Shown here: piece by piece, positions 1-64,000 of the stretch | Position numbering within the stretch: position 1 is the stretch's first letter | How the letters are laid out: the number at the start of each line of letters is the position of its first letter | From: Rudaea cellulosilytica DSM 22992 | GTDB lineage: Bacteria; Pseudomonadota; Gammaproteobacteria; Xanthomonadales; Rhodanobacteraceae | DNA: 64,000 nucleotides | Reading direction: 5' to 3' | Assembly: GCF_000378125.1 (NCBI RefSeq) | Contig: NZ_KB899241.1 | Location: forward strand, 1,277,652 to 1,341,651 | Translations under genes and position numbers: made by a program | Notes under the pieces: model-generated | Told to the model about the DNA's origin: nothing | Seen by the model: the letters and a program-made list of their open reading frames with translations, nothing else | Database searches by the model: none

Positions 1-1409
1 GCCTCGAACGGCAGTCCGCAGAAATCGAATACCTCGCGTGCCGCCTGTGCTGGATCGTCGGTCAACGACTCGTAGGAGATGTCGAGAATCCGCCCCGGCA
101 TGAGCGCATGCCAGTGCGCCATCACACGCCGGTAGTCGGCGTATTGCGTCGCCAATGCACCTAGGTCGTAACTGTAGGCGTAGCCGCCGCCAAAGAAGGC
201 GCGCCAGTTTGAAAAACAGACATCCATCGGTGCGCGCGTCATGTGCAGGATGCGCGCCTGCGGCAGCGCGCGCGCGATGAAGGCCGCCTGCACATAGTTG
301 ATCGGCAGTTTGTCGATGAACCACGCCTTGCCGTGGGCGCGCCATTGCGTCTGCGCGAGATAGCGCAGGCCGATCTCGGCATAGTCCAGCCGCGGCGCAC
401 GCTCCAGTATCGTTTCGTCGACCGGTTGCACGGTCACATGGTCCGCCGCCCAACGCATCTGGCGCGCGAAGTCGCCGAGTTCGCCGGCCGATATCACCTG
501 GCTGTGATTGCCGAGGATGCGATCGAGCAAGGTCGTGCCCGAGCGCGGCATGCCGACGATGAAGATCGGCTGCGGCCCTGCGTGCCGTGCGGAACCGGGC
601 GCGTTCACGAACTCGGCCGAGCAGCGCGCGATCAGCGCATCGATGCGTGCGCGCTCGCGCGCGATGTCGTGGCCGAGCTGGTCGTACATGATGGCATTGC
701 CGCGCTCCAGCGCCTGCCATGCCTCATCGTATTCGCCGAGGTCTTCCAGTTCCTTGTACTGCGCGAACTCGAATGCGGCGTGGTCCTCGCTGCCGCGCGC
801 CACGCGCCGCAGCTGCGCGCGGATGTAGTCGAGATGGTTGCGCTGGGCGGTCTGCTTCGACAGGCGCGCGAGCGTGACCGAGGCGCGACCATAGGTCGGT
901 CCGAGCGTGAGGCAGCGCTCCAATTCCACGATCGCCTCGTCGACGCGGCCGTTGAAGGTAAGCTGGACGCCGCGCAGGTAGCTCAGATCCGCGTCGTTCA
1001 GCCCCGCCGCACGCGCGCGGTCGAGCAAGGCCAGCGCGGCCGCATGCTCGCCGAGCATCTGCTGCATGCCGGCGAGGCGCGCCAGCACCAGACCGATGCG
1101 GCAGCGCGTGATCGCCGGATGAGAAAGGCATTCGCGCGCGGCCACCACTTCACCGACCATGAGCAGGCCGTTGACCACGTTGCCGATCATGTCGGCGTCG
1201 TCGGGTAGCCGGCGCGCCGCATCGAGTGCGTGCCGTGTCGCATCGCGCAGGCGCCCCTGCGCATGGGCGATGCCGCCGAGCATCAAGTGCGCGGGAGTGA
1301 ACACCGGCATCAGTTTGAGCAGCGCATCGAGCGCGCCAATCGCGGCGCGCGCGTCGTCGCGCGCGAGTGCGCGACGCGCATCCTGCCAGAGCGAATCGAC
1401 GAGCTGCAT
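1..1409 (-). CDS. TPR-sulfotransferase, C-terminus cut by window edge
   Basis: The protein starts MQLVDSLWQDARRAL and stays open to the window edge, so at least 469 residues are present and the C-terminus is missing. The first half is helical and TPR-like (for example TPAHLMLGGIAHAQG). The second half carries IFIVGMPRSGTTLLDR, the 5'-phosphosulfate-binding loop of sulfotransferases that use PAPS, followed by FIDKLPINYV and HMTRAPMDVCFSNW, typical of the 3'-phosphate-binding part of the Sulfotransfer family. I infer transfer of sulfate to an unknown acceptor. The ATG overlaps the acvB stop as TGATG, so the gene is translationally coupled to the pepP-acvB operon. No signal peptide is visible, which suggests a cytoplasmic enzyme. 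The acceptor cannot be read from sequence. Confidence 0.85.
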   Translation of the reverse strand, partial: MQLVDSLWQDARRALARDDARAAIGALDALLKLMPVFTPAHLMLGGIAHAQGRLRDATRHALDAARRLPDDADMIGNVVNGLLMVGEVVAARECLSHPAITRCRIGLVLARLAGMQQMLGEHAAALALLDRARAAGLNDADLSYLRGVQLTFNGRVDEAIVELERCLTLGPTYGRASVTLARLSKQTAQRNHLDYIRAQLRRVARGSEDHAAFEFAQYKELEDLGEYDEAWQALERGNAIMYDQLGHDIARERARIDALIARCSAEFVNAPGSARHAGPQPIFIVGMPRSGTTLLDRILGNHSQVISAGELGDFARQMRWAADHVTVQPVDETILERAPRLDYAEIGLRYLAQTQWRAHGKAWFIDKLPINYVQAAFIARALPQARILHMTRAPMDVCFSNWRAFFGGGYAYSYDLGALATQYADYRRVMAHWHALMPGRILDISYESLTDDPAQAAREVFDFCGLPFE

Positions 1410-2842
1410 CAGTGTGCGCGGCCGTCGGGTTTTGCGGGCAGGCTCGCGGCGATACGCGCGCCGAGGGCATCGTAGTCACCGTCGTAATGATGGCCGCCGG
1501 GCAGCGAAACATCGGTGACGTTCGGCTTGCCAAGCAGCGTCGCGCAAAAGCTGTCGGCGCCTTCCTCGGCACCGTGCACGCAGATCACCGGCACCTTCGT
1601 GTTCGCGATCTCGGGGGCGATCGCAATCGCGCCCTCGTGGTGGGTGGAACCGAACCAGTCGCCGACGTGGATCTCGAACACGGCTTCGGGATCCGGCGAG
1701 ATCAGCACCTGCGCCGCAATGCGCGCACGCGCGGCATCGGCGACGCGGTTGACGACGACGGGAGCGAGACTCGCGCCGAACGAGTAGCCGATGACGACGA
1801 AGTCGGCATTCGGGTGTTCGCTGCCGTAGTGGCCGATGATGCGCGTCACGGCGTCGGCGGCTTCGGCCGGTGTGCGCGTCTGCCAGAAGAATTTCAGCGT
1901 GTTGAGGCCGACCACGGCGATACCGCGCTTACTCAGCTGGTCGGCGACGGCGACATCAAGTCCGGCCCAGCCGCCGTCGCCGGTGAGGATGATCGCGATG
2001 CGCTCGGCGAACGCACCTTGCGCGGGCACCTCGATCAACGGCAGATCGGCGACATCGCCAGGCAGCGGCTTTGCGATCGCGCCCGGCGCAGTCAGCCAGG
2101 CGATGCCCAGATTCAGTTCCGCGCCCGCATCTTGCGGCGGATTCGCAAGCGACGACACAGGCAGCGCAAACCATTGCCACAGTTTGCTCAGCATAGACAA
2201 CGCACCGTCGACGCGAGCGCCGCTAGCGAACGGCAAAGGCAGCCACCGGTTCGGCAACGCGCCTACAGGCGCGATATGGAACGCGTCCTTGCCGTCGGCC
2301 ACGGACATCTCGCCGGCATCGCCTTTGCAGAACGCCTTCGGGAAACGCAGGCCGAAATCCCAGCCCAGCGTGACGAGGCCACCGAACGTTCCTTTCGGCG
2401 CCTGCGCGTCGGTTGCATACGCGAACGCCGCGCCCGTGCCATCGCCGACGAGGAGCGGATAGGAAAAATTCTTCACCTTCTGATTCTTCTGCATCCAGTC
2501 GCTCATTTCCTGGATGTGCGCCGAAGGGAAATGACAGGCGTCGTTCTTGATCGACAGCATTTCCTTGAGGTAAGCCGGATAGTCGATGCCGAACACGAGT
2601 GCGCCGTCGTTCGCGAGTGCATTTGCAAGCATCTCGGCGCGCGCATCCCAACCGTTTTTGTCCGAGATGAAGATGACGGTGCGCTTGGGTTCGCCGCTGG
2701 GCGAAGCGACACGGACGTCGCCGAACAGGCCGTAGTGAACCGGAACGCTAGCTGCGTTGAGCGCAATCGGAAGGAGCATCAACGAAACGATCGACGCCAG
2801 TCGGAGCAGTGGGAGTGCAACTGCATTGAAACGAAAAGTCAT
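1409..2842 (-). CDS. acvB: AcvB/VirJ-type exported serine hydrolase
   Basis: The protein has 477 residues with an N-terminal signal peptide (hydrophobic stretch about 8-30, ending ALNAAS). It has two alpha/beta-hydrolase-like halves. The N-terminal half has a degenerate nucleophile elbow, GDGTG (133-137). The C-terminal half has an intact elbow, GYSFG, with Ser354, the LTGDGGW segment (287-292) and a late PGGHHYDGDY histidine. This layout is that of the AcvB/VirJ family; AcvB of Agrobacterium is a periplasmic hydrolase of lysyl-phosphatidylglycerol. That gene normally follows the synthase lpiA/mprF, which is absent here. The gene lies 6 bp after pepP and overlaps the sulfotransferase by 1 bp. 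The family call is firm; the substrate is inferred. Confidence 0.85.
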   Translation of the reverse strand: MTFRFNAVALPLLRLASIVSLMLLPIALNAASVPVHYGLFGDVRVASPSGEPKRTVIFISDKNGWDARAEMLANALANDGALVFGIDYPAYLKEMLSIKNDACHFPSAHIQEMSDWMQKNQKVKNFSYPLLVGDGTGAAFAYATDAQAPKGTFGGLVTLGWDFGLRFPKAFCKGDAGEMSVADGKDAFHIAPVGALPNRWLPLPFASGARVDGALSMLSKLWQWFALPVSSLANPPQDAGAELNLGIAWLTAPGAIAKPLPGDVADLPLIEVPAQGAFAERIAIILTGDGGWAGLDVAVADQLSKRGIAVVGLNTLKFFWQTRTPAEAADAVTRIIGHYGSEHPNADFVVIGYSFGASLAPVVVNRVADAARARIAAQVLISPDPEAVFEIHVGDWFGSTHHEGAIAIAPEIANTKVPVICVHGAEEGADSFCATLLGKPNVTDVSLPGGHHYDGDYDALGARIAASLPAKPDGRAH

Positions 2843-2848
2843 GCCGCG

Positions 2849-4165
2849 TCAGGTCCGGGCCTTGGCCATCAGCGCCTCGATCTCGTCCGCATCATTCGGT
2901 ACGGCTGCGGTAAGAATTTCCGGCTCGCCGCGCGTGACGACCACGTCGTCCTCGATGCGGATGCCGATGCCGCGCCATTGCGCGGCGATGCCTTTCGCAT
3001 CCGGCGCGATGTAGATGCCCGGCTCGACCGTGACGACCATGCCGGGCTCGAGTTCGCGGTATTCGCCGTCGACGCGGTAGTCGCCGACGTCATGCACATC
3101 GAGGCCGAGCCAGTGCCCGGTCTTGTGCATGTAGAAACGTCGGTACGCGCCGTCATCTATATTCTTCTGCACGTCGCCCTTGAGCAACCCGTGCTTGATC
3201 AGGCCCGCGGTGATCGTGCGCACCGCGGCGTCGTGGTAGGCGATGAACGGCCGCCCGGCTCGCACCTCGGCGATCGCCGCGCGTTGCGCGGCGAGGACGA
3301 TGTCGTACAGCGCGCGCTGTGGCGGCGTGAACTTGCCGTTGACCGGGAACGTGCGCGTGATGTCCGAGGCGTAGCAGTCGAGCTCGGCGCCGGCGTCGAT
3401 CAGCAGCAGGTCGCCATCCCTGAGCGGTGCGTTGTTGGCGCGGTAGTGCAGCACGCAGCCGTTCGCGCCGCCGGCGACGATCGGCTCGTAACTCGCGACC
3501 GCGCCATGTTTGCGGAACGCGTGCAGCAGCTCGGCTTCGACTTCGTGCTCGTTCATGCCGGGCCGCGCGGTGCGCATTGCGCGCTGATGCGCCTCGGCGG
3601 CGATCTTCGCGCAGCGCGCCATGACACGCAGCTCGGCACGCGTCTTGTACAGGCGCAGGTCGTGCAGGATGTGGCCGAGCGCGACGAATTCGTGCGGTGC
3701 GCGCGCGCCGCGACGGATCTCGCCGCGCACGCGGTTGACCCAGCCGATCAGCTTGGTGTCGAACTCGACGTCGCGGCCGAAGTGATAGTAGACGCGCGAG
3801 CGGCCTTCGATCATGCCGGGCAGAATGTCGTCGATGTCGCCGATGGGAAACGCATCGTCCATGCCATAGCGCGCGACCGCGCCTTCGGTGCCGGCACGCG
3901 CGCCGTCCCAGGCCTCGCGTTCGGCGTCGCGTTCGCGGCAGAACAGGATTTCTTCACCGTGTTCGCGGCCGGGGATCAATGCGAGCACGGCTTCGGGCTC
4001 GCCGAAGCCGGTGAGGTACTGGAAATCGCTGTCCTGCCGATACGGATAATGCGAATCGTTGCTGCGCACGCGCTCCGGCGCGGCCGGCACGATGCAGATC
4101 GCATCGCCGCCGACGATGCGCATCAGCTGTTTACGGCGGCGGGCGTATTCCTTGGCTTCGATCAT
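2849..4165 (-). CDS. pepP: Xaa-Pro aminopeptidase (aminopeptidase P)
   Basis: The enzyme has 438 residues and removes N-terminal residues that precede proline; it is cytoplasmic, in the M24B family. An AMP_N domain occupies about 1-140 and the pita-bread domain about 175-430. The five dinuclear-metal ligands are visible: Asp257 (LLLIDAGAEL), Asp268 (SDITRTF), His351 (KTGHWLGLDVHD), Glu381 (VTVEPGIY) and Glu405 (GIRIEDD). Length and spacing match E. coli PepP. It starts 9 bp after the UPF0149 gene, the usual ygfB-pepP order, but the ubiH that often follows in gammaproteobacteria is replaced by acvB. Confidence 0.97.
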   Translation of the reverse strand: MIEAKEYARRRKQLMRIVGGDAICIVPAAPERVRSNDSHYPYRQDSDFQYLTGFGEPEAVLALIPGREHGEEILFCRERDAEREAWDGARAGTEGAVARYGMDDAFPIGDIDDILPGMIEGRSRVYYHFGRDVEFDTKLIGWVNRVRGEIRRGARAPHEFVALGHILHDLRLYKTRAELRVMARCAKIAAEAHQRAMRTARPGMNEHEVEAELLHAFRKHGAVASYEPIVAGGANGCVLHYRANNAPLRDGDLLLIDAGAELDCYASDITRTFPVNGKFTPPQRALYDIVLAAQRAAIAEVRAGRPFIAYHDAAVRTITAGLIKHGLLKGDVQKNIDDGAYRRFYMHKTGHWLGLDVHDVGDYRVDGEYRELEPGMVVTVEPGIYIAPDAKGIAAQWRGIGIRIEDDVVVTRGEPEILTAAVPNDADEIEALMAKART

Positions 4166-4174
4166 GCGGCGATG

Positions 4175-4732
4175 TCAGTGCAAGGTTGCGCCGGTTTGCG
4201 GCGCCGCATGCAACTCCGCGTGCAGCAGCAGCGCGCCGACGCGGATGAATTCGATCACTTCGGCGAGCGCGGCCTCGTCGTCTTCGTTGCCGGCGTATTC
4301 GAAGCGCGTCGCCGCGATCGTGCCGAAGTCGGCGAGGATTTCCCGCGCGTCGTTCGACAGCGAGTCGTGATGGCCGCCGCCGGCGAGGCCGAAGCCGCCG
4401 AGAAAGCCACGGCACCACTCGACGAGCGCATCGGCGCGCACATCGATCGGCGTTTCCGCGGCGGGCAGCAAAGGTTCGAAACCGAGTTCGGGATCGGCGA
4501 GCCATGCCGAGCAGTCGTGATGCAAGCGTTCGAGCAGGTCCGGCGGCAGCGCGGCAGCGATCTCACCGTCGTGGTCGAGCTCGAGCGCATCGAACCAGTG
4601 TCGTGCATCGGCGCTGCCGCCACCGCAGAGGTAACCCGCGAGCGAACCCTGCAGCTCGCTTGCGCCGACGCCGGCGTGGACGCGGGCGAGTGCGTCGCCG
4701 AGTTCGCTGTAGCTGATCGCCGTGGTCGACAC
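4175..4732 (-). CDS. UPF0149 (YgfB-like) protein
   Basis: The protein has 185 residues. Features of the UPF0149 family are SYSELGDALARVHAGVG near the start, LQGSLAGYLCGGG, a WCRGFLGGFGLAGG segment in the middle and EFIRVGALLLHAEL at the end. The open frame reaches back to 4843, but the leading residues look non-coding, overlap the divergent promoter region and have no family match. I therefore place the start at GTG 4732, which has AGG about 6 bp upstream and gives the family length. YgfB of Pseudomonas has been linked to regulation of ampDh3; a role here is unknown. It is the first gene of the leftward pepP operon. Confidence 0.88.
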   Translation of the reverse strand: MSTTAISYSELGDALARVHAGVGASELQGSLAGYLCGGGSADARHWFDALELDHDGEIAAALPPDLLERLHHDCSAWLADPELGFEPLLPAAETPIDVRADALVEWCRGFLGGFGLAGGGHHDSLSNDAREILADFGTIAATRFEYAGNEDDEAALAEVIEFIRVGALLLHAELHAAPQTGATLH

Positions 4733-4854
4733 CGTTGGCCTGGGGTGCTTGGAATCGATGCATTGTAGCAGCGTGCATGCGCGGTCCGCCGCGCGGGGGA
4801 GTCCAGTCGTGGCCGCGCGTTGACCGTACCGTGGCGCTTGCATATAGTGCCGAT

Positions 4855-5079
4855 ATGGCCGAAACGCCCAACCTTGTAAGCGAGTTCGCCGAAATCAGCG
4901 GGCGACTGGATCGCCTGGTCGAGTTGGTGCATCGTCTGACCGAGGAAAACCGTAGCCTGCGCGCCAGCCAGGAGCAGCTCAACACCGAGCGCGCGAACCT
5001 CATGGCTAAGAACGAGCAGGCGCGTTCGCGCGTCGAGGCGATGATCGTGCGACTACGCTCGCTGGAGAGCAACGCATGA
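4855..5079 (+). CDS. Short coiled-coil protein, TIGR02449 type
   Basis: The protein has 74 residues and is almost entirely a heptad-like coiled coil (EISGRLDRLVELVHRLTEEN followed by further Leu/Glu/Arg heptads). It matches the small TIGR02449 proteins encoded just before zapA in many gammaproteobacteria, which resemble ZapB in size and form. I infer a division- or envelope-related role from this position only. It is transcribed divergently from the UPF0149 gene across about 120 bp and lies 10 bp before zapA, so the two are probably co-transcribed. Confidence 0.8.
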   Translation: MAETPNLVSEFAEISGRLDRLVELVHRLTEENRSLRASQEQLNTERANLMAKNEQARSRVEAMIVRLRSLESNA

Positions 5080-5089
5080 GGCGCCCAAG

Positions 5090-5392
5090 ATGAGCGAGGC
5101 AACCCCCGTGGCGGTCAGCATCCTCGACCGCGAGTTCCTCATCGCGTGCACGCCCGAGGAGCGTCCCGGCCTGATCGCTGCGGCGGCGTATCTCGACGGC
5201 AAAATGCGCGAAGTGCGCGGCAATACGCGCACGCAGGGCTTGGACCGCATCGCGGTGATGGCCGCGCTCAACATCGCGCACGAGCTCATGCAGAGCAAGC
5301 AGCGCGCCGATATCGACGGTGGCTCCTTGGCGCAGCATTTGCAGACGCTGCGCGGCAAACTCGACATTGCCTTGGCTGCACACGTAAAATAG
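5090..5392 (+). CDS. zapA: Cell division protein ZapA
   Basis: The protein has 100 residues. The N-terminal half carries the ZapA signature (VAVSILDREFLIACTPEE, then LIAAAAYLDGKMREVR and LDRIAVMAALNIAHEL). The C-terminal half is a coiled coil used for dimer and tetramer formation. ZapA binds FtsZ at midcell and promotes bundling of Z-ring filaments. The placement zapA, then 6S RNA, then fau is a conserved gammaproteobacterial order and supports both neighbours. Confidence 0.95.
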   Translation: MSEATPVAVSILDREFLIACTPEERPGLIAAAAYLDGKMREVRGNTRTQGLDRIAVMAALNIAHELMQSKQRADIDGGSLAQHLQTLRGKLDIALAAHVK

Positions 5393-5399
5393 CTGCGCG

Positions 5400-5582
5400 T
5401 CCCCTGCGGTGTGCGACAGCGCATCCAAACATATCGCCTTGGTCCTATATACGACCCCGGGATGGCGATGCGAAAGTCCGTGTGCATGTCCGCCGTGTGC
5501 GGAAAGCCTGACGACCAGCGAGCCCTCCCACCTGATCTTCGGATCAAGGTCGTTTGATGAGCATCGGCATCGCGGAGGGCGT
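5400..5582 (+). ncRNA. ssrS: 6S RNA
   Basis: About 183 nt lie directly between zapA and fau, the standard ssrS position. The ends pair in the expected closing stem: CCCT (5402-5405) with AGGG (5576-5579), and GCGGTG (5406-5411) with CATCGC (5568-5573). Inner segments such as TTGGTCCTATATACGACC and GGAAAGCCTGACGACC look like the conserved arms that flank the large open bubble. 6S RNA mimics an open promoter and binds the RNA polymerase-sigma70 holoenzyme. The exact 5' and 3' ends are estimates. Confidence 0.85.
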
Positions 5583-5610
5583 ACTTTGTTTGTGCGGTTT
5601 ACTTCTGCGT

Positions 5611-5664
5611 TCGTCCGTGAACGCGAAAATCAAGAAGCGGCCATCCTTGGCCGCACTTCTCAAC
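5611..5664. repeat. REP-like palindromic repeat, copy A
   Basis: This 54-bp unit is shared, at 47 of 54 positions, with the unit at 8625-8678 and partly with 8563-8609. It contains the hairpin GCGGCCA-TCCT-TGGCCGC (5637-5654), extended by AGAAG/CTTCT with a 2-nt bulge. It lies about 30 bp after the end of 6S RNA, where it could also act as a transcript end or RNA stabiliser. Confidence 0.75.
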
Positions 5665-5705
5665 CAAAATCTTCCGCGTTTGTGGCGTATGCGTCGACGT
5701 GGGCA

Positions 5706-5758
5706 AGAGCGGATCAAGCAAAATGATTACTCCGCTTTTGTCCAAGTAAATCCGCTCT
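5706..5758 (+). repeat. Inverted repeat in the fau leader
   Basis: Perfect 9-bp arms AGAGCGGAT (5706-5714) and ATCCGCTCT (5750-5758) enclose 35 nt that are AT-richer than the surroundings. The fau start codon follows 25 bp later. It may be a leader-RNA structure or the remains of another repeat unit. I see no known folate riboswitch consensus in it. Confidence 0.5.
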
Positions 5759-5783
5759 GATCTGCGTTGAGAAGTTCTGCTGC

Positions 5784-6389
5784 ATGGCCGACGACCCAGC
5801 CTCCATCCGCGCGAAAATGCGCGAACAGCGTACGCGTCTGACGCCGGCCGAGCGCATCGCCGCGGCGAGCAACGTCGCGGCGAGCCTCGAACAACTCCCT
5901 GAATTCCTCGTCGATCCGCGTATCGCCGGCTACTGGGCGGTTGGCGGCGAAGTGCCGCTGCACGCTGCCGTGGCGCAGCTGCGCACCCGCGAACAGCCCT
6001 ATTTCTTGCCGATCTTGGCGACAGACCGGACTTTGCGTTTCGCACCGCTGAAGCCTGGGGTGCAGGTAACGCCCAATCGTTACGGCATTCCCGAGCCCGA
6101 GCATGCACAGGCCGACTTGCTCGCACCTCAGCAGCTCAACCTCGTGCTCGTACCGCTGACCGCATTCGATCGCAGCGGGCGGCGGCTCGGCATGGGCGGC
6201 GGCTACTACGACCGCAGCTTCGCCTTTCTGCGCGACCTGCCGCGTCCCGCGCAACCGCTGCTGGTCGGAATCGGCTACGCTTTTCAGGAGGTGGCAACGC
6301 TGCCCGCGCAAGACTGGGACATTGCGCTCGACTTCATCGCCACCGACAAAGAATTGATCGACTGCACGCCACCGGAGAGCCGTCCATGA
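5784..6389 (+). CDS. fau: 5-formyltetrahydrofolate cyclo-ligase
   Basis: The protein has 201 residues. The signature GMGGGYYDR (136-144) near the C-terminus, the basic IRAKMREQR segment at the start, and YWAVGGEVPL identify the 5-FTHF cyclo-ligase (YgfA/MTHFS) family, which converts 5-formyl-THF to 5,10-methenyl-THF using ATP in the cytoplasm. It follows 6S RNA, as in most gammaproteobacteria. Its last 4 bp overlap the EVE gene (ATGA), which implies translational coupling with EVE, rpiA and the cyclotransferase. Confidence 0.95.
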   Translation: MADDPASIRAKMREQRTRLTPAERIAAASNVAASLEQLPEFLVDPRIAGYWAVGGEVPLHAAVAQLRTREQPYFLPILATDRTLRFAPLKPGVQVTPNRYGIPEPEHAQADLLAPQQLNLVLVPLTAFDRSGRRLGMGGGYYDRSFAFLRDLPRPAQPLLVGIGYAFQEVATLPAQDWDIALDFIATDKELIDCTPPESRP

Positions 6390-6838
6390 ACTACTGGCTG
6401 ATGAAGTCCGAGCCGGACGAATTTTCGATCGACGATTTGAAAACGCGCAAGACCGAGCCGTGGAGCGGGGTGCGCAACTACCAGGCACGCAATCACATGC
6501 GCGCGATGCGCAAGGGCGATGAGGTGCTGTTCTACCATTCGAGCTGCGAGGTGCCCGGCGTCGTCGGCATTGCGACCGTCGGCACCGAAGCGCATCCCGA
6601 TCCGACCCAGTTCGATCCGAAAAGCGACTACTTCGACGCCAAGTCCTCGCATGCCGAGCCGCGTTGGTCGCTCGTCGACGTCAAGTTCAAGCGCAAGCTC
6701 AAGCGCACGATCACGCTGACCGAGCTCAAGGATCGTTCCGAGCTGAAGGATTTTGCCCTCGTCCAACGCGGCAACCGTCTGTCCGTGCTGCCGGTGACGA
6801 AGGCGCAATGGGATTTCATTTTGTCTTTGGAACAGTGA
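6386..6838 (+). CDS. EVE domain protein
   Basis: The protein has 150 residues and is a single EVE domain (PUA-like fold): [17 protein letters not shown] at the start, [37 protein letters not shown] and [19 protein letters not shown] domains bind modified bases in DNA or RNA; this stand-alone form resembles the THYN1-like group. Its ligand here is unknown. It overlaps fau by 4 bp and rpiA by 1 bp (TGATG), so it is translated as part of the fau-rpiA operon. Confidence 0.92.
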
Positions 6839-7485
6839 TGACTCCGCAGGAACAACAGAAACGCCTTGCCGCGCAGGCCGCGATCAAGTTCGTCGAGGAC
6901 AACAGCATCGTCGGTGTCGGCACCGGTTCAACGGTGATGCACTTCATCGACGAACTCGGCAAGATTCGCGAGCGCATCAAGGCGGCGGTGTCGAGTTCGG
7001 AAAAATCGACTGCGGCGCTGAAGGCGCTCGGCGTCGATGTGATCGACCTCAATGCGGCGGGTGAGCTCGGCGTCTATATCGACGGCGCCGACGAGTGCGA
7101 TCCGCACAAGAACCTGATCAAGGGCGGCGGCGCGGCACTCACGCGCGAGAAGATCATTGCCGCGGCGTCGAAGAAGTTCGTCTGCATGATCGACCCGAGC
7201 AAGTGCGTCGACGTGCTTGGCAAATTCCCGCTGCCGATCGAGGTGATCCCGATGGCGCGCAGCTACGTCGCGCGCGAGCTGGTCAAGCTCGGCGGCCAGC
7301 CGGTCTGGCGCGACGGCGTCGTCACCGACAACGGCAACGTCATCCTCGACGTGCACGGCTTGCGCATCGTCGATCCGCCCGCGCTCGAAGCCGAACTCAA
7401 CCAGATCGTGGGCGTCGTCTGCGTCGGCCTGTTCGCGCGGCGCCGCGCCGATGTCGTGCTGATCGGCGGCGACCAGATGCCGTGA
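6838..7485 (+). CDS. rpiA: Ribose-5-phosphate isomerase A
   Basis: The enzyme has 215 residues and interconverts ribose-5-phosphate and ribulose-5-phosphate in the pentose phosphate pathway. RpiA motifs are intact: GTGST (28-32), DGADE (82-86), KGGGAAL (95-101) with the catalytic-type Glu104. The start at ATG 6838 overlaps the EVE stop; the frame extends further upstream inside EVE but without family similarity. It overlaps the next gene as GTGA, continuing the coupled operon. Confidence 0.96.
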
Positions 7486-8276
7486 AGAAATTGGTCTTTG
7501 TCCTCGCCTCGGCACTGCCGGGCCTGTCCGCCCTCGCTACGCCCGTCGCCACGACGACCGACATTCCGGTCTACTCGTACGAAGTCGTCCACGTCTATCC
7601 GCACGATCGCGGCGCGTTCACCGAAGGGTTGTTCTTTCGCGACGGCTTCCTCTACGAAAGCACCGGCATGAACGGCGCTTCGTCGGTGCGCAAGGTGGAA
7701 CTGAAGAGCGGTCGCGTGGTGCAGCAGCACGATTTGCCGCAGGCGTTCTTCGGCGAGGGCATCGTCGATTGGAAGAACAAGCTGATCGCGGTGACCTGGC
7801 GCACGCAGCACGGATTCGTGCTCGACATCGACGACCTGAGCAAGGTCGAAAGGGAATTTTCCTATCCCGGCGAAGGCTGGGGCATGACGCGCAACGATAA
7901 GAACCTGCTGCTCAGCGACGGCACATCGACGATTCGCTTGCTCGATCCGCAGACGCTGACGCAGACCGGCGCGATCGAGGTGACCGCGCAAGGTCAGCCG
8001 CTGACCCAGATCAACGAGCTCGAATGGATCAAGGGCGAAATCTACGCCAACCTGTGGCAAACCCAGCGCATCGCGCGCATCGACCCGAAGACCGGCAAGG
8101 TAACGGCGTGGATCGACCTGACCGGCCTGCTTTCGCACGCCGACCGCGAAGCTACGGGCGTGGACGTGCTTAACGGCATCGCCTACGACGCCAAAACCGA
8201 TCGCCTGTTCGTTACCGGCAAATATTGGCCCAACGTGTTCGAGATTAGGCTGGTTGCGCCCGCGCCGCCGAAATAA
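7482..8276 (+). CDS. Exported glutaminyl-peptide cyclotransferase
   Basis: The protein has 264 residues. It starts at GTG 7482, overlapping the rpiA stop by 4 bp, and begins with a signal peptide ([18 protein letters not shown]). The rest is a five-bladed beta-propeller of the plant/bacterial type (PF05096), with [45 protein letters not shown] and [14 protein letters not shown]. These enzymes turn N-terminal glutamine into pyroglutamate; a close structural relative is known from Xanthomonas campestris. A periplasmic location is inferred from the signal peptide. The 3' end overlaps a small antisense frame. Confidence 0.93.
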
Positions 8277-8469
8277 CCGAGCCGTCGTTGGCAGCGCCGC
8301 CATGCTTGCGTGGCGCGGCGGCGAGGATCGCGTCGTCGTTGAAGTGGTAGATCCCGTCTTCACCGAGTGCGTGCCAGCAATCCAGGCCGACTCGATACGG
8401 CACCAGCCGGCCGGGCGGCCCGCCTGCGCGGTACAGCATCTCATCACTCATTGGCACGAACTGGCGCAT
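8245..8469 (-). CDS. Small hypothetical protein
   Basis: A possible 74-residue protein (MRQFVPMSDEMLYRAGG, later LDCWHALGEDGIYHFNDDA). I do not recognise a family. The composition is balanced and not the Arg/Ala-rich pattern of antisense shadow frames, which favours a real gene. ATG 8469 has a GGA about 9 bp upstream; ATG 8451 is an alternative. Its last 32 bp run antisense into the 3' end of the cyclotransferase gene, which is a point against it. Confidence 0.4.
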   Translation of the reverse strand: MRQFVPMSDEMLYRAGGPPGRLVPYRVGLDCWHALGEDGIYHFNDDAILAAAPRKHGGAANDGSVISAARAQPA

Positions 8470-8562
8470 TGCAAATTTCCGTGTGCGACACCATTTCTAG
8501 GCAAGTAGTAGATCAAGCCCAGATGGAAGGCGCGTGGCCAGCTTCTGACTTATTTCTTGCAG

Positions 8563-8678
8563 TCGTCCGTAATTGCGAGGATCACAAAGCGGTCATCCCT
8601 GGCCGAACTACCGGGCTTTTTCTGTCGTCCTTGATCGCGAGAATCAAAAAGCAGCCATCCGTGGCCGCACTTTTCAAC
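8563..8678. repeat. REP-like repeats, copies B and C in tandem
   Basis: Two further copies of the 54-bp unit at 5611 lie head to tail: copy B at 8563-8609 (diverged and shortened) and copy C at 8625-8678 (87 percent identical to copy A by eye). Both begin TCGTCC and include the palindromic core around CCATCC-TGGCC. Together with the small frame on the opposite strand they fill the 476-bp interval between the cyclotransferase and sirB1-like genes; nothing else is visible there. Confidence 0.75.
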
Positions 8679-8752
8679 AAAGAATGCGGTTAGCACAAAT
8701 TCAATTTGTTTCGAGTACTATCGGGCAAGCTCCTGCCCTGGAGAATAAAAAC

Positions 8753-9589
8753 ATGCAAAGGGACAATCCCTGGACCACCCTGCGCGGCGCCAAGGACGAG
8801 GACATCCCGCTGTTTTCATCGGCACTGCTGATCGCCAAGGATGAATATCCGGCGCTGGCCGCGGCCGACTACGAGGCGCAGCTGCAGGACTACGGCGCGC
8901 GCCTGCGCAAGATCCTCGATCCGACCGAATCCGCGGCGACGCAGTTGCGCACGCTGAACGGCTTCCTGTTCGACGAACTCGGCTTCTCCGGCGACGAGCA
9001 GGATTACTACGATCCGCGCAACAGCTACCTGAATGACGTGCTCGATCGTCGCCTCGGCAATCCGATCTCGCTTGCGGTCGTGCAGATCGAACTCGCGCGT
9101 CGGCTCGACGTGCCGCTGGAAGGCGTCTCGTTCCCCGGCCACTTCCTCGTGCGCCTGCCGCTGGATGAAGGCATCGTCGTGCTCGATCCGTTCCAGAAAG
9201 GCCGTTCGCTCGACGCGGCCGAATTGCGCCGTCGTGCACGCACGCACCTGGACACGCACGACATCGACGACGCGCGTCTCGCGCGCATGCTCGAACCGGC
9301 CAGCCATCGCGCGATCCTTACGCGCATGCTGCGCAACCTGAAAGGCGTCTACGCCGAACGCGAGCAATGGGAAAAGGCGCTGCGCTGCTGCGACCGGTTG
9401 CTAACGCTCGATACGCATCAGCCGGGCGAGTATCGCGACCGCGGCCAGTACTATCTCAAGCTCGGCCACGTGCGCGCGGCGAGCGAGGATCTGCGCCGCT
9501 ATCTGTCGCTGGTGCCGCAAGCGGACGATGTCGATGCGGTGGCGCTGCAGGTCGCCGAAATCGGCACGAATCTGCCCCGCGTGAACTGA
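8753..9589 (+). CDS. SirB1 family protein (transglutaminase-like plus TPR)
   Basis: The protein has 278 residues. The N-terminal two thirds match the SirB1/transglutaminase-like family: LRTLNGFLFDELGFSGDEQDYYDPRNSYLNDVLDR is its hallmark region (here at about 65-100), followed by RLGNPISLAVVQIELARR and VSFPGHFLVR. A TPR-like helical tail follows (CCDRLLTLDTHQPGEYRDRG). The usual transglutaminase cysteine is replaced by serine in GNPISL, as in many family members, so catalytic activity is doubtful. Function is unknown. I chose ATG 8753, where family similarity begins; the frame upstream runs through repeat DNA. Confidence 0.88.
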   Translation: MQRDNPWTTLRGAKDEDIPLFSSALLIAKDEYPALAAADYEAQLQDYGARLRKILDPTESAATQLRTLNGFLFDELGFSGDEQDYYDPRNSYLNDVLDRRLGNPISLAVVQIELARRLDVPLEGVSFPGHFLVRLPLDEGIVVLDPFQKGRSLDAAELRRRARTHLDTHDIDDARLARMLEPASHRAILTRMLRNLKGVYAEREQWEKALRCCDRLLTLDTHQPGEYRDRGQYYLKLGHVRAASEDLRRYLSLVPQADDVDAVALQVAEIGTNLPRVN

Positions 9590-9630
9590 CGTCGACAAGA
9601 ATCGACGTCATCCCGGCGGCAGTGCCGGAA

Positions 9631-9828
9631 TCAGATTTCCATCATCTCGAAATCGGCCTTGGTCACGCCGCAGTCGGGGCAGGTCCAGGTTTCCGGAATG
9701 TCTTCCCAGCGCGTGCCCGGCTCGATGCCGTCGTCGGGCCAGCCCTGCGCTTCGTCGTAGATCCAGCCGCAGACCACGCACATGAATTTGCGGAAGGGGG
9801 TATCGTCAGTTTGTGCTACGGCGTTCAT
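9631..9828 (-). CDS. Rubredoxin
   Basis: A 65-residue iron protein with one Fe(Cys)4 site: Cys17 and Cys20 ([10 protein letters not shown]) and Cys50 and Cys53 (TWTCPDCGV). The conserved [15 protein letters not shown] linker lies between. It is a small cytoplasmic electron carrier. The frame extends to 9882, but I prefer ATG 9828 because it gives the typical short N-terminal tail. It is divergent from thiE. Confidence 0.95.
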
Positions 9829-9890
9829 TGCAGGAATGGTCGGAGTCGGGGCTTCTAAATGATGTGCGGCCGGAAGGGCCATTTTTTGGT

Positions 9891-9915
9891 TTTCGCGCGC
9901 AAGGGTGGCGCGAAA
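9891..9915 (+). other. Hairpin in the thiE leader
   Basis: A perfect 8-bp stem, TTTCGCGC (9891-9898) with GCGCGAAA (9908-9915), encloses a 9-nt loop containing AAGGG. It lies about 33 bp before the thiE start. A T-run (9882-9887) just upstream follows a short GGCC/GGCC stem. No TPP-riboswitch consensus is present. Confidence 0.45.
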
Positions 9916-9947
9916 GAGTGCCTAATTCTAACGGTAGACTAGGCGCC

Positions 9948-10568
9948 ATGCATCCACACCTGACCCGGCGCGGCCTCTACGCGATCACTGACGGCCCGCG
10001 GCCCGACCTCCTCGCCGCGGTCAAAGCCGCCCTGCGTGGTGGCGTCGCGCTGCTGCAGTATCGCGACAAGACCGCCGACTCGGCGCGCCGCGCGTTCGAG
10101 GCACGCGCGCTGCGCGAGCTGTGTGCGCGTTTCGAAATCCCGTTCATCGTCAACGACGACGTCGAGCTTGCGCTCGCCGCAGGCGCCGACGGCGTGCACC
10201 TCGGCGAGGATGACGGCGATATCGCGGCCGCGCGTGCGCGCCTCGGCGCCGGCGCGATCATCGGCGTGTCGTGCTACGACTCGCCGGCGCGGGCGCGGCA
10301 CCTTGCCGCAGCCGGCGCGGACTATCTCGCCTTCGGCGCGTTCTTCCCCTCGCCGACCAAGCCGAACGCGCGTCGGGCCACGCCGGAGATGTTGCGCGAG
10401 GCGAAGCCGCTCGGCCTGCCGTTGGTGGCAATCGGCGGCGTCACGCCGGACAATGCGCGGCCGCTGATCGACGCGGGTGCCGATTTCCTCGCTGTGATTT
10501 CCGGCATATTCGCGCAAGCCGATCCCGAAGCCGCGGCGCGACGTTACGCGGCAATGTATACAAGTTGA
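9948..10568 (+). CDS. thiE: Thiamine-phosphate synthase
   Basis: The enzyme has 206 residues, a TIM barrel that joins HMP-pyrophosphate and the thiazole phosphate to make thiamine phosphate. ThiE markers are RGLYAITDG at the start, [63 protein letters not shown] and FLAVISGIF at the end (phosphate-binding loop). It is followed after 13 bp by hemL, so the two probably share a transcript. Confidence 0.95.
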
Positions 10569-10581
10569 GAAAGTGACAAAC

Positions 10582-11868
10582 ATGATCACGAATCACGATT
10601 GGTTCCAGCGCGCCCAACCGCTGATGCCGGGCGGCGTCAACTCGCCGGTGCGCGCGTTCAAGTCGGTCGGCGGCGAGCCGTTCTTTACCGATCATGCCGA
10701 CGGCGCCTATCTTTGGGACGTCGAGGGCAAGCGCTACATCGACTACGTCGGCTCGTGGGGGCCGATGGTCGCCGGCCACAACCATCCGAAGGTGCGCACC
10801 GCAGTCGTCGAAGCCGCGCGCGCGGGCCTCTCGTTCGGCACGCCGTGCCCGATGGAGGTGCGCATGGCCGAGGAGATCACGCGCCTGATTCCTTCGGTCG
10901 AAGTGCTGCGCATGGTCAATTCGGGCACCGAGGCGACGATGTCGGCGATCCGCCTCGCGCGCGGCGCGACCGGGCGCGACAAGATCGTCAAGTTCGAAGG
11001 CTGCTACCACGGCCATGCTGACTCGTTCCTGGTGAAAGCCGGCTCAGGCGCGCTGACGCTCGGCGTACCGACTTCTCCGGGTGTGCCTAAGGCGCTCGCC
11101 GATCTCACCCTGACCCTGCCGTACAACGATCTCGACGCGGCCAAGGCGCTGTTCGCCCAGGTCGGCGAGCAGATCGCCGGCCTGATCATCGAGCCCGTCG
11201 CCGGCAACATGAATTGCATTCCACCGCGTCCCGGCTATCTGCAGGGTCTACGCGAGCTGTGCACGCGCTACGGCGCGCTGCTCATCGTTGATGAAGTGAT
11301 GACCGGTTTCCGCGTCGCGCTCGGCGGCGCGCAGGCGCTATACGGCATCGCACCCGACCTGACCACGTTCGGCAAGATCATCGGCGGCGGCATGCCGGTC
11401 GGCGCCTACGGCGGCCGGCGCGAGATCATGGAGAAAATCGCGCCGAGCGGGCCGGTGTATCAGGCCGGCACGCTGTCGGGCAATCCGATCGCGATGGCCG
11501 CGGGCCTGGCCATGCTCGAAGTGATCCAGGCCCCCGGTTTCTACGCGGAACTCGAACGCAAGACCAATCTGCTCACCGACGGTCTCGTCGCGGTCGCGCT
11601 CGATGCCGGCGTGCCGTTCAGCGTCAATCGCGTCTGCGGCATGTTCGGACTGTTCTTCAGCGCGGAAAAAGTGGAAACGTATACTCAGGCCACAGCCTGT
11701 GACGTCGCTGCGTTCAACCGCTTCTTTCACACGATGCTCGATCGCGGCGTCTATCTCGCGCCGTCGGCGTTCGAAGCCGGGTTCATTTCGACCGCGCACA
11801 GCGAACAGGACATCGCCGATACGCTCGACGCGGCACGCGCGGCATTCAAGCTCGCGGCGGCGGGATGA
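10582..11868 (+). CDS. hemL: Glutamate-1-semialdehyde 2,1-aminomutase
   Basis: The enzyme has 428 residues, uses PLP, and forms 5-aminolevulinate from glutamate-1-semialdehyde in the C5 haem pathway. Lys265 ([18 protein letters not shown]) is the PLP Schiff-base lysine, at the same number as in E. coli; [12 protein letters not shown] and [10 protein letters not shown] are also present. A GTG at 10573 is in frame, but ATG 10582 has GAGAA at the right distance and gives the family start ([11 protein letters not shown]). Confidence 0.97.
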
Positions 11869-11876
11869 TGCTGGCT

Positions 11877-11893
11877 TTCTCCCGATGGGAGAA
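11877..11893. terminator. Hairpin between convergent hemL and the SPOR gene
   Basis: TTCTCCC-GAT-GGGAGAA forms a 7-bp stem 8 bp after the hemL stop and 8 bp before the stop of the convergent SPOR gene. It can fold in both directions. There is no long T-run, so it is a weak or Rho-aided terminator candidate. Confidence 0.5.
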
Positions 11894-11901
11894 CGAAGAA
11901 T

Positions 11902-12552
11902 TCAATTCGCTTCCTTGACCGCGACGGAATTGATGCTGTTCTCGGCAAGTGCGCGCTTGGACGATTCGGTTTCGCTCGGCGTCGAGAACGGGCCGAGGCG
12001 CACGCGGTGCAAAGTCTTGCCGTCCACGGTACTCGTGTAGACCTTGGCGGTGAAGCCGAGCATCGTGAGTTTGGCTTTCAGCGCGTCGGCTGCGGCCGCA
12101 TCGCTCGTTGCGGTGACCTGGAGCATGTAGCGTCCGCCGCTCGCGGCAGGCGGCGTCGGCGTTGGCGGGTTGTTCGGGTTCGCCGCATTCGCCTGCGCCT
12201 GCTGCTTCGCACGCTGCTGTTCGGCTTTGGCCTTGGCCGAAAGCTCCGCATCGGGGATCACGACCTCTTTCTCGGGCAGCGTCGTGTAGAAATCGTAATT
12301 GCTCTTCGGCGGCGCGGGCGGCGGTGCCTTGGCCGTATCGTCGGCGAGCGCCTTTTCCGATTCCTTCGGCGCGACCGCCTCGGGATTGGGCTGCGGCAGA
12401 TTCTTGCCGCCGCGCAGCGTCGGGATCTTGCCGCCGTAGAGCACGGCAACCGAGCCGACCACGCCGAGGGCGACGCCGAGCATCACCATCGCCCAAGCGG
12501 GTATCTGCCGGCGGTCGCCGTTGCGCGATGCCTGTGAATTCCGTTTGGCCAT
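11902..12552 (-). CDS. SPOR domain, FtsN-like membrane protein
   Basis: The protein has 216 residues: a basic cytoplasmic N-terminus (1-16), one transmembrane helix (about 18-40), a Pro/Ala/Gln-rich periplasmic linker, and a C-terminal SPOR domain (about 140-214) with YMLQVTATSD, DALKAKLTMLGFTAKV and HRVRLGPFSTPSE. SPOR domains bind denuded peptidoglycan at septa. This FtsN-like protein probably acts in division. Its ATG overlaps the argS stop (TAATG), the usual argS-SPOR arrangement in gammaproteobacteria. Confidence 0.92.
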   Translation of the reverse strand: MAKRNSQASRNGDRRQIPAWAMVMLGVALGVVGSVAVLYGGKIPTLRGGKNLPQPNPEAVAPKESEKALADDTAKAPPPAPPKSNYDFYTTLPEKEVVIPDAELSAKAKAEQQRAKQQAQANAANPNNPPTPTPPAASGGRYMLQVTATSDAAAADALKAKLTMLGFTAKVYTSTVDGKTLHRVRLGPFSTPSETESSKRALAENSINSVAVKEAN

Positions 12553-14255
12553 TACATCTGCTCCGGGGCGGACACGCCCAACAAATCCAAACCGTTCGCA
12601 AGAACCTGCCGCGCGGCGACGGCGAGTGCGATGCGCGCATCACGCAGGTCGACATCCTCGACGATGAATTGATGCGCGTGATAGTAGGTATGCAGCGCGT
12701 TGGCAAGATCGCGCAGATAACTTGCGATCAGGTGCGGTTCGAGATTGAGTGCCGCGGCTTCGACCACTTCAGGATAGCGCGAGATCTCGGCCATGAGCGC
12801 GCTCTCGTGTTCGTTGTCGAGCCTGGCCAATTGCGCGAGGCCGTTGTCGCGGTTCCACGCCAGGCCGCGCTCGTCGAGCTGGCGCAGCACGCTGCACACG
12901 CGCGCATGCGCGTACTGGATGTAGTAGACCGGATTGTCGTTCGACTGCGAACGCGCGAGGTCGATGTCGAACACCATCTGCGAATCGGACTTGCGCGCGA
13001 TCAGGAAGTAGCGCGTCGCATCGCGGCCGACCTCGTCGACGAGGTCGCGCAGGGTGACGTAGCTGCCGGCGCGCTTGGAGATCTTCACCTCCTCGCCACC
13101 GCGCATCACCGTGACCATCTGGTGCAGCACGTATTCCGGCCAGTTTTTCGGAATGCCCATGTCGAGCGCCTGCAGGCCGGCCTTCACCCGCATCAGCGTC
13201 GAGTGATGGTCGCTGCCATGCTCGTTGATCACGCGCCGGTAGCCACGATTCCATTTGCTCACGTGGTAGGCGACGTCGGGCAGGAAGTAGGTGTAGGTAC
13301 CGTCCGACTTGCGCATGACCCGGTCTTTGTCGTCGCCGAAATCGGTCGTGCGCAACCACAGCGCGCCGTCCTGCTCGAAGGTGTGGCCATGCTTGACCAG
13401 TTCCTGCGCGGTGCGTTCGACCGAGCCGTCGGTGTACAGCGAGGATTCGAGGTAGTAGGTGTCGAACGGCGCGACGCCGAACGCCTGCAGGTCGAGATCC
13501 TGTTCATGACGCAGGTAGGCGACGGCAAAGCGGCGGATCGCGTCGAGATCGTTTGCATCGCCCGTCGCGGGCACGTCGCGCCCGTCCGCATGCGCGACCT
13601 CGCGTGCGAGGAATGCGGCGGCGACGTCCTTGATGTAGTCACCCCGATAGCCGTCCGCAGGCCAGCGCGGATCGTCGACGTCGATGCCGAGCGCGCGCGC
13701 CTGCACCGATTTGGCGAGGTTGTCGATCTGCGCGCCGGCATCGTTGTAGTAGAACTCGCGTCCGACGTCCGAACCGGTCGCCTCGAGCACGCGCGCGAGG
13801 CAGTCGCCGACCACCGCGCCGCGGCCATGGCCGATGTGCAGCGGCCCGGTCGGGTTGGCCGAGACGAACTCGATCTGGGTCTTTTTGTTCGCGCCGATCG
13901 TGCTGCGCCCGTACTGCGCGGCTTCGGCGAACACGCGCCGCACTTCCTCGTGATATGCCGCCGGGCTGAGGAAGAAATTGATGAAGCCCGGTCCCGCGAT
14001 CTCGACTTTTTCGACGAGCGAATTTTGCGGCAGCGCCGCCACGAGCGCTTGCGCGAGCGCACGCGGGTTCGTGCGTGCGGGCTTGGCCAGTGCGAGTGCC
14101 GCGTTCGTGGCGAAATCGCCGTGCTCGCGGCTCTTGGTGCGTTCGAGGACGAAGGCAGCACTGGCGTCGGCCGGCAGCGTGCCGGCGCTGCGCAGGCCGT
14201 CCAGCGCCTGCTCGATCAGGGTGCGGAGTTGGTCTTTCACTTGAAATCGGGGCAT
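12552..14255 (-). CDS. argS: Arginyl-tRNA synthetase
   Basis: The class Ia synthetase has 567 residues and charges tRNA-Arg. The N-terminal Add-1 domain includes [11 protein letters not shown] and GPGFINFFL. The HIGH motif is [13 protein letters not shown] (HIGH at 140-143). The KMSKS position reads [13 protein letters not shown], a form common in bacterial ArgRS. The C-terminal anticodon-binding domain (DALR) ends in [25 protein letters not shown]. Length is close to the family norm. Confidence 0.97.
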
Positions 14256-14400
14256 TTGTCAGCGCCCTCTATTGTACGGTTCCAAGGCCGTTTGCGCGCG
14301 GTTCGATCGCCCTGGCGCTAACGCTCCCCGCTTTCCGCCCCGTATAGTCATGTTTGCGACGGAATTTGCCGTTGCCTAGACCCTGTGTGAGAAGGCCTGT

Positions 14401-15063
14401 ATGCGCATCCTGGTAGTCGAAGACGACGCCCTCGTGGCTGATGCGATGCTGCGCGGCCTGATCCAGAGCGGCTTCGCCGTCGATCGTGTCGCCAGTGCCG
14501 AGCTGGCCGAGGCGGCCATGCAGCAGGAGACGTTCGATTTGCTCCTCGTCGACCTCGGCCTGCCCGGCATGGACGGCTTCGAACTGGTGCGCCGCGTGCG
14601 CCGCGCGAATAGCGCGGTGCCGGTACTGATCGTGACCGCGCGCGATGGCCTCGCCGACCGCGTCAACGCGCTCGACATCGGCGGCGACGACTATCTGGTC
14701 AAGCCTTTCGCCGTACCCGAGCTCGCCGCGCGCTGCCGTGCGTTGATCCGGCGCAGCAAGGCGGCGGGCAATCCCCAACTCAGCGCCGGCGGCCTGCACA
14801 TGGATCTGCCGCGGCGCGAAGCGCGCATCGACGGCCAGCCGCTCGAGCTGACCCCGCGCGAGTGGGCCGTGCTTGAATGCCTAGCGCTGCACGTCGGCCA
14901 GGTCGTGCACAAGGAGCGCCTGCAACAAGCGGTGTCGAGCTGGAGCGACGACATCACGACGAATGCAGTAGAGGTCTATGTCTCGCGCCTGCGCGGCAAG
15001 CTCGGCGATACAGTGTCGATCCGTACCGTGCGCGGGTTGGGCTACCGGCTCGACGAATCCTGA
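14401..15063 (+). CDS. OmpR-family response regulator (TctD-like)
   Basis: The protein has 220 residues. The receiver domain has the acidic pocket Glu7/Asp8/Asp9, phospho-acceptor Asp51 (LLLVDLGLPGMDG), Thr79 and Lys101 (DDYLVKPF). The C-terminal winged helix (about 125-218) has LTPREWAVLECLA and RTVRGLGYRLDE. With its partner kinase it resembles the TctD/QseB branch. No tctCBA tricarboxylate transporter is next to it, so the signal is unknown. It is divergent from argS; GAAGG lies upstream of ATG 14401. Confidence 0.93.
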   Translation: MRILVVEDDALVADAMLRGLIQSGFAVDRVASAELAEAAMQQETFDLLLVDLGLPGMDGFELVRRVRRANSAVPVLIVTARDGLADRVNALDIGGDDYLVKPFAVPELAARCRALIRRSKAAGNPQLSAGGLHMDLPRREARIDGQPLELTPREWAVLECLALHVGQVVHKERLQQAVSSWSDDITTNAVEVYVSRLRGKLGDTVSIRTVRGLGYRLDES

Positions 15064-15294
15064 GAACCTGTCCCCAAAGCTACTGCGCTCGATGTTGCGC
15101 GCCGGCGGTGCTCGGACTGCGCAGGCAGGATGCCGAAGCGAACATTCGCGCAGCGAATGCACGAAGGGCGAGTCGCGGACGCGACGAGTAATCCTCATGT
15201 ACTTCTATGTACACTCCGGTTCCTGCGCTCCGGTGACGCGCCCGATGTTGGATAAAATCGGTTCTTCGCTCGCTACGCTTTGAGGACAGGTTCT
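15063..15294. mobile_element. MITE-like 232-bp element with terminal inverted repeats
   Basis: The ends are AGAACCTGTCCCCAAAGC (15063-15080) and GCTTTGAGGACAGGTTCT (15277-15294), which pair at 17 of 18 positions. Inside are several small hairpins (GTCGCG/CGCGAC at 15172-15185; TGTACTTCTATGTACA near 15198-15213) and no plausible gene. The left end overlaps the last base of the regulator stop codon and the right end lies 1 bp before the kinase ATG, so GAGGA of the right repeat serves as the kinase ribosome-binding site. No target duplication was identified. It may be a non-autonomous transposon or a structured intergenic repeat. Confidence 0.65.
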
Positions 15295-15295
15295 T

Positions 15296-16690
15296 ATGGC
15301 CGCAGCCGCGCGCACGTTCTCGGTCCGCCGTCGCCTGCTCCTGCTGCTGTCGGCGCCGCTCGCGCTGCTGCTCGCGGCCGGCGTGCTGATCGACTACTAC
15401 TCGACCGCGACGCCGATGCACGCCGCCTACGATCAGGTGCTGGCGAGTTCGATCGTCGCCGTGATCGCCCACCTCGACATCGGCACCGACGGCCAGGTGA
15501 AATCGGAACTTTCCGACCAGGCGATCGCCGTACTTCGCGCCGACAACCACGACGAGATCTACTACCTCGTGCTCGGTGCCGACGGCGAATTTGTCGCCGG
15601 CGATGCAGGCCTGCCGGTGGCACCTCCGGGCAGCGACAATCCTTCGTTCGCCGATGCGGCATATCGCGATGCGCCGGTGCGCGTGGCCACTTACCGCCTG
15701 ACGAATGCCAGCGGCACCATCGCGGTCAGCATCGCCGAGACGACGAACAAGCGCCGCGAGGCCTTGCACAGCATGCTGAGCTTCATCGTCGCGAGCGATC
15801 TGGCGCAATTGCTCGGCACTCTGCTGCTGGTTTGGGTCGGCGTACGCGCGGGTCTGCAGCCGCTGCTGGCGCTGCGCGATCAGATCGCACGCCGTTCCGC
15901 GCGCGATCTGGCCGCGCTCGACGAATCGCAGGTGCCCGGCGAGGTGCGTCCGCTGACCCAGGCGCTCAATCGCCTGTTCGCGACCGTCGCCGAGGCGGCG
16001 AATGCGCAGCATCGCTTCCTCGCCAACGCCGCGCATCAACTGCGCACGCCGCTGGCCGGTCTGCAGGCGCAGCTCGAATTGCTGTCGAACGATCTGCGCG
16101 AGCAGGGTGCGAGCGATCCGGCCCTGCGCGAACGCGTTGCGCGCCTGCATGCAGGCATGCAGCGGCTCGGCCATACGGCGAACCAGTTGCTCGCGCTCGC
16201 GCGCGCGGAGCCGGCAGCAAATCCGGGTGGGGACTTCCGCACACTCGATCTCGCCGATCTCGCCAAGGACGGCGTCGCCGCGCATTTCGATCGCGCGCTC
16301 GCCGCGCACATCGATCTGGGGCTCGAGGCCGAGCCTGCGCCTACGCAGGCCAGCGACTGGCTGCTGCGCGAATTGCTCGCCAACCTGATCGACAATGCGC
16401 TGACCTACACGCCGGCCGGAGGCAGCGTCACCGTGCGTTGCGCAACGGTTTCCGAGTTGCGTCAGGTATTTCTCGAAGTCGAGGACGACGGTCCCGGCAT
16501 TCCCGAATCCGAACGCGTACGTGTGTTCGAGCGCTTCTACCGTGTCGCCGGCGAGCGCGAGGGCAACGGCCTCGGCCTCGCGATAGTCGAGGAAATCGCG
16601 CGCGCGCACGGCGCTGCGGTAACGCTCACGAGCGCGGCCGGTGGGCGCGGCACACGCGTGCGCGTGATGTTCGCCGCGAGCGGCGCCTGA
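15296..16690 (+). CDS. Sensor histidine kinase (TctE-like)
   Basis: The protein has 464 residues. A first transmembrane helix (about 13-32), a periplasmic segment of the 2CSK_N type (about 35-160), a second helix (about 163-183), a HAMP-like linker, then the HisKA domain with phospho-acceptor His247 ([13 protein letters not shown]). The ATPase domain has [15 protein letters not shown] (N box), DDGPGIP (G1), VFERFYR (F box) and [12 protein letters not shown] (G2). It partners with the response regulator just upstream. The start codon ATG 15296 takes its Shine-Dalgarno sequence from the end of the repeat element that separates the two genes. Confidence 0.93.
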
Positions 16691-16699
16691 ACGACGCGC

Positions 16700-16732
16700 A
16701 AAAAAGAAAAGGCCGCAACGCGGCCTCTTCTT
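16700..16732. terminator. Bidirectional terminator between the kinase and rpoD
   Basis: An A-run (AAAAAAGAAAA), then the perfect stem GGCCGC-AAC-GCGGCC (16711-16725), then TCTTCTT. This gives an intrinsic-terminator form for both converging genes. Confidence 0.85.
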
Positions 16733-16751
16733 GCACAGCTGAACGAATGTC

Positions 16752-18608
<1,857 letters not shown>

Positions 18609-18762
18609 GGAATCTACGGCTCAGGATCAAAGACTGGAAAGTATAGGAGGGGTGTCAAGGAAGACCGGGAATCGCGAATTGGGCGGCGGAATGGCTTGAA
18701 ATGACAAGCAAAAGCAGGGCCAATCGACGTCGCGGGACCACAGGCGACGATTCCCGGCACGG

Positions 18763-19203
18763 CTAGCGCGCCTCCAACCAAAACGTCACCGGTCCGTCGT
18801 TGACGAGACTGACCTTCATATGGGCACCGAAACGACCGATTTCCACTGGCGAATGGCGGATTTTTGCCAATTCGACCAGGCGCTTGAACCAATGTTCCCC
18901 TTCGGCGGGCGTGGCCGCGGTGGAAAAGCCCGGCCGCATGCCCGAGCGCGTGTCCGCGGCGAGGGTGAATTGGGAGACGAGCAACAATCCACCCCCGGCC
19001 TGCGCCAGCGAGAGATTCATTTTCCCGTCGGCGTCGGCGAATACGCGGTAACCGAGCAGGCGTTCGAGCAGGCGCTGGGTCTGGGTCTCGCCATCGCCGG
19101 GCTGCACGCCAACCAGCGCCAGCAGTCCCGGCCCGATGCGACCGATGGTTTCGTTGTCGACGTCCACACGCGCTTCGACGACGCGCTGGATCAGGGCGAT
19201 CAT
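18763..19203 (-). CDS. dtd: D-aminoacyl-tRNA deacylase
   Basis: The protein has 146 residues. The two cross-subunit active-site motifs of DTD are present: [17 protein letters not shown] (form of SQFTL) and [10 protein letters not shown] (form of the Gly-cisPro loop). The enzyme hydrolyses D-amino acids, and glycine mischarged on tRNA-Ala, from tRNA in the cytoplasm. It is transcribed divergently from the LpxL-like gene. The 154 bp between rpoD and dtd hold only the rpoD promoter region. Confidence 0.96.
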
Positions 19204-19333
19204 GGGTTTCCGATGCGGTGCTTGCCGCGGCAGGGGACGCAGTGGCGATGCTCGCGAGCCGGCAACGCGCCGTCAACCCCGACGGCTCGGGTAGCGTCCG
19301 GCTACAATCGGCTTTTTCCACGCTTTCCCCCGC

Positions 19334-20218
19334 ATGCGTTGGTACATCTGGATCATCTACGGCCTGCTGCGCCTGCTTGGCCGGCTGCCGTTGCGTATCC
19401 TGCACGCCCTCGGCGCTGGATTCGGCTGGCTGCTCGCCCGCACCGACAACCCGATGCGACGCAAGGCCGAGCACACCCTCTCCCGAATCAATACGACGTT
19501 TGGCGAGGAAAGGAGTCATTTCTTACGTGTGGCGTTGGCCGAGGCGGGCAAGTCCTTCTTCGAGATCGCGAAGATCTGGACCGGCGATCCGACACGCACG
19601 CTTGCCCTGGTGCGCGAAGTACGCGGCGGCGAGCTGTTCGATGCGGCGCTGGCGGCCAAGCGCGGCCTGCTTGTCGCCGCGCCGCACCTGGGCTGCTTCG
19701 AATTGCTCAACTACTGGCTGTGCAGCCGCACGCATATCGCGATCGCCTACCGCCCGCCGCGACAGGCCGAGCTCGAACCCTTGCTGATCCGCGCGCGCGG
19801 CGGTCTGTCGGCGGAGCAGGTGCGCGCCGAGGGCGCGGCCGGCGTGCGCAGCTTGTTCAAGCGACTTGCCGCGGGCGGCGTGGTCGGCATCCTGCCCGAT
19901 CAGGAACCCAAGCAAGGCGAAGGCGAATTCGCACCGTTCTTCGGCCGCCCGGCGCTGACCATGGTGTTGCTCTCGCGCCTCGCCCAGCGCACCGGCGCGA
20001 GCGTGCTGTTCGCCTTCGCCGAGCGCCTGCCGCATGGCGCAGGCTATGTGCTGCACATTCTGCCGGCGCCCGAGGGCATCGCCGATCCCGATTTGCCTGC
20101 TGCCGTCGCCGCGCTCAATCGCGGTGTCGAGAACTGCATTCGCCTCGCGCCGCATCAATACCAGTGGCACTACAAGCGGTTCTCGGCACAGCCGCCGGCA
20201 GACGTCGAAGCGCGCTAA
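19334..20218 (+). CDS. LpxL/HtrB-type lysophospholipid or lipid A acyltransferase
   Basis: The protein has 294 residues with an N-terminal membrane anchor (IWIIYGLLRLLGRLPLRILHALGAGFGWLLA, given here only as positions 5-35). The catalytic HX4E is His118-Glu123 (APHLGCFELL). GGVVGILPDQEPKQGEGEFAPFFG, at about 185-205, is the conserved substrate-binding block. These enzymes add secondary acyl chains to lipid A on the inner face of the inner membrane; some homologues acylate other lipids. It converges on the NHL-M23 gene, with the two stop codons overlapping by 2 bp. Confidence 0.9.
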   Translation: MRWYIWIIYGLLRLLGRLPLRILHALGAGFGWLLARTDNPMRRKAEHTLSRINTTFGEERSHFLRVALAEAGKSFFEIAKIWTGDPTRTLALVREVRGGELFDAALAAKRGLLVAAPHLGCFELLNYWLCSRTHIAIAYRPPRQAELEPLLIRARGGLSAEQVRAEGAAGVRSLFKRLAAGGVVGILPDQEPKQGEGEFAPFFGRPALTMVLLSRLAQRTGASVLFAFAERLPHGAGYVLHILPAPEGIADPDLPAAVAALNRGVENCIRLAPHQYQWHYKRFSAQPPADVEAR

Positions 20219-22428
20219 CGGCTGGATCTCTTCGCGCGCGAGGCCTTGCGCTCCGGCTTCGGCGGTTCGATATCGGCCGGGTCCAGCAAGGCAATCGGCA
20301 GGTCACGATTCTTTATCGCCATATTGCCCGCGTAGTCGCTCGCGATGATGCGCACGGTGTAGTCGCCCGCGGGCAACTGATCGGTTTGCCACGATCCGGC
20401 CGCGAACTTTCCGTCGCGCACGTTGTTGGTGACGACATAACGGAATCGCGTGGCCGCGCTGCCGTAGACGGTGATGCCGCTTTTCGCCGCGTAGGCGACC
20501 TTGGTCGCGGCGCTGTCGGCGGGAATGCGGTCGAAAACCAGGGTCATGTGCGGCTGTTCGAATCCGGGCGCGGGACTGCCGTCCTTGGCGAGAATCTGGT
20601 AACCGAGCGAATGCAGGCCCAGGCGTCGGCGCGCCTCGTTGCCGTCGACTTGGTCCCAAGCCTCGACCACGATTGCGACGCCGTGTGCATCGCGCGGTAC
20701 GACCAATCGCCCGCGTTGTTTTCGTGAGAACGCCTTGCCGTTGGCGTCCTCGACCTGCACGCTGTCGATGCTTGGCGGCACGCGGTCGGCGAAGTCCTTG
20801 AAGCCGAGCGCGATCGCGTTGCGCGTGTAGCCCCAATCACCCCAGGTCAGGTGCACGTGCGCCATCGCGTTGGTCGTGCCGAGCACATCGCCCGCGTTGA
20901 AGCGCGTGCCACGGCGCACACGCACGCGATAGAGGGCGCCGGTTTCGTCGCGCAACAATTGGAAGCGCGTTGCATCGAGTTCTGCGTCCTTGATGTTGCG
21001 CCCGACGCGCATGTGGATGTAGCTCAGCGCGTCGAGGCTGAGGCCTTCACGCAGCTCGTCGACACCCCAGGTCGGCAGCGGGTCTTCGATTTTGGCATCG
21101 GTGATCGCGAGCACCGCGGCGCCGACATTGTTGTGGATGTCGAGGCCATCGTGCAGATGATCGAGCGCGTCACCGTGATAGGCGCCGCGTGCTTCGCCGA
21201 CCGTGCCGACGATTTCGTGACGCACGTTCTGCGGTCGCACCGGCCAGCGTCCGCCCGTGTCGGGCGGCGGCGCATCGGGCGCGGGACCGATCGGCTCCGG
21301 CGATTGCACGGTCGGCGTGGCCGCTGCGGGACGAATCTCGTGCACGCGATGGCTCGCGGCGTCGGTCAGCTGTAGTACGCCGGCCGCGTCGAGCGCGATG
21401 CCGGCCGGTCGGACGAAGCGGTCGCCGTCGCCGTCCGCGCCGGTCAGCACCGCCATCTGCGCATCGGGCGCGAACTGCAGCACCCGACCGTGCGCCATGT
21501 CGCCGACATAAAGAAACCCGTCGTGAGTCAACGCGAGGCTCAGCGGTCGGCGCAGCAGCGGCTTGTCGTCGAGCATCGTCGCGCGCGCGAAGGTACCGAC
21601 CTTGCCATCACTCGCAACACGGCGGATCGCGCCGTTGCCGGTGTCGGCCACCCAGAGCGTGCCCGATTTGTCGATCGCGACCGCGCACGGGGTATCGAAA
21701 CTCGCCTCGGTGCCGACGCCGTCGCCATAGCCCGGGGCGCCGGCGCCAGCCAGCGTGGCGACAATGCCATCGGTGCCGATCACGCGGATGCGGTCGTTGT
21801 AGGTATCGGCGACATAGACCTTGCCGGCGTTGTCGACCGCGACGCCGATCGGCGCGTCGAACTGCGCTTGCGCGGCCGCGCCGTCGCGATAACCGGCCGT
21901 GCCGGTGCCGGCGAGCGTCGTCACTACGCCTTGCGGCGTGATCTTGCGGATTGCGTGGTTGCCCGTGTCGGCGACGTAGAGGTTGCCGGCGTTGTCGAGG
22001 GTGAGACCCGAGGGCGTGTTGAATGCCGCCGCTGCGCCGACGCCGTCGGCGAAACCCTCGCGGCCACCTGCCAGGGTCGAGACGACGCCGTCGGCAGCGA
22101 TGCGGCGGATGCGATTGTTTTCGCCCGCATCGGCGACGTAGCTCACGCCGTGCGCATCGACCGCGATGCCCCACGGATCGGACCAGCGTGCCTGCGCAGC
22201 GGATCCGTCGCGCAGTCCGGCTACGCCGTCGCCCGAGACGAGGGCGATGCGCGCGCTCCAGCCGAGAGCCGTCGCCGCCGGGCCCGCCGGCGCTAGCACG
22301 CGCGCCGGAGGCGCCGGCTGCGGAGCTGGCTTACGTTGCTGAAAAAGTATAAAAGTGGACAATGCGGCAACACCCGCGGCACAAAACAGGAGCAAGCCGC
22401 GCCGCGGCGGGCGAAATCGAAGCGTCAT
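20215..22428 (-). CDS. NHL-repeat propeller fused to an M23-like domain
   Basis: The protein has 737 residues and an N-terminal membrane anchor or signal (about 11-30). Residues about 60-365 are NHL repeats (GIAVDAHGVSYVADAGENNRIRRI and four similar units, with VSTLAGG/VTTLAGTG links). A Pro-rich linker (372-395) leads to a domain with HDGLD (426-430) and HVH (524-526), the two zinc motifs of M23/LytM metallopeptidases, so a catalytic site may be present. The last 180 residues look like beta-sandwich domains. It would act in the periplasm. It follows the acyltransferase-3 gene by 9 bp. The domain pairing is unusual; the substrate is unknown. Confidence 0.8.
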   Translation of the reverse strand: MTLRFRPPRRGLLLFCAAGVAALSTFILFQQRKPAPQPAPPARVLAPAGPAATALGWSARIALVSGDGVAGLRDGSAAQARWSDPWGIAVDAHGVSYVADAGENNRIRRIAADGVVSTLAGGREGFADGVGAAAAFNTPSGLTLDNAGNLYVADTGNHAIRKITPQGVVTTLAGTGTAGYRDGAAAQAQFDAPIGVAVDNAGKVYVADTYNDRIRVIGTDGIVATLAGAGAPGYGDGVGTEASFDTPCAVAIDKSGTLWVADTGNGAIRRVASDGKVGTFARATMLDDKPLLRRPLSLALTHDGFLYVGDMAHGRVLQFAPDAQMAVLTGADGDGDRFVRPAGIALDAAGVLQLTDAASHRVHEIRPAAATPTVQSPEPIGPAPDAPPPDTGGRWPVRPQNVRHEIVGTVGEARGAYHGDALDHLHDGLDIHNNVGAAVLAITDAKIEDPLPTWGVDELREGLSLDALSYIHMRVGRNIKDAELDATRFQLLRDETGALYRVRVRRGTRFNAGDVLGTTNAMAHVHLTWGDWGYTRNAIALGFKDFADRVPPSIDSVQVEDANGKAFSRKQRGRLVVPRDAHGVAIVVEAWDQVDGNEARRRLGLHSLGYQILAKDGSPAPGFEQPHMTLVFDRIPADSAATKVAYAAKSGITVYGSAATRFRYVVTNNVRDGKFAAGSWQTDQLPAGDYTVRIIASDYAGNMAIKNRDLPIALLDPADIEPPKPERKASRAKRSSR

Positions 22429-22437
22429 GAGAGAGGA

Positions 22438-23676
22438 TCAGCCCGGCGCGGTCTGCGCGACGAAGGGCTGCATCACAGCGTGGCCGAAACGGCGCCGCAG
22501 CCAGCGCTCGCACGGCTGCGAGAATCCGCGCGCGACCGCGAGGCCGAGCAGCCAGGCCAGCACCAATGCCGGCACGTACCAGAGGAAGCCCCAGCGCATA
22601 TCGAATCCGCCGCTGCGGAAAACCGCAACGAGGGCGAACACGACGAACATGTGGAAAAGATAAATCTCATAGCTGAGTCTGCCGCAAGAACGCAGCCAGC
22701 CAAGGCCGCGCAGTCGCCACGGTGTCGCCGCAGCCGCCTGCCAATGCAGGCCGAGGATCAGGCTCGCGGCGCTGCCGATCAGCAACCAGACGTTGTACTC
22801 ACCGATTGCCTTCCACAGCGGCGTACCGGCGAAGAAGACCGCGCAAAGGCCGACGCCGCCAAGCGCGCACAAAGCCGACGCCAGCCAGCGCGGCGGCGCG
22901 GCGATGCGCGTGGCGAACATCGCCGCGAGCACGCCGAGCGCGATCGCAGACATGCCGGGCAAGTACGCCTCCTCGTACCAGATGCCGCCGCCCGCGTCAT
23001 GCAATGCCATGCGCACAAACGGCATCGACAGCACGAGTGCGGCCAGCACCGCGACGAACATCCAGCGCACTTTGCCCAAGGTCAGGCAGACCAAAGGGAA
23101 CGCCAGATAGAACACTTCTTCGACCGCCAGCGACCACATCACGTTCCAGCCGCCGGGCAGATAGCCGGTGGTGCCCTCGTACCAGTTCACATGGAATCCG
23201 AGCGCGGCGAAGATCGCGCCGCCCAGCGACTGGTTCGGTTTGTCGATGACGTAGTAGGGCACGCCGGCGAGATGCAGCGCGCTCAGCAGCGCGACCACCA
23301 GGAACAGCGTCGGCAGGATGCGCGAGGCGCGCTGCAGATAGAACTGCGGCGCGGATAGCGCGCTCAAGTCTCCCCAGCGGGTCAGCGAGCGACGAGTGAT
23401 CAGGAAGCCGGAAATCACGAAGAAGATCGCCACCGATTCGGCGCCGTTGTAGATCAGGCCCTTCAGGAACCAAGGCGGGAGAAAATCCGCGAGTGCGGTC
23501 TTGGTCAGCGGAATGCGAATCGCGAAATGGTGGGCAACGACGAACAGGATGGACATGCCGCGCAGCGCGTCGATGCCGCGGTTGCGGTCGGCCGCCGCCG
23601 CGCCCGGCAAAGGAAGATGGGTATTCAAGGATGTGGATTCCGGAGGGGCGGACGGCGCGGCGTCAACCCGGCCCAA
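22438..23676 (-). CDS. Acyltransferase-3 (OafA/YrhL) membrane protein
   Basis: The protein has 412 residues with about ten transmembrane helices and no SGNH extracellular domain. Family landmarks are RGIDALRGMSILFVVAHHF (catalytic-type His in the first helix), FVISGFLITRRSL and WSLAVEEVFYLAFPL. Members move acetyl or other acyl groups across the membrane onto sugars. The acceptor is unknown. It overlaps the upstream TPR gene by 14 bp and lies 9 bp from the NHL-M23 gene, so the three form an envelope operon. Confidence 0.9.
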   Translation of the reverse strand: MGRVDAAPSAPPESTSLNTHLPLPGAAAADRNRGIDALRGMSILFVVAHHFAIRIPLTKTALADFLPPWFLKGLIYNGAESVAIFFVISGFLITRRSLTRWGDLSALSAPQFYLQRASRILPTLFLVVALLSALHLAGVPYYVIDKPNQSLGGAIFAALGFHVNWYEGTTGYLPGGWNVMWSLAVEEVFYLAFPLVCLTLGKVRWMFVAVLAALVLSMPFVRMALHDAGGGIWYEEAYLPGMSAIALGVLAAMFATRIAAPPRWLASALCALGGVGLCAVFFAGTPLWKAIGEYNVWLLIGSAASLILGLHWQAAAATPWRLRGLGWLRSCGRLSYEIYLFHMFVVFALVAVFRSGGFDMRWGFLWYVPALVLAWLLGLAVARGFSQPCERWLRRRFGHAVMQPFVAQTAPG

Positions 23677-24415
23677 GGCTGGCTAGGTCACGCTTGGCCG
23701 CGTCGAGCCAGCGCGCTTCCTTGCGCCGGTAATAACTCGGCGAGACTTTCGCGCGCTTGAGCATGTCGTTGAACACCTCGCGCGCCTCGCGGAAGCGCGA
23801 GCGCTGCACGAGCAGCGTGGCGTAGCGGTAGCGCGCCTCCTCGCCCGGATAGCTCGTCGCCAGGTCGCGATAGCGTGCGAGCGCGGCGTCGGGATCGCCG
23901 AGCGCCTCGTCGATTCGGGCGCGCAGAAGGTCGGCATCGTTCGAGCGCAGCTGCGGATGCGCGGCGTAGAGCCTGTCGAGAGTCTCCTTCGCGCCGGCGA
24001 AATCATCAAGGCCCACCTGCGCGCGCGCGAGGCCGATCGAGAAACCGATGTCATTCGCGTTGATACCCCTCAGGATCGAGCGGTACAGCTCGGCCGCGTT
24101 GGTGAAGTCGCCGAGGTTGATGCACTCCTCGGCGAGCGCGCGGCGGTTGTCGACGGTGTCGGCGAGTTCGAGGCGCTGCTCGATCTGCTTGCGCCGGCGC
24201 TCCGGCGCGACCGTATCGAGCACCTTGCTCGCGGTCTTGCGCGCGCGCGGGTCGTGGCGCAGGTCTGGCAGCACGTTGGCGATCACGTAGATGATCACGC
24301 CGAGATACGAGCCGATCAGGATGATCCAGATCCAATAAAGCTCGCGGCGCGTGCGCACCGCGTGCACGGCACAGGCGATCTGCAGGGCGAGCGAAAAGAG
24401 GACGAGTATCGGCAT
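23663..24415 (-). CDS. Membrane-anchored TPR protein
   Basis: The protein has 250 residues. Two N-terminal transmembrane helices (about 2-16 and 27-48) resemble the short membrane segment before cardiolipin-synthase-type domains. Residues about 75-240 are TPR-like helical repeats (NRRALAEECINLGDFTNAAELYRSIL; DPDAALARYRDLATSYPGEEARYRYA, quoted by position 88-113 and 172-198). It is likely a scaffold at the inner membrane. It is the first gene of the operon with the acyltransferase and NHL-M23 protein. Specific function is unknown. Confidence 0.8.
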   Translation of the reverse strand: MPILVLFSLALQIACAVHAVRTRRELYWIWIILIGSYLGVIIYVIANVLPDLRHDPRARKTASKVLDTVAPERRRKQIEQRLELADTVDNRRALAEECINLGDFTNAAELYRSILRGINANDIGFSIGLARAQVGLDDFAGAKETLDRLYAAHPQLRSNDADLLRARIDEALGDPDAALARYRDLATSYPGEEARYRYATLLVQRSRFREAREVFNDMLKRAKVSPSYYRRKEARWLDAAKRDLASLGPG

Positions 24416-24492
24416 GCGGCATCCACGGCCTGCGTGAGGATGCGCAATTTTGCGTTAGCGCTTGCAGGTGCGGCAAGCGCCTTGCTCCGTTT

Positions 24493-24515
24493 CCCTTCCC
24501 ACTCCGGGAGAAGGG
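24493..24515 (-). terminator. Hairpin after the VNGG-repeat gene
   Basis: Read on the minus strand, CCCTT-CT-CCC, a GGAGT loop, then GGGAAGGG, form an 8-bp stem with a 2-nt bulge, starting about 10 bp after the stop of the VNGG-repeat gene. AAAC follows, without a T-run, so termination is only possible. Confidence 0.45.
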
Positions 24516-24524
24516 AGGCAAAGA

Positions 24525-25184
24525 CTACTGCGGCGGCCGGTCGCCGCTGAACTTCTGCGCGCTCGCGCCGTCGACCGCGCCGATCGTCGCGCTGTCGCTG
24601 ACCCAGAGCTCGACCTCGCGCTTGAACTTCAGCGTGCCCTGTACGACCGCATGCGGACCGATGACGATGCGCGGCTTGCGCGAGTTGGAGGCGAACCAGC
24701 TGTGGTTCTCCTCGACCAGGATGCCGCCTTCGACGCGCGAATTGGCGCCGATCGTGATGTCGCCGTTGACCGTGTCGATGCCGCCGCCGACGTGCGCGGC
24801 ATCGAGCTGGATGCCGCCGTTGACGTTCGATGCCTTGCCGGCGATGTCGGCGCCCTGTTCGAGCGTGATCGAGCCGTTGACGACGTTGACCGTTCTGCCG
24901 ACCTTGGCGTTGGCGCCGAGCTTGATGCCGCCGTTGACCGACTCGACCGAATCCAGCGTCGCGCCCGCGCCGACATGGACCCCGCCATTGACCGTCTCCG
25001 CGCTCTTCACGTGCGCGTTCGCGCCGATGCGGATACCGCCGTTGACCGTGCTCAGCTTGCCGCCGCTGGCGCCGTCGTCAATCGAAATGGCCCCGTTGAC
25101 CTTGTCGACGTCACCCTGGTCATCGGCGAAGGCCGGAGCGACGAGGCCGAGTGCAAGCAGTAGGGCGAGCTTGATGCGGATCAT
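24525..25184 (-). CDS. Exported VNGG-repeat beta-solenoid protein
   Basis: The protein has 219 residues with a signal peptide cut near AFA-DD (residue 20). Seven repeats start VNG at residues 29, 47, 65, 83, 102, 121 and 139, spaced 18 or 19 residues, each of the form VNGGIxxGAxAxV. This regularity predicts a beta-solenoid, similar to polymer-forming or DUF4097-type proteins. A C-terminal block (RIVIGPHAVVQGTLKFKREV) follows. Start ATG 25184 has GGGAG 9 bp upstream; a longer frame reaches back into intergenic DNA. It is probably periplasmic; function is unknown. Confidence 0.82.
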   Translation of the reverse strand: MIRIKLALLLALGLVAPAFADDQGDVDKVNGAISIDDGASGGKLSTVNGGIRIGANAHVKSAETVNGGVHVGAGATLDSVESVNGGIKLGANAKVGRTVNVVNGSITLEQGADIAGKASNVNGGIQLDAAHVGGGIDTVNGDITIGANSRVEGGILVEENHSWFASNSRKPRIVIGPHAVVQGTLKFKREVELWVSDSATIGAVDGASAQKFSGDRPPQ

Positions 25185-25353
25185 GGAAATCTCCCGGATG
25201 GTTGGAATCAGTCTGCCAGTTTTCTGATGCGGCGGCGGCGGAAAAGGTTGAATTAGGGTTTGCGTCGATCCTGCGAAGGCGGGAATGACGAGAGTTGAGG
25301 GATTTCCGTTACCATTCTCCGTTGTTACAGCCCATGTCAGAAAAAGGTTTTCC

Positions 25354-26871
25354 GTGCCCGCTCCGAAGCCCGTACTGCTGTTAATCCTCGATGGCTGGGG
25401 CCATCGCGACGACCCCGCCAACAACGCGCTCGCCCAAGCCAACCTGCCGACCTGGCGCCACTTGCTCGCGACGTATCCGCATACGCTGGTGGAGACGCAC
25501 GGTCGCTTCGTCGGCCTGCCCGACGGGCAGATGGGCAATTCCGAAGTCGGCCACATGAACATCGGTGCGGGGCGTGTCGTCTATCAGGACCTGACCCGCA
25601 TCGACGCGGCGATCGAGGACGGCAGCTTCTACACCAATCCCGCCCTGGTCGGCGCCTGCGCTGCGGCGAAGGAATCGACCCTGCACGTGTTCGGCCTGCT
25701 CTCGCCCGGTGGGGTGCACAGCCAAGAAGAGCACATCTTCGCCATGCTCGACCTGGCCAAGCGCCAGGGCGTTGCGCAGGTCGCCGTGCACGCCTTCCTC
25801 GACGGCCGCGACACGCCGCCGCAAAGCGCGCGCGCCTCGCTGGAAAAGCTGCAGGCGAAGTGCGCCGCGCTCGGCAACGCGCGTATCGCCACGGTCAGCG
25901 GCCGCTACTACGCGATGGACCGCGACAAGCGCTGGGAGCGCGTCAAGCTGGCCTGGGATGCGATCGTCGATGCACAGTCGGAATTCCATGCGAGCGATGC
26001 ACTTGCGGCGCTCGAGGCTGCCTACGCTCGCGGCGAGACCGACGAATTCGTCAAGCCGACCGTGATCGGCGCAGGCGCGAAAGCCGCCGACGGCGACGCG
26101 GTGATCTACATGAATTTCCGCTCCGACCGCGCGCGCCAGTTGACCCAGGCCTTCGTCGATTCGAAGTTCACGGGTTTCGACGCACTCCGGCCGAGACTTG
26201 CGGCGTTCGTCACGCTGACCGAGTACAGCGCGGATCTCGCCGTTACCGCGATCGCCTATCCACCACAGTCTTTGTCGAACTCGCTCGGCGAATATCTCGC
26301 CGCGAAGGGATTGAGCCAGCTGCGCATCGCCGAGACCGAAAAATACGCGCACGTCACCTTCTTCTTCTCCGGCGGGCGCGAGGAACCGTACGTGCACGAG
26401 GACCGTATCCTCGTGCCGAGTCCGAAGGTCGCGACCTACGATCTGCAGCCGGAAATGAGTGTGCCCGAAGTCGCCGACAAGCTCGCCGCGGCAGTCCGCG
26501 GCAAGCAATACGACTTTATCGTCTGCAATATCGCCAACGCCGACATGGTCGGTCACACCGGCAAGCTCGACGCCGCGATCCAGGCCGCCGAGGCCGTCGA
26601 TGCCGCGCTCGCCAAGATCCTTGCGGCGATCCTCGACGCCGGCGGCGAGATGCTGATCAGCGCCGACCACGGCAACTTTGAACAGATGCTCGACGCGAAC
26701 GGGGTGCCGCACACCCAGCACACGGTCGGGCCGGTGCCGCTGGTCTACGTCGGTCGCAAGGCGACGCTCGAGCACGGCGCGCTGCGCGACCTCGCGCCGA
26801 CCGCGCTGGCGTTGATGGGTTTGGCGCAACCGGCGGAGATGACAGGCCATTCGCTGGTCCGCTTCGCTTGA
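25354..26871 (+). CDS. gpmI: Cofactor-independent phosphoglycerate mutase
   Basis: The enzyme has 505 residues and interconverts 3- and 2-phosphoglycerate, using Mn2+ and no 2,3-bisphosphoglycerate. Markers are LLILDGWG (metal-binding Asp), the catalytic Ser in GNSEVGHMNIGAGRVVYQD (at about 60-66), HAFLDGRDTPP, NFRSDRARQLT, NIANADMVGHTG and ISADHGNFEQM. I place the start at GTG 25354 (PAPKPVLLLILDGWG), with AAAGG 7 bp upstream; the frame is open further back but has no family similarity. It overlaps envC by 4 bp, the standard gpmI-envC pairing. Confidence 0.96.
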   Translation: MPAPKPVLLLILDGWGHRDDPANNALAQANLPTWRHLLATYPHTLVETHGRFVGLPDGQMGNSEVGHMNIGAGRVVYQDLTRIDAAIEDGSFYTNPALVGACAAAKESTLHVFGLLSPGGVHSQEEHIFAMLDLAKRQGVAQVAVHAFLDGRDTPPQSARASLEKLQAKCAALGNARIATVSGRYYAMDRDKRWERVKLAWDAIVDAQSEFHASDALAALEAAYARGETDEFVKPTVIGAGAKAADGDAVIYMNFRSDRARQLTQAFVDSKFTGFDALRPRLAAFVTLTEYSADLAVTAIAYPPQSLSNSLGEYLAAKGLSQLRIAETEKYAHVTFFFSGGREEPYVHEDRILVPSPKVATYDLQPEMSVPEVADKLAAAVRGKQYDFIVCNIANADMVGHTGKLDAAIQAAEAVDAALAKILAAILDAGGEMLISADHGNFEQMLDANGVPHTQHTVGPVPLVYVGRKATLEHGALRDLAPTALALMGLAQPAEMTGHSLVRFA

Positions 26872-28067
26872 ATTGGTTTTTCCCGTTCCGCGTTTGGCCG
26901 CCTCGGGCATCGGCAGCGGTGATGCTGGCGATTGCCAGCCTGCTCGACGCGAGCCAAGTCCGCGCCCAGGGTGGCGATGAGAGCCAGCGCATCGCGCAGG
27001 AAGCGCAAACCAAGCAGAAACTCGATTCGGTTCGCGTCGAGATCAGGAAAATCATCGATGCGCAAAAAGAAACCAATGCGCAGAAGGATGCGGCCGTTGC
27101 TGCGCTGCGCGAGCAGGATCTCAAGGTTGCTTCCACAGCGAAAGAACTGCATGCGATAGAGCAGAAGCTTGCCGGGCAGCAGGACAAGCTGGCCGAGCTG
27201 GAAGCGCGGCGCGATGCGCTCAACGTCAAGCTCGGCGCGCAGCGCGATACGCTGGCGGCATTGCTGCGTTCCGCCTACGTGGTCGGTCGCGGCGAAGAAT
27301 TGAAGCTGCTGCTCGCGCAGGAGGACGTGGCCAGGATCGGCCGCATGCTCGAGTATTTCCACTACTTCGAGCGCGCGCGCGTCGCGCAGATCGAGGCGCT
27401 GCTCAAGGATCTCGACGCGCTTGCCCAGGTGCACAAGGCGATCGAAGACGAGACCGCGCAACTCGCCACGACGCGCACGCAGCGTGCCGATGAAGCCAGG
27501 CAACTCGATGCCGAGCGCGTGCAGCGCGCGCAGGTGCTGGCTGATTTCGACAGGCAGCTCAAGGACGACCAGGCGCGCCTCGCGGTGCTCGGCCAGGATG
27601 AGAAAGATCTCGGCGACCTGCTCGCCAAACTGCGCGATGTGTTTGCCGACATTCCCAAACAACTCGCCGGCGCGGAACCGTTCGCTTCGCTGCGTGGTCG
27701 ATTGAATTGGCCGGTGCGCGGCAGGCTGGTAGCGGGATTTGGCGCGCGCGCCGGCGAGCGCGTCAGCAGCGGTATCGTGATCGCCGCTGCGGAAGGCGCG
27801 GAAGTGCACGCGGTGTCGCATGGACGTGTCGTGTTCGCCGACTGGATGCGCGGCTTCGGCCTGCTCCTGATCGTCGATCATGGCGACGGCTATCTGAGCT
27901 TGTATGGCTACAACGAGACCCTGCTCAAGGATGTCGGCGACTGGGTCAATGCGAACGAAACCGTCGCGACCAGCGGCAGCACGGGCGGACAGAAGATGCC
28001 GGGCGCATACTTTGAACTGCGCGCGCAGGGCAAGCCGGTCGATCCGCGCGCGTGGTTCAAGCCTTGA
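26868..28067 (+). CDS. envC: EnvC-type murein hydrolase activator
   Basis: The protein has 399 residues. A signal peptide (about 1-33, ending VRAQ) is followed by a long coiled coil (about 45-270) and a C-terminal LytM domain (about 285-399). The zinc ligands are missing: the HxxxD position reads SSGIVIAA and the HxH position reads YFELRAQG, so the domain is degenerate, as in EnvC, which activates the amidases AmiA/AmiB at the septum. The start is TTG 26868, inside the gpmI stop region (TTGA overlap). Confidence 0.92.
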   Translation: MNWFFPFRVWPPRASAAVMLAIASLLDASQVRAQGGDESQRIAQEAQTKQKLDSVRVEIRKIIDAQKETNAQKDAAVAALREQDLKVASTAKELHAIEQKLAGQQDKLAELEARRDALNVKLGAQRDTLAALLRSAYVVGRGEELKLLLAQEDVARIGRMLEYFHYFERARVAQIEALLKDLDALAQVHKAIEDETAQLATTRTQRADEARQLDAERVQRAQVLADFDRQLKDDQARLAVLGQDEKDLGDLLAKLRDVFADIPKQLAGAEPFASLRGRLNWPVRGRLVAGFGARAGERVSSGIVIAAAEGAEVHAVSHGRVVFADWMRGFGLLLIVDHGDGYLSLYGYNETLLKDVGDWVNANETVATSGSTGGQKMPGAYFELRAQGKPVDPRAWFKP

Positions 28068-28113
28068 TTGCGGGTTGCCCAGTCCCATTGATTGAAAGAG
28101 TTACGTTTTTGCC

Positions 28114-28139
28114 GTCATTCCGACTCTTGCAGGAATGAC
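28114..28139. repeat. Short dispersed inverted repeat (GTCATTCC type)
   Basis: GTCATTCC (28114-28121) and GGAATGAC (28132-28139) form an 8-bp hairpin between envC and ctpA. Related degenerate elements lie at about 9602-9632, 25267-25293 and 51195-51219. This resembles the common GTCATTCCCGC-type intergenic repeats of proteobacteria. Confidence 0.6.
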
Positions 28140-28161
28140 GATTTCCACGAGGTTCACTCCC

Positions 28162-29496
28162 ATGCCGAACAAACTGTTTGCCCTCGCTCTTGCCGCCGCC
28201 GCAGGCATCTCCCTCGCCCGCGCCGATGAGGTCAAACCCGATGCGCCGCCTGCGCCGGCCAACGAAGCGACGAAGAAGACCACGGTCGACATCAACGACG
28301 TGCGCCAATTCGCCGCGGTGTTTGCCCTGGTCAAACAGGCTTACGTCGAGCCAGTCGACGATAAGACCTTGCTGCAGTCGGCGGTCAAGGGTCTTCTCGC
28401 CAATCTCGATCCGCACAGCGAATACCTCGACGAGAAGGCGATGACCGAACTGTCCGAGGACACTACCGGCAGCTACAACGGCCTCGGCATCGAAGTGCTT
28501 ACGGTCGAAGGCGTGTTGCGCGTGGTCGCGCCGATCGACGATTCGCCGGCAGAGCGCGGTGGTATCAAGGCCGGCGACACGATCGTGCGCATCGACGGCA
28601 AGCCGATCACGAGCGAAAACGCCAGCGAAGCCTCGAACCTGCTGCGCGGCAAGGCTGGAACCCAAGTCACGCTCGGTGTCGTCCACGAGGGCGCGAGCGC
28701 GCCGGTCGACATCAAGCTCACGCGTGAGCCGATCCGCGTGGCCAGCGTACGCACGCGCTGGATCGAGCCGGGCTACGTCTATTTGCGCATCGCCCAGTTC
28801 CAGGAGGACACCGGTGGCGAGGTCAAGCGCAAGCTGGCCAAGCTGCGCGACAAGAGCCAGCCGGTCAAAGGCCTGGTCCTCGACCTGCGCAGCAACCCGG
28901 GTGGTCTGCTCACTTCGGCCGTCGAAGTGAGCGATGACTTCCTCGACTCGGGCCTCATCGTCACCACGAAAGGACGGCTCAAGCAGTCCGATCTCGCCTT
29001 CAACGCGACGCGCGGCGACCTGATCGACGGTGCGCCGATCGTCGTGCTTGCCGACAACGGCACCGCTTCGGCTGCCGAGATCGTCGCCGGCGCGCTCAAG
29101 GACAACCACCGCGCCCTGATCATGGGCCGGCGCACTTTCGGCAAGGGCTCGGTGCAGACCGTGCTGCCGCTCGACGAGACGCATGCGATCAAGCTCACGA
29201 CCGCGCGTTACTACACGCCGAGCGGCGTCTCGATCCAGGCCGCGGGCATCCAGCCCGACATCGAACTCGGCGATCTCAAGCTCGTCGCGCGCGACACGCC
29301 GCCGAGCTATATCACCGGCGAGCGCGATCTGCCGAATCACTTGAAGGGCGATAGCGAACGGGACGGCGCCGCGGAAAAGCCGCTCAGTCAACGCGGCAAC
29401 ACCGAGGACTACGCGCTCAGCGAAGCGATGAACGTGCTCAAGGGCCTGGCGCTGCAGCGCAAGCCGGCACCGGCCGCCGCCGAAAAGAAGGGCTAG
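28162..29496 (+). CDS. ctpA: S41 carboxy-terminal processing protease (CtpA)
   Basis: The protein has 444 residues. A signal peptide (about 1-21) is followed by an N-terminal cap (FALVKQAYVEPVDDKTLL, LANLDPHSEYLD), a PDZ domain (about 108-185, GIKAGDTIVRIDGKPI) and the protease core with LVLDLRSNPGGLL, the catalytic Ser in NGTASAAEIVAGAL and the general-base Lys in GRRTFGKGSVQT. It cleaves C-termini of periplasmic proteins; in Pseudomonas, CtpA acts on peptidoglycan hydrolases. Its place after envC supports a cell-wall role. Confidence 0.95.
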   Translation: MPNKLFALALAAAAGISLARADEVKPDAPPAPANEATKKTTVDINDVRQFAAVFALVKQAYVEPVDDKTLLQSAVKGLLANLDPHSEYLDEKAMTELSEDTTGSYNGLGIEVLTVEGVLRVVAPIDDSPAERGGIKAGDTIVRIDGKPITSENASEASNLLRGKAGTQVTLGVVHEGASAPVDIKLTREPIRVASVRTRWIEPGYVYLRIAQFQEDTGGEVKRKLAKLRDKSQPVKGLVLDLRSNPGGLLTSAVEVSDDFLDSGLIVTTKGRLKQSDLAFNATRGDLIDGAPIVVLADNGTASAAEIVAGALKDNHRALIMGRRTFGKGSVQTVLPLDETHAIKLTTARYYTPSGVSIQAAGIQPDIELGDLKLVARDTPPSYITGERDLPNHLKGDSERDGAAEKPLSQRGNTEDYALSEAMNVLKGLALQRKPAPAAAEKKG

Positions 29497-29605
29497 GGCG
29501 CCATTTGCCACCGGGGCATCGGCTGGCCGGACAAAAATGTTTCGTCCGGGCAAATCCCCTTCCTTGCCCGTTGTCCCTTTGTTGCAGCGCTTTTGCAAAC
29601 TCCGA

Positions 29606-29650
29606 TGAAAACGTTTACATTCCGCCGAAGAGACGGTGTAAACGTTCATT
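29606..29650 (+). promoter_or_regulatory. lacI promoter with two LacI-type operators
   Basis: Operator 1 is TGAAAACGTTTACA (29606-29619), 13 of 14 to the palindrome TGTAAACGTTTACA. Operator 2 is TGTAAACGTTCATT (29637-29650), 11 of 14. Their centres are 31 bp apart, about three helical turns. A -35-like TTGCAA (29593-29598), 17 bp and TACATT (29616-29621) place operator 1 across the spacer and -10, which predicts autorepression. Confidence 0.75.
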
Positions 29651-29711
29651 AAAACCGCAAGCATGCGTGTCGCATCGCGGGCGTATGCATTGCGCGGGAG
29701 GGCGTGAAGGC

Positions 29712-30743
29712 ATGGCGGTAACCATACGGGATGTCGCACGCGAGGCACGGGTTTCCGTGGCGTCGGTGTCGCGCGCCCTCAACGGTTCTCCCGCGGTCAC
29801 CGATGAGACGCGCCAGCGCATCGCCAGCATCGCCGCGCGCCTGCGCTATGTGCCGCACAGCGCGGCGCGTAGCCTGATCACCAAGCGCACCCAAACCGTC
29901 GGTGCACTGCTGCCCGATCTGTACGGCGAATTCTTCTCCGAGCTGATCCGCGGCATCGACCTTGCTGCGCGGTCGAAAGGATTGCATCTGCTCGTTTCCT
30001 CCTCGCATGGCGATACTAACGAGGCCGCTGCGGCGCTGCGTGCAATGCAGGGCCGTGTCGATGGCATGCTGATCCTGTCGCCGCACGTCGATGCCGCCTT
30101 CCTGCGCGCTAATCTGCCCGAGGCCGTTCCTGCAGTGCTGCTCAACAGCGCACTCAAAGGAGCCCAGCACGACGTGCTCAATATCGACAACTACGGTGGC
30201 GCCTACGCGATGACGCGGCACCTGCTCGACGCAGGTCATGCCAGCGTCGCCTTCATCGGCGGCCCAGAGGACAACTTCGACGCCCAGCAACGCGAGCGCG
30301 GCTACCGCGAGGCGATGGCTGCATTCGCGCCGAAGGCGGCGGTGAAGGTGGCGACCGGCGATTTCGGCGAGGAGTCCGGTTACCGTGCAGGTCGCGCATT
30401 CGCGAAGAGTGCCGACAGGCCTCGCGCGGTCTTCGCTGCGAACGACATGATGGCGGTCGGTTGCCTGCGCGCGTTCGCAGAGAGCGGCCTGCGCGTGCCC
30501 GACGACGTCGCGCTGGCCGGTTTCGACGACATCCCTATCGCACGTTATGTCACTCCGTCGCTGACCACAGTGCACGTGCGCATCGCCGACCTCGGACGCA
30601 GCGCGCTCGAGCGCCTCGCCACGGCTATCGAAAAACCCGGCCGTGCGCTTCACGGCGCAGCGCCGATGCTTGCCTGCGAGGTTGTCGTGCGCGCGAGCAG
30701 TGGCGGCAAGACTAGCGGGAGGACAACAGCGAAGCGCGCCTGA
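29712..30743 (+). CDS. LacI-family transcriptional regulator
   Basis: The protein has 343 residues. The N-terminal helix-turn-helix reads TIRDVAREARVSVASVSRAL, followed by the hinge helix (VPHSAARSLITKRTQTVGALL). The rest is the periplasmic-binding-protein-like effector domain with DGMLILSPHVD, IGGPEDNFDAQQRERGYREA (split across 190-215) and ANDMMAVGCLRAFAESGLRVPDDVALAGFDDIP at about 240-273. I start at ATG 29712 because the HTH begins there. It probably binds a sugar and controls the TonB-receptor, halogenase and GH144 genes through TGTAAACGTTTACA sites, including two at its own promoter. Confidence 0.94.
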   Translation: MAVTIRDVAREARVSVASVSRALNGSPAVTDETRQRIASIAARLRYVPHSAARSLITKRTQTVGALLPDLYGEFFSELIRGIDLAARSKGLHLLVSSSHGDTNEAAAALRAMQGRVDGMLILSPHVDAAFLRANLPEAVPAVLLNSALKGAQHDVLNIDNYGGAYAMTRHLLDAGHASVAFIGGPEDNFDAQQRERGYREAMAAFAPKAAVKVATGDFGEESGYRAGRAFAKSADRPRAVFAANDMMAVGCLRAFAESGLRVPDDVALAGFDDIPIARYVTPSLTTVHVRIADLGRSALERLATAIEKPGRALHGAAPMLACEVVVRASSGGKTSGRTTAKRA

Positions 30744-30826
30744 GCGCGCGCCCGGAGTTAACGAGCGGACCACAAAAAACGAACCACAAAATCCACGTAC
30801 AACAACGTTTCCCTTGGGAGGAGAAC

Positions 30827-33800
30827 ATGAGAAAGCCGCTGCCCTTTAAGAAGAAAATTCTTGCCTCGCTGATTCGTACCGCCGTAGTCGCCACCGTGGC
30901 GATGCCGGCGCTGAGTTGGGCGCAAACGTCCGATGCAAATCTGCGTGGCAAGGCTGCGCCGAACATGCAGATCACGGCGAAAAACATCGCCACAGGCGCG
31001 CGCCGTGTCACGATGAGCGGCGCCGACGGAGGCTATGCACTTGTCGCTTTGCCACCCGGTACCTATCAGGTTGACGCAGGGCCTGGTACGGAGAAGACGA
31101 TCACATTGAGCGTGGCGTCCACCGCAACCTTGGATTTCACCGCGCCAGCAGCGACTGCGAGTTCAGCAGGGGCCGCGACGTTGGAAGGCATCACGGTGAC
31201 GGGCATCGCGCTTGCCGAAGTGAAGACCTCCGAAGTCGGCAACACGATATCTCTGCACCAGATCGAAACCATCCCGCAAGTTTCGCGCAACTTCCTTGAG
31301 TTCGCCGACACCGTCCCGGGCATGGTGTTCATCAGCCAGAACGGTAAAACCTCGATCCAGAGCGGCGGGCAGAACAACAGCGCCACCAACGTCTATATCG
31401 ACGGCATCGGGCAGAAGAACTACATTCAACGTGGCGGCATCGTCGGCCAAGCCGGGCCACAAGGCCAAAGCGGCGACTTGGGCAACCCGTTCCCGCAGCT
31501 CGCGATCGGCGAATACAAGGTCATCACGTCCAACTACAAGGCCGAATACGACCAGATTTCGAGCGCCGCCATCGTTGCGCAAACCAAGTCGGGCACCAAT
31601 GAATTTCATGGTGAAGTTTTCGGCACCACGACCAACGAAAGCTTGCGCTCGACGACACCCGCCGAACAAGTGGCGGGCAAAAAAACGCCGTCCAGCGACA
31701 ATGAATACGGTTTTGCGGTGGGCGGCCCCATCATCACGGACGCGTTGCATTTTTTCTTCACTTACGAAGGAAAGGACATCTCGCAGCCCACAGCGGTCGT
31801 TCCGCCGGCGATTGCCGCCAATGGTGCGCCTGTAAACACGACCGCTTTGTTGCCGGCCAGCGTGGCGGCGCAATACGGCCCGGCGTCGCAACCGTTCCAT
31901 GAAAATCTGTATTTCGGCAAGATCGATTGGGAGCTCTCAGATCGTGATCGCATCGATCTCGATGGAAGCCTTCGCCGAGAAACGCAAACTGTAGGCGCTA
32001 CAGAACAAGTTGCTGCGTCGGCTGCGTTTCATTACAAGAACGACGTCACGCGTTCGAGTGTGCGCTGGCAGCATTCTGCCGATGCCTGGACGAATGAATT
32101 GACCATTAGCTACGAAGATGCCAAATCGCTGCCGACGGCGCCTTCGCAAGGCGCCTATGCTGAGGTATACACGTGGCAGGGTACTGGCAGCAACAATCAG
32201 AACTTGATAACAATCAATGGGCAAGATCCGCGGAGCTATTTTAATTCCGAACAGAAAGGCACCGCCATACAAGATGACTTGACCTTCAACAGCTTCAATT
32301 TTTACGGTGATCACGTCATCAAGGTCGGATTCAAATACAAGGACGTCAAGCTGACCAATGCCGACGCGACCGCCGGAAACCCGGAATACTATTATGCGGT
32401 CACCGACAGCGGGACTTCGGCAACCCCTTACCAAGTCGTTTTTGCCAATCCGGTGGCCGGACTGAGTCCGCAGGTCACTTCAAAAGACAAACAAATCGGC
32501 GCGTATATCCAGGACGATTGGGCTGTCAACGAGCATCTCACCCTGAACCTCGGCCTGCGTACGGATTACGAGTCCTCGCCGACTTATCAGGACTGGGTGA
32601 CACCCGCCAGCGTGGTCGCAGCGTTCAACGCGCCGTATCCGACGAATAACAATGGAAATCCACAGCCCACCCCGGGCGAAACACTTGCGCAGGCCTATGC
32701 GCTCGGCGGCGTCAATATCAACAACTACCTCAGCAACGGCCACAATCGCAAGGCGTTCAAGAACGAATGGCAGCCGCGTCTCGGTTTCTCCTATGACCTC
32801 GATGCCGACGAACAGCACGTCATTTTCGGTGGCATCGGGCGCGCTTACGACCGTCAGTTGTTCAATACCTTGTCGCTGGAGAACAGCAAGTTTTCGCTCG
32901 CCGAGCCGACATTGGCTTTCCAGAATCCGCAAGCAATCGGCAATTGCGGACCGACTTCACCGGTCACCAACACCTGCGTGCCGTGGGATCCGAAGTATCT
33001 GAACGTGAATAATTTGTACGCCGCGGCGAATATCGGTGGCGAAATTAACATGTTGAACAACAATTTGAAGGCGCCGTATTCGGATCAGTTCAGCCTCGGC
33101 ATGCGCAACAAGATCGGCGACTGGAATACCAGCATCGGGCTTGCGCGAATCCTGAGCTATGACGGCATCATCGGGCAGCTCGGCAATCGTTATGCCAATG
33201 GCGCCTTCTACAACACCGTCGGCGGCAACCAGTGGGGTACCTCAGGCCCGCCAGGCTTCAACAGCAATTTCGTGATTTTCGACAACGGTGTGGAATCTAA
33301 AACCACGCAACTGCTGGTGTCGGTTGAGAAGCCCTACACCAAGGAAAGCGGTTGGTATGCGAATATCTCGTATACCTATACCGACGCGAAGCAGAACCGC
33401 CTCGTCACCGACGGCTATGCTTTCGATTTACCGAGCATCAAAGACTATCCGTTCACGGATTCCGACCAGGTGGCCAAACATCGTTTGGTTGCTGTCGGCT
33501 CCTACGATATTCCGTGGGATATAACACTGACCGGCAAACTGGTGCTTGAGGCAGGACGGCCATTTACGGAAATTACCTGCGGTGACGGCAATGCGAACGG
33601 CTACGGCGGCCCATGCTATCCAACGACGGCCGTACCTTCTGGTAAGAAATTCCTGTTCGGTGGGGATATCTACACGTATCGCGAATTCGATCTCGCAGCA
33701 TCCAAGACCTTTGACCTGACTCACGGCATGGGTTTGCAGTTGCGTCTGGATGCAATCAATCTGCTCAACTACAAGAACTTGTCGGATCCCATTTGGCTCG

Positions 33801-33895
33801 GTTCGGGTAGTAGTCTGCGAGTTGGCTTCGACCCACACGGAAATATCTACAGCGTGCCGCGTACATTCCGTTTCACGATGCGTTATACGTTCTAA
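30827..33895 (+). CDS. TonB-dependent receptor (Oar-like, large)
   Basis: The protein has 1022 residues. A signal peptide (ending ALSWA, about 32) is followed by a carboxypeptidase-regulatory-like beta-sandwich (about 36-98; GGYALVALPPGTYQVDAGPG), a plug domain (about 115-260; ETIPQVSRNFLEFADTVPGM, SATNVYIDGIGQKNY) and a large outer-membrane barrel ending in RFTMRYTF with the terminal aromatic Phe. It would import a bulky ligand with TonB energy. A strong GGGAGGAG lies before the ATG. It follows lacI by 83 bp, which suggests carbohydrate as ligand. Confidence 0.93.
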   Translation: MRKPLPFKKKILASLIRTAVVATVAMPALSWAQTSDANLRGKAAPNMQITAKNIATGARRVTMSGADGGYALVALPPGTYQVDAGPGTEKTITLSVASTATLDFTAPAATASSAGAATLEGITVTGIALAEVKTSEVGNTISLHQIETIPQVSRNFLEFADTVPGMVFISQNGKTSIQSGGQNNSATNVYIDGIGQKNYIQRGGIVGQAGPQGQSGDLGNPFPQLAIGEYKVITSNYKAEYDQISSAAIVAQTKSGTNEFHGEVFGTTTNESLRSTTPAEQVAGKKTPSSDNEYGFAVGGPIITDALHFFFTYEGKDISQPTAVVPPAIAANGAPVNTTALLPASVAAQYGPASQPFHENLYFGKIDWELSDRDRIDLDGSLRRETQTVGATEQVAASAAFHYKNDVTRSSVRWQHSADAWTNELTISYEDAKSLPTAPSQGAYAEVYTWQGTGSNNQNLITINGQDPRSYFNSEQKGTAIQDDLTFNSFNFYGDHVIKVGFKYKDVKLTNADATAGNPEYYYAVTDSGTSATPYQVVFANPVAGLSPQVTSKDKQIGAYIQDDWAVNEHLTLNLGLRTDYESSPTYQDWVTPASVVAAFNAPYPTNNNGNPQPTPGETLAQAYALGGVNINNYLSNGHNRKAFKNEWQPRLGFSYDLDADEQHVIFGGIGRAYDRQLFNTLSLENSKFSLAEPTLAFQNPQAIGNCGPTSPVTNTCVPWDPKYLNVNNLYAAANIGGEINMLNNNLKAPYSDQFSLGMRNKIGDWNTSIGLARILSYDGIIGQLGNRYANGAFYNTVGGNQWGTSGPPGFNSNFVIFDNGVESKTTQLLVSVEKPYTKESGWYANISYTYTDAKQNRLVTDGYAFDLPSIKDYPFTDSDQVAKHRLVAVGSYDIPWDITLTGKLVLEAGRPFTEITCGDGNANGYGGPCYPTTAVPSGKKFLFGGDIYTYREFDLAASKTFDLTHGMGLQLRLDAINLLNYKNLSDPIWLGSGSSLRVGFDPHGNIYSVPRTFRFTMRYTF

Positions 33896-33920
33896 ACGAA
33901 AAGGGCATTTGCGTTGTTAC

Positions 33921-33956
33921 TTAAGGAATTCCTGAGCCAGGGACGGCTCTTCCTAA
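33921..33956 (+). other. Hairpin between the receptor and oxygenase genes
   Basis: GAGCC (33934-33938) and GGCTC (33945-33949) enclose AGGGAC, and outer AGGAA/TTCCT can add pairs. There is no T-run. It may trim expression of the downstream genes relative to the receptor or stabilise the receptor mRNA. Confidence 0.4.
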
Positions 33957-33990
33957 GAACGGCCTGAATCGGCAGACTCCGCGAAACGCT

Positions 33991-34674
33991 TTGGAACAGC
34001 AAAGCGAGTCAAGCGAGAATCCATTATTGATCTTGATTGCGCAGCAAAAGAAGCGGAACTTGAGCAGCACATTTCCACAAGCCAAAGGCTGGGTTCCGCC
34101 ACTCGCCCGCTACGATCTGTTTGCGACACGCATCTGGCAGTCGCGGCTGGTCCCTTTCTATAGCCAGTTGCCTAAGTGGGCCGAATTGATCTGCGCCATG
34201 CGCGCGGCGCACCCCGAAACAGGCGGGCGTACCAACCGCCGCGGCTGGAACAGCACGGAAATGTTCGTGCTTGAGCGTCCGGAGTTTGCCGACCTGAATT
34301 CGGCGGTGCGCGCTGGTTGCACGGCGGCTTTGCAGGACATGGGCATCGGCAATACCGTATTTCGATTGCAAAGCTGGATCAATCTGCACGACCGCGGCGG
34401 CTTCAATGTGTCGCACGTACATGAAGGCTCTTTGCTTTCGGGCAGCATCTACATACAGGTTCCTCCCGGTTCGGGCAGTTTCGTGTTGCGCGAACCGCGG
34501 CCCGGCGTCGTGCATGGCTTGCTCAAGGGTATGGTGCCCAATGGCCACAACGACATCCAACTTGTCCCTGAGCCGGGGTTACTGGTGATCTTTCCCTGTT
34601 GGCTTGAGCACTACGTGGAAGCGCACGAAAGCGACACGCCGCGCATTACCATCGCTTTCAACGTCAGTGGCTGA
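33991..34674 (+). CDS. 2OG-Fe(II) oxygenase (PF13759 type)
   Basis: The protein has up to 227 residues. The C-terminal half has the pattern of the putative 2OG-Fe(II) oxygenase family of PF13759: FRLQSWINLHDRGGFNVSHVHEG (His142, His144), SGSIYIQVPPGSGSFVLREPRP, IFPCWLEHYVEAH (His207) and RITIAFNVSG (Arg218, the 2OG-binding position). The reaction is unknown. The start is uncertain: TTG 33991 gives the full frame, and TTG 34027 is an alternative; no ATG is suitably placed. It lies between the receptor and halogenase 1, 56 bp before the latter. Confidence 0.8.
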   Translation: MEQQSESSENPLLILIAQQKKRNLSSTFPQAKGWVPPLARYDLFATRIWQSRLVPFYSQLPKWAELICAMRAAHPETGGRTNRRGWNSTEMFVLERPEFADLNSAVRAGCTAALQDMGIGNTVFRLQSWINLHDRGGFNVSHVHEGSLLSGSIYIQVPPGSGSFVLREPRPGVVHGLLKGMVPNGHNDIQLVPEPGLLVIFPCWLEHYVEAHESDTPRITIAFNVSG

Positions 34675-34730
34675 TAGTCAAACCGCGCACTGCGCTGAAC
34701 AGATCCGGGAATCTGGAGAAGGAAAACTGC

Positions 34731-36254
34731 GTGGTTGAAAAATCCATCAAATATATTGTCATCGTCGGCGGCGGCACCGCCGGCTGGATGGCTGCCGCGG
34801 CGATGGCCAAGGTATTTGGGCGCGCGGTATCGATTCGTCTGGTCGAATCCGAGGAAATAGGCACGGTCGGCGTGGGTGAAGCCACGGTACCGGCGCTCGG
34901 CCATTTCAACCGGATGCTGGAAATCAACGAAGCCGAGTTCATGCGGCAAGTGCAGGGCACGTTCAAGCTCGGTATCGAGTTCGTCGATTGGGGTCGCATT
35001 GGCGATCGCTATATGCACGGCTTCGGCACGACGATCGGTGCCGATTTTGGCGGCCAGCCGTTTCACCAGTATTGGATCAAGGCGCGACAGGCGGGCCGTG
35101 CCAAGGATATCGGCGCCTATACCTTGCACACGATGGCGGGGCCGCTTGGCAAGTTCATGACCTCGGCGAGCGATGTGCCGGCCTCGTCGCCGCTCGCGGA
35201 CATCGCTTACGCTTATCACTTCGATGCCGGGTTGTACGCGCGCTATCTGCGTCGCTATGCAGAAAATCTCGGCGTGCGCCGTACCGAAGGCAAGGTCAAG
35301 CAGGTGATTCAACGACCGGACGATGGCTTCATCGACGCGGTCGTGATGGAAAATGGCGAGAAGATCAGCGGCGATCTGTTCATCGACTGCTCGGGCTTCC
35401 GCGGCCTCTTGATCGAGCAGACCCTGAAGGCCGGTTACGAGGACTGGTCGCACTGGCTGCCGTGCAACAGCGCCGTCGCCGCGCCGTGCGAGAACGTCGG
35501 TCCGCCGACGCCGTTCGTGCGTTGCACCGCGCGCGAGGCCGGATGGACCTGGCGCATTCCACTGCAGCATCGCACCGGCAACGGCTACGTCTATTCGAAC
35601 AAATACATCAGCGACGACGAGGCGGCGAATAATTTGCTCGGCTGGCTCGACGGGCGTGCGCTCGGCAACCCGCGCGTGTTGCGCTTCACGCCCGGTCGTC
35701 GCAACAAAGTGTGGGACAAAAACGTGGTTGCAATCGGATTGGCGAGCGGATTCCTCGAACCACTGGAGTCCACCAGCATTTATCTGATCCAGTCCGCAAT
35801 CAATCGCTTGCTTAGCCTGTTTCCCGATCGCGAGTTCGATCAATCGACGATCGATCGCTACAACGCGCAGGCGGCCTTCGAGATCGAGCGCATCCGCGAC
35901 TTCATCATCCTGCACTTCTGCGCGACCGAACGCAGCGACACGCCGTTCTGGGATTACTGCCGCACGATGAGCCTGCCCGAACCGCTCGCCAATACCATCC
36001 GCCTGTTCCGCGACACCGGTCGCTACTATCGCAACGCCGACGAACTGTTCGGCCAGTTGAGCTGGGTGCAGGTGATGGTCGGCCAGCGCATCGTGCCGAG
36101 AAAATATCATCCCATCGTGGATCGCATGAGCGACCAGGATTTGTACGAATTCGTCGGCAAGGTGGAACAGGTCATCAGAAGTTGCGTCGATGTCATGCCA
36201 TCGCATCAAGCGTTCATCGACAAATGGTGCAAGGCGCCGCCGATCGCGATGTAA
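34731..36254 (+). CDS. Flavin-dependent halogenase, paralogue 1
   Basis: The protein has 507 residues in the tryptophan-halogenase family (PF04820). The FAD-binding GGGTAGW is at 13-19. The catalytic Lys79 (GTFKLGIEF) and Glu346 (EPLESTSI) fall at the same numbers as in PrnA/RebH, and the halogenase signature WxWxIP is WTWRIP (272-277). It therefore looks catalytically intact; FADH2 would come from a separate flavin reductase not seen here. Relatives encoded beside TonB receptors in Brevundimonas (BrvH) and Xanthomonas have been reported to brominate indoles in vitro; their natural substrate is unknown. The start is GTG 34731 after GGAGAAGG. Confidence 0.9.
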   Translation: MVEKSIKYIVIVGGGTAGWMAAAAMAKVFGRAVSIRLVESEEIGTVGVGEATVPALGHFNRMLEINEAEFMRQVQGTFKLGIEFVDWGRIGDRYMHGFGTTIGADFGGQPFHQYWIKARQAGRAKDIGAYTLHTMAGPLGKFMTSASDVPASSPLADIAYAYHFDAGLYARYLRRYAENLGVRRTEGKVKQVIQRPDDGFIDAVVMENGEKISGDLFIDCSGFRGLLIEQTLKAGYEDWSHWLPCNSAVAAPCENVGPPTPFVRCTAREAGWTWRIPLQHRTGNGYVYSNKYISDDEAANNLLGWLDGRALGNPRVLRFTPGRRNKVWDKNVVAIGLASGFLEPLESTSIYLIQSAINRLLSLFPDREFDQSTIDRYNAQAAFEIERIRDFIILHFCATERSDTPFWDYCRTMSLPEPLANTIRLFRDTGRYYRNADELFGQLSWVQVMVGQRIVPRKYHPIVDRMSDQDLYEFVGKVEQVIRSCVDVMPSHQAFIDKWCKAPPIAM

Positions 36255-36290
36255 AGCACTGCGCTCAGGTGCGGGCGCGTTTCATTTTGC

Positions 36291-38549
36291 TCACTTCTGC
36301 GATTCCGCGCGCGTGGCCTCGTCGAGCTTCTTCAGCGCTGCCGTCGCTTCGGGATTCGACATGAACGTCTTCCACAGCAGGCCGCTGCGGTAGTTCTCGA
36401 CCATCACCACGATCGGCGCCTGGTTGAGTCCCATGTAGTGCGACGAGACCCAATGCAGCGTCGGGTTGTAATTGTCGCGCGGGCCATAGATGCCCCACAA
36501 CTCGGCGCCAAGATCGCGGTAATAGTGTTTGAACGCCGCCATCGACGCTTCCGGTGTGTACGGGAACGAAGCGAGCGCGCCCGTCAGCGTGATCGTGCCC
36601 TCGTCGTTGGCCTTGTCGGGCGCCGGCGTCGTGTAACCGTTCGGGCCGAAGCTCGCGGTCAGGCCCCAGGCGTCCGCGCCATAGCCTTGATAATGCTTCG
36701 GATTGTCCATGCACCACGCGCGATTGATCAGCGCGATATTGCGATTATTGTCGAAATACGAATTTGTATACTTGTCCTGTATGAGATGCGGATCGAAGCC
36801 CAGGAACGAATAGTGCGTGAAGAATAGCGGGCCGCCGCTGCCGACGCCGACGTCGAGCTTGATGTCGTAGTACGTCTTTTCGTTCTTGTAGTGATTGCCA
36901 TCGGGACTGCCCGACCATCCCGCACGGTATTCCAGCGCACGCGCGCTCTGGCTCGCCCACCCGGAGTAGTACATCGACGCCGGCACCGAATGCGTCGGCG
37001 AGCCGATTGCGAGCAGATAGGCGATCAACGACTCGTTGAAGCCGATCAGCGGATGATGGATCTGGTAGCTCCACTGCGGCGACCAGTGCCAGTACAAAAA
37101 TGCGCTGTCCGGCTTGTCGCGATACCAGTTCCACTCGACGCCTTCCCACAGTTTGCTAATGCGCTGATGCAGCGCCTGCTCGCGCGCATCCGTGCCGTTG
37201 AAATATTGCCGCGCAGTCAACAGCCCCTGAATCATGAACGAGGTTTCGATGATGTCGCCGCCGTTGTCGAGCATGCCGAACAGCGGCATCGTTTCGCCCG
37301 TGGCATCGTTCATGTAGTGCGACCATGCGCCGTGATATTTCGGCGCTTTCTCAAGGAAGCTCACGATCTTTTCCAGCCGCTCGCGGCCCTGATCGCGGGT
37401 GATGAAATGCCGCTCGACGCCGACCAGCACGGCCATGACTCCGAAGCCGCTCGCGCCCATAGCGACGATGCGGTCGTCGCCCGGTAGGTTCTCGAACGCC
37501 ATGCCTGAATTCGGCGCCGCGGCTTCCCAGTAATAATGGAACGCGGCTTCCTGCAGCATCGTGAGCAACTCGTCGTCGTTCATTTCGCGCGTGGCCGCGC
37601 TGACGACGGCGGACGGCGCCGAAACGCGATTCGCCGCATCGGCGCTGGCGATTTTGTATTTCGCCTTTGCGTTCGCGCGGCCGATGAAATCGGAATAACG
37701 GTGAGTGCCGGGAAGTTGAATTCCGATCGGCTCGAACGTTTCGCCGTCGAGCGCACGATAGATCACGAAATGGTCGAAGCCCTCGGGTTCCTGCGCCTGC
37801 CAGGTCAGCACGACGTGCCGATCGTAACCCTTTGCCTCGACGTTTTCGGGCGCAGCGAGCACGGGCGCAGCAGCGAGCTGCGCATCGTCGTCGACGCGTA
37901 CATCGTCGACGATCAGAACGTGCCTTTTCCCGTCCGCGCGGCCCTGCATCAAGATCACGTTTTGCAGGCGCTCGGGATGGAACGAATACACCGATGCCGA
38001 CTTGAGCTCGAGCATTGGAATGCGCACCTGCGTCCAGCGGTTCGCCGGCAGGTCTGCGCCGATATATTTCGCCAGCGCAACGGTTTCGGTGAAGCTGCCC
38101 GGAAACGTGGCGACCTGCAGGCTATCGCGCGCGTCCGAAAGCATCAGGTTCGGCAGATCGGCCGCGGCGATCGGCTCGGGCGAATAGATCCAAAAGTATA
38201 ATTGTCTACCGGAGAGTTCCGGATAGCGGTTCGGGAAGTTTGCGACGTGGATTTCTGCGTCCCACGAGCCGTTCGGCTTGGACTCCCACGCCACACGCAG
38301 AGCATTGGGCGGGGTGCGGAAAATTTTCGACTCGACCGGCAGCCTGTAGTCGATGTTTTCGAGCATTGAAGGCATCGTCGAGACCGCTCCGCTGTGCCAA
38401 TACAGCTTGAGCTGCGCGCTGTTGTCGAATACGACGTGGCGATAGTAAGCCGTCTGCGCGAACGCGACCGGCGCGGCAAACGCGGCGGCGAGAATCGCCC
38501 ATGCAGCGCGACGACGCGCAATGCGCATCATGTGGTATCGAAGATGCAT
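36291..38549 (-). CDS. Secreted GH144-type glycosidase with FN3 and N-terminal sandwich
   Basis: The protein has 752 residues with a signal peptide (ending PVAFAQ, about 32). An N-terminal beta-sandwich (about 33-235), possibly carbohydrate-binding, is followed by a fibronectin type III domain (about 240-325) and the PF10091 glycoamylase domain (about 335-750; [83 protein letters not shown]). PF10091 is now family GH144, whose characterised members cut beta-1,2-glucan, so the old name glucoamylase misleads. ATG 38549 has GAAGGGAGGGAG upstream; the frame reaches 38567 by a TTG. It is divergent from the PhyH gene across an operator. Confidence 0.85.
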
Positions 38550-38613
38550 TCGACTCCCTCCCTTCAAGAGTTTTGATATGGCGCTGCAGCATGCGACCGT
38601 GCCGTGGCGCAGC

Positions 38614-38643
38614 TATACTCCCTGCTATATGTAAACGTTTACA
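38614..38643. promoter_or_regulatory. Divergent promoter with perfect LacI-type operator
   Basis: TGTAAACGTTTACA (38630-38643) is a perfect 14-bp palindrome between the GH144 gene and the PhyH gene. A TATACT hexamer (38614-38619) is a candidate -10 for the rightward gene, which places the operator near +10, where a bound repressor would block the polymerase. Confidence 0.8.
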
Positions 38644-38699
38644 AGGCTGCCAAATATATGGCTTTCTGCGGCCGATGAGTAGTGTCCCGAGGAGCTGGT

Positions 38700-39536
38700 G
38701 TGGCCCATTGTGCGATCGACGACGAAGCCCTGCGCCGTTACGAACGCGACGGCTATTTGGTCCTGCGCAAGGCATTCGACGCGGAGGAAATCGGCCTGCT
38801 CGCGCGCACCGTGAAAGAAGACCGCGTGCTCGATCGGCACGCGTTCGGCCGCTCGGACGGCGAAGGCGGCACGGTGCGCCTGTCGTTGTGGAATCATCCG
38901 ACTGAAACTATCTACGGCATGATCGCGCGCAGCGAATCGCTGGTCGGCGCCGCGGAGAAACTGCTCGGAGGCGAGGTCTATCACTACCACTCGAAAATGG
39001 TCATGAAAGACCCGCGCACAGGCGGCGCGTGGGCGTGGCATCAGGATTACGGCTACTGGTATCAGAACGGCGTGCTGTTTCCGCATCTGACGAGCGCGTT
39101 CATCGCGGTCGATCGCAGCACGCGCGAGAACGGTTGTCTGCAGGTCGTGCGCGGCTCGCATCATCTAGGCCGCATCGACCACGTGCTGACCGGCGAGCAG
39201 GCCGGCGCGGATCTCGCGCGCGTCGAAGAAATCCTCAAGCGCCTGGATGTCGTCTACGTCGAGATGGAGCCCGGCGATGTCGTGTTCTTCCATGCAAACA
39301 TGCTGCATCGGTCCGACCAGAACCGTTCGGAACACCCGCGCTGGTCGATGATTTGCTGCTACAACGCGGCGAGCAACGATCCGTACAAGGAATCGCATCA
39401 CCCGCGCTACACACCGCTCGTGAAAGTCCCGGACGCGAGGATCCTCGAATGCGGGCATCGCCGCTTTTCCGCAGACGACGCGGCGGCATGGCTGTCGCCC
39501 GAGCAGGACCGCAGCGCCGCGGATCTCCAGTCGTGA
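38700..39536 (+). CDS. PhyH-type 2OG-Fe(II) dioxygenase
   Basis: The protein has 278 residues in the phytanoyl-CoA dioxygenase family. The iron ligands are His114 and Asp116 (AWAWHQDYGYWY) and His203 (ANMLHRSDQN), and Arg214 can bind 2-oxoglutarate. Also seen are DGYLVLRKAFD near the start and NGCLQVVRGSHHLG. Family members hydroxylate diverse small molecules. I place the start at GTG 38700, 5 bp after GAGGAG; an upstream GTG at 38682 lacks such a site. It lies downstream of a perfect operator and 123 bp before halogenase 2, so it probably belongs to the same regulon. Confidence 0.88.
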   Translation: MAHCAIDDEALRRYERDGYLVLRKAFDAEEIGLLARTVKEDRVLDRHAFGRSDGEGGTVRLSLWNHPTETIYGMIARSESLVGAAEKLLGGEVYHYHSKMVMKDPRTGGAWAWHQDYGYWYQNGVLFPHLTSAFIAVDRSTRENGCLQVVRGSHHLGRIDHVLTGEQAGADLARVEEILKRLDVVYVEMEPGDVVFFHANMLHRSDQNRSEHPRWSMICCYNAASNDPYKESHHPRYTPLVKVPDARILECGHRRFSADDAAAWLSPEQDRSAADLQS

Positions 39537-39659
39537 CGGCGGCGTTTCCGAAGTGGCGCGACGCACCCCTCCCGCATCCGTGAAAGCCCGCGGCCATTAC
39601 CCAAGTACAATGCGGCCAGTTTGCTGTCCGGATCTTCCAACATGGAACACTGAAGGGTC

Positions 39660-41174
39660 ATGACCGACAACCGCATCAAGAACATCGTCATCGTCGGTGG
39701 CGGCACGGCCGGCTGGATGGCGGCCGCGGCATTCGCAAAGGTGTTTGCCGGCGCCTATTCGATCCGCCTGATCGAGTCCGAGGAGATCGGTACGGTCGGC
39801 GTCGGCGAGGCGACGGTGCCGCATCTGAAGCTGTACAACCAGACGCTGGAAATCGACGAGACCGAATTCATCAAGCAGACCCAAGGCACGTTCAAGCTCG
39901 GCATCGAATTCGTCGACTGGGCCCGCGTCGGTGACCGATACATCCATGGTTTCGGCCAGATCGGCCATGACCACGGCCTGCTGCCGTTCCATCAGTATTG
40001 GCTCAAGGCACACAAGCAGGGCAAGGCGAGCGGCCTCGACGACTATTCGCTCAACGCCGCGGCTTCGCTGAAAGGCAAGTTCATGGCTTCGGCGCGCGAC
40101 GTTAAAGAACACTCGCCGCTGGCGAATATCGCCTACGCCTATCACTTCGACGCAGGCCTCTATGCGAAATTCCTGCGCAACTACGCCGAGGCGCGCGGCG
40201 TGCGTCGCACCGAGGGCAAGGTCACGCAGGTGATTCAGCGGCCGGAGGATGGTTACGTCGATGCCGTGGTGATGGAGAACGGCGAACGCATCGAAGGCGA
40301 TCTCTTCATCGATTGCTCGGGTTTTCGCGGCCTGCTGATCGAACAGACCTTGAAGGCCGGCTACGAGGATTGGTTGCATTGGCTGCCGTGCGATCGCGCG
40401 GTGGCGATGCCGTGCGAGAACGTCGGTCCGCCGACGCCGTTCGTGCGCTGCACCGCGCGCGAGGCGGGCTGGACCTGGCGCATCCCGCTGCAGCATCGCA
40501 CCGGCAACGGCTATGTCTATGCGAGCCAGTACATCGGTGACGACGAAGCCGCAGCCAATCTGGCGAAATGGATCGACGGATGCGCGCTCGGCAGTCCGCG
40601 CGTACTGCGCTTCACGCCGGGGCAGCGCAAGAAGTGCTGGGACAAGAACGTGGTCGCGATCGGACTCGCGAGCGGGTTCCTCGAGCCGCTCGAATCGACC
40701 AGCATTTTCCTGATCCAGTCCGCGGTCGCGCGCATCATCAACCTGTTTCCCGACCAGGGCTTCAGCGACGTGATCCGCGATCGCTACAACGCGCAGGCGG
40801 CGTTCGAGATCGAGCGCATACGCGATTTCATCATCCTGCATTATTACGCGACCGAGCGCGACGATACGCCGTTCTGGAACTATTGCCGCACGATGTCGGT
40901 GCCGAAAGAGTTGACCGACAACATCCGCCTGTTCCGTGATTCCGGCCGCTTCTATCGTAACGCCGAGGAAATGTTCGCGCAGCCGAGCTGGGTCGAGGTG
41001 ATGGTCGGCCAGCGCATTCTGCCCGAGCGCTGGCATCCGATGGTCGACCAGATGCCGCAGGCGGAGCTCGAGGATCTCGTCGGCGGCGTGAAGAGAGTGA
41101 TTGCCAATTGTGTCGAGGTGATGCCGCCGCACCAGGCCTTCATCGACCGTTACTGCAAGGCGCCGCGGCCTTGA
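39660..41174 (+). CDS. Flavin-dependent halogenase, paralogue 2
   Basis: The protein has 504 residues and is a close paralogue of the halogenase at 34731. It keeps GGGTAGW (13-19), Lys79 (GTFKLGIEF), WTWRIP (271-276) and Glu345 (EPLESTSI). The main difference is a segment at about 100-110 (FGQIGHDHGLLPF here, FGTTIGADFGGQPF there), near the substrate-binding side, which suggests different substrates. Long identical DNA stretches, for example the 38 bp around 40412-40449, point to recent duplication or gene conversion. AAGGG lies just before ATG 39660. Confidence 0.9.
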   Translation: MTDNRIKNIVIVGGGTAGWMAAAAFAKVFAGAYSIRLIESEEIGTVGVGEATVPHLKLYNQTLEIDETEFIKQTQGTFKLGIEFVDWARVGDRYIHGFGQIGHDHGLLPFHQYWLKAHKQGKASGLDDYSLNAAASLKGKFMASARDVKEHSPLANIAYAYHFDAGLYAKFLRNYAEARGVRRTEGKVTQVIQRPEDGYVDAVVMENGERIEGDLFIDCSGFRGLLIEQTLKAGYEDWLHWLPCDRAVAMPCENVGPPTPFVRCTAREAGWTWRIPLQHRTGNGYVYASQYIGDDEAAANLAKWIDGCALGSPRVLRFTPGQRKKCWDKNVVAIGLASGFLEPLESTSIFLIQSAVARIINLFPDQGFSDVIRDRYNAQAAFEIERIRDFIILHYYATERDDTPFWNYCRTMSVPKELTDNIRLFRDSGRFYRNAEEMFAQPSWVEVMVGQRILPERWHPMVDQMPQAELEDLVGGVKRVIANCVEVMPPHQAFIDRYCKAPRP

Positions 41175-41298
41175 GACCGGTTTCTGATGCGGGAACAATC
41201 GCGCCGCCGCAATGTCACAGCTGCATCGCAATTCCCGTCGCGAGGGCGTGGGATGCGCCCGTCGCGTCACTTCCTTCTCCCTAATCGAGTAGCCTTTC

Positions 41299-42834
41299 GT
41301 GAGTCTGAGCAAGCCGTTCCACCGCCTGCGTGTAAACGTTTTCAGCTTCCTCCTCGTGGTCGCCGCGGGAGCGTCGACTCCTCTGTTTGCGAAAGCCCCG
41401 TCTGCGCCTGCGGTCGGCGGCGCGCCGATCACCACGTTCCAGTCGCTGCCGAAAGAGCAGCAGGCGATGCTCGACGAGCTGGAGAAGCGCACGTTCGATT
41501 TCTTCATCGCCAGCGCGAATCCCGAAAACGGCCAGGTGCCCGATCACTGGGCGCCGGGGCACGAGAACGATCCCTCGTTCTTCTCCTCGGTCGCCGCGGT
41601 CGGCTTCGGCCTGACCGCCTACGGCATCGGTGATGAGCGCGGCTGGATCAAGCGCGACGAAGCGGTGAAACGCACGCTCGCGACGCTGCGCTTCTTCGCC
41701 AACGCCAAGCAGAACGAAGAGAAGGACGCGAGCGGCGCGCATGGGTTCTTCTACCACTTTCTCGACATGCACAGCGGCGCGCGGTTCGGGCCGGAGCCGT
41801 GGGTCGAATTGTCGTCGGTAGATACGGCGTGGCTGCTTTACGGCGTGCTGTTCGCGCAGTCGTACTACGACAAAAACACGAAGGACGAGAAGGAGATCCG
41901 CCAGCTCGCCGACCAGATCTACCGCCGCGTCGACTGGAAATGGTTCAGCGACGGCAATCCGCTCGTACAGGGTGGCTGGACGCCCGAGAACGGCTTTGAC
42001 TACAACTATTATCGCGGCTTCAGCGAGGCGATCGGCCTGTACATCCTTGCACTCGGCTCGCCGACCTACGGCCTGGGGCCGGCGACATGGAGGCGCTGGA
42101 CGCAACCCAACGACAAGATCTGGGGTGAATTCCAGGGCCAGACCTATCTCGCTGGCAGCCCCTCGTTCTGGCACCAGTGGGCGCATTCTTGGGTCGATTT
42201 CCGCGGCATCCAGGACGAGTACATGCGCGGCAAGGGCATCGACTATTTCACCAACAGCCAGCGCGCCGCGCTCGCACAACGCGAATACGCGATCCACAAC
42301 CCGCTGCAGTGGAAGGATTACGACGGCAATGTCTGGGGCCTGACCGCGAGCAACGGTCCGCGCGGCCACACGCAGCCGGGCGAGCCCGATCGCTACAAGA
42401 ACGATTCGAAGCCATTCTACGGCTACATCGAGCGCGGCGCGGGCCTTTCGCGCGCGGCGGTCGACGACGGCACGATCGCGCCGACCGCGGCGGCGGCCTC
42501 GATCGCGTTCACGCCGCAGATCGTGGTCCCGGCCATCGCGGAAATGAAACAGCGTTATGGCGATGATCTCTACACGCCATACGGTTTCGTCGATGCGTTC
42601 AATCCGAGCTTCACCTTCACCGACCGTTCGGTGCGCACCGGTCGTGTCGTACCGGACAAGGGCTGGTTCGACAACCTGTATCTGGGCGTCGATCAAGGGC
42701 CGATCCTGCTCATGCTCGAAAACTACCGCAGCGGCTTCGTCTGGAAAACGATGCGCAAGAATCCGTATATTCGCGAGGGCCTGAAGCGCGCCGGATTCAG
42801 CGGGGGTTGGCTCGGTAAGTCCGTCGACAAATAA
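41299..42834 (+). CDS. Secreted GH144-type (PF10091) glycosidase
   Basis: The protein has 511 residues with a signal peptide (about 1-31, ending PLFA). The remainder is one PF10091/GH144 domain: EKRTFDFFIASANPENGQVPDHW (62-84), SSVAAVGFGLTAYGIG, SSVDTAWLLYGVLFAQSYY, DYNYYRGFSEAIGLYILALG, NVWGLTASNGPRGH, and DQGPILLMLENYRSGFVWK near the end. Characterised GH144 enzymes are endo-beta-1,2-glucanases, so a periplasmic or secreted beta-glucanase is likely. It starts at GTG 41299 without a clear Shine-Dalgarno. A LacI-type operator lies inside its signal-peptide codons. Confidence 0.87.
   Translation: MSLSKPFHRLRVNVFSFLLVVAAGASTPLFAKAPSAPAVGGAPITTFQSLPKEQQAMLDELEKRTFDFFIASANPENGQVPDHWAPGHENDPSFFSSVAAVGFGLTAYGIGDERGWIKRDEAVKRTLATLRFFANAKQNEEKDASGAHGFFYHFLDMHSGARFGPEPWVELSSVDTAWLLYGVLFAQSYYDKNTKDEKEIRQLADQIYRRVDWKWFSDGNPLVQGGWTPENGFDYNYYRGFSEAIGLYILALGSPTYGLGPATWRRWTQPNDKIWGEFQGQTYLAGSPSFWHQWAHSWVDFRGIQDEYMRGKGIDYFTNSQRAALAQREYAIHNPLQWKDYDGNVWGLTASNGPRGHTQPGEPDRYKNDSKPFYGYIERGAGLSRAAVDDGTIAPTAAAASIAFTPQIVVPAIAEMKQRYGDDLYTPYGFVDAFNPSFTFTDRSVRTGRVVPDKGWFDNLYLGVDQGPILLMLENYRSGFVWKTMRKNPYIREGLKRAGFSGGWLGKSVDK
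41331..41344. promoter_or_regulatory. LacI-type operator inside the GH144 start region
   Basis: TGTAAACGTTTTCA matches the locus palindrome at 13 of 14 positions. It lies 32 bp after the GTG start, within signal-peptide codons (RVNVFSF), so a bound repressor would act as a roadblock rather than at the promoter. Confidence 0.65.
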
Positions 42835-42877
42835 GCGGGCGGCACGGCGCGCGCCGAAGCCGCCTTCCGGAGGTGTC

Positions 42878-44164
42878 GTGTCGTCAGGTGGGATGATGGG
42901 ATTGGCGCGGATCGCGGCGTGGGCGACCATGTTCGCGCTCTGCGCCTGTGCGCCCGCCTCGAATGAGACGACGCTTAAGTTATGGGCTTTCGGTCCCGAG
43001 GGCGAGGCGGTCGGCAAGCTGCTGACCGAGTTCGAGCGCGCGCATCCGGGCGTGCGCGTTGAAGTGCAGAACATGCCGCTGACGGCGATGCACGAGAAGC
43101 TGCTGACCGCATTCGCGGGCGATGCGCTGCCCGACCTTTGCCAGCTCGGCAACACCTGGATCCCGGAGTTCGCCGTACTAGGCGCACTCGAGCCGTTGCA
43201 GGCCTATGTCGACCAGTCCAGCATCGTGCGCCGTGACGACTATTTCGCCGGCATCTGGGACACCAATGTCGTGAACGGTGCGCTGTATGGCGTGTCGTGG
43301 TATGTCGACACGCGCCTTTTGTTCTACCGCAAAGACCTGCTCGCCGCGGCTGGTTTCGACCACGCGCCGCGTGATTGGGACGAATGGCGGCGTGCAATGG
43401 CGGCGATCAAGAAGAACCAGGGCGCGGACAAGTACGCGATCTTCCTGCCGCTCAATGAGTTCGAGCCGCTGCTCAATCTCGCGATCCAGCAGAATGAACC
43501 CTTGCTGCTCGACGACGGCACGCGCGGCAATTTCGAAAGCGCCGGATTCCGCCGCGCGCTCGATTTCTATGTCGACGCGTTCCGCGAGAACTGGGCGCCG
43601 GCGATGAGCAACACCCAGATCGCCAACGTCTGGGACGAATTCGGCAAGGGCTACTTCGCGTTCTACATCACCGGGCCATGGAATATCGGCGAGTTCAAGC
43701 GGCGTTTGCCCGCCCGGTTGCAGGACAGTTGGAACACCGCACCGCTGCCTGGGGCGAACGGGCCGGGCGGCGGCGCGGCGGGCGGATCGAGCTTCGCGAT
43801 TTTTCGTGCGTCGAAAAACAAACGGCTCGCGTGGGAACTGGTCGAATTCCTTTCGCAGGTGAAGCAACAGCAGCGCTTCTACACGCTGACCGGCGACCTG
43901 CCCGCGCGGCGCAGTGCCTGGGACTTTGCCGAACTGGAGACTGACGAGTTCACCCATGCCTTCCGCGCCCAACTCGAGCTCGTCAAGCCGACGCCGAAGG
44001 TGCCCGAATGGGAGCGCATCGCGACCGAAATGCAGTTCGCCGCAGAGCGCATCGTGCGTGGCGGCGAATCCACGGAAGCGGCGCTGCGTGCGCTCGATGC
44101 AAAGGTCGACGAGGAGATCCTGGCCAAGCGACGCACGCTGCTCGCGCGCGGAGGGCAGCGATGA
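42878..44164 (+). CDS. ABC sugar importer, solute-binding lipoprotein
   Basis: The protein has 428 residues of the bacterial extracellular solute-binding family 1 (MalE-like). A lipobox-like sequence (FALCACAPAS, about 19-28) indicates a lipoprotein. The mature part begins TTLKLWAFGPEGEAVGKLL; also seen are LPDLCQLGNTWIPEFA, YGVSWYVDTRLLFYRKDLL and GKGYFAFYITGPWNIGEF. It should deliver an oligosaccharide to the two permeases encoded next. Start GTG 42878 has GGAGG 4 bp upstream. The last 4 bp overlap the first permease gene (ATGA). Confidence 0.92.
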   Translation: MSSGGMMGLARIAAWATMFALCACAPASNETTLKLWAFGPEGEAVGKLLTEFERAHPGVRVEVQNMPLTAMHEKLLTAFAGDALPDLCQLGNTWIPEFAVLGALEPLQAYVDQSSIVRRDDYFAGIWDTNVVNGALYGVSWYVDTRLLFYRKDLLAAAGFDHAPRDWDEWRRAMAAIKKNQGADKYAIFLPLNEFEPLLNLAIQQNEPLLLDDGTRGNFESAGFRRALDFYVDAFRENWAPAMSNTQIANVWDEFGKGYFAFYITGPWNIGEFKRRLPARLQDSWNTAPLPGANGPGGGAAGGSSFAIFRASKNKRLAWELVEFLSQVKQQQRFYTLTGDLPARRSAWDFAELETDEFTHAFRAQLELVKPTPKVPEWERIATEMQFAAERIVRGGESTEAALRALDAKVDEEILAKRRTLLARGGQR

Positions 44165-45042
44165 GAAGCGAGCGCGCCGCCTGGACCTTCGTCGCACCTG
44201 CGCTCGTCGTGCTCGGCGTGTTCCTTGTCCTGCCGGTCTGCGCCGCGCTGCTGCTGAGCTTCACCGACTTCGACATCTACGCGCTGGCGAATCTCGACAA
44301 CTTGCGCTTCATTGGCCTCGCAAACTATGTCGACGTGCTGCGCACGCCGCTGTTCTGGAAGGTATTGGCCAATACGGTCTGGTTCGTCGTGCTCGCGCTG
44401 CCGCTGTCTCTCGCGCTCTCGCTCGGTGCGGCCTTGCTGCTCAATTCGCCGCTCGCGCGCTTCAAGGGCCTGCATCGCACCGCGCTGTTCGCGCCCGTGG
44501 TGACGACCGTCGTCGCGGTCGCGATCATCTGGCGCTATCTGTTCCACACGCGTTACGGGCTGATCAACTATGCGCTCAGCCATCTCGGCATCGGTCCGAT
44601 CGACTGGCTTGGCGATCCGCACTGGGCGATGCCCGCGCTCGTGCTGTTCGCGGTGTGGAAGAACTTCGGCTACAACATGATCATCCTGCTCGCCGGGCTG
44701 CAGGCGATACCGCAGGATTTGTACGAGGCCGCGCGCATCGACGGCGCCTCGGCCTGGCGGCGCTTCTGGCACATCACCCTGCCGGGCCTGCGCCCCGTGC
44801 TCCTGCTCGTCGCGGTCATCACGATCGCCGGCTACTTCCAATTGTTCGCCGAGCCTTATGTGATGACGCGCGGCGATCCGCTGCAGTCGACCGTGAGCGT
44901 GCTGTACCTGATGTACGAGGAAGGCTTCAAATGGTGGAACCTCGGTCGCGCCTGCGCGATCGCCTTCCTCTTGTTTGCGTTGATCCTCGTCATCACGCGC
45001 GTGCTGTTGCGCTTCGCGCGTGCGAAGGACGAGCGCGCATGA
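44161..45042 (+). CDS. ABC sugar importer permease (MalF/UgpA-like)
   Basis: The protein has 293 residues and six predicted transmembrane helices. The EAA loop that contacts the ATPase is EAARIDGASAWRRFWHITLP (about 190-209). ATG 44161 overlaps the binding-protein stop by 4 bp; similarity starts at this ATG. It partners with the next permease. No gene for the ATP-binding subunit is present in this operon or elsewhere in the window, so a shared MsmX/UgpC-type ATPase is needed. Confidence 0.93.
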   Translation: MRSERAAWTFVAPALVVLGVFLVLPVCAALLLSFTDFDIYALANLDNLRFIGLANYVDVLRTPLFWKVLANTVWFVVLALPLSLALSLGAALLLNSPLARFKGLHRTALFAPVVTTVVAVAIIWRYLFHTRYGLINYALSHLGIGPIDWLGDPHWAMPALVLFAVWKNFGYNMIILLAGLQAIPQDLYEAARIDGASAWRRFWHITLPGLRPVLLLVAVITIAGYFQLFAEPYVMTRGDPLQSTVSVLYLMYEEGFKWWNLGRACAIAFLLFALILVITRVLLRFARAKDERA

Positions 45043-45860
45043 ATTCGCGCATGACGAAATGGATCGTCAACGGCCTGCTGGTCACCGGCAGCGTGGTCAC
45101 TCTGTTGCCACTCGCGTGGATGCTGTCGGCGTCGTTCATGCAGCCGGGCGAGGCGAGCCACGCGCCGCCGCCGCTGCTGCCGGCGCATGCGACACTCGCC
45201 AACTATCGCGAATTGTTTTTGCGCGCCGGCATGGGCCGCTACCTGCTCAACAGCTTCCTGGTCGCGGGCACGATCACGCTCGCCTCGCTTGCGTTCAATC
45301 TCAGTGCGGGCTACGCCTTCGCCAAGCTGCGCTTCGCCGGCCGCGAGCGGCTGTTCCAGCTCGTGCTCGCCGCACTGCTCGTGCCGCTACAGGTGGCGAT
45401 GATGCCGCTGTTCCTGCTGATGAAGTGGCTGCATCTGGTCAACAGCTATGGCGGCGTGATCGTGCCTGCGCTCGCGACCGCGCTCGGCATCTATCTCGTG
45501 CGCCAGTACGTGCGCTCGATTCCCGACGAGCTGATCGAGGCCGCGCGCATCGACGGTGCCGGCGAATGGACGATCTTCCTGCGCATCGTGCTGCCGCTGC
45601 TCAAGCCGATGAGCGTGACGCTCGCCGTGCTGACGTTCCTCGCGAGCTGGAACGATTTCATGTGGCCGCTGATTGTGCTCAGCGATCAGGCCTGGCAGAC
45701 CGCGCCGGTCGCGCTCGCCGGCCTTTCGCGCGAGCACGTGCAGGACAACGAACTGATGATGGCCGGTTCGGTCGTGACGATCCTGCCCGTGCTGCTGCTG
45801 TTCCTTTTGTTGCAGCGCCAGTATCTGCAAGGACTGTTACTTGGGAGCGTGAAGGGATGA
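45039..45860 (+). CDS. ABC sugar importer permease (MalG/UgpE-like)
   Basis: The protein has 273 residues and six predicted transmembrane helices. The EAA loop is EAARIDGAGEWTIFLRIVLP (about 168-187). Other landmarks are SAGYAFAKLRFAGRE, LVPLQVAMMPLFLLMKWL and FLASWNDFMWPLIVL. It overlaps its neighbours by 4 bp on each side, completing the second half of the transmembrane channel. Confidence 0.93.
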   Translation: MNSRMTKWIVNGLLVTGSVVTLLPLAWMLSASFMQPGEASHAPPPLLPAHATLANYRELFLRAGMGRYLLNSFLVAGTITLASLAFNLSAGYAFAKLRFAGRERLFQLVLAALLVPLQVAMMPLFLLMKWLHLVNSYGGVIVPALATALGIYLVRQYVRSIPDELIEAARIDGAGEWTIFLRIVLPLLKPMSVTLAVLTFLASWNDFMWPLIVLSDQAWQTAPVALAGLSREHVQDNELMMAGSVVTILPVLLLFLLLQRQYLQGLLLGSVKG

Positions 45861-46990
45861 AGTTTTTCCGCGGGGTGCTGCTGGCGTTGACGGCACTTGC
45901 TTCATACGCGCATGCCGAAACCAAGCCGGCAACCGAAATCGGCACGCTTGCCGGCGCGGCGTATCGCATCGATGTTCCGCCCGACTGGAATCGACGCGTA
46001 GTCGTGTTTTTTCACGGCACTTCGGAAACTCCGTTGCTGTATACGGCGGGCGAGCCGCTCTCGCCGATGTTCCGCCACATCCTGCAGCGCAAGTACGCGG
46101 TGATCCAATCCGGCTATTCGGCGGGCGGCTGGGCACTGGAGGAGGCCGAGAAGGACACCGAGCGCCTGCGCGGGCATTTCGCCGCGAGCCAAGGCAAGCC
46201 GGACCAGTTTCTCGTCATGGGCATGTCGATGGGCGGCGCGCTCGTGGCGATGACGATCGAGCGGCACGCCGACATCTATGCCGGCGCACTCTCGCTGTGC
46301 GGCGTGCTCGAACCGAGCGATGCCTTGTTTCAGCGCGATTTCGCGCTCGCCGCGGCGTTCGACTATTACTTCCCCGGCGTGCTGCCGGCGTTCGTGCCGG
46401 TGCCGGCGGACTATGTCGCCGACAAGCGGATGGTCGCGAAGATCACCGCCGCGCTCGCTTCGAAACCCGCGGCGGTGCAGGCGCTGTTGCGCTGGTACGG
46501 TACGGCAGATGCGAAGTCGCTGCCCGACGTGGTCGCCGATACGCTGACCGACTTCCGCGATCTGCAGCGTCGCGCCGGTGGCAACCCGCTCGGCAATGCC
46601 GACCTGATCTACGTGAACTCGGGTGACGATGCCGCGCTCAACGCCGGCGTGCGCCGCTATCGCGCGGATGCGCAGGCGGCGGCGTGGCTGGCGCGCTGGT
46701 ACACGCCGAGCGGCAAGCTCACGCGCCCATTGCTCGCCGTGCACGACATCGGCGATCCGCTCGTGCCCGCCGCCGGCGCATTTACCTATGCATTGACCGT
46801 GCAGCGCGCCGGCCATGCCGACAATTTCGTCCAGCAATACGTCGCCCGCGAAGGCCATTGCGTGTTCACGCCGGATGAGGTCGCACGCGCATTCGATCAA
46901 CTCGTCGACTGGGTCGATGCAGGCAAGCGGCCTGCACCGGGCGCCGTACCGGACCATCCTCGCATGCAAGCAAAAGAGACGACACGATGA
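45857..46990 (+). CDS. Exported alpha/beta hydrolase 1
   Basis: The protein has 377 residues with a signal peptide (about 1-20, ending AHA-ET). The fold is alpha/beta hydrolase: oxyanion-hole HG (53-54), nucleophile elbow GMSMG with Ser124, acid Asp in HDIGDPLVP and base His in AREGHCVF. It resembles poly-3-hydroxybutyrate-depolymerase/esterase-like proteins rather than any clear peptidase. Coupled by a 4-bp overlap to the sugar importer and to a paralogue downstream, it may remove ester groups from the imported glycan; that role is inferred from context only. Confidence 0.85.
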   Translation: MKFFRGVLLALTALASYAHAETKPATEIGTLAGAAYRIDVPPDWNRRVVVFFHGTSETPLLYTAGEPLSPMFRHILQRKYAVIQSGYSAGGWALEEAEKDTERLRGHFAASQGKPDQFLVMGMSMGGALVAMTIERHADIYAGALSLCGVLEPSDALFQRDFALAAAFDYYFPGVLPAFVPVPADYVADKRMVAKITAALASKPAAVQALLRWYGTADAKSLPDVVADTLTDFRDLQRRAGGNPLGNADLIYVNSGDDAALNAGVRRYRADAQAAAWLARWYTPSGKLTRPLLAVHDIGDPLVPAAGAFTYALTVQRAGHADNFVQQYVAREGHCVFTPDEVARAFDQLVDWVDAGKRPAPGAVPDHPRMQAKETTR

Positions 46991-48114
46991 GAAAAAGTGG
47001 AATTTTGCGCATCGTCGTCGTCGTGGCATGCCTCGCTTCGCAGGCGGCAGGCTGCGTCGACATGGCGCGCAAGGCAGCCGTGTTGCCGGTCAACATGACG
47101 GGTACGCGCGACGGCGCGGCGTATCGCATCGACATTCCTGCCAATTGGAACCACGAATTGATCGTCTACTACCATGGCTACCGGCATGAACCCGCCGCAT
47201 ATGCCAAGGGCAAGCGTATCTGGCCAGCGCTCGACGGACTCCTTGCCAAGGGTTATGCACTGATTCAGTCCGGCTATTCGCGCGGCGGCTGGGCGATCGA
47301 GCAGGCCTACGCAGAGACGGAAGCCCTGCGCCGCGAATTCGTCGCGACCTACGGCAAACCTGCGCGCACCTGGGTGATGGGCGAGTCTATGGGCGGCGCG
47401 CTGACCGCGTTCACGATCGAAACGCGACCGGAGACCTACAGCGGCGCGCTGGCGCTGTGCGGCGCGATCGAGCCGTCGAACCGCATTCTCGACAAGGCGT
47501 TCGCGATGCGCGCCGCATTCGACTATTACTTTCCCGACCTGCTCGGGCCGCTCGTGCCGGTACCGGACCCGCTGCCGGACTATGCCGACATGAAGAAGCG
47601 CATCGCCGATGCGCTCGCAGCCAAGCCTGCCGCGCGCGACGCCCTGCTGCGCCTGTATGGCGCGGCATCGGAGAAAAGTTTTCCGGACATACTCGCGTTC
47701 GTCACCCAGATCCTCGGTGAGTTGCAACGACGCACTCACGGCAATCCGTTCGGCAACGCCGATCTGATCTACTCGGGGTCGGGCGACGACTTCGCGCTCA
47801 ACGACGGCGTCAAGCGCTATCGCGCCGATGCGCCGGCGGCCGCGTACGTCGCACGCTGGTACACGCCAAGCGGCAAGCTGTTCAGACCCTTGCTCGCATT
47901 GCACGATACCGGCGATCCGCTCGTGCCCGCGGCGGGTGCCTTCGAATACGCGCTGACCGCGGAACGTGCCGGCCACGGCAAAAACTTCGTGCAGCAATAC
48001 ATCAATCGCGAAGGCCACTGCGTATTCGAGCCCGATGAAATCGCGCGCGCGTTCGGCGAACTCGTCGACTGGGTCGACACGGGCAAGCGGCCGCTGTCGG
48101 GCAGGCTGCCGTGA
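46987..48114 (+). CDS. Exported alpha/beta hydrolase 2 (paralogue)
   Basis: The protein has 375 residues and is a tandem paralogue of hydrolase 1, with the same order of motifs: YYHGYRHE (oxyanion hole), GESMGG (nucleophile Ser), HDTGDPLVP (acid) and NREGHCVF (base). The N-terminus (KSGILRIVVVVACLASQAAGC) ends in a possible lipobox AAGC, so it may be a lipoprotein, unlike paralogue 1. Shared segments such as RWYTPSGKL, AGAFxYALT and NFVQQYxxREGHCVF indicate duplication. It ends the five-gene coupled operon and converges on the GH1 gene 7 bp away. Confidence 0.85.
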   Translation: MRKSGILRIVVVVACLASQAAGCVDMARKAAVLPVNMTGTRDGAAYRIDIPANWNHELIVYYHGYRHEPAAYAKGKRIWPALDGLLAKGYALIQSGYSRGGWAIEQAYAETEALRREFVATYGKPARTWVMGESMGGALTAFTIETRPETYSGALALCGAIEPSNRILDKAFAMRAAFDYYFPDLLGPLVPVPDPLPDYADMKKRIADALAAKPAARDALLRLYGAASEKSFPDILAFVTQILGELQRRTHGNPFGNADLIYSGSGDDFALNDGVKRYRADAPAAAYVARWYTPSGKLFRPLLALHDTGDPLVPAAGAFEYALTAERAGHGKNFVQQYINREGHCVFEPDEIARAFGELVDWVDTGKRPLSGRLP

Positions 48115-48121
48115 TCCGGCA

Positions 48122-49483
48122 TCAGGCGTGGTTCAACACATCGCCGTTGCTTGCGATCACGTTCGCGTAGAGCTTGCCGCTGGCCTTGATCGTGCGCTGC
48201 TGCGTGGCAAAGTCCACGTGCACGATGCCGAAGCGTTTGGAGAAACCCAGCGACCATTCGAGGTTGTCGAGCAGCGACCAGGCCATGTAGCCACGCACGT
48301 CGCAGCCCTGCCCGATCGCGTCCGATACCGCGGCCAGATGTTTCCTGAAATAGTTCACGCGCAGCGGATCGTCGATCACGCCATCGTCGGCCTGAGGCGG
48401 GTCGTAGAACGCCGCGCCGTTTTCGGTGACGTAAACGGGCGGGTTGCCGTAGCGCTGCTTGATCCAGGTCAGCGTGTCGGTGAGGCCTTGCGCGAACACT
48501 TCCCATCCAGTCTCGGTGTAGGTCGCGTCCTGCTTGACCGACGCGACTCGCAACGGATAGTTGTTCGCATCGAAGCGGGTGACGTTGCGCGTGTAGTAGT
48601 TGACCCCGAGCCAGTCGATCGGCTGTTTGATCAGCGCGAGGTCGGCGGCGGGCCACGACGGCCACGCGTCGTCGAAGATGTCCTGCAGTTCGTCGGGATA
48701 AGCCCCGAGAAAAACCGGGTCGAGGTATTGCCGGTTCATGTAGGCGTCGGCGCGCTTCACCGCGGCGAGATCTTCCGCGCTCTGCGATGCCGCATACTTC
48801 GGCTCGATGTTGACGACGATGCCGATGCGGTGTTTGCCGTTTGCGCGATAGGCCTGCACGGCCGTGCCGTGCGCGCGCAGGAGATTGTGGCTCGCGATCG
48901 GCGCTTCGTACTTGCTGCGATGGCCCGGTGCGAGCGCGCCGTGCAGGTAGCCGCCGTCGGTGACGACCCAAGGCTCGTTCAACGTTGCCCATTGCTGCAC
49001 GCGGTCGTCGAGTTTGGCGTACATGATGTTGGCGTAGTCGGCGAACCAGCTCGCGACGTCGGGATTGAGCCAACCGCCACGATCGTCGAGCATGGCGGGC
49101 AGATCCCAATGGAACAGGGTCGGCAACGGCATGATGTCGTTGCGCAGCAGTTCGTCGACGAGGCGGCTGTAGAAATCCAGCCCCCTGTCGTTGACCCGGC
49201 CGCGCCCCTCGGGCAGCACGCGTGCCCAGGCGATGCTGAAACGATAGGCCTTGAGGCCCAGGTGCTTCATCAGCGCGACGTCGTCCTTCCAGCGTCGGTA
49301 GTGGTCGCAGGCGACGTCGCCTGTGTCGCCGTTCGCCATCATGCCCGGCGTGCGCGTGAAGCGCTGCCAGATGCTCGGTCCGGCGCCGTCGGCGAGCGGA
49401 GAGCCCTCGATTTGGTATGCACTCGTCGCCGCGCCCCAGAGAAAATCCGCGGGAAACTGCACGCGTTGCGATGTTCCGGACAT
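48122..49483 (-). CDS. GH1 beta-glucosidase
   Basis: The enzyme has 453 residues, a TIM barrel of family GH1. The acid/base is Glu170 (WATLNEPW) and the nucleophile Glu354 (VYVTENGAAF). PADFLWGAATSAYQIEG opens the domain and YMAWSLLDNLEWSLGFSKRFG is near the end. There is no signal peptide, so it acts in the cytoplasm, probably on beta-glucosides brought in by the ABC importer. I choose ATG 49483, since the operator at 49503-49516 and a TATCCT -10 lie just upstream; the frame extends to 49531 across them. Confidence 0.93.
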   Translation of the reverse strand: MSGTSQRVQFPADFLWGAATSAYQIEGSPLADGAGPSIWQRFTRTPGMMANGDTGDVACDHYRRWKDDVALMKHLGLKAYRFSIAWARVLPEGRGRVNDRGLDFYSRLVDELLRNDIMPLPTLFHWDLPAMLDDRGGWLNPDVASWFADYANIMYAKLDDRVQQWATLNEPWVVTDGGYLHGALAPGHRSKYEAPIASHNLLRAHGTAVQAYRANGKHRIGIVVNIEPKYAASQSAEDLAAVKRADAYMNRQYLDPVFLGAYPDELQDIFDDAWPSWPAADLALIKQPIDWLGVNYYTRNVTRFDANNYPLRVASVKQDATYTETGWEVFAQGLTDTLTWIKQRYGNPPVYVTENGAAFYDPPQADDGVIDDPLRVNYFRKHLAAVSDAIGQGCDVRGYMAWSLLDNLEWSLGFSKRFGIVHVDFATQQRTIKASGKLYANVIASNGDVLNHA

Positions 49484-49502
49484 TCCCTGCGTCTGCGCGG
49501 TG

Positions 49503-49526
49503 TGAAAACGATTACAGCGAGGATAG
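49503..49526 (-). promoter_or_regulatory. GH1 promoter with LacI-type operator
   Basis: TGAAAACGATTACA (49503-49516) matches the locus palindrome at 12 of 14 positions. On the minus strand a TATCCT (49521-49526) is a candidate -10 just upstream, so the operator covers the transcription start about 20 bp before the GH1 start codon. Confidence 0.65.
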
Positions 49527-49700
49527 CGCACGCGCCGAGGGATGTGTAGGAATCCACCTCGCCATTTCGCGCAGCCAGGCAGGCGATGTCGTCAATGCCG
49601 GCCGCAAGACACTGCGACGGATTCGATCGCCTGGATCTTGTGTCGGGCGTCGGTGTTCGGGTGATTCCGAATGGCCCTTTTTTGCGTCTGATCCAAAGTG

Positions 49701-49755
49701 GTCAACAACTGAACAGTTGACAACCGGCGACGTTACGTGTAACGTTACTTGTAAC
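49701..49755 (+). promoter_or_regulatory. Palindrome cluster before yjfI
   Basis: CAACTG-AA-CAGTTG (49706-49719) is followed by two abutting 12-bp palindromes, GTTACGTGTAAC (49732-49743) and GTTACTTGTAAC (49744-49755), which differ in one base. The second ends 5 bp before the yjfI ATG, and no purine-rich Shine-Dalgarno is visible. They form a tandem operator candidate that also covers the ribosome-binding region. The rest of the 277-bp GH1-yjfI interval holds nothing I recognise. Confidence 0.65.
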
Positions 49756-49760
49756 TTTCG

Positions 49761-50396
49761 ATGCCAGACAAATCCGCCAGCAAGTCGCGTTCCGCCGTAT
49801 CCCGGCGCCAGCAGGCCTTCCGCGAGCGCATGAAGGCCAAGGGCTTGGTCGCGCGCCAGGTCTACATCCGCGCCGAACACGTTCCCGTGTTGATGCAGCT
49901 TGAACTCTCCCTGCGCGAAGCCACGCTTTCCCAGCCACTCGTAACCATCAAGGATTACGCCGCCATGACTCACCCGTGGACCACCCAAACCCTGTTCGAT
50001 GCGCTCGAAACCCACGTCGCGCGCGAACGCCTGCCGTTGCGCCTGCGCCTGGAAGCCGGCGCCGAACCGACGATTGCGATCTCGCTGCCCGAGCATGGTG
50101 ATCTCGACATCCATCTCGCCGCCTCGGGCCAGCAACTGTTCGTATCGACGCCGCTGTGCCTGGGCTCGCAAGTGCACGACCGCGGTGCATTCAACGATGC
50201 CTGCCTGCGCCTGAATCCGATCAATCCGCTGTCGAACATCGGCCTGCAGACGCTCGACGGCGAAGATGTCTACACCGTGTTCGGCGAATTGTCGACGCGC
50301 TCACCGATCGCGAATATCGTCGAGGAAGTCATCACGCTTGCCGACAATACGCTGCAGGCCGCACATGCGCTGCAGGGTTATATTCACCGCGCCTGA
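49761..50396 (+). CDS. yjfI: YjfI-like DUF2170 protein with N-terminal extension
   Basis: The protein has 211 residues. Residues about 70-208 match DUF2170/YjfI (WTTQTLFDALETHV, LSNIGLQTLDGEDVYTVFGELS, SPIANIVEEVITLADNT). The first 60 residues form a separate basic segment (SRRQQAFRERMKAKGLVARQ, then VYIRAEHVPVLMQLELSLRE) with a short strand and helix that resembles a ribbon-helix-helix half; I infer possible DNA binding. An internal ATG at 49965 could start a plain DUF2170 protein. It heads the yjfIJKLMC operon; the function of DUF2170 is unknown. Confidence 0.85.
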   Translation: MPDKSASKSRSAVSRRQQAFRERMKAKGLVARQVYIRAEHVPVLMQLELSLREATLSQPLVTIKDYAAMTHPWTTQTLFDALETHVARERLPLRLRLEAGAEPTIAISLPEHGDLDIHLAASGQQLFVSTPLCLGSQVHDRGAFNDACLRLNPINPLSNIGLQTLDGEDVYTVFGELSTRSPIANIVEEVITLADNTLQAAHALQGYIHRA

Positions 50397-50411
50397 CCGA
50401 AGGAGAATCCG

Positions 50412-51182
50412 ATGAGCATCCTGGAAAAAATTCTCACCCTGTTCCGCGGCGCGGCGACCGAAGCCGGCCAGTCCATCGTCGACAAGAATGCCGTGCGCAT
50501 TCTCGATCAGGAGATCCGTGACGCGCAGAACGAATCCGTGCGTGCCAAGGACGAACTTGCGCGCTTGATGGCCCAGCAGAAGCTCGCCGGCGACAAGTTG
50601 CAGGCCAAGCAGGCGAAGAAGGCCGAGTACGAAGGTCACATCGCACGCCTGCTCGCGACCAACGACCAGAACCTCGCGCGCGAGGTCGCGGCGAAGGTCG
50701 CCCAGCTCGAGAGCGAACTTGCCGGCGAGCAGAAGGACTACGCCTCGCTTGCCGCGGCGATCGAGAAGATGCACGACGCGATCAGAACCGCCGACCGGCG
50801 CATCACCGGCTTGCAGCAACAGGTCGATCAGGTCAAGGTCAACGAAAGCGTATTGCGCTCGCAGTCGGTGATCGCCGCGCGCCACAGCGGCCAGAACGCC
50901 AAGCTGCGCACCGCGCTCGATTCGCTTGATCGGGTCAAGGCGCAACAGGCCGAGCGCGGCGCGCAGATCGAGGCGGCGGACGCACTGGCCAAGAGCGAAG
51001 GCGACGGCGATCTCGAAGCACGCCTCGCGCAGGCGGGCCTTGTCGCCGGCAGCGTCAGCGCCGACGACGTGCTCGCGCGCTACCAGAAGGTCACCGCGAC
51101 GGTCGAGCCGCCGGCACAGCTTGGTGCGCCGGCCGCGAGCCCAGCGCTCGCGGTGCCAGCCGAGAAAGCGAAAGCGGGTTGA
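50412..51182 (+). CDS. yjfJ: PspA/IM30-family protein (YjfJ-like)
   Basis: The protein has 256 residues. It is a long coiled coil typical of PspA/Vipp1 proteins, which bind stressed membranes as oligomers. The N-terminus (SILEKILTLFRGAATEAGQ) can form the amphipathic helix; helices cover about 25-190 (VLRSQSVIAARHSGQ falls in the middle). The tail is Pro/Ala-rich. GAAGGAG lies before ATG 50412. Second gene of the operon, 15 bp after yjfI. Confidence 0.92.
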   Translation: MSILEKILTLFRGAATEAGQSIVDKNAVRILDQEIRDAQNESVRAKDELARLMAQQKLAGDKLQAKQAKKAEYEGHIARLLATNDQNLAREVAAKVAQLESELAGEQKDYASLAAAIEKMHDAIRTADRRITGLQQQVDQVKVNESVLRSQSVIAARHSGQNAKLRTALDSLDRVKAQQAERGAQIEAADALAKSEGDGDLEARLAQAGLVAGSVSADDVLARYQKVTATVEPPAQLGAPAASPALAVPAEKAKAG

Positions 51183-51194
51183 GTCGCATGCAGC

Positions 51195-51219
51195 CATCCC
51201 GGCATTCCCTGCCGGGATG
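51195..51219. repeat. Intercistronic palindromic repeat
   Basis: CATCCCGGCA-TTCCC-TGCCGGGATG is a perfect 10-bp hairpin between yjfJ and yjfK. It is a member of the degenerate GTCATTCC/CATCCCGG repeat type seen at 28114. Inside an operon it may act as an mRNA stabiliser or weak attenuator. Confidence 0.7.
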
Positions 51220-51246
51220 ACGAGCAGTAGATAAGGGGATTTGTCG

Positions 51247-51867
51247 ATGGATTGGTTCGGCAACAAATCAAACGACGCGTCTGTGGCGAAGCTGCCCTAC
51301 GGCGCGCGCCTGCGCGGCGCGGTAACCTTCGATGACCTCACCGGTAAGCTCGGCGCGGACGCATTCAATTTCGAATGGCCGTCCAGCCCGCAGACGATCG
51401 AAGCGATCGGCGACATCGACCTCGGCGAGGGCAATCGCCTCTATCGCCTGTACCTGACCGACGATGCGTTCCTGCAGATCGCGACGGCCAACGGCGAGGC
51501 GGGCGACGTCAACCTGTTCGTCTATGCCGAATCGATCAATCCCGTAAACAAGGATGCGTTCGAGCGCTGGTGCACGGCGGGACGTCTGCCCGACTACACG
51601 CTTGGCAATTCCACTTATCGGCGTGTCTGGGGCGAAGGCGAGGGCATGACGCCGCCGGTGCCGCTCGAGGAAAGCGTCTACAAGAAAAACATGACGACGG
51701 CCGACTACGACCTGACCCTGTATTCGATGCTCTACTCGCGCGAGCTGCCGGGCATGGATCGCAACGAATTGCTGCTCGTCGCCGGCGAGGATTCCGGACC
51801 CACGGACTTCGTCATCAGCCAGGCTGTCGGCATTGCGCTGTCCACGGCCGAATTCGAGATCACCTGA
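51247..51867 (+). CDS. yjfK: YjfK-like DUF2491 protein
   Basis: The protein has 206 residues matching DUF2491: LPYGARLRGAVTFDD, NRLYRLYLTDDAFLQI, FVYAESINPVNKDAFERWC, YRRVWGEGEGMTPPVPLEE, YSMLYSRELPGMDRNELL and FVISQAVGIALSTAEFEIT. Soluble, no signal peptide. A frame opens 2 codons upstream with TTG, but ATG 51247 has AGGGG at 8 bp. Function is unknown beyond its place in the PspA-like operon. Confidence 0.9.
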   Translation: MDWFGNKSNDASVAKLPYGARLRGAVTFDDLTGKLGADAFNFEWPSSPQTIEAIGDIDLGEGNRLYRLYLTDDAFLQIATANGEAGDVNLFVYAESINPVNKDAFERWCTAGRLPDYTLGNSTYRRVWGEGEGMTPPVPLEESVYKKNMTTADYDLTLYSMLYSRELPGMDRNELLLVAGEDSGPTDFVISQAVGIALSTAEFEIT

Positions 51868-51879
51868 AGGAGTTGCGTC

Positions 51880-52293
51880 ATGCCGACCGACCTTGCCCAT
51901 TCGTTGAGCACCTTGCCCGCGTTCCTCGCTTACTTCGGCCTCGCGCTCGGCGTGACTGCCGTGTTCGTCGTGATCTATCTGTGGATCACGCCGCACGACG
52001 AGATGCGCCTGATCCGCGAGAACAAGGAAGCCGCTTCCATCTCGTTCATCGGCGCACTGCTTGGTTTCATCATTCCGGTGGCGACGGCGACGGCGCAATC
52101 GGTGAGCTGGCTAGACTGCTTGATCTGGAGTTTCGTCGCGCTCGTGGTGCAGGCGCTGACCTTCCTGGTCGTGCACTGGTTCCTGCCGCACATCTCCGAG
52201 GAGATCAGCAACGACGAGCGCGCACCCGCGCTTTTCCTCGCTGGCATCTCGATCGGCGTCGGCATCCTCAATGCCGCAAGCATGACGTATTGA
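51880..52293 (+). CDS. yjfL: YjfL-like DUF350 membrane protein
   Basis: The protein has 137 residues and four predicted transmembrane helices in a DUF350 repeat arrangement (LPAFLAYFGLALGVTAVFVV; AASISFIGALLGFIIPVATA; WSFVALVVQALTFLVVHWFL; LAGISIGVGILNAASMTY). It is probably the membrane partner of the PspA-like protein. GAAGGAG precedes ATG 51880, 12 bp after yjfK. Confidence 0.93.
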   Translation: MPTDLAHSLSTLPAFLAYFGLALGVTAVFVVIYLWITPHDEMRLIRENKEAASISFIGALLGFIIPVATATAQSVSWLDCLIWSFVALVVQALTFLVVHWFLPHISEEISNDERAPALFLAGISIGVGILNAASMTY

Positions 52294-52353
52294 GCATCGA
52301 ACCAAGTCCGTTGCCGCGCGACTTTGTTGAATGCTCACCGTGAGGACCACTCG

Positions 52354-52965
52354 ATGAAACGTTCCCGTGCCCTGACCCTCGTGCTGATGGCGCCCGCTCC
52401 GCTGCTGCTAGCGGGCTGCGACGACGCGCCGGAAGAAACGTTGCGCAAGGGTTTCTACACCGACATCGCCGCCTGCGAAAAGGACGGCAACGCCGCCGAC
52501 GTCTGCCAGCGCGCCTTCGACAACGCCGCCAAGGCGAACGAGGCGAACTCGCCGAAGTTCAAGACCAAGGACGAGTGCATCGCCCAATTCGGCGATCTGT
52601 GCCGCGAGCGCGTCGTGCACGACGGCGCGAACGAATCGAGCCTGTGGACGCCGCTGATGGCGGGCTTCCTGATCTCGCAATTGATGTCACCGCGCTACCC
52701 GTCGGGTTACTACGACTCGGCGCCGATCTATCGTTTCCGCAGCGGGCAGTACACCCAGTACGGTGACGATCGCTTCAGCGGCTTCGGCGGCGGCGTCTCG
52801 GGCAGCAGCTCGACGACACGTTCGTACCATTCGGTCGACATCACGCCGAACCGCGCGGTCACCGTGTCGCGGTCGGGCTTCGGCTCGGTGGCCGCGGCAC
52901 GCAGCGGCTGGAGTGGTCGATCGAGCAGTAGCGCGCACGGCTCGTCGTCGTCCGCCGGCGGCTGA
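52354..52965 (+). CDS. yjfM: YjfM-like DUF1190 lipoprotein
   Basis: The protein has 203 residues. The lipobox LLLAGC (about 15-20) marks a lipoprotein. The DUF1190 core (YTDIAACEKDGNAADVCQRA, KTKDECIAQFGDLC) has four conserved-looking cysteines, and the Ser/Gly-rich tail is low complexity. ATG 52354 follows GAGG; a longer frame to 52324 has no signal. Its stop is 3 bp before yjfC. Confidence 0.9.
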   Translation: MKRSRALTLVLMAPAPLLLAGCDDAPEETLRKGFYTDIAACEKDGNAADVCQRAFDNAAKANEANSPKFKTKDECIAQFGDLCRERVVHDGANESSLWTPLMAGFLISQLMSPRYPSGYYDSAPIYRFRSGQYTQYGDDRFSGFGGGVSGSSSTTRSYHSVDITPNRAVTVSRSGFGSVAAARSGWSGRSSSSAHGSSSSAGG

Positions 52966-52968
52966 GCC

Positions 52969-54129
52969 ATGCGCCGCGTCGAGATTGCCGAGCGGCCGGA
53001 CTGGCGCGCGAGCGCGGAGGCGCTCGGTTTCCGCTTTCACACCATCGATGGCGAGGTGTATTGGGACGAGCGCGCGTATTACGCCTTCACAATCGAGGAA
53101 ATCGAGCGCGATATCGAAGCCCCGAGCGGCGAGTTGCACGAGATGGCGATGGACTTCGTCGCCGACTGCGTGCGCGACGACGCGCTGCTGAAACGGCTCG
53201 CGATTCCCGAAGCGTACTGGAACTGGATTGCCGAGTCGTGGCGTACCGCCGAGCCGCACGTCTACGGCCGCATGGACCTCGCTTACGACGGCCGCGGCCC
53301 GGCGAAACTCTACGAGTTCAACTACGACACGCCGACCTCGCTTTATGAAGCGGCGTTCTTCCAATGGCAATGGCTCGAGGAGCAGAAGCGGCTCGGCGCG
53401 TTGCCGGCGCAGTCCGACCAGTACAACCTGATCCAGGAAAACCTGATCGAGGCGTTCGGCTTGATCGCCAAGCGTTTGCCGCGGCCGTTCTATTTTTCCG
53501 CCGTGCGCGAGTCGGTCGAAGATCAGGCGACCATCACTTATTTGCGCGACTGCGCCGAGCAGGCCGGCATTGCGACGAAAGCGATCGCGATCGAGGACAT
53601 CGGTTTGGCGAAAGACAGTCGCTTCACCGATCTCGATGACTACGTGATCGGCACACTGTTCAAGCTTTATCCGCTCGAATTCATGTTCGCGGAAGAGTTC
53701 GGCAGCGCGTTGCCGAAATCGGGCATCCACCTGATCGAACCGCCGTGGAAGGCGATCCTGTCGAACAAAGGCGTGCTGCCGCTGCTCTGGCAGCGCCACG
53801 AAAATCATCCGAACTTGCTGCCGGCGTTCTTCGAAGACGATGCGCGCGCCGCGCTACCCACCGGCTGGGTGCGCAAGCCGTTTTTCTCGCGCGAAGGCGC
53901 GAACATCGAAATGCACCTCGCCGATGACACGACGGCGGCGAGCGAGGGCCCGTACGACGACGCGCCGACGATCCGCCAGGCCGTGCATCCGCTGCCGCAT
54001 TTCGCCGGCGGCTATCCGCTGATCGGCAGCTGGGTGATCGGCGACCGTCCGTCCGGCGTCGGTGTCCGCGAGGACGCGACGCTGATCACGCGCGACACCG
54101 CGCGCTTCCTGCCGCACGTTATCGAATAA
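52969..54129 (+). CDS. yjfC: Glutathionylspermidine synthase-like ATP-grasp protein (YjfC-like)
   Basis: The protein has 386 residues, the ATP-grasp ligase domain of the glutathionylspermidine synthase family (PF03738), without the N-terminal amidase of the bifunctional enzyme. Seen are HVYGRMDLAYDGRGPAKLYE, FNYDTPTSLYEAAFFQWQW, LSNKGVLPLLWQRHENHPNLLPAFF (about 262-286), WVRKPFFSREGANIEM and PLIGSWVIGDRPSGVGVRED. It should join a carboxylate to an amine using ATP; glutathionylspermidine itself is not proven for this stand-alone form. Last gene of the operon. Confidence 0.92.
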   Translation: MRRVEIAERPDWRASAEALGFRFHTIDGEVYWDERAYYAFTIEEIERDIEAPSGELHEMAMDFVADCVRDDALLKRLAIPEAYWNWIAESWRTAEPHVYGRMDLAYDGRGPAKLYEFNYDTPTSLYEAAFFQWQWLEEQKRLGALPAQSDQYNLIQENLIEAFGLIAKRLPRPFYFSAVRESVEDQATITYLRDCAEQAGIATKAIAIEDIGLAKDSRFTDLDDYVIGTLFKLYPLEFMFAEEFGSALPKSGIHLIEPPWKAILSNKGVLPLLWQRHENHPNLLPAFFEDDARAALPTGWVRKPFFSREGANIEMHLADDTTAASEGPYDDAPTIRQAVHPLPHFAGGYPLIGSWVIGDRPSGVGVREDATLITRDTARFLPHVIE

Positions 54130-54156
54130 GCGCAGCGGGCCGCGCCCGCTGCGCTT
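54128..54156. terminator. Strong hairpin after yjfC
   Basis: AAGCGCAGCGGGC (54128-54140), loop CGC, and GCCCGCTGCGCTT (54144-54156) form a perfect 13-bp stem that begins in the yjfC stop codon. It is placed to end both yjfC and the convergent gene 11 bp beyond, though only GTCTCTC follows. Confidence 0.75.
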
Positions 54157-54167
54157 GTCTCTCACGA

Positions 54168-54716
54168 TCAGAACCCGGGCCGATGATGCCCGCCGTCGGG
54201 ACCACCCCGTCCGCCCGGTCCGCCGCCACAATGCGGCATGGCACCGGCGTTGGCGAGCGCGAGGTGATCGGCAGCGAGCTGCGCTTCGGCGGTCTGCACG
54301 GCAGCCGCGTCGGTCGCGATCTTGGTCTGGTCGGCCGCGGTGCTGCCGTTGCCGGCCGCGGCGTCGGTTTTCAGCTGGCTGAAATCGGTTTCGAGCTGAG
54401 CGTGCGCATTCTTCAGTGCGGCGTCGTCAGTGGAAAGATACGACTGTACCGCCGTGTGCAGCGCCTGCAGCGCGGTCTGCAACGCGGTGCGGTCGGCGGC
54501 TAGCGTCGCTTGCGCGGCGGCTGCGGTGGTGGAATCGCCGAGCGCGACCTGGATCCGGTATTGCAGTTCGTCCGAACGGACTTGCGTGCAGGCGGTTTCG
54601 GCCGTGGTGGCCGCGCTAGTGACCGCGCTGGGCACGGCGGCGGCAGTTTGTGCGAAGGCAGGTCCGACTACGACGATCGAGAGCGCGAGCGGAAGGGAGA
54701 GCAGTCTGGTTTTCAT
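54168..54716 (-). CDS. Exported Ala/Thr-rich helical protein
   Basis: The protein has 182 residues with a clean signal peptide (KTRLLSLPLALSIVVVGPAFA). The mature part is strongly Ala/Thr/Asp-rich and predicted helical, with repeated motifs such as AALQTALQALHTAVQSYL and AAAVQTAEAQLAADHLALA, ending in a Gly/His tail (GGPGGRGGPDGGHHRPGF). I recognise no family. ATG 54716 has GAGG 8 bp upstream. It may be a periplasmic coiled-coil or metal-binding protein; the His-rich tail supports only the latter as a guess. Confidence 0.75.
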   Translation of the reverse strand: MKTRLLSLPLALSIVVVGPAFAQTAAAVPSAVTSAATTAETACTQVRSDELQYRIQVALGDSTTAAAAQATLAADRTALQTALQALHTAVQSYLSTDDAALKNAHAQLETDFSQLKTDAAAGNGSTAADQTKIATDAAAVQTAEAQLAADHLALANAGAMPHCGGGPGGRGGPDGGHHRPGF

Positions 54717-55081
54717 GATGCAACCTCGGAAAGAAGGGAGACCGTCGCGCCGATGCGTGGACTTGCTCGACCTCGGGACCACGGACGCCGACTCGAGCTT
54801 GTCGGCTTGTCCCTCGATCGGGCGCTTGGAAAACTGCATCGGCGCGACGGGTGCGCTGCGTCCGGGTACGCGGCCGCAGGGCAACGGCAGCCTAGCGAGC
54901 GCGGTGCCGCGATGCCGTTAGAAACGCCTGAATCCACGAAGAATCCACAAAGGCACGCAATGCGTAGACATTGTGAATTCTGTCCGGCGACTTCATTAGC
55001 GGCTGTGAATCGCGGATGTTGAATAAATCCACATTTATACATTGTCTGCGACGAAATAGTCGGCGCGGAAACCGACAGGTT
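54717..55081. other. 365-bp intergenic interval, no gene seen
   Basis: No reading frame here has plausible composition. The right part (about 54930-55060) is AT-richer than the surroundings, with many TGTGAATT, AATCCACAA and TTTATACATT stretches. It should hold the promoter of the leftward Ala-rich gene. No hairpin with a T-run and no repeat match was found. Confidence 0.5.
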
Positions 55082-56140
55082 CTAGAACAATTCCGACTGC
55101 GCGAGTGACTCATCGGCATCGATGAAATTGCTCAAGCCGACGCCGACAAGGCGGTAGCGCGTGCGCGGCGGCAGGTCGACGCGTTCGCGTAGACCCACAG
55201 CGAGCGCAACGAATGCCTCTTCTGTCTGCGGCGGCACGGGCGGCGTGTGGCTGCGCGTGAGGATGTGGAAGTCGGCGGTCTTGAGCTTGAGCACGACGGT
55301 GCGGCCGATGCGGTCGGTTTTGCGCGTCGCCGACCAGGTCTTCGCGGCGAGTTCGCGGATCATCGGTTCGATCTCGCTCAGCAGCACGTCGTGCGCGAAC
55401 GTGTCTTCGGAGGAAATCGACTGCACGCTCTGATCGGGATTCACCCGGCGCTCGTCGATGCCGAGGCTCAGCTCGCGCAGACGCAGGCCGTAACGGCCGA
55501 AGCGGCGCTCGAGCTCGCGCAGGTCGAACGCGCGCAAGTCGGAGCAGGTATGCACGCCGAGCGCCTCGAGCTTCGCGTTCATCACCTTGCCGACGCCGGG
55601 AATCTTGGCCACGTCCAACGGAGCGAGAAACGTTTCGGCCTGTTCGGGCTTGATCACGAACAGGCCGTTCGGCTTGCGCCAGTCGGAGGCGATCTTGGCG
55701 AGGAACTTGTTCGGCGCGATGCCGGCCGAGGCGGTCAGCTGCGTCGTCTCGAAGATCTCCGCACGGATCGCTTTCGCGATCGCGGTGGCGGAAGCGTAGT
55801 CCGTCTTCGGCGTGGTCACGTCGAGATAGGCTTCGTCGAGCGAGAGCGGTTCGACGAGATCGGTGTGTTTGTGGAAGATCTCGCGCACCTGTTTCGACAC
55901 GGCGCGATAGCGCGAGAAATCCGGCGGCACGAACACCGCCTGCGGACACAGGCGTGCCGCGCGCAGTGCGGGCATCGCCGAGCGCACGCCGAACTTGCGC
56001 GCTTCGTACGAAGCTGCGCAAACAACGGAGCGCGCGCCGCGCCAGGCGACGACGACGGGCTTGCCGCGCAGGCTCGGCTCGTCGCGTTGCTCGACGCTGG
56101 CGTAGAAGGCATCCATGTCGATGTGCACGATCTTGCGCAT
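55082..56140 (-). CDS. dinB: DNA polymerase IV (DinB)
   Basis: The Y-family translesion polymerase has 352 residues. Catalytic acidic residues are in KIVHIDMDAFYASVEQ (Asp8) and EPLSLDEAYLDVT (Asp and Glu near 102-103). Other markers are ARKFGVRSAMP, TASAGIAPNKFLAKIASD, KIPGVGKVMNAKLEALG (HhH) and a C-terminal little-finger domain. The frame extends to 56272, but ATG 56140 gives the family start (MRKIVHID). No LexA box was recognised in the short interval to the divergent receptor gene. Confidence 0.95.
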   Translation of the reverse strand: MRKIVHIDMDAFYASVEQRDEPSLRGKPVVVAWRGARSVVCAASYEARKFGVRSAMPALRAARLCPQAVFVPPDFSRYRAVSKQVREIFHKHTDLVEPLSLDEAYLDVTTPKTDYASATAIAKAIRAEIFETTQLTASAGIAPNKFLAKIASDWRKPNGLFVIKPEQAETFLAPLDVAKIPGVGKVMNAKLEALGVHTCSDLRAFDLRELERRFGRYGLRLRELSLGIDERRVNPDQSVQSISSEDTFAHDVLLSEIEPMIRELAAKTWSATRKTDRIGRTVVLKLKTADFHILTRSHTPPVPPQTEEAFVALAVGLRERVDLPPRTRYRLVGVGLSNFIDADESLAQSELF

Positions 56141-56264
56141 GAGCGAATTGTGCCATCGCGCTGCAACTTTGCTGACACACGCTCTGCCTAGCATCGTCGC
56201 CATGATGCAGCGCCGCATGCTGCGGAGCAGTGGGCGCGCATCGCCCCAAACTCGAGGACGAATC

Positions 56265-58685
56265 ATGACCAAGACGAATTCGTCGCGCGCTCACGCGCGC
56301 GGACAACGGCTGTGCCTGCTCTCCGCGGCGGTGTTCTGCGCGCTGACGGCCGCGCGAATCGGGGCCGCGGAAACCGCAGCGCCCGCCGACGCAACGGACG
56401 CCGCGGCGCCCGACGGCGCCAGCCAGCTCGATTCCGTGGTCGTCAGCGCGAAGAACTCGACGCGCTCGGCCGTATCGTTGAGCGGCGCGGAGATCCAGAA
56501 GATCCTGCCCGGCGCGAGCCCGCTCAAGGCGATCCAGACCCTGCCCGGCGTGCTCTATCTCACCGCCGATCCGTGGGGCAACAACGAGCAGAACACGCTG
56601 CTGTTCATCCACGGCTTCTCGACCCAGCAACTCGGTTATACGCTCGACGGCGTCCCGCTCGGCGACCAGCAGTACGGCAACTACAACGGCCTCTCGCCGC
56701 AGCGTGCGGTGATCAGCGAGAATGTCGGCGCAGTGACGCTGGCCTCGGGTGCGGGCGACCTGTCGACCGCATCGACCTCGAATCTCGGCGGCACGGTGGC
56801 GACGTTCTCGTCCGATCCGACCAAGCAGAGCGGCGTGCAAATCAACCAGACACTCGGTAGCAACGCGACTACACGCACGTTCCTGCGTTACGACACCGGC
56901 GAGTTCGGCAGCGGCAACTCGGCCTATGCCTCGATCATGCACCAGGACCAACGCGCTTGGGACTTCGCCGGCCATCAGCGCGGCTGGCAGGCGAACGGCA
57001 AGTTCGTGCATGACGACGAGCACGGCAAACTCACCGTGTATGTCGCCTACTCGGACAAGATCGAGCCGAACGAGGACAGTCTCTACCGCTCGGCGAGCGG
57101 CGCGGGCGAGGGTACGCCGCGGCCGGACAATCGTCCGTTCATCTACCCGAACTTTGCGCAGGCGCTCGCCTACCTCGGAGCGAACGGCGCGCCGCCCGCC
57201 TCGGCCGGCAACAACTATCGCAACTACTACAGCGACGCGCAGCGCACCGACTATCTCACGTATGCCAAGTACGAGTGGCGATTGAACGATGCGATGACCT
57301 GGTCGAACCAGGTCTACTATCACCACGACGACGGCGTCGGTGTCGTCGCGGGCCCGATCCAGGTCGCGGGTTTGCCGAAGCTGTTCGGCGCGTACTTTCC
57401 GGGGCAGGATCTGAAAACCGTATTCGGCGGCTCCGGCTACGCCACGCGCACGACCGAGTACGACATCAACCGGCGCGGCTGGCTTTCCTCGTTCGACTGG
57501 CAGCTTGGCGACCACCAGCTCGACGCCGGCCTCTGGTACGAAATGAATCGCTCCTCGACCAACCGCCGCTGGTACGCGCTCGACGTCAATCATCCGACCA
57601 GCCCGTATCAGCGTCCGGGCGATTCGCTGACGCCGCTGATCACGCAGTACAACAGCGAGATCAAGAACGAAGTCGTGCAGCCCTACGTGCAGGACCAATG
57701 GAAATTGAGCGACAGCGTCCGCCTGCAGGCCGGTTTCAAGGCCAGTTATCAATTCGCGCACGGCTGGGCGCCGATCTCGCCGCTGCCGAATTCGACCGTG
57801 GGTTTCCTGGAATTGCCGAGCGGACGCATCTACACGCGCGAGAAATTCCTGCCGCAGGTTGGTGCGTTGTGGGATGTCACGGCCGAAGACCAGCTCTTCG
57901 TCAACGTGCAGAAGAACATGCGCCAGTTCATCACCTACGGCGCGGGCGGCCTATCGCCGTGGAGCCTTGGCAGCCAGGATCTGTTCAACGCGTTCAAGCA
58001 GAACGTCGCGCCCGAAACTGCGTGGGCGTATGAAGCCGGTTGGCGCTTCCAGCATGAGATGCAGTTCGGGCCGATCAGCGCCGTCGACGGTCAGGTCAGT
58101 GCCTACCACGTCGATTTCGCCAACCGCCTGCTGAGCGTGGGCGCCACGGCGGGGTTTACTACGATCAACCCGGGCGCCGTGGTAATCAACAACGTCGGCG
58201 ATGTGAAGACCGACGGCATCGATCTCGCCGCGACCCTGCACTTCGGCGAGCACTTCAGCTTCTACGACGCGGTCTCGTACAACCGCTCGCAATATCAGGA
58301 CAACTACACGACCGGCGGCACGACCGTGGTGCCGACCGCCGGCAAGAACGTCCCGGCCAGCCCCGATTGGATGAACAAGTCCGTGCTCAGCGCGAAGTTT
58401 GACGCGTTCGAGGCCCAGCTGATCGGCGACTACGTCGGCAAGCGCTATGCCACCTACACTAACGACCTGTCCGTGCCGAGCTATTTTCTTACCAGCCTGC
58501 AGGCCTCCTACGCGCTGCCGCTCGAAGACAATGGGCTGCACGATGCGAAGCTCAGCTTCAACGTCAGCAACCTTGCCAACAAGAAGGGCGTCTACGAAGT
58601 CATCGTCGGCGCCGCGTCGGGTACCTACAGCACCTATCCGATTCCACCGCGCCAGTTCTTCGTGACGTTTTCGACCAAGCTGTAG
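56265..58685 (+). CDS. TonB-dependent receptor, second
   Basis: The protein has 806 residues with a long Arg-rich n-region and signal (ending IGAAE, about 35). A TonB box-like segment (LDSVVVSAKNS) is followed by the plug (ILPGASPLKAIQTLPGVLY, LLFIHGFSTQQLGYTLDGVP) and a barrel ending PPRQFFVTFSTKL. It lacks the carboxypeptidase-like N-domain of the first receptor. GAGGA precedes ATG 56265. No transport or enzyme genes lie next to it, so the ligand is unknown. Confidence 0.92.
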   Translation: MTKTNSSRAHARGQRLCLLSAAVFCALTAARIGAAETAAPADATDAAAPDGASQLDSVVVSAKNSTRSAVSLSGAEIQKILPGASPLKAIQTLPGVLYLTADPWGNNEQNTLLFIHGFSTQQLGYTLDGVPLGDQQYGNYNGLSPQRAVISENVGAVTLASGAGDLSTASTSNLGGTVATFSSDPTKQSGVQINQTLGSNATTRTFLRYDTGEFGSGNSAYASIMHQDQRAWDFAGHQRGWQANGKFVHDDEHGKLTVYVAYSDKIEPNEDSLYRSASGAGEGTPRPDNRPFIYPNFAQALAYLGANGAPPASAGNNYRNYYSDAQRTDYLTYAKYEWRLNDAMTWSNQVYYHHDDGVGVVAGPIQVAGLPKLFGAYFPGQDLKTVFGGSGYATRTTEYDINRRGWLSSFDWQLGDHQLDAGLWYEMNRSSTNRRWYALDVNHPTSPYQRPGDSLTPLITQYNSEIKNEVVQPYVQDQWKLSDSVRLQAGFKASYQFAHGWAPISPLPNSTVGFLELPSGRIYTREKFLPQVGALWDVTAEDQLFVNVQKNMRQFITYGAGGLSPWSLGSQDLFNAFKQNVAPETAWAYEAGWRFQHEMQFGPISAVDGQVSAYHVDFANRLLSVGATAGFTTINPGAVVINNVGDVKTDGIDLAATLHFGEHFSFYDAVSYNRSQYQDNYTTGGTTVVPTAGKNVPASPDWMNKSVLSAKFDAFEAQLIGDYVGKRYATYTNDLSVPSYFLTSLQASYALPLEDNGLHDAKLSFNVSNLANKKGVYEVIVGAASGTYSTYPIPPRQFFVTFSTKL

Positions 58686-58811
58686 CGTTCGCGCCGAGCG
58701 GAAATCGGCAGCGTCACGGATCGGTGATTTCCTACACCGCGCAGCGTCGTTTGCGCATGGCGACGAAATCGGACGTGGCGCAGGATGCTGCGAAAACGGG
58801 GAGGACACGCC

Positions 58812-59399
58812 ATGCTCGATCTCGAACGCACGCCGCGACCGCTGCGCTGGTACGAATGGCTCGCCGTGCTGCTGCTCGCCAGCTATGCCGCGGGCGTGCG
58901 CGCCGAAGTATATAAATGTACCGATGCGCGCGGTGCGGCGAGCTTCCAGGATCAGCCCTGCGCACGGGCTGCCGACCAATCCGTCGTTGCGCTTGCGCCG
59001 ACCCCGGCATATGCGGCGTCGCCACAGTACGCGGTCGACCGCGAAGTGGACGTGCGCAGAGCGCAGCGAGTCGAGCGCATTCGGCAGTCGGCGCATCGCG
59101 GCGAGCCGCGTGCCAGTGGCGCGTACGAATGCCGCACCAGTGACGGCCAAGTGTTCTATCGCTACAGCGCTTGTCCGCGCTCGGTCGCCGCCGCCGACCA
59201 GGGCACTACGCAGCGCGGACGCGGTGCGGGTGCGAAGGGTGCGGCGACGAAATCGGTTGCGGTCACCTCGACGCGCATCGCGCGCGAGGACGCCTGCTAC
59301 GAAATGCGCCGCGCCGGCGCTGCCGGACGCAGCGGCCATATCCACGACCAGGACGTGTCTACCTACGACAAGAATCTCGGCCACGATCCCTGCCGTTGA
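58812..59399 (+). CDS. DUF4124 protein
   Basis: The protein has 195 residues. A signal or anchor (WLAVLLLASYAAGVRA) precedes AEVYKCTDARGAASFQDQPC, the DUF4124 motif of exported proteobacterial proteins. A second, weaker copy (YECRTSDGQVFYRYSACP) lies at about 105-122. The frame opens at 58785, but ATG 58812 follows GGGGAGGA. Function is unknown. Confidence 0.82.
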   Translation: MLDLERTPRPLRWYEWLAVLLLASYAAGVRAEVYKCTDARGAASFQDQPCARAADQSVVALAPTPAYAASPQYAVDREVDVRRAQRVERIRQSAHRGEPRASGAYECRTSDGQVFYRYSACPRSVAAADQGTTQRGRGAGAKGAATKSVAVTSTRIAREDACYEMRRAGAAGRSGHIHDQDVSTYDKNLGHDPCR

Positions 59400-59485
59400 C
59401 GCGGCCCATGCAAGAAAAATGCGCTCGTTCCGGTCAGAAGGATAAGCTGCCGCATGCAGCACTTCTCGTCCGACAGGGGATTCCG

Positions 59486-59893
59486 ATGACAAGTATCAGC
59501 AGGCTCGTGGCCGCGGCTTTGATGATGGGAACGGCGGTGCCGTACGGCTTTGCCGCACCGGCGCAGCGCATCGAGGCGATCACGGCGCAGATCCATGCGG
59601 AGATGGCGCGTGCAGCGGATCGCCTGACCAGCGCACGTGCCCATTTCCATCATGTGATCAACTGCATCGTCGATCCGGACGACAAGCGGTTCGACGCACG
59701 CGCAGAAAATCCGTGCGCGGGCATGGGGTCCGGCGGCGGTGCGCTGCACGACGAAGCCGCGACGCCGGCGCAGAGGCAGCAACTGCAGCACGCGCTCGAC
59801 ATCGCGACGCGTGGCCTGCGCAGCGGTTCGCTGGAAACGGCGCATGTCTATGCCGAATGGCTGTCCGAGGTGCTGAAGCGCGACGTCCAATAG
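59486..59893 (+). CDS. Hypothetical exported protein
   Basis: The protein has 135 residues with a signal peptide (ending GFAAPA, about 25) and a helical mature part (ITAQIHAEMARAADRLTSAR, AHVYAEWLSEVLKRDVQ). Two cysteines (NCIVDPDD and NPCAGMG) might form a disulfide. I recognise no family. AGGGGA lies before ATG 59486. It is followed by a lipoprotein gene 75 bp away. Confidence 0.65.
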   Translation: MTSISRLVAAALMMGTAVPYGFAAPAQRIEAITAQIHAEMARAADRLTSARAHFHHVINCIVDPDDKRFDARAENPCAGMGSGGGALHDEAATPAQRQQLQHALDIATRGLRSGSLETAHVYAEWLSEVLKRDVQ

Positions 59894-59968
59894 GCCAGGC
59901 GTACGCTCGTTCGGAATGCGCAACCAAATGGGGTATCGTTGACGCTCGATCGGATAACGAGATGCGTC

Positions 59969-60739
59969 ATGATGCAGCGGCCGCTTTTCAATATCGCCAC
60001 CTTGGGCGTAGTGCTCGTTGCGGCTTGTTCGAACCCATCGGCTCCTCCGGCGCCGGCTGCCGCACCGGCACAGGATGCCGCTGCCGCGGCGAAGGCGAAC
60101 GCCGAGGCTCAAGCCGAGAAAGGCCTGAAGCTCTACGAGCGGATGCGCGCGAGCGGCAGCCTCGACATCGCCGCGCAGGTCGGCGCGGAAGCTGTCGCGA
60201 AATATCCGGACAGCGCCGCCGCCGCGAAGATCAAAGAAACGCTAACCGAGGTCACGGCGAAGGCCAAGGAAGAGGGCGAGGCGCGTCGCCTCGCGCGCCT
60301 GTGGGCGTACACGGTCACCTCGGTCAAGGGCGGCACGCAGTACGCCGGTTCGATCGAGAACAATCCGCCGCTGACGCCGCCCGGCCTGACCGGCAAGGAT
60401 GCCAAGCACGTGCGCCTGATCCTGCGCCAGCACCCCGAGTGGGGCCAGACGGTGTATCTGATCCTCGATAACGAGAAGTTCAACTGCAAGTCAGGCTGCA
60501 AGACCTTGCCGGTCAGCTTCGACGGCGAGCCGGCCAAGCCGTGGAAGGCGACGATCCCGCCGACCGGCGAACCGGCGCTGTTCATCGACGACGACAAGGC
60601 CTTCATTGCACGCGTGCTGAAGACCAAGAAGGTTGCGATCGACGTCGTCCTCGCCGGCGACGGCAAGAAGACGCTCGTATTCGAGACCGGCGGCCTCGAT
60701 ATGTCGCATCTGCCGAACACGACGAAGAAACATAATTGA
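59969..60739 (+). CDS. Putative lipoprotein, unknown family
   Basis: The protein has 256 residues. The lipobox VVLVAACSN (about 14-22) marks a lipoprotein. An Ala/Gln/Lys helical segment (about 25-105) precedes a compact C-terminal domain (about 110-250; YAGSIENNPPLTPPGLTGKD, LRQHPEWGQTVYLILDNEKF, AFIARVLKTKKVAIDVVLAG) similar in style to proteins that compare mechanical or enzymatic knock-on effects of small changes in inputs; no family is certain. ATG 59969 and 59972 are both possible. Confidence 0.7.
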   Translation: MMQRPLFNIATLGVVLVAACSNPSAPPAPAAAPAQDAAAAAKANAEAQAEKGLKLYERMRASGSLDIAAQVGAEAVAKYPDSAAAAKIKETLTEVTAKAKEEGEARRLARLWAYTVTSVKGGTQYAGSIENNPPLTPPGLTGKDAKHVRLILRQHPEWGQTVYLILDNEKFNCKSGCKTLPVSFDGEPAKPWKATIPPTGEPALFIDDDKAFIARVLKTKKVAIDVVLAGDGKKTLVFETGGLDMSHLPNTTKKHN

Positions 60740-60833
60740 TCGAAGGGGAGAGCTGCGCTTCTCCCCTTCGCAACCCCATCGCTGGAGCTTGCTGCATGCC
60801 AAGGCAAAGCCTCGAATCGAAACAAGTCTCTTC

Positions 60834-61223
60834 ATGACTAGGAAAATCGGCGCCGTCAGCCTCGTCGTGCGCGATTACGACGAGGCGATTGCGTGGTACG
60901 TGCGCTGCCTCGACTTCGTCGTGGTCGACGACGCGGACCTCGGCGGCGGCAAGCGCTGGGTGCTCGTCGCGCCTGCACGCGACGCCGCGACGCCGCTGCT
61001 GCTCGCGCAAGCGGCGACGCCGGAACAGCGCGCGCATATGGGCGACCAGACCGGTGGCCGCGTGTTCCTGTTCCTGCACACCGATGATTTCGCGCGTGAT
61101 CACGCGCGCATGCTCACGCAAGGCGTGAAGTTCCACGAGGCGCCGCGCCACGAGGCTTACGGCACGGTCGCGGTATTCGAGGATCTGTACGGCAACAAAT
61201 GGGATCTGCTGCAGATGAAGTGA
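60834..61223 (+). CDS. VOC (glyoxalase/bleomycin resistance-like) protein
   Basis: The protein has 129 residues with the paired beta-alpha-beta-beta-beta fold: IGAVSLVVRDYDEAIAWYV at the start, VFLFLHTDDFARDHARMLTQG in the middle (about 78-98), and VAVFEDLYGNKWDLLQ at the end. VOC proteins are metalloenzymes or antibiotic-binding proteins; the substrate is unknown. The frame runs back to 60633 inside the lipoprotein gene; I use ATG 60834, where similarity begins. Confidence 0.88.
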   Translation: MTRKIGAVSLVVRDYDEAIAWYVRCLDFVVVDDADLGGGKRWVLVAPARDAATPLLLAQAATPEQRAHMGDQTGGRVFLFLHTDDFARDHARMLTQGVKFHEAPRHEAYGTVAVFEDLYGNKWDLLQMK

Positions 61224-61327
61224 GGTTAGCCATGTCTTGCAATAGCGCGAAATCCATCACCGGCAACCCTCGCGCAAGAAATAGCCGTGCGCGCCGGTCT
61301 GTCGTTTATCCCCCAAGGAGACACGCC

Positions 61328-61870
61328 ATGAAAATCGGTTTTCGTTTTGTCGCCCTGGTCGCCGCCGCGGCCATCGCATGCCAGGTTCATGCCGAGGACA
61401 CGGCCCCGGCCGTCGGCACCGCGGCACCCACATTCAAGCTGCAGGACCAGAAGGGCGATTGGCGCACGCTCGACCAGTACCGCGGCAAGTGGGTCGTGCT
61501 CTACTTCTATCCGAAGGACGATACGCCGGGCTGCACGACCGAGGTCTGCACGTTCCGCGACGACGTGCTCAAGCTGCGCAAGGCCGGCGCCGAGGTGCTC
61601 GGCGTCAGTCTTGATGACATCAAGTCGCACGCGGCGTTCGCCGAGAAGTATCACGTGCCGTTCCCGCTGTTGTCCGACAACACGCAGGCGACCGCCAAGG
61701 CCTATGGCGTGCTCACCTACAGCGAAAAGATGAAAATGAGCTACGCCAAACGCGAGACCTTTCTCATCGATCCGGCCGGCAAGGTCGCCAAGCACTACGT
61801 AGGCGTCGATCCGAAGGAAAATTCCGGCCAGGTGCTCACCGATCTCGCCGCGCTGAAGAACGGCGCCTGA
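61328..61870 (+). CDS. Exported PrxQ/Bcp-type peroxiredoxin
   Basis: The protein has 180 residues. A signal peptide (about 1-22, ending QVHAED) is followed by an AhpC/TSA domain. The peroxidatic Cys69 lies in PKDDTPGCTTEVCTFRDD and the resolving Cys74 five residues later, the PrxQ arrangement. It would reduce peroxides in the periplasm, unlike cytoplasmic Bcp. AAGGAG precedes ATG 61328. Confidence 0.93.
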   Translation: MKIGFRFVALVAAAAIACQVHAEDTAPAVGTAAPTFKLQDQKGDWRTLDQYRGKWVVLYFYPKDDTPGCTTEVCTFRDDVLKLRKAGAEVLGVSLDDIKSHAAFAEKYHVPFPLLSDNTQATAKAYGVLTYSEKMKMSYAKRETFLIDPAGKVAKHYVGVDPKENSGQVLTDLAALKNGA

Positions 61871-61917
61871 GAATCCGGCTTCAAAGCTTAGTAGTTTCGA
61901 GTAGGTTCCGAAAGAAG

Positions 61918-61958
61918 ATGCGGAAGCCGCGCACGTTTTCGTAGCGCGGCGTCCGCAT
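61918..61958. terminator. Long hairpin between the peroxiredoxin and csbD genes
   Basis: ATGCGGAAGCCGCGC (61918-61932) pairs with GCGCGGCGTCCGCAT (61944-61958) at 14 of 15 positions, around an 11-nt loop with TTTT. Placed between convergent genes, it is a likely two-way terminator or stabiliser; no T-run follows on the plus strand. Confidence 0.6.
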
Positions 61959-62005
61959 CGTTGGCTTACTCGCAGTGAAGTTGATGAATGTTGCGCAGTG
62001 CGCGA

Positions 62006-62236
62006 TCAGGCGGCGTGCTGCCGCTTCATGGCGCCCTGCATGTGCTGCTCGAACATCGAGCATTCCTGTTCGGCCTTGTCTTTCTGCCAGCCGTAGCGCA
62101 CCTGCAGCCGATCGACCAGATACTTATGGTCGCCGTCGGTGCGCGCGAGGTCGGCGGCGGTCAGCTTGCTCCAATTCTCTTGCATCGGTCCGCGTAGTCG
62201 GGTCCAGTTGGCGTGGATGATGTCTGCGTTCACCAT
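62006..62236 (-). CDS. CsbD family stress protein
   Basis: The protein has 76 residues: MVNADIIHANWTRLRGPMQE opens the family pattern (NWxxxKGxxxExWGKLT), followed by WSKLTAADLARTDGDHKYL and LQVRYGWQKDKAEQE. CsbD-like proteins are small, abundant and stress-induced; their function is unknown. GGAGAAAC precedes the ATG at 62236. Confidence 0.93.
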   Translation of the reverse strand: MVNADIIHANWTRLRGPMQENWSKLTAADLARTDGDHKYLVDRLQVRYGWQKDKAEQECSMFEQHMQGAMKRQHAA

Positions 62237-62318
62237 GTTTCTCCGTTGAGGAAGGAAGATACGCCACTATTCTCTGACCATAGCGGCGCCCGGAGCATGT
62301 TACGCAGGCGAAGTGAAG

Positions 62319-62415
62319 CGCCGATTAGATCGGCGTTAATCCACGGTTATCGGTTCTCACGTTCGCCCAGGGTTCATCAACATGACTGAGCATCGTGAAT
62401 AAATATACTTGTATA
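62319..62415 (+). promoter_or_regulatory. Hairpin and AT-rich palindrome before the glycosylase
   Basis: CGCCGAT-TAG-ATCGGCG (62319-62335) is a perfect 7-bp hairpin. TATAC-TT-GTATA (62404-62415) is a palindrome in an AT-rich stretch 14 bp before the glycosylase ATG, a likely promoter/operator area. Confidence 0.45.
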
Positions 62416-62428
62416 AAAGTGTTCGTTC

Positions 62429-62965
62429 ATGCAGAAGCCCGTCTCTCACAAGGTTGCGAGTTTTCCGCCCCAAGTCGGTGCGGACTGCCGCGTGCTCGTG
62501 CTCGGCACGGTGCCGTCGCTGCGCTCACTCGAACTGCGCCAGTCTTACGGCCATGCGCAGAATCTGTTCTGGACGTTCATGGGCGAAATGTTCGACGCAG
62601 GTCGCGAATTGCCCTATGCGGAACGGATCAGGCGGCTTCATGCGCGAGGCATCGGCATCTGGGATGTATATCGGCAGGTCGAGCGGCCCGGCAGCCTCGA
62701 CAGCAGCATCGTCAAGGCGAGCGAGGTGCCGAACGCTATCCCGCAGCTGCTCGCACGCGAACCCGCGATCCGCGCGATCGCGCTCAACGGTGGCAAAGCG
62801 GCCGAGGGATTCCGCCGGCATATCGAGCCGAAGCTGGATGCCGCGTTGCACGAGCGCATCGACGTACTCGCGCTGCCGTCGACGAGTCCGGCCAACGCAT
62901 CGATCCCGCGCACGGCGAAATTCGCGCAGTGGCGCGTCTTGCTGCGCTACGCGAAGGACGTTTAG
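62429..62965 (+). CDS. Hypoxanthine-DNA glycosylase (UDG family 6-like)
   Basis: The protein has 178 residues. The motif VLVLGTVPSLRSLELRQSYG followed by HAQNLFW gives the family-6 UDG site, with Asn45 at the catalytic position; LPSTSPANAS (149-158) is the second motif. These enzymes remove deaminated adenine (hypoxanthine) from DNA. Activity on uracil is usually absent in this family. It is isolated between csbD and the YncE-like gene. Confidence 0.88.
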   Translation: MQKPVSHKVASFPPQVGADCRVLVLGTVPSLRSLELRQSYGHAQNLFWTFMGEMFDAGRELPYAERIRRLHARGIGIWDVYRQVERPGSLDSSIVKASEVPNAIPQLLAREPAIRAIALNGGKAAEGFRRHIEPKLDAALHERIDVLALPSTSPANASIPRTAKFAQWRVLLRYAKDV

Positions 62966-63028
62966 GGAAAATCCAACGCGCACTGCGCGACACTCGCGAC
63001 CACCGGTTCCGTTGCCCGAGGTCGTCGC

Positions 63029-64000
63029 ATGCGCCTGTTCCGCACCGTTGCCTGCTCGGCAGGCTTGCTTGCGCTGAGTCTTGTCGCGCACGCCGAGTCG
63101 TTGGCGAAGACCGACGTGCCCGCCTATGCGATCGTCGGCCGCCATGTCATCGGCGGCGCCGGAGGATGGGATTATCTACTGGCCGATCCGGCCTCCCGGC
63201 ACTTGTTCGTCAGCCGTTCCGATCGCGTGCTCGTGGTCGACCTGGCCGACGGCGCGCTTACGGCGACCATTCCGGGCACCGACGGCGTGCACGGTGTCGC
63301 GCTCGTGCGTGAGCTCGGCCGCGGCTACACGAGCAATGGCCGCGCGGACAGTCTCAGCGTATTCGATCTCGCCACGCTCAAGCCCACGGGTACGATCGCC
63401 GTGAGCGGGCACAATCCGGATGCAATCCTCTACGACAAAGCGAGCAGGCACCTGTTCACGTTCAACGGCCGCAGCAAGGATGTCAGCGTGATCGATCCGC
63501 AGACCGAGAAGACCGTCGCCACGATTGTGGTCGGCGGCAAGCCCGAGTTCGCGGTGACGGACGACAAGGGCAGCATCTTCTTCAACATCGAAGACACGAG
63601 CGAGCTCGCGCAGATCGATGCGCGCAGCGCGAAACTGGTGGCGAGATGGAAGCTCGAAGATTGCAAAGATCCAACCGGCCTCGCCTTCGACGAAGCGCAC
63701 CACCGGCTGTTCTCGGTCTGTCAGAACGGAAAGATGGCCGTGACCGACAGCGTCAACGGAAAGGCTGTCGCCAGCGTCGCGATCGGCAAGGGCCCCGACG
63801 CGGCCGCCTACGATGCACAGCGCGGTCTCGTGTTTAGTTCCAACGGCGCGGACGGCACGCTGACCGTCGTCAAGCAGATCGACGCCGATCACTACGCGAT
63901 AGTACAGACCTTGTCGACGCAGCCGAGTGCGCGCACGCTCGCACTCGACGCGGAAAGCCATCGCGTCTACCTTGTCGCGGCGAAGTTCGGTCCGAAGCCG
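63029..64000 (+). CDS. YncE-like beta-propeller protein, 3' end cut
   Basis: At least 324 residues, continuing beyond the window. A signal peptide (RLFRTVACSAGLLALSLVAH) is followed by repeated seven-bladed-propeller units (LFVSRSDRVLVVDLADGALT; LFTFNGRSKDVSVIDPQTEK; VFSSNGADGTLTVVKQI). This matches the YncE/PQQ-dependent beta-propeller group of periplasmic proteins, whose function is mostly unknown. Few blades remain to be seen, so the C-terminus is probably close. Confidence 0.88.
   Translation, partial: MRLFRTVACSAGLLALSLVAHAESLAKTDVPAYAIVGRHVIGGAGGWDYLLADPASRHLFVSRSDRVLVVDLADGALTATIPGTDGVHGVALVRELGRGYTSNGRADSLSVFDLATLKPTGTIAVSGHNPDAILYDKASRHLFTFNGRSKDVSVIDPQTEKTVATIVVGGKPEFAVTDDKGSIFFNIEDTSELAQIDARSAKLVARWKLEDCKDPTGLAFDEAHHRLFSVCQNGKMAVTDSVNGKAVASVAIGKGPDAAAYDAQRGLVFSSNGADGTLTVVKQIDADHYAIVQTLSTQPSARTLALDAESHRVYLVAAKFGPKP

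Follow-up and report, generated by a model that had tools for sequence, protein, structure and literature searches.

Genes and operators of the cluster

The window analysed here is a stretch of 64,000 nucleotides from Rudaea cellulosilytica DSM 22992. Within it lies a cluster of genes for a LacI-family regulator, a TonB-dependent receptor, two glycoside hydrolases of family GH144, parts of an ABC importer, a GH1 enzyme, two flavin-dependent halogenases and two 2OG-Fe(II) oxygenases. The features are as follows (positions are those of the window; operators have no strand).

29606..29619: operator with one mismatch, upstream of lacI (motif scan)
29637..29650: second operator, half-conserved, upstream of lacI (three mismatches; a similarly placed pair of sites in the same-genus locus L095)
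29712..30743, plus strand: LacI-family regulator (PF00356; Peripla_BP_3, PF13377)
30827..33895, plus strand: TonB-dependent receptor (PF25183, PF00593, PF13620)
33991..34674, plus strand: 2OG-Fe(II) oxygenase of the TIGR02466 family (PF13759; TIGR02466 above cut-off)
34731..36254, plus strand: flavin-dependent halogenase hal1 (PF04820; 6Y1W, Xcc4156, E=6e-166; catalytic Lys and Glu kept)
36291..38549, minus strand: GH144a, exo-sophorohydrolase-like (PF10091; 5Z06, E=4e-205, residues 36-743)
38630..38643: perfect operator between GH144a and PhyH (motif scans)
38682..39536, plus strand: PhyH-type 2OG-Fe(II) oxygenase (PF05721; HxD and distal His read from the sequence)
39660..41174, plus strand: flavin-dependent halogenase hal2, orthologue of the L095 halogenase (PF04820; 87% identity to L095)
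41299..42834, plus strand: GH144b, endo-beta-1,2-glucanase-like (PF10091; 8XUL, XcSGL, E=9e-161; E243, F290, Y376)
41331..41344: operator inside the start of GH144b (motif scans; same place in L095 and L134)
42878..44164, plus strand: sugar-binding protein of an ABC importer (PF01547; 3UOR, E=1e-157; Lin1841, E=3e-59)
44161..45042, plus strand: ABC permease 1 (PF00528)
45039..45860, plus strand: ABC permease 2 (PF00528 in the same frame, 43914-45857; start read from the sequence)
45857..46990, plus strand: alpha/beta hydrolase 1 (PF00326)
46987..48114, plus strand: alpha/beta hydrolase 2 (PF00326)
48122..49483, minus strand: GH1 beta-glucosidase (PF00232; TIGR03356 above cut-off)
49503..49516: operator upstream of GH1 (motif scans; at GH1 in 8 of 18 related loci)

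A receptor, a regulator, an inner-membrane transporter and hydrolases are co-located here, and the grouping is conserved in related loci. A profile search of the receptor gave no match to the canonical plug domain (PF07715), and none of the cluster ORFs scanned proved to be an ABC ATPase. An ATPase-like ORF, read by eye, adjoins GH1 in four related loci (L099, L105, L107 and L132). Judging from strand and from gaps of 43-124 nt, the halogenase and oxygenase genes probably share transcripts with the site-bearing genes. A promoter and terminator scan added no information, with two promoter-like matches against 4.1 in shuffles. The genome encodes eight LacI paralogues including that of the window, whose recognition helix (VSVASVSRALN) differs from those of the other seven. 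An Ala at the second specificity position of the LacI helix goes with CcpA-like palindromes.

The operator motif in the window and the genome

The original prediction placed copies of a palindrome at 29606, 29637, 38630, 41331 and 49503, and all five were recovered when the window was scanned with TGTAAACGTTTACA at up to three mismatches (with one, three, none, one and two mismatches, respectively). The scan returned six matches where 0.39 were expected, a number reached in none of 100 shuffles; the sixth (11672, three mismatches) is distant from the cluster. The copies at 29606 and 29637, the latter with a single good half-site only, sit 61-106 nt upstream of the lacI ATG (29712), the site at 38630 is flanked by GH144a and PhyH, which diverge from it, and the site at 49503 ends 19 nt ahead of the GH1 ATG (49483). 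One correction concerns GH144b: with the GTG at 41299 taken as its start, the site at 41331 is not upstream of the gene but within its reading frame, at codons 11-16. A site at this +32 position recurs in two related loci (L095 and L134), suggesting that an operator just inside GH144b, or a mis-set start, is common to these loci.

The loose palindrome with three mismatches is not enriched genome-wide (49 matches versus 55 for a reversed control), and for this reason the tightened consensus TGWAAWCGWTTWCA was adopted, which occurs six times exactly and nine times with at most one mismatch, against one match for the reversed control. Of the six exact sites, the cluster accounts for four; a fifth precedes a GH39 gene, and the sixth falls where two genes converge with their 3' ends, so that not every copy of the motif marks a catabolic promoter. 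The genes that converge on this last site are a pirin gene and a cold-shock gene, and a second species has a site at the same place.

Conservation of the operator in related loci

Homologues of GH144b (E<=1e-60) are present in 202 of 398 genomes of the order, the present genome included. Sixty neighbourhoods were drawn from the ranked list of these homologues, mostly from the best matches, and the sample is thus non-random and biased to close relatives. They contain lacI (54 loci), the TonB receptor (56), the binding protein (54), a halogenase (24) and, within range, GH1 (18), usually in the order lacI, receptor, (halogenase), GH144b, binding protein, permeases. In 50 of 54 loci the 200 nt upstream of lacI include an operator with at most one mismatch; each of seven control patterns scores 0 of 54. 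Across the 1,055,929 bases of the 60 loci there are 104 sites versus 0-1 per control. At the same stringency, the operator occurs at GH144b in 16 of 60 loci and at GH1 in 8 of 18, while five of the control patterns score zero at these two genes (a count made with some loci misoriented). Allowing two mismatches raises the numbers to 22/60 and 10/18, with controls up to 11 and 7; these counts were set aside, since several of the control patterns differ little from the motif and give matches at these genes too.

Across 69 genomes of the family, the exact consensus occurs 89 times and its reversed control once; 29 of the 69 lack any exact site. In a genome from another family of the order (G027), four perfect palindromes stand beside a different LacI gene whose neighbours, read by eye, are of xylose type. 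Thus, the motif alone does not identify the sugar.

A distant GH39 gene

The regulon had been predicted to comprise genes of the cluster, and this part stands, although its range proved too narrow. A GH39 gene some 1.25 Mb distant is covered as well, with an exact site (C1:54021) 85-99 nt upstream of it. GH39 homologues (E<=1e-100) are found in 99 of 233 genomes of the family. Thirty GH39 loci were retrieved, including that of the present genome and those of three same-genus genomes; 28 of them carry the operator within 300 nt upstream of GH39 (17 exact), whereas the seven controls score 0 of 30. The gene also keeps company with GH144 in some loci. In L146 it lies between GH144b and the binding protein, and an acidobacterial contig (L154) groups GH39 with both types of GH144, a LacI gene and a receptor-like gene. 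The conserved operator and these neighbourhoods suggest that GH39 most likely belongs to the same pathway as the GH144 enzymes.

That the motif matches arise by chance or belong to unrelated regulators is hardly credible. The lack of enrichment of the three-mismatch palindrome and the exact site at convergent 3' ends would fit such a reading, but the upstream conservation at lacI and GH39, set against none in the controls, argues strongly against it. The same conservation supports the proposal of one LacI regulon over the cluster genes.

The oxygenases and the window-specific block

The two 2OG oxygenases had been placed in the regulon as well, but no homologue of either (E<=1e-6) was found in the 60 sampled loci, nor did the 60 fetched stretches hold a separate GH144a gene at the same threshold. 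Since the oxygenases are found in none of the 60 loci and the halogenase is missing from 36, neither appears to belong to the core pathway. In SyrB2-type halogenases HxG or HxA replaces HxD; the PhyH protein reads WHQD, with HxD kept, and was rejected as a 2OG-Fe(II) halogenase of this type.

Compared with the same-genus locus L095, lacI (87% identity), hal2 (87%) and the binding protein (84%) are well conserved; GH144b is 71% identical, and the receptor only 54%. Third-position GC is 0.68 in the receptor gene and 0.71-0.79 in the next four genes, versus 0.82-0.84 in hal2, GH144b and the binding protein gene. From these values we infer that a block replaced the ancestral receptor, with the perfect operator at 38630 wiring it into the regulon. 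Together with GH144a, the oxygenases have the appearance of a later acquisition, specific to this genome and governed by the same operator. Relatives of GH144a (E<=1e-60) occur in two other genomes of the 398 in the order, where they stand alone. No halogenase or PhyH homologue was found beside GH144a relatives in 16 loci from a genome collection, several of them on short contigs, and no donor of the inserted block was found among the genomes of the order and these 16 loci.

Halogenases

The nearest solved structures to hal1, the only halogenase used as a query, are 6Y1W (Xcc4156), 9LUQ and 6FRL (BrvH). All 28 aligned sequences, hal1 and hal2 included, keep the FAD motif GGGxAGW and the catalytic Lys and Glu, and 26 of the 28 have WxWxIP (WTWRIP in hal1), the exceptions being WQWRIA and WTWDIG. 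Where a halogenase gene is present (24 of the 60 loci), it is always downstream of the receptor gene and before GH144b. The 25 halogenase-linked receptors, counting that of the window, all fall in one clade of 41 that also holds 16 receptors without a halogenase, and none of the other 18 receptors is linked to one. On the receptor tree the halogenase label changes 9 times, versus 19.2 in shuffles. The LacI and GH144b trees need 9 and 10 changes, on slightly different row sets, and these counts do not distinguish a tie to the receptor from one to the whole locus. The idea of the receptor as a special predictor of the halogenase was dropped, and the restriction of the halogenase to one receptor clade is the only tree result left standing.

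A search with PF04820 covered 15 genomes, ten of them with halogenase-free loci. Five of the ten (G200, G316, G136, G281 and G196) have a halogenase elsewhere in the genome. The other five (G347, G023, G257, G325 and G035) gave no PF04820 match above 73 bits, where full-length halogenases score above 400, indicating that the locus persists without any such halogenase. The original prediction included the halogenases in the regulon; with 36 of 60 loci and at least five whole genomes lacking one, the halogenase is better described as an accessory linked to one receptor clade and, judged by this distribution, is dispensable for catabolism.

The halogenase might instead modify aromatic residues of the TonB receptor, or of another peptide made with it, and so tune uptake. 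Its position between receptor and GH144b within a single receptor clade is consistent with this, as is the peptide substrate proposed for BrvH and Xcc4156 in PMC7336383, which states the native substrates of BrvH and the Xanthomonas halogenases to be unknown. However, in four close receptor pairs no Trp has been lost from the receptor of the halogenase-free partner, which speaks against receptor Trp as the target, and the label changes on the receptor tree are nearly equalled on the LacI and GH144b trees. Peptide halogenation is therefore considered improbable. Nothing that directly links a halogenase with LacI, TonB or polysaccharide was found in the open-access literature.

Substrate of the pathway

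GH144a aligns over nearly its full length (residues 36-743) with the exo-sophorohydrolase BDI_3064 (5Z06; E=4e-205), which we take to be the exo-type GH144 of the report cited next. That report (PMC12369401) describes an exo-type GH144 that releases sophorose. In GH144a the acid Glu, the sole residue looked at there, is E506. GH144b is related to XCC2207/XcSGL (8XUL; E=9e-161), a GH144 endo-enzyme (SGL) described as having narrow specificity for beta-1,2-glucans (PMC12102758). The residues E239, F286 and Y367 of XcSGL, used in the same account to define the clan, align with E243, F290 and Y376 of GH144b. The 8XUL sequence has Gln at the first of these positions, which fits the E239Q mutant named there.

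Both GH144 proteins thus carry PF10091 and have a characterised GH144 as nearest relative. Among solved structures, the binding protein is closest to 3UOR (E=1e-157), presumably the maltose-binding protein of Xanthomonas citri, and next to Lin1841 (E=3e-59). Lin1841 is described as binding Sop3-5, and a GH1 beta-glucosidase for sophoro-oligosaccharides is described in S. griseus (PMC12369401). The same genome also contains a 2940-residue open frame whose PF10091 and GH94 domains are reminiscent of a cyclic glucan synthase.

The resemblance of GH144a, GH144b and the binding protein to 5Z06, 8XUL and Lin1841 points to beta-1,2-glucan as the substrate, and these three relationships strengthen what had been proposed from the sequence alone. 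The reading favoured here, with a probability of roughly three in four, is that the genes form a regulon, repressed by LacI, through which beta-1,2-glucan in the form of osmoregulated or cyclic glucans of bacteria is scavenged, with the palindromic operator TGWAAWCGWTTWCA conserved at lacI, the GH144 genes, GH1 and the unlinked GH39 gene. Without inducer, LacI would occupy the operator sites and block transcription. In the presence of beta-1,2-glucan, chains would enter through the TonB receptor and be cut by the endo-acting GH144b, and the exo-acting GH144a would release sophorose. The ABC importer would bring the oligosaccharides in, GH1 would make glucose and a sophoro-oligosaccharide would release LacI from the operators.

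Several observations were counted against the regulon: the site at convergent 3' ends, the 29 family genomes without an exact site, the partial conservation at GH144b and GH1, the lack of an ABC ATPase among the scanned ORFs and the G027 palindromes at xylose-type genes. The rank of 3UOR as best relative, given its maltose name, counts against beta-1,2-glucan and would suit a locus for another glucoside (maltodextrins or plant phenolic glucosides), in which the halogenases and oxygenases would act on the aglycone released by GH1 and belong to the core pathway. GH1 enzymes are broad beta-glucosidases, and BrvH brominates free indole in vitro (PMC5945002), both of which are compatible with that alternative. 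It is nevertheless unlikely, in view of two GH144 enzymes with beta-1,2-glucan-specific relatives and of a halogenase that is missing from most of the sampled loci and, in any full-scoring form, from five of the ten such genomes examined.

Within the beta-1,2-glucan regulon, a further suggestion is made tentatively and with less than even confidence. GH39 may have a beta-1,2-glucan-related activity new to its family, and the halogenase, of the Xcc4156/BrvH type, may be an optional companion of one TonB receptor clade, acting on a native substrate that is produced or imported during beta-1,2-glucan use.

Comparison with known systems

The sophoro-oligosaccharide clusters of Listeria innocua (lin1839-1841) and Streptomyces griseus (SGR_2423-2427), as described in PMC12369401, likewise pair ABC permeases with a Lin1841-type binding protein and include a beta-glucosidase (GH1 in S. 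griseus), and the S. griseus cluster has a beta-1,2-glucanase, as is predicted for the present locus. The present locus differs in having GH144 instead of GH193, and adds a TonB receptor, lacI with mapped operators, GH39 and the accessory halogenases. The sux locus of Xanthomonas (LacI-type SuxR) likewise combines a repressor, a TonB receptor, an inner-membrane transporter and a hydrolase, but it serves sucrose and, in the description of the locus in PMC1790865, comes without GH144 or halogenase. The same source names XCC2208 as lacking a canonical plug, a domain that gave no match in the present receptor either. XCC2208 is probably its Xanthomonas counterpart, the link to XCC2207 following from the numbering. 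Apart from 9LUQ, the nearest solved relatives of hal1 are the indole halogenases Xcc4156 and BrvH, with catalytic Lys and Glu kept; unlike these enzymes, whose native substrates are unknown according to PMC7336383, the present halogenase genes stand in a defined sugar regulon.

No description of this locus as a beta-1,2-glucan regulon was found in the open-access literature. What is proposed here is a substrate, a regulator whose operators are mapped and the genes that it would control, for a locus whose GH144b has homologues in about half of the genomes of the order, and a role is predicted for a GH39 subfamily. With the halogenases assigned to a defined sugar regulon, and with relatives that naturally lack them as controls, their function can be put to the test. 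If the proposal is true, near-identical pairs of loci with and without the halogenase would make the halogenase substrate findable.

The halogenase and related gene sets

The loci L097 (genome G294) and L098 (genome G347) are near-identical (receptor 92%), but the halogenase is present in L097 and missing from L098. No full-scoring halogenase (PF04820 match >400 bits) was found anywhere in the G347 genome. The two loci constitute a natural control pair for halogenase presence. The R. cellulosilytica genome carries a further set of LacI, halogenase, receptor-like and GH1 genes (L044:7242-14267; C1:584-591 kb), which is without an operator of the window type.

In the window, two alpha/beta hydrolases are flanked by permeases and GH1, and a relative of the same genus (L095) has a single homologue at the equivalent place.

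45857-48114: two mutually similar alpha/beta hydrolases, in tandem

Further matches to the operator motif

Two species of the genus also have a consensus site where a pirin gene and a cold-shock gene converge, in the gap between their 3' ends; a promoter role is not evident there.

G000 C4:334834-334847 (= L030:7835): consensus site, own genome
L025:9174: counterpart, second species; perfect palindrome

In another family of the order (L022; G027 C27), four copies of this palindrome, all perfect, adjoin a different LacI gene and a GH1 homologue. Read by eye, a PhyH-like gene is also nearby, and the neighbours include xylose isomerase and xylulokinase genes.

L022:6679, 7765, 11935, 19529: perfect palindromes

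A possible source of the glucan

A very long open frame of R. cellulosilytica (L063:1-5096; C1:1026-1031 kb) contains PF10091 and GH94 domains and in this resembles a cyclic beta-1,2-glucan synthase. Thus, the polymer degraded by the proposed regulon may be made by the same organism.
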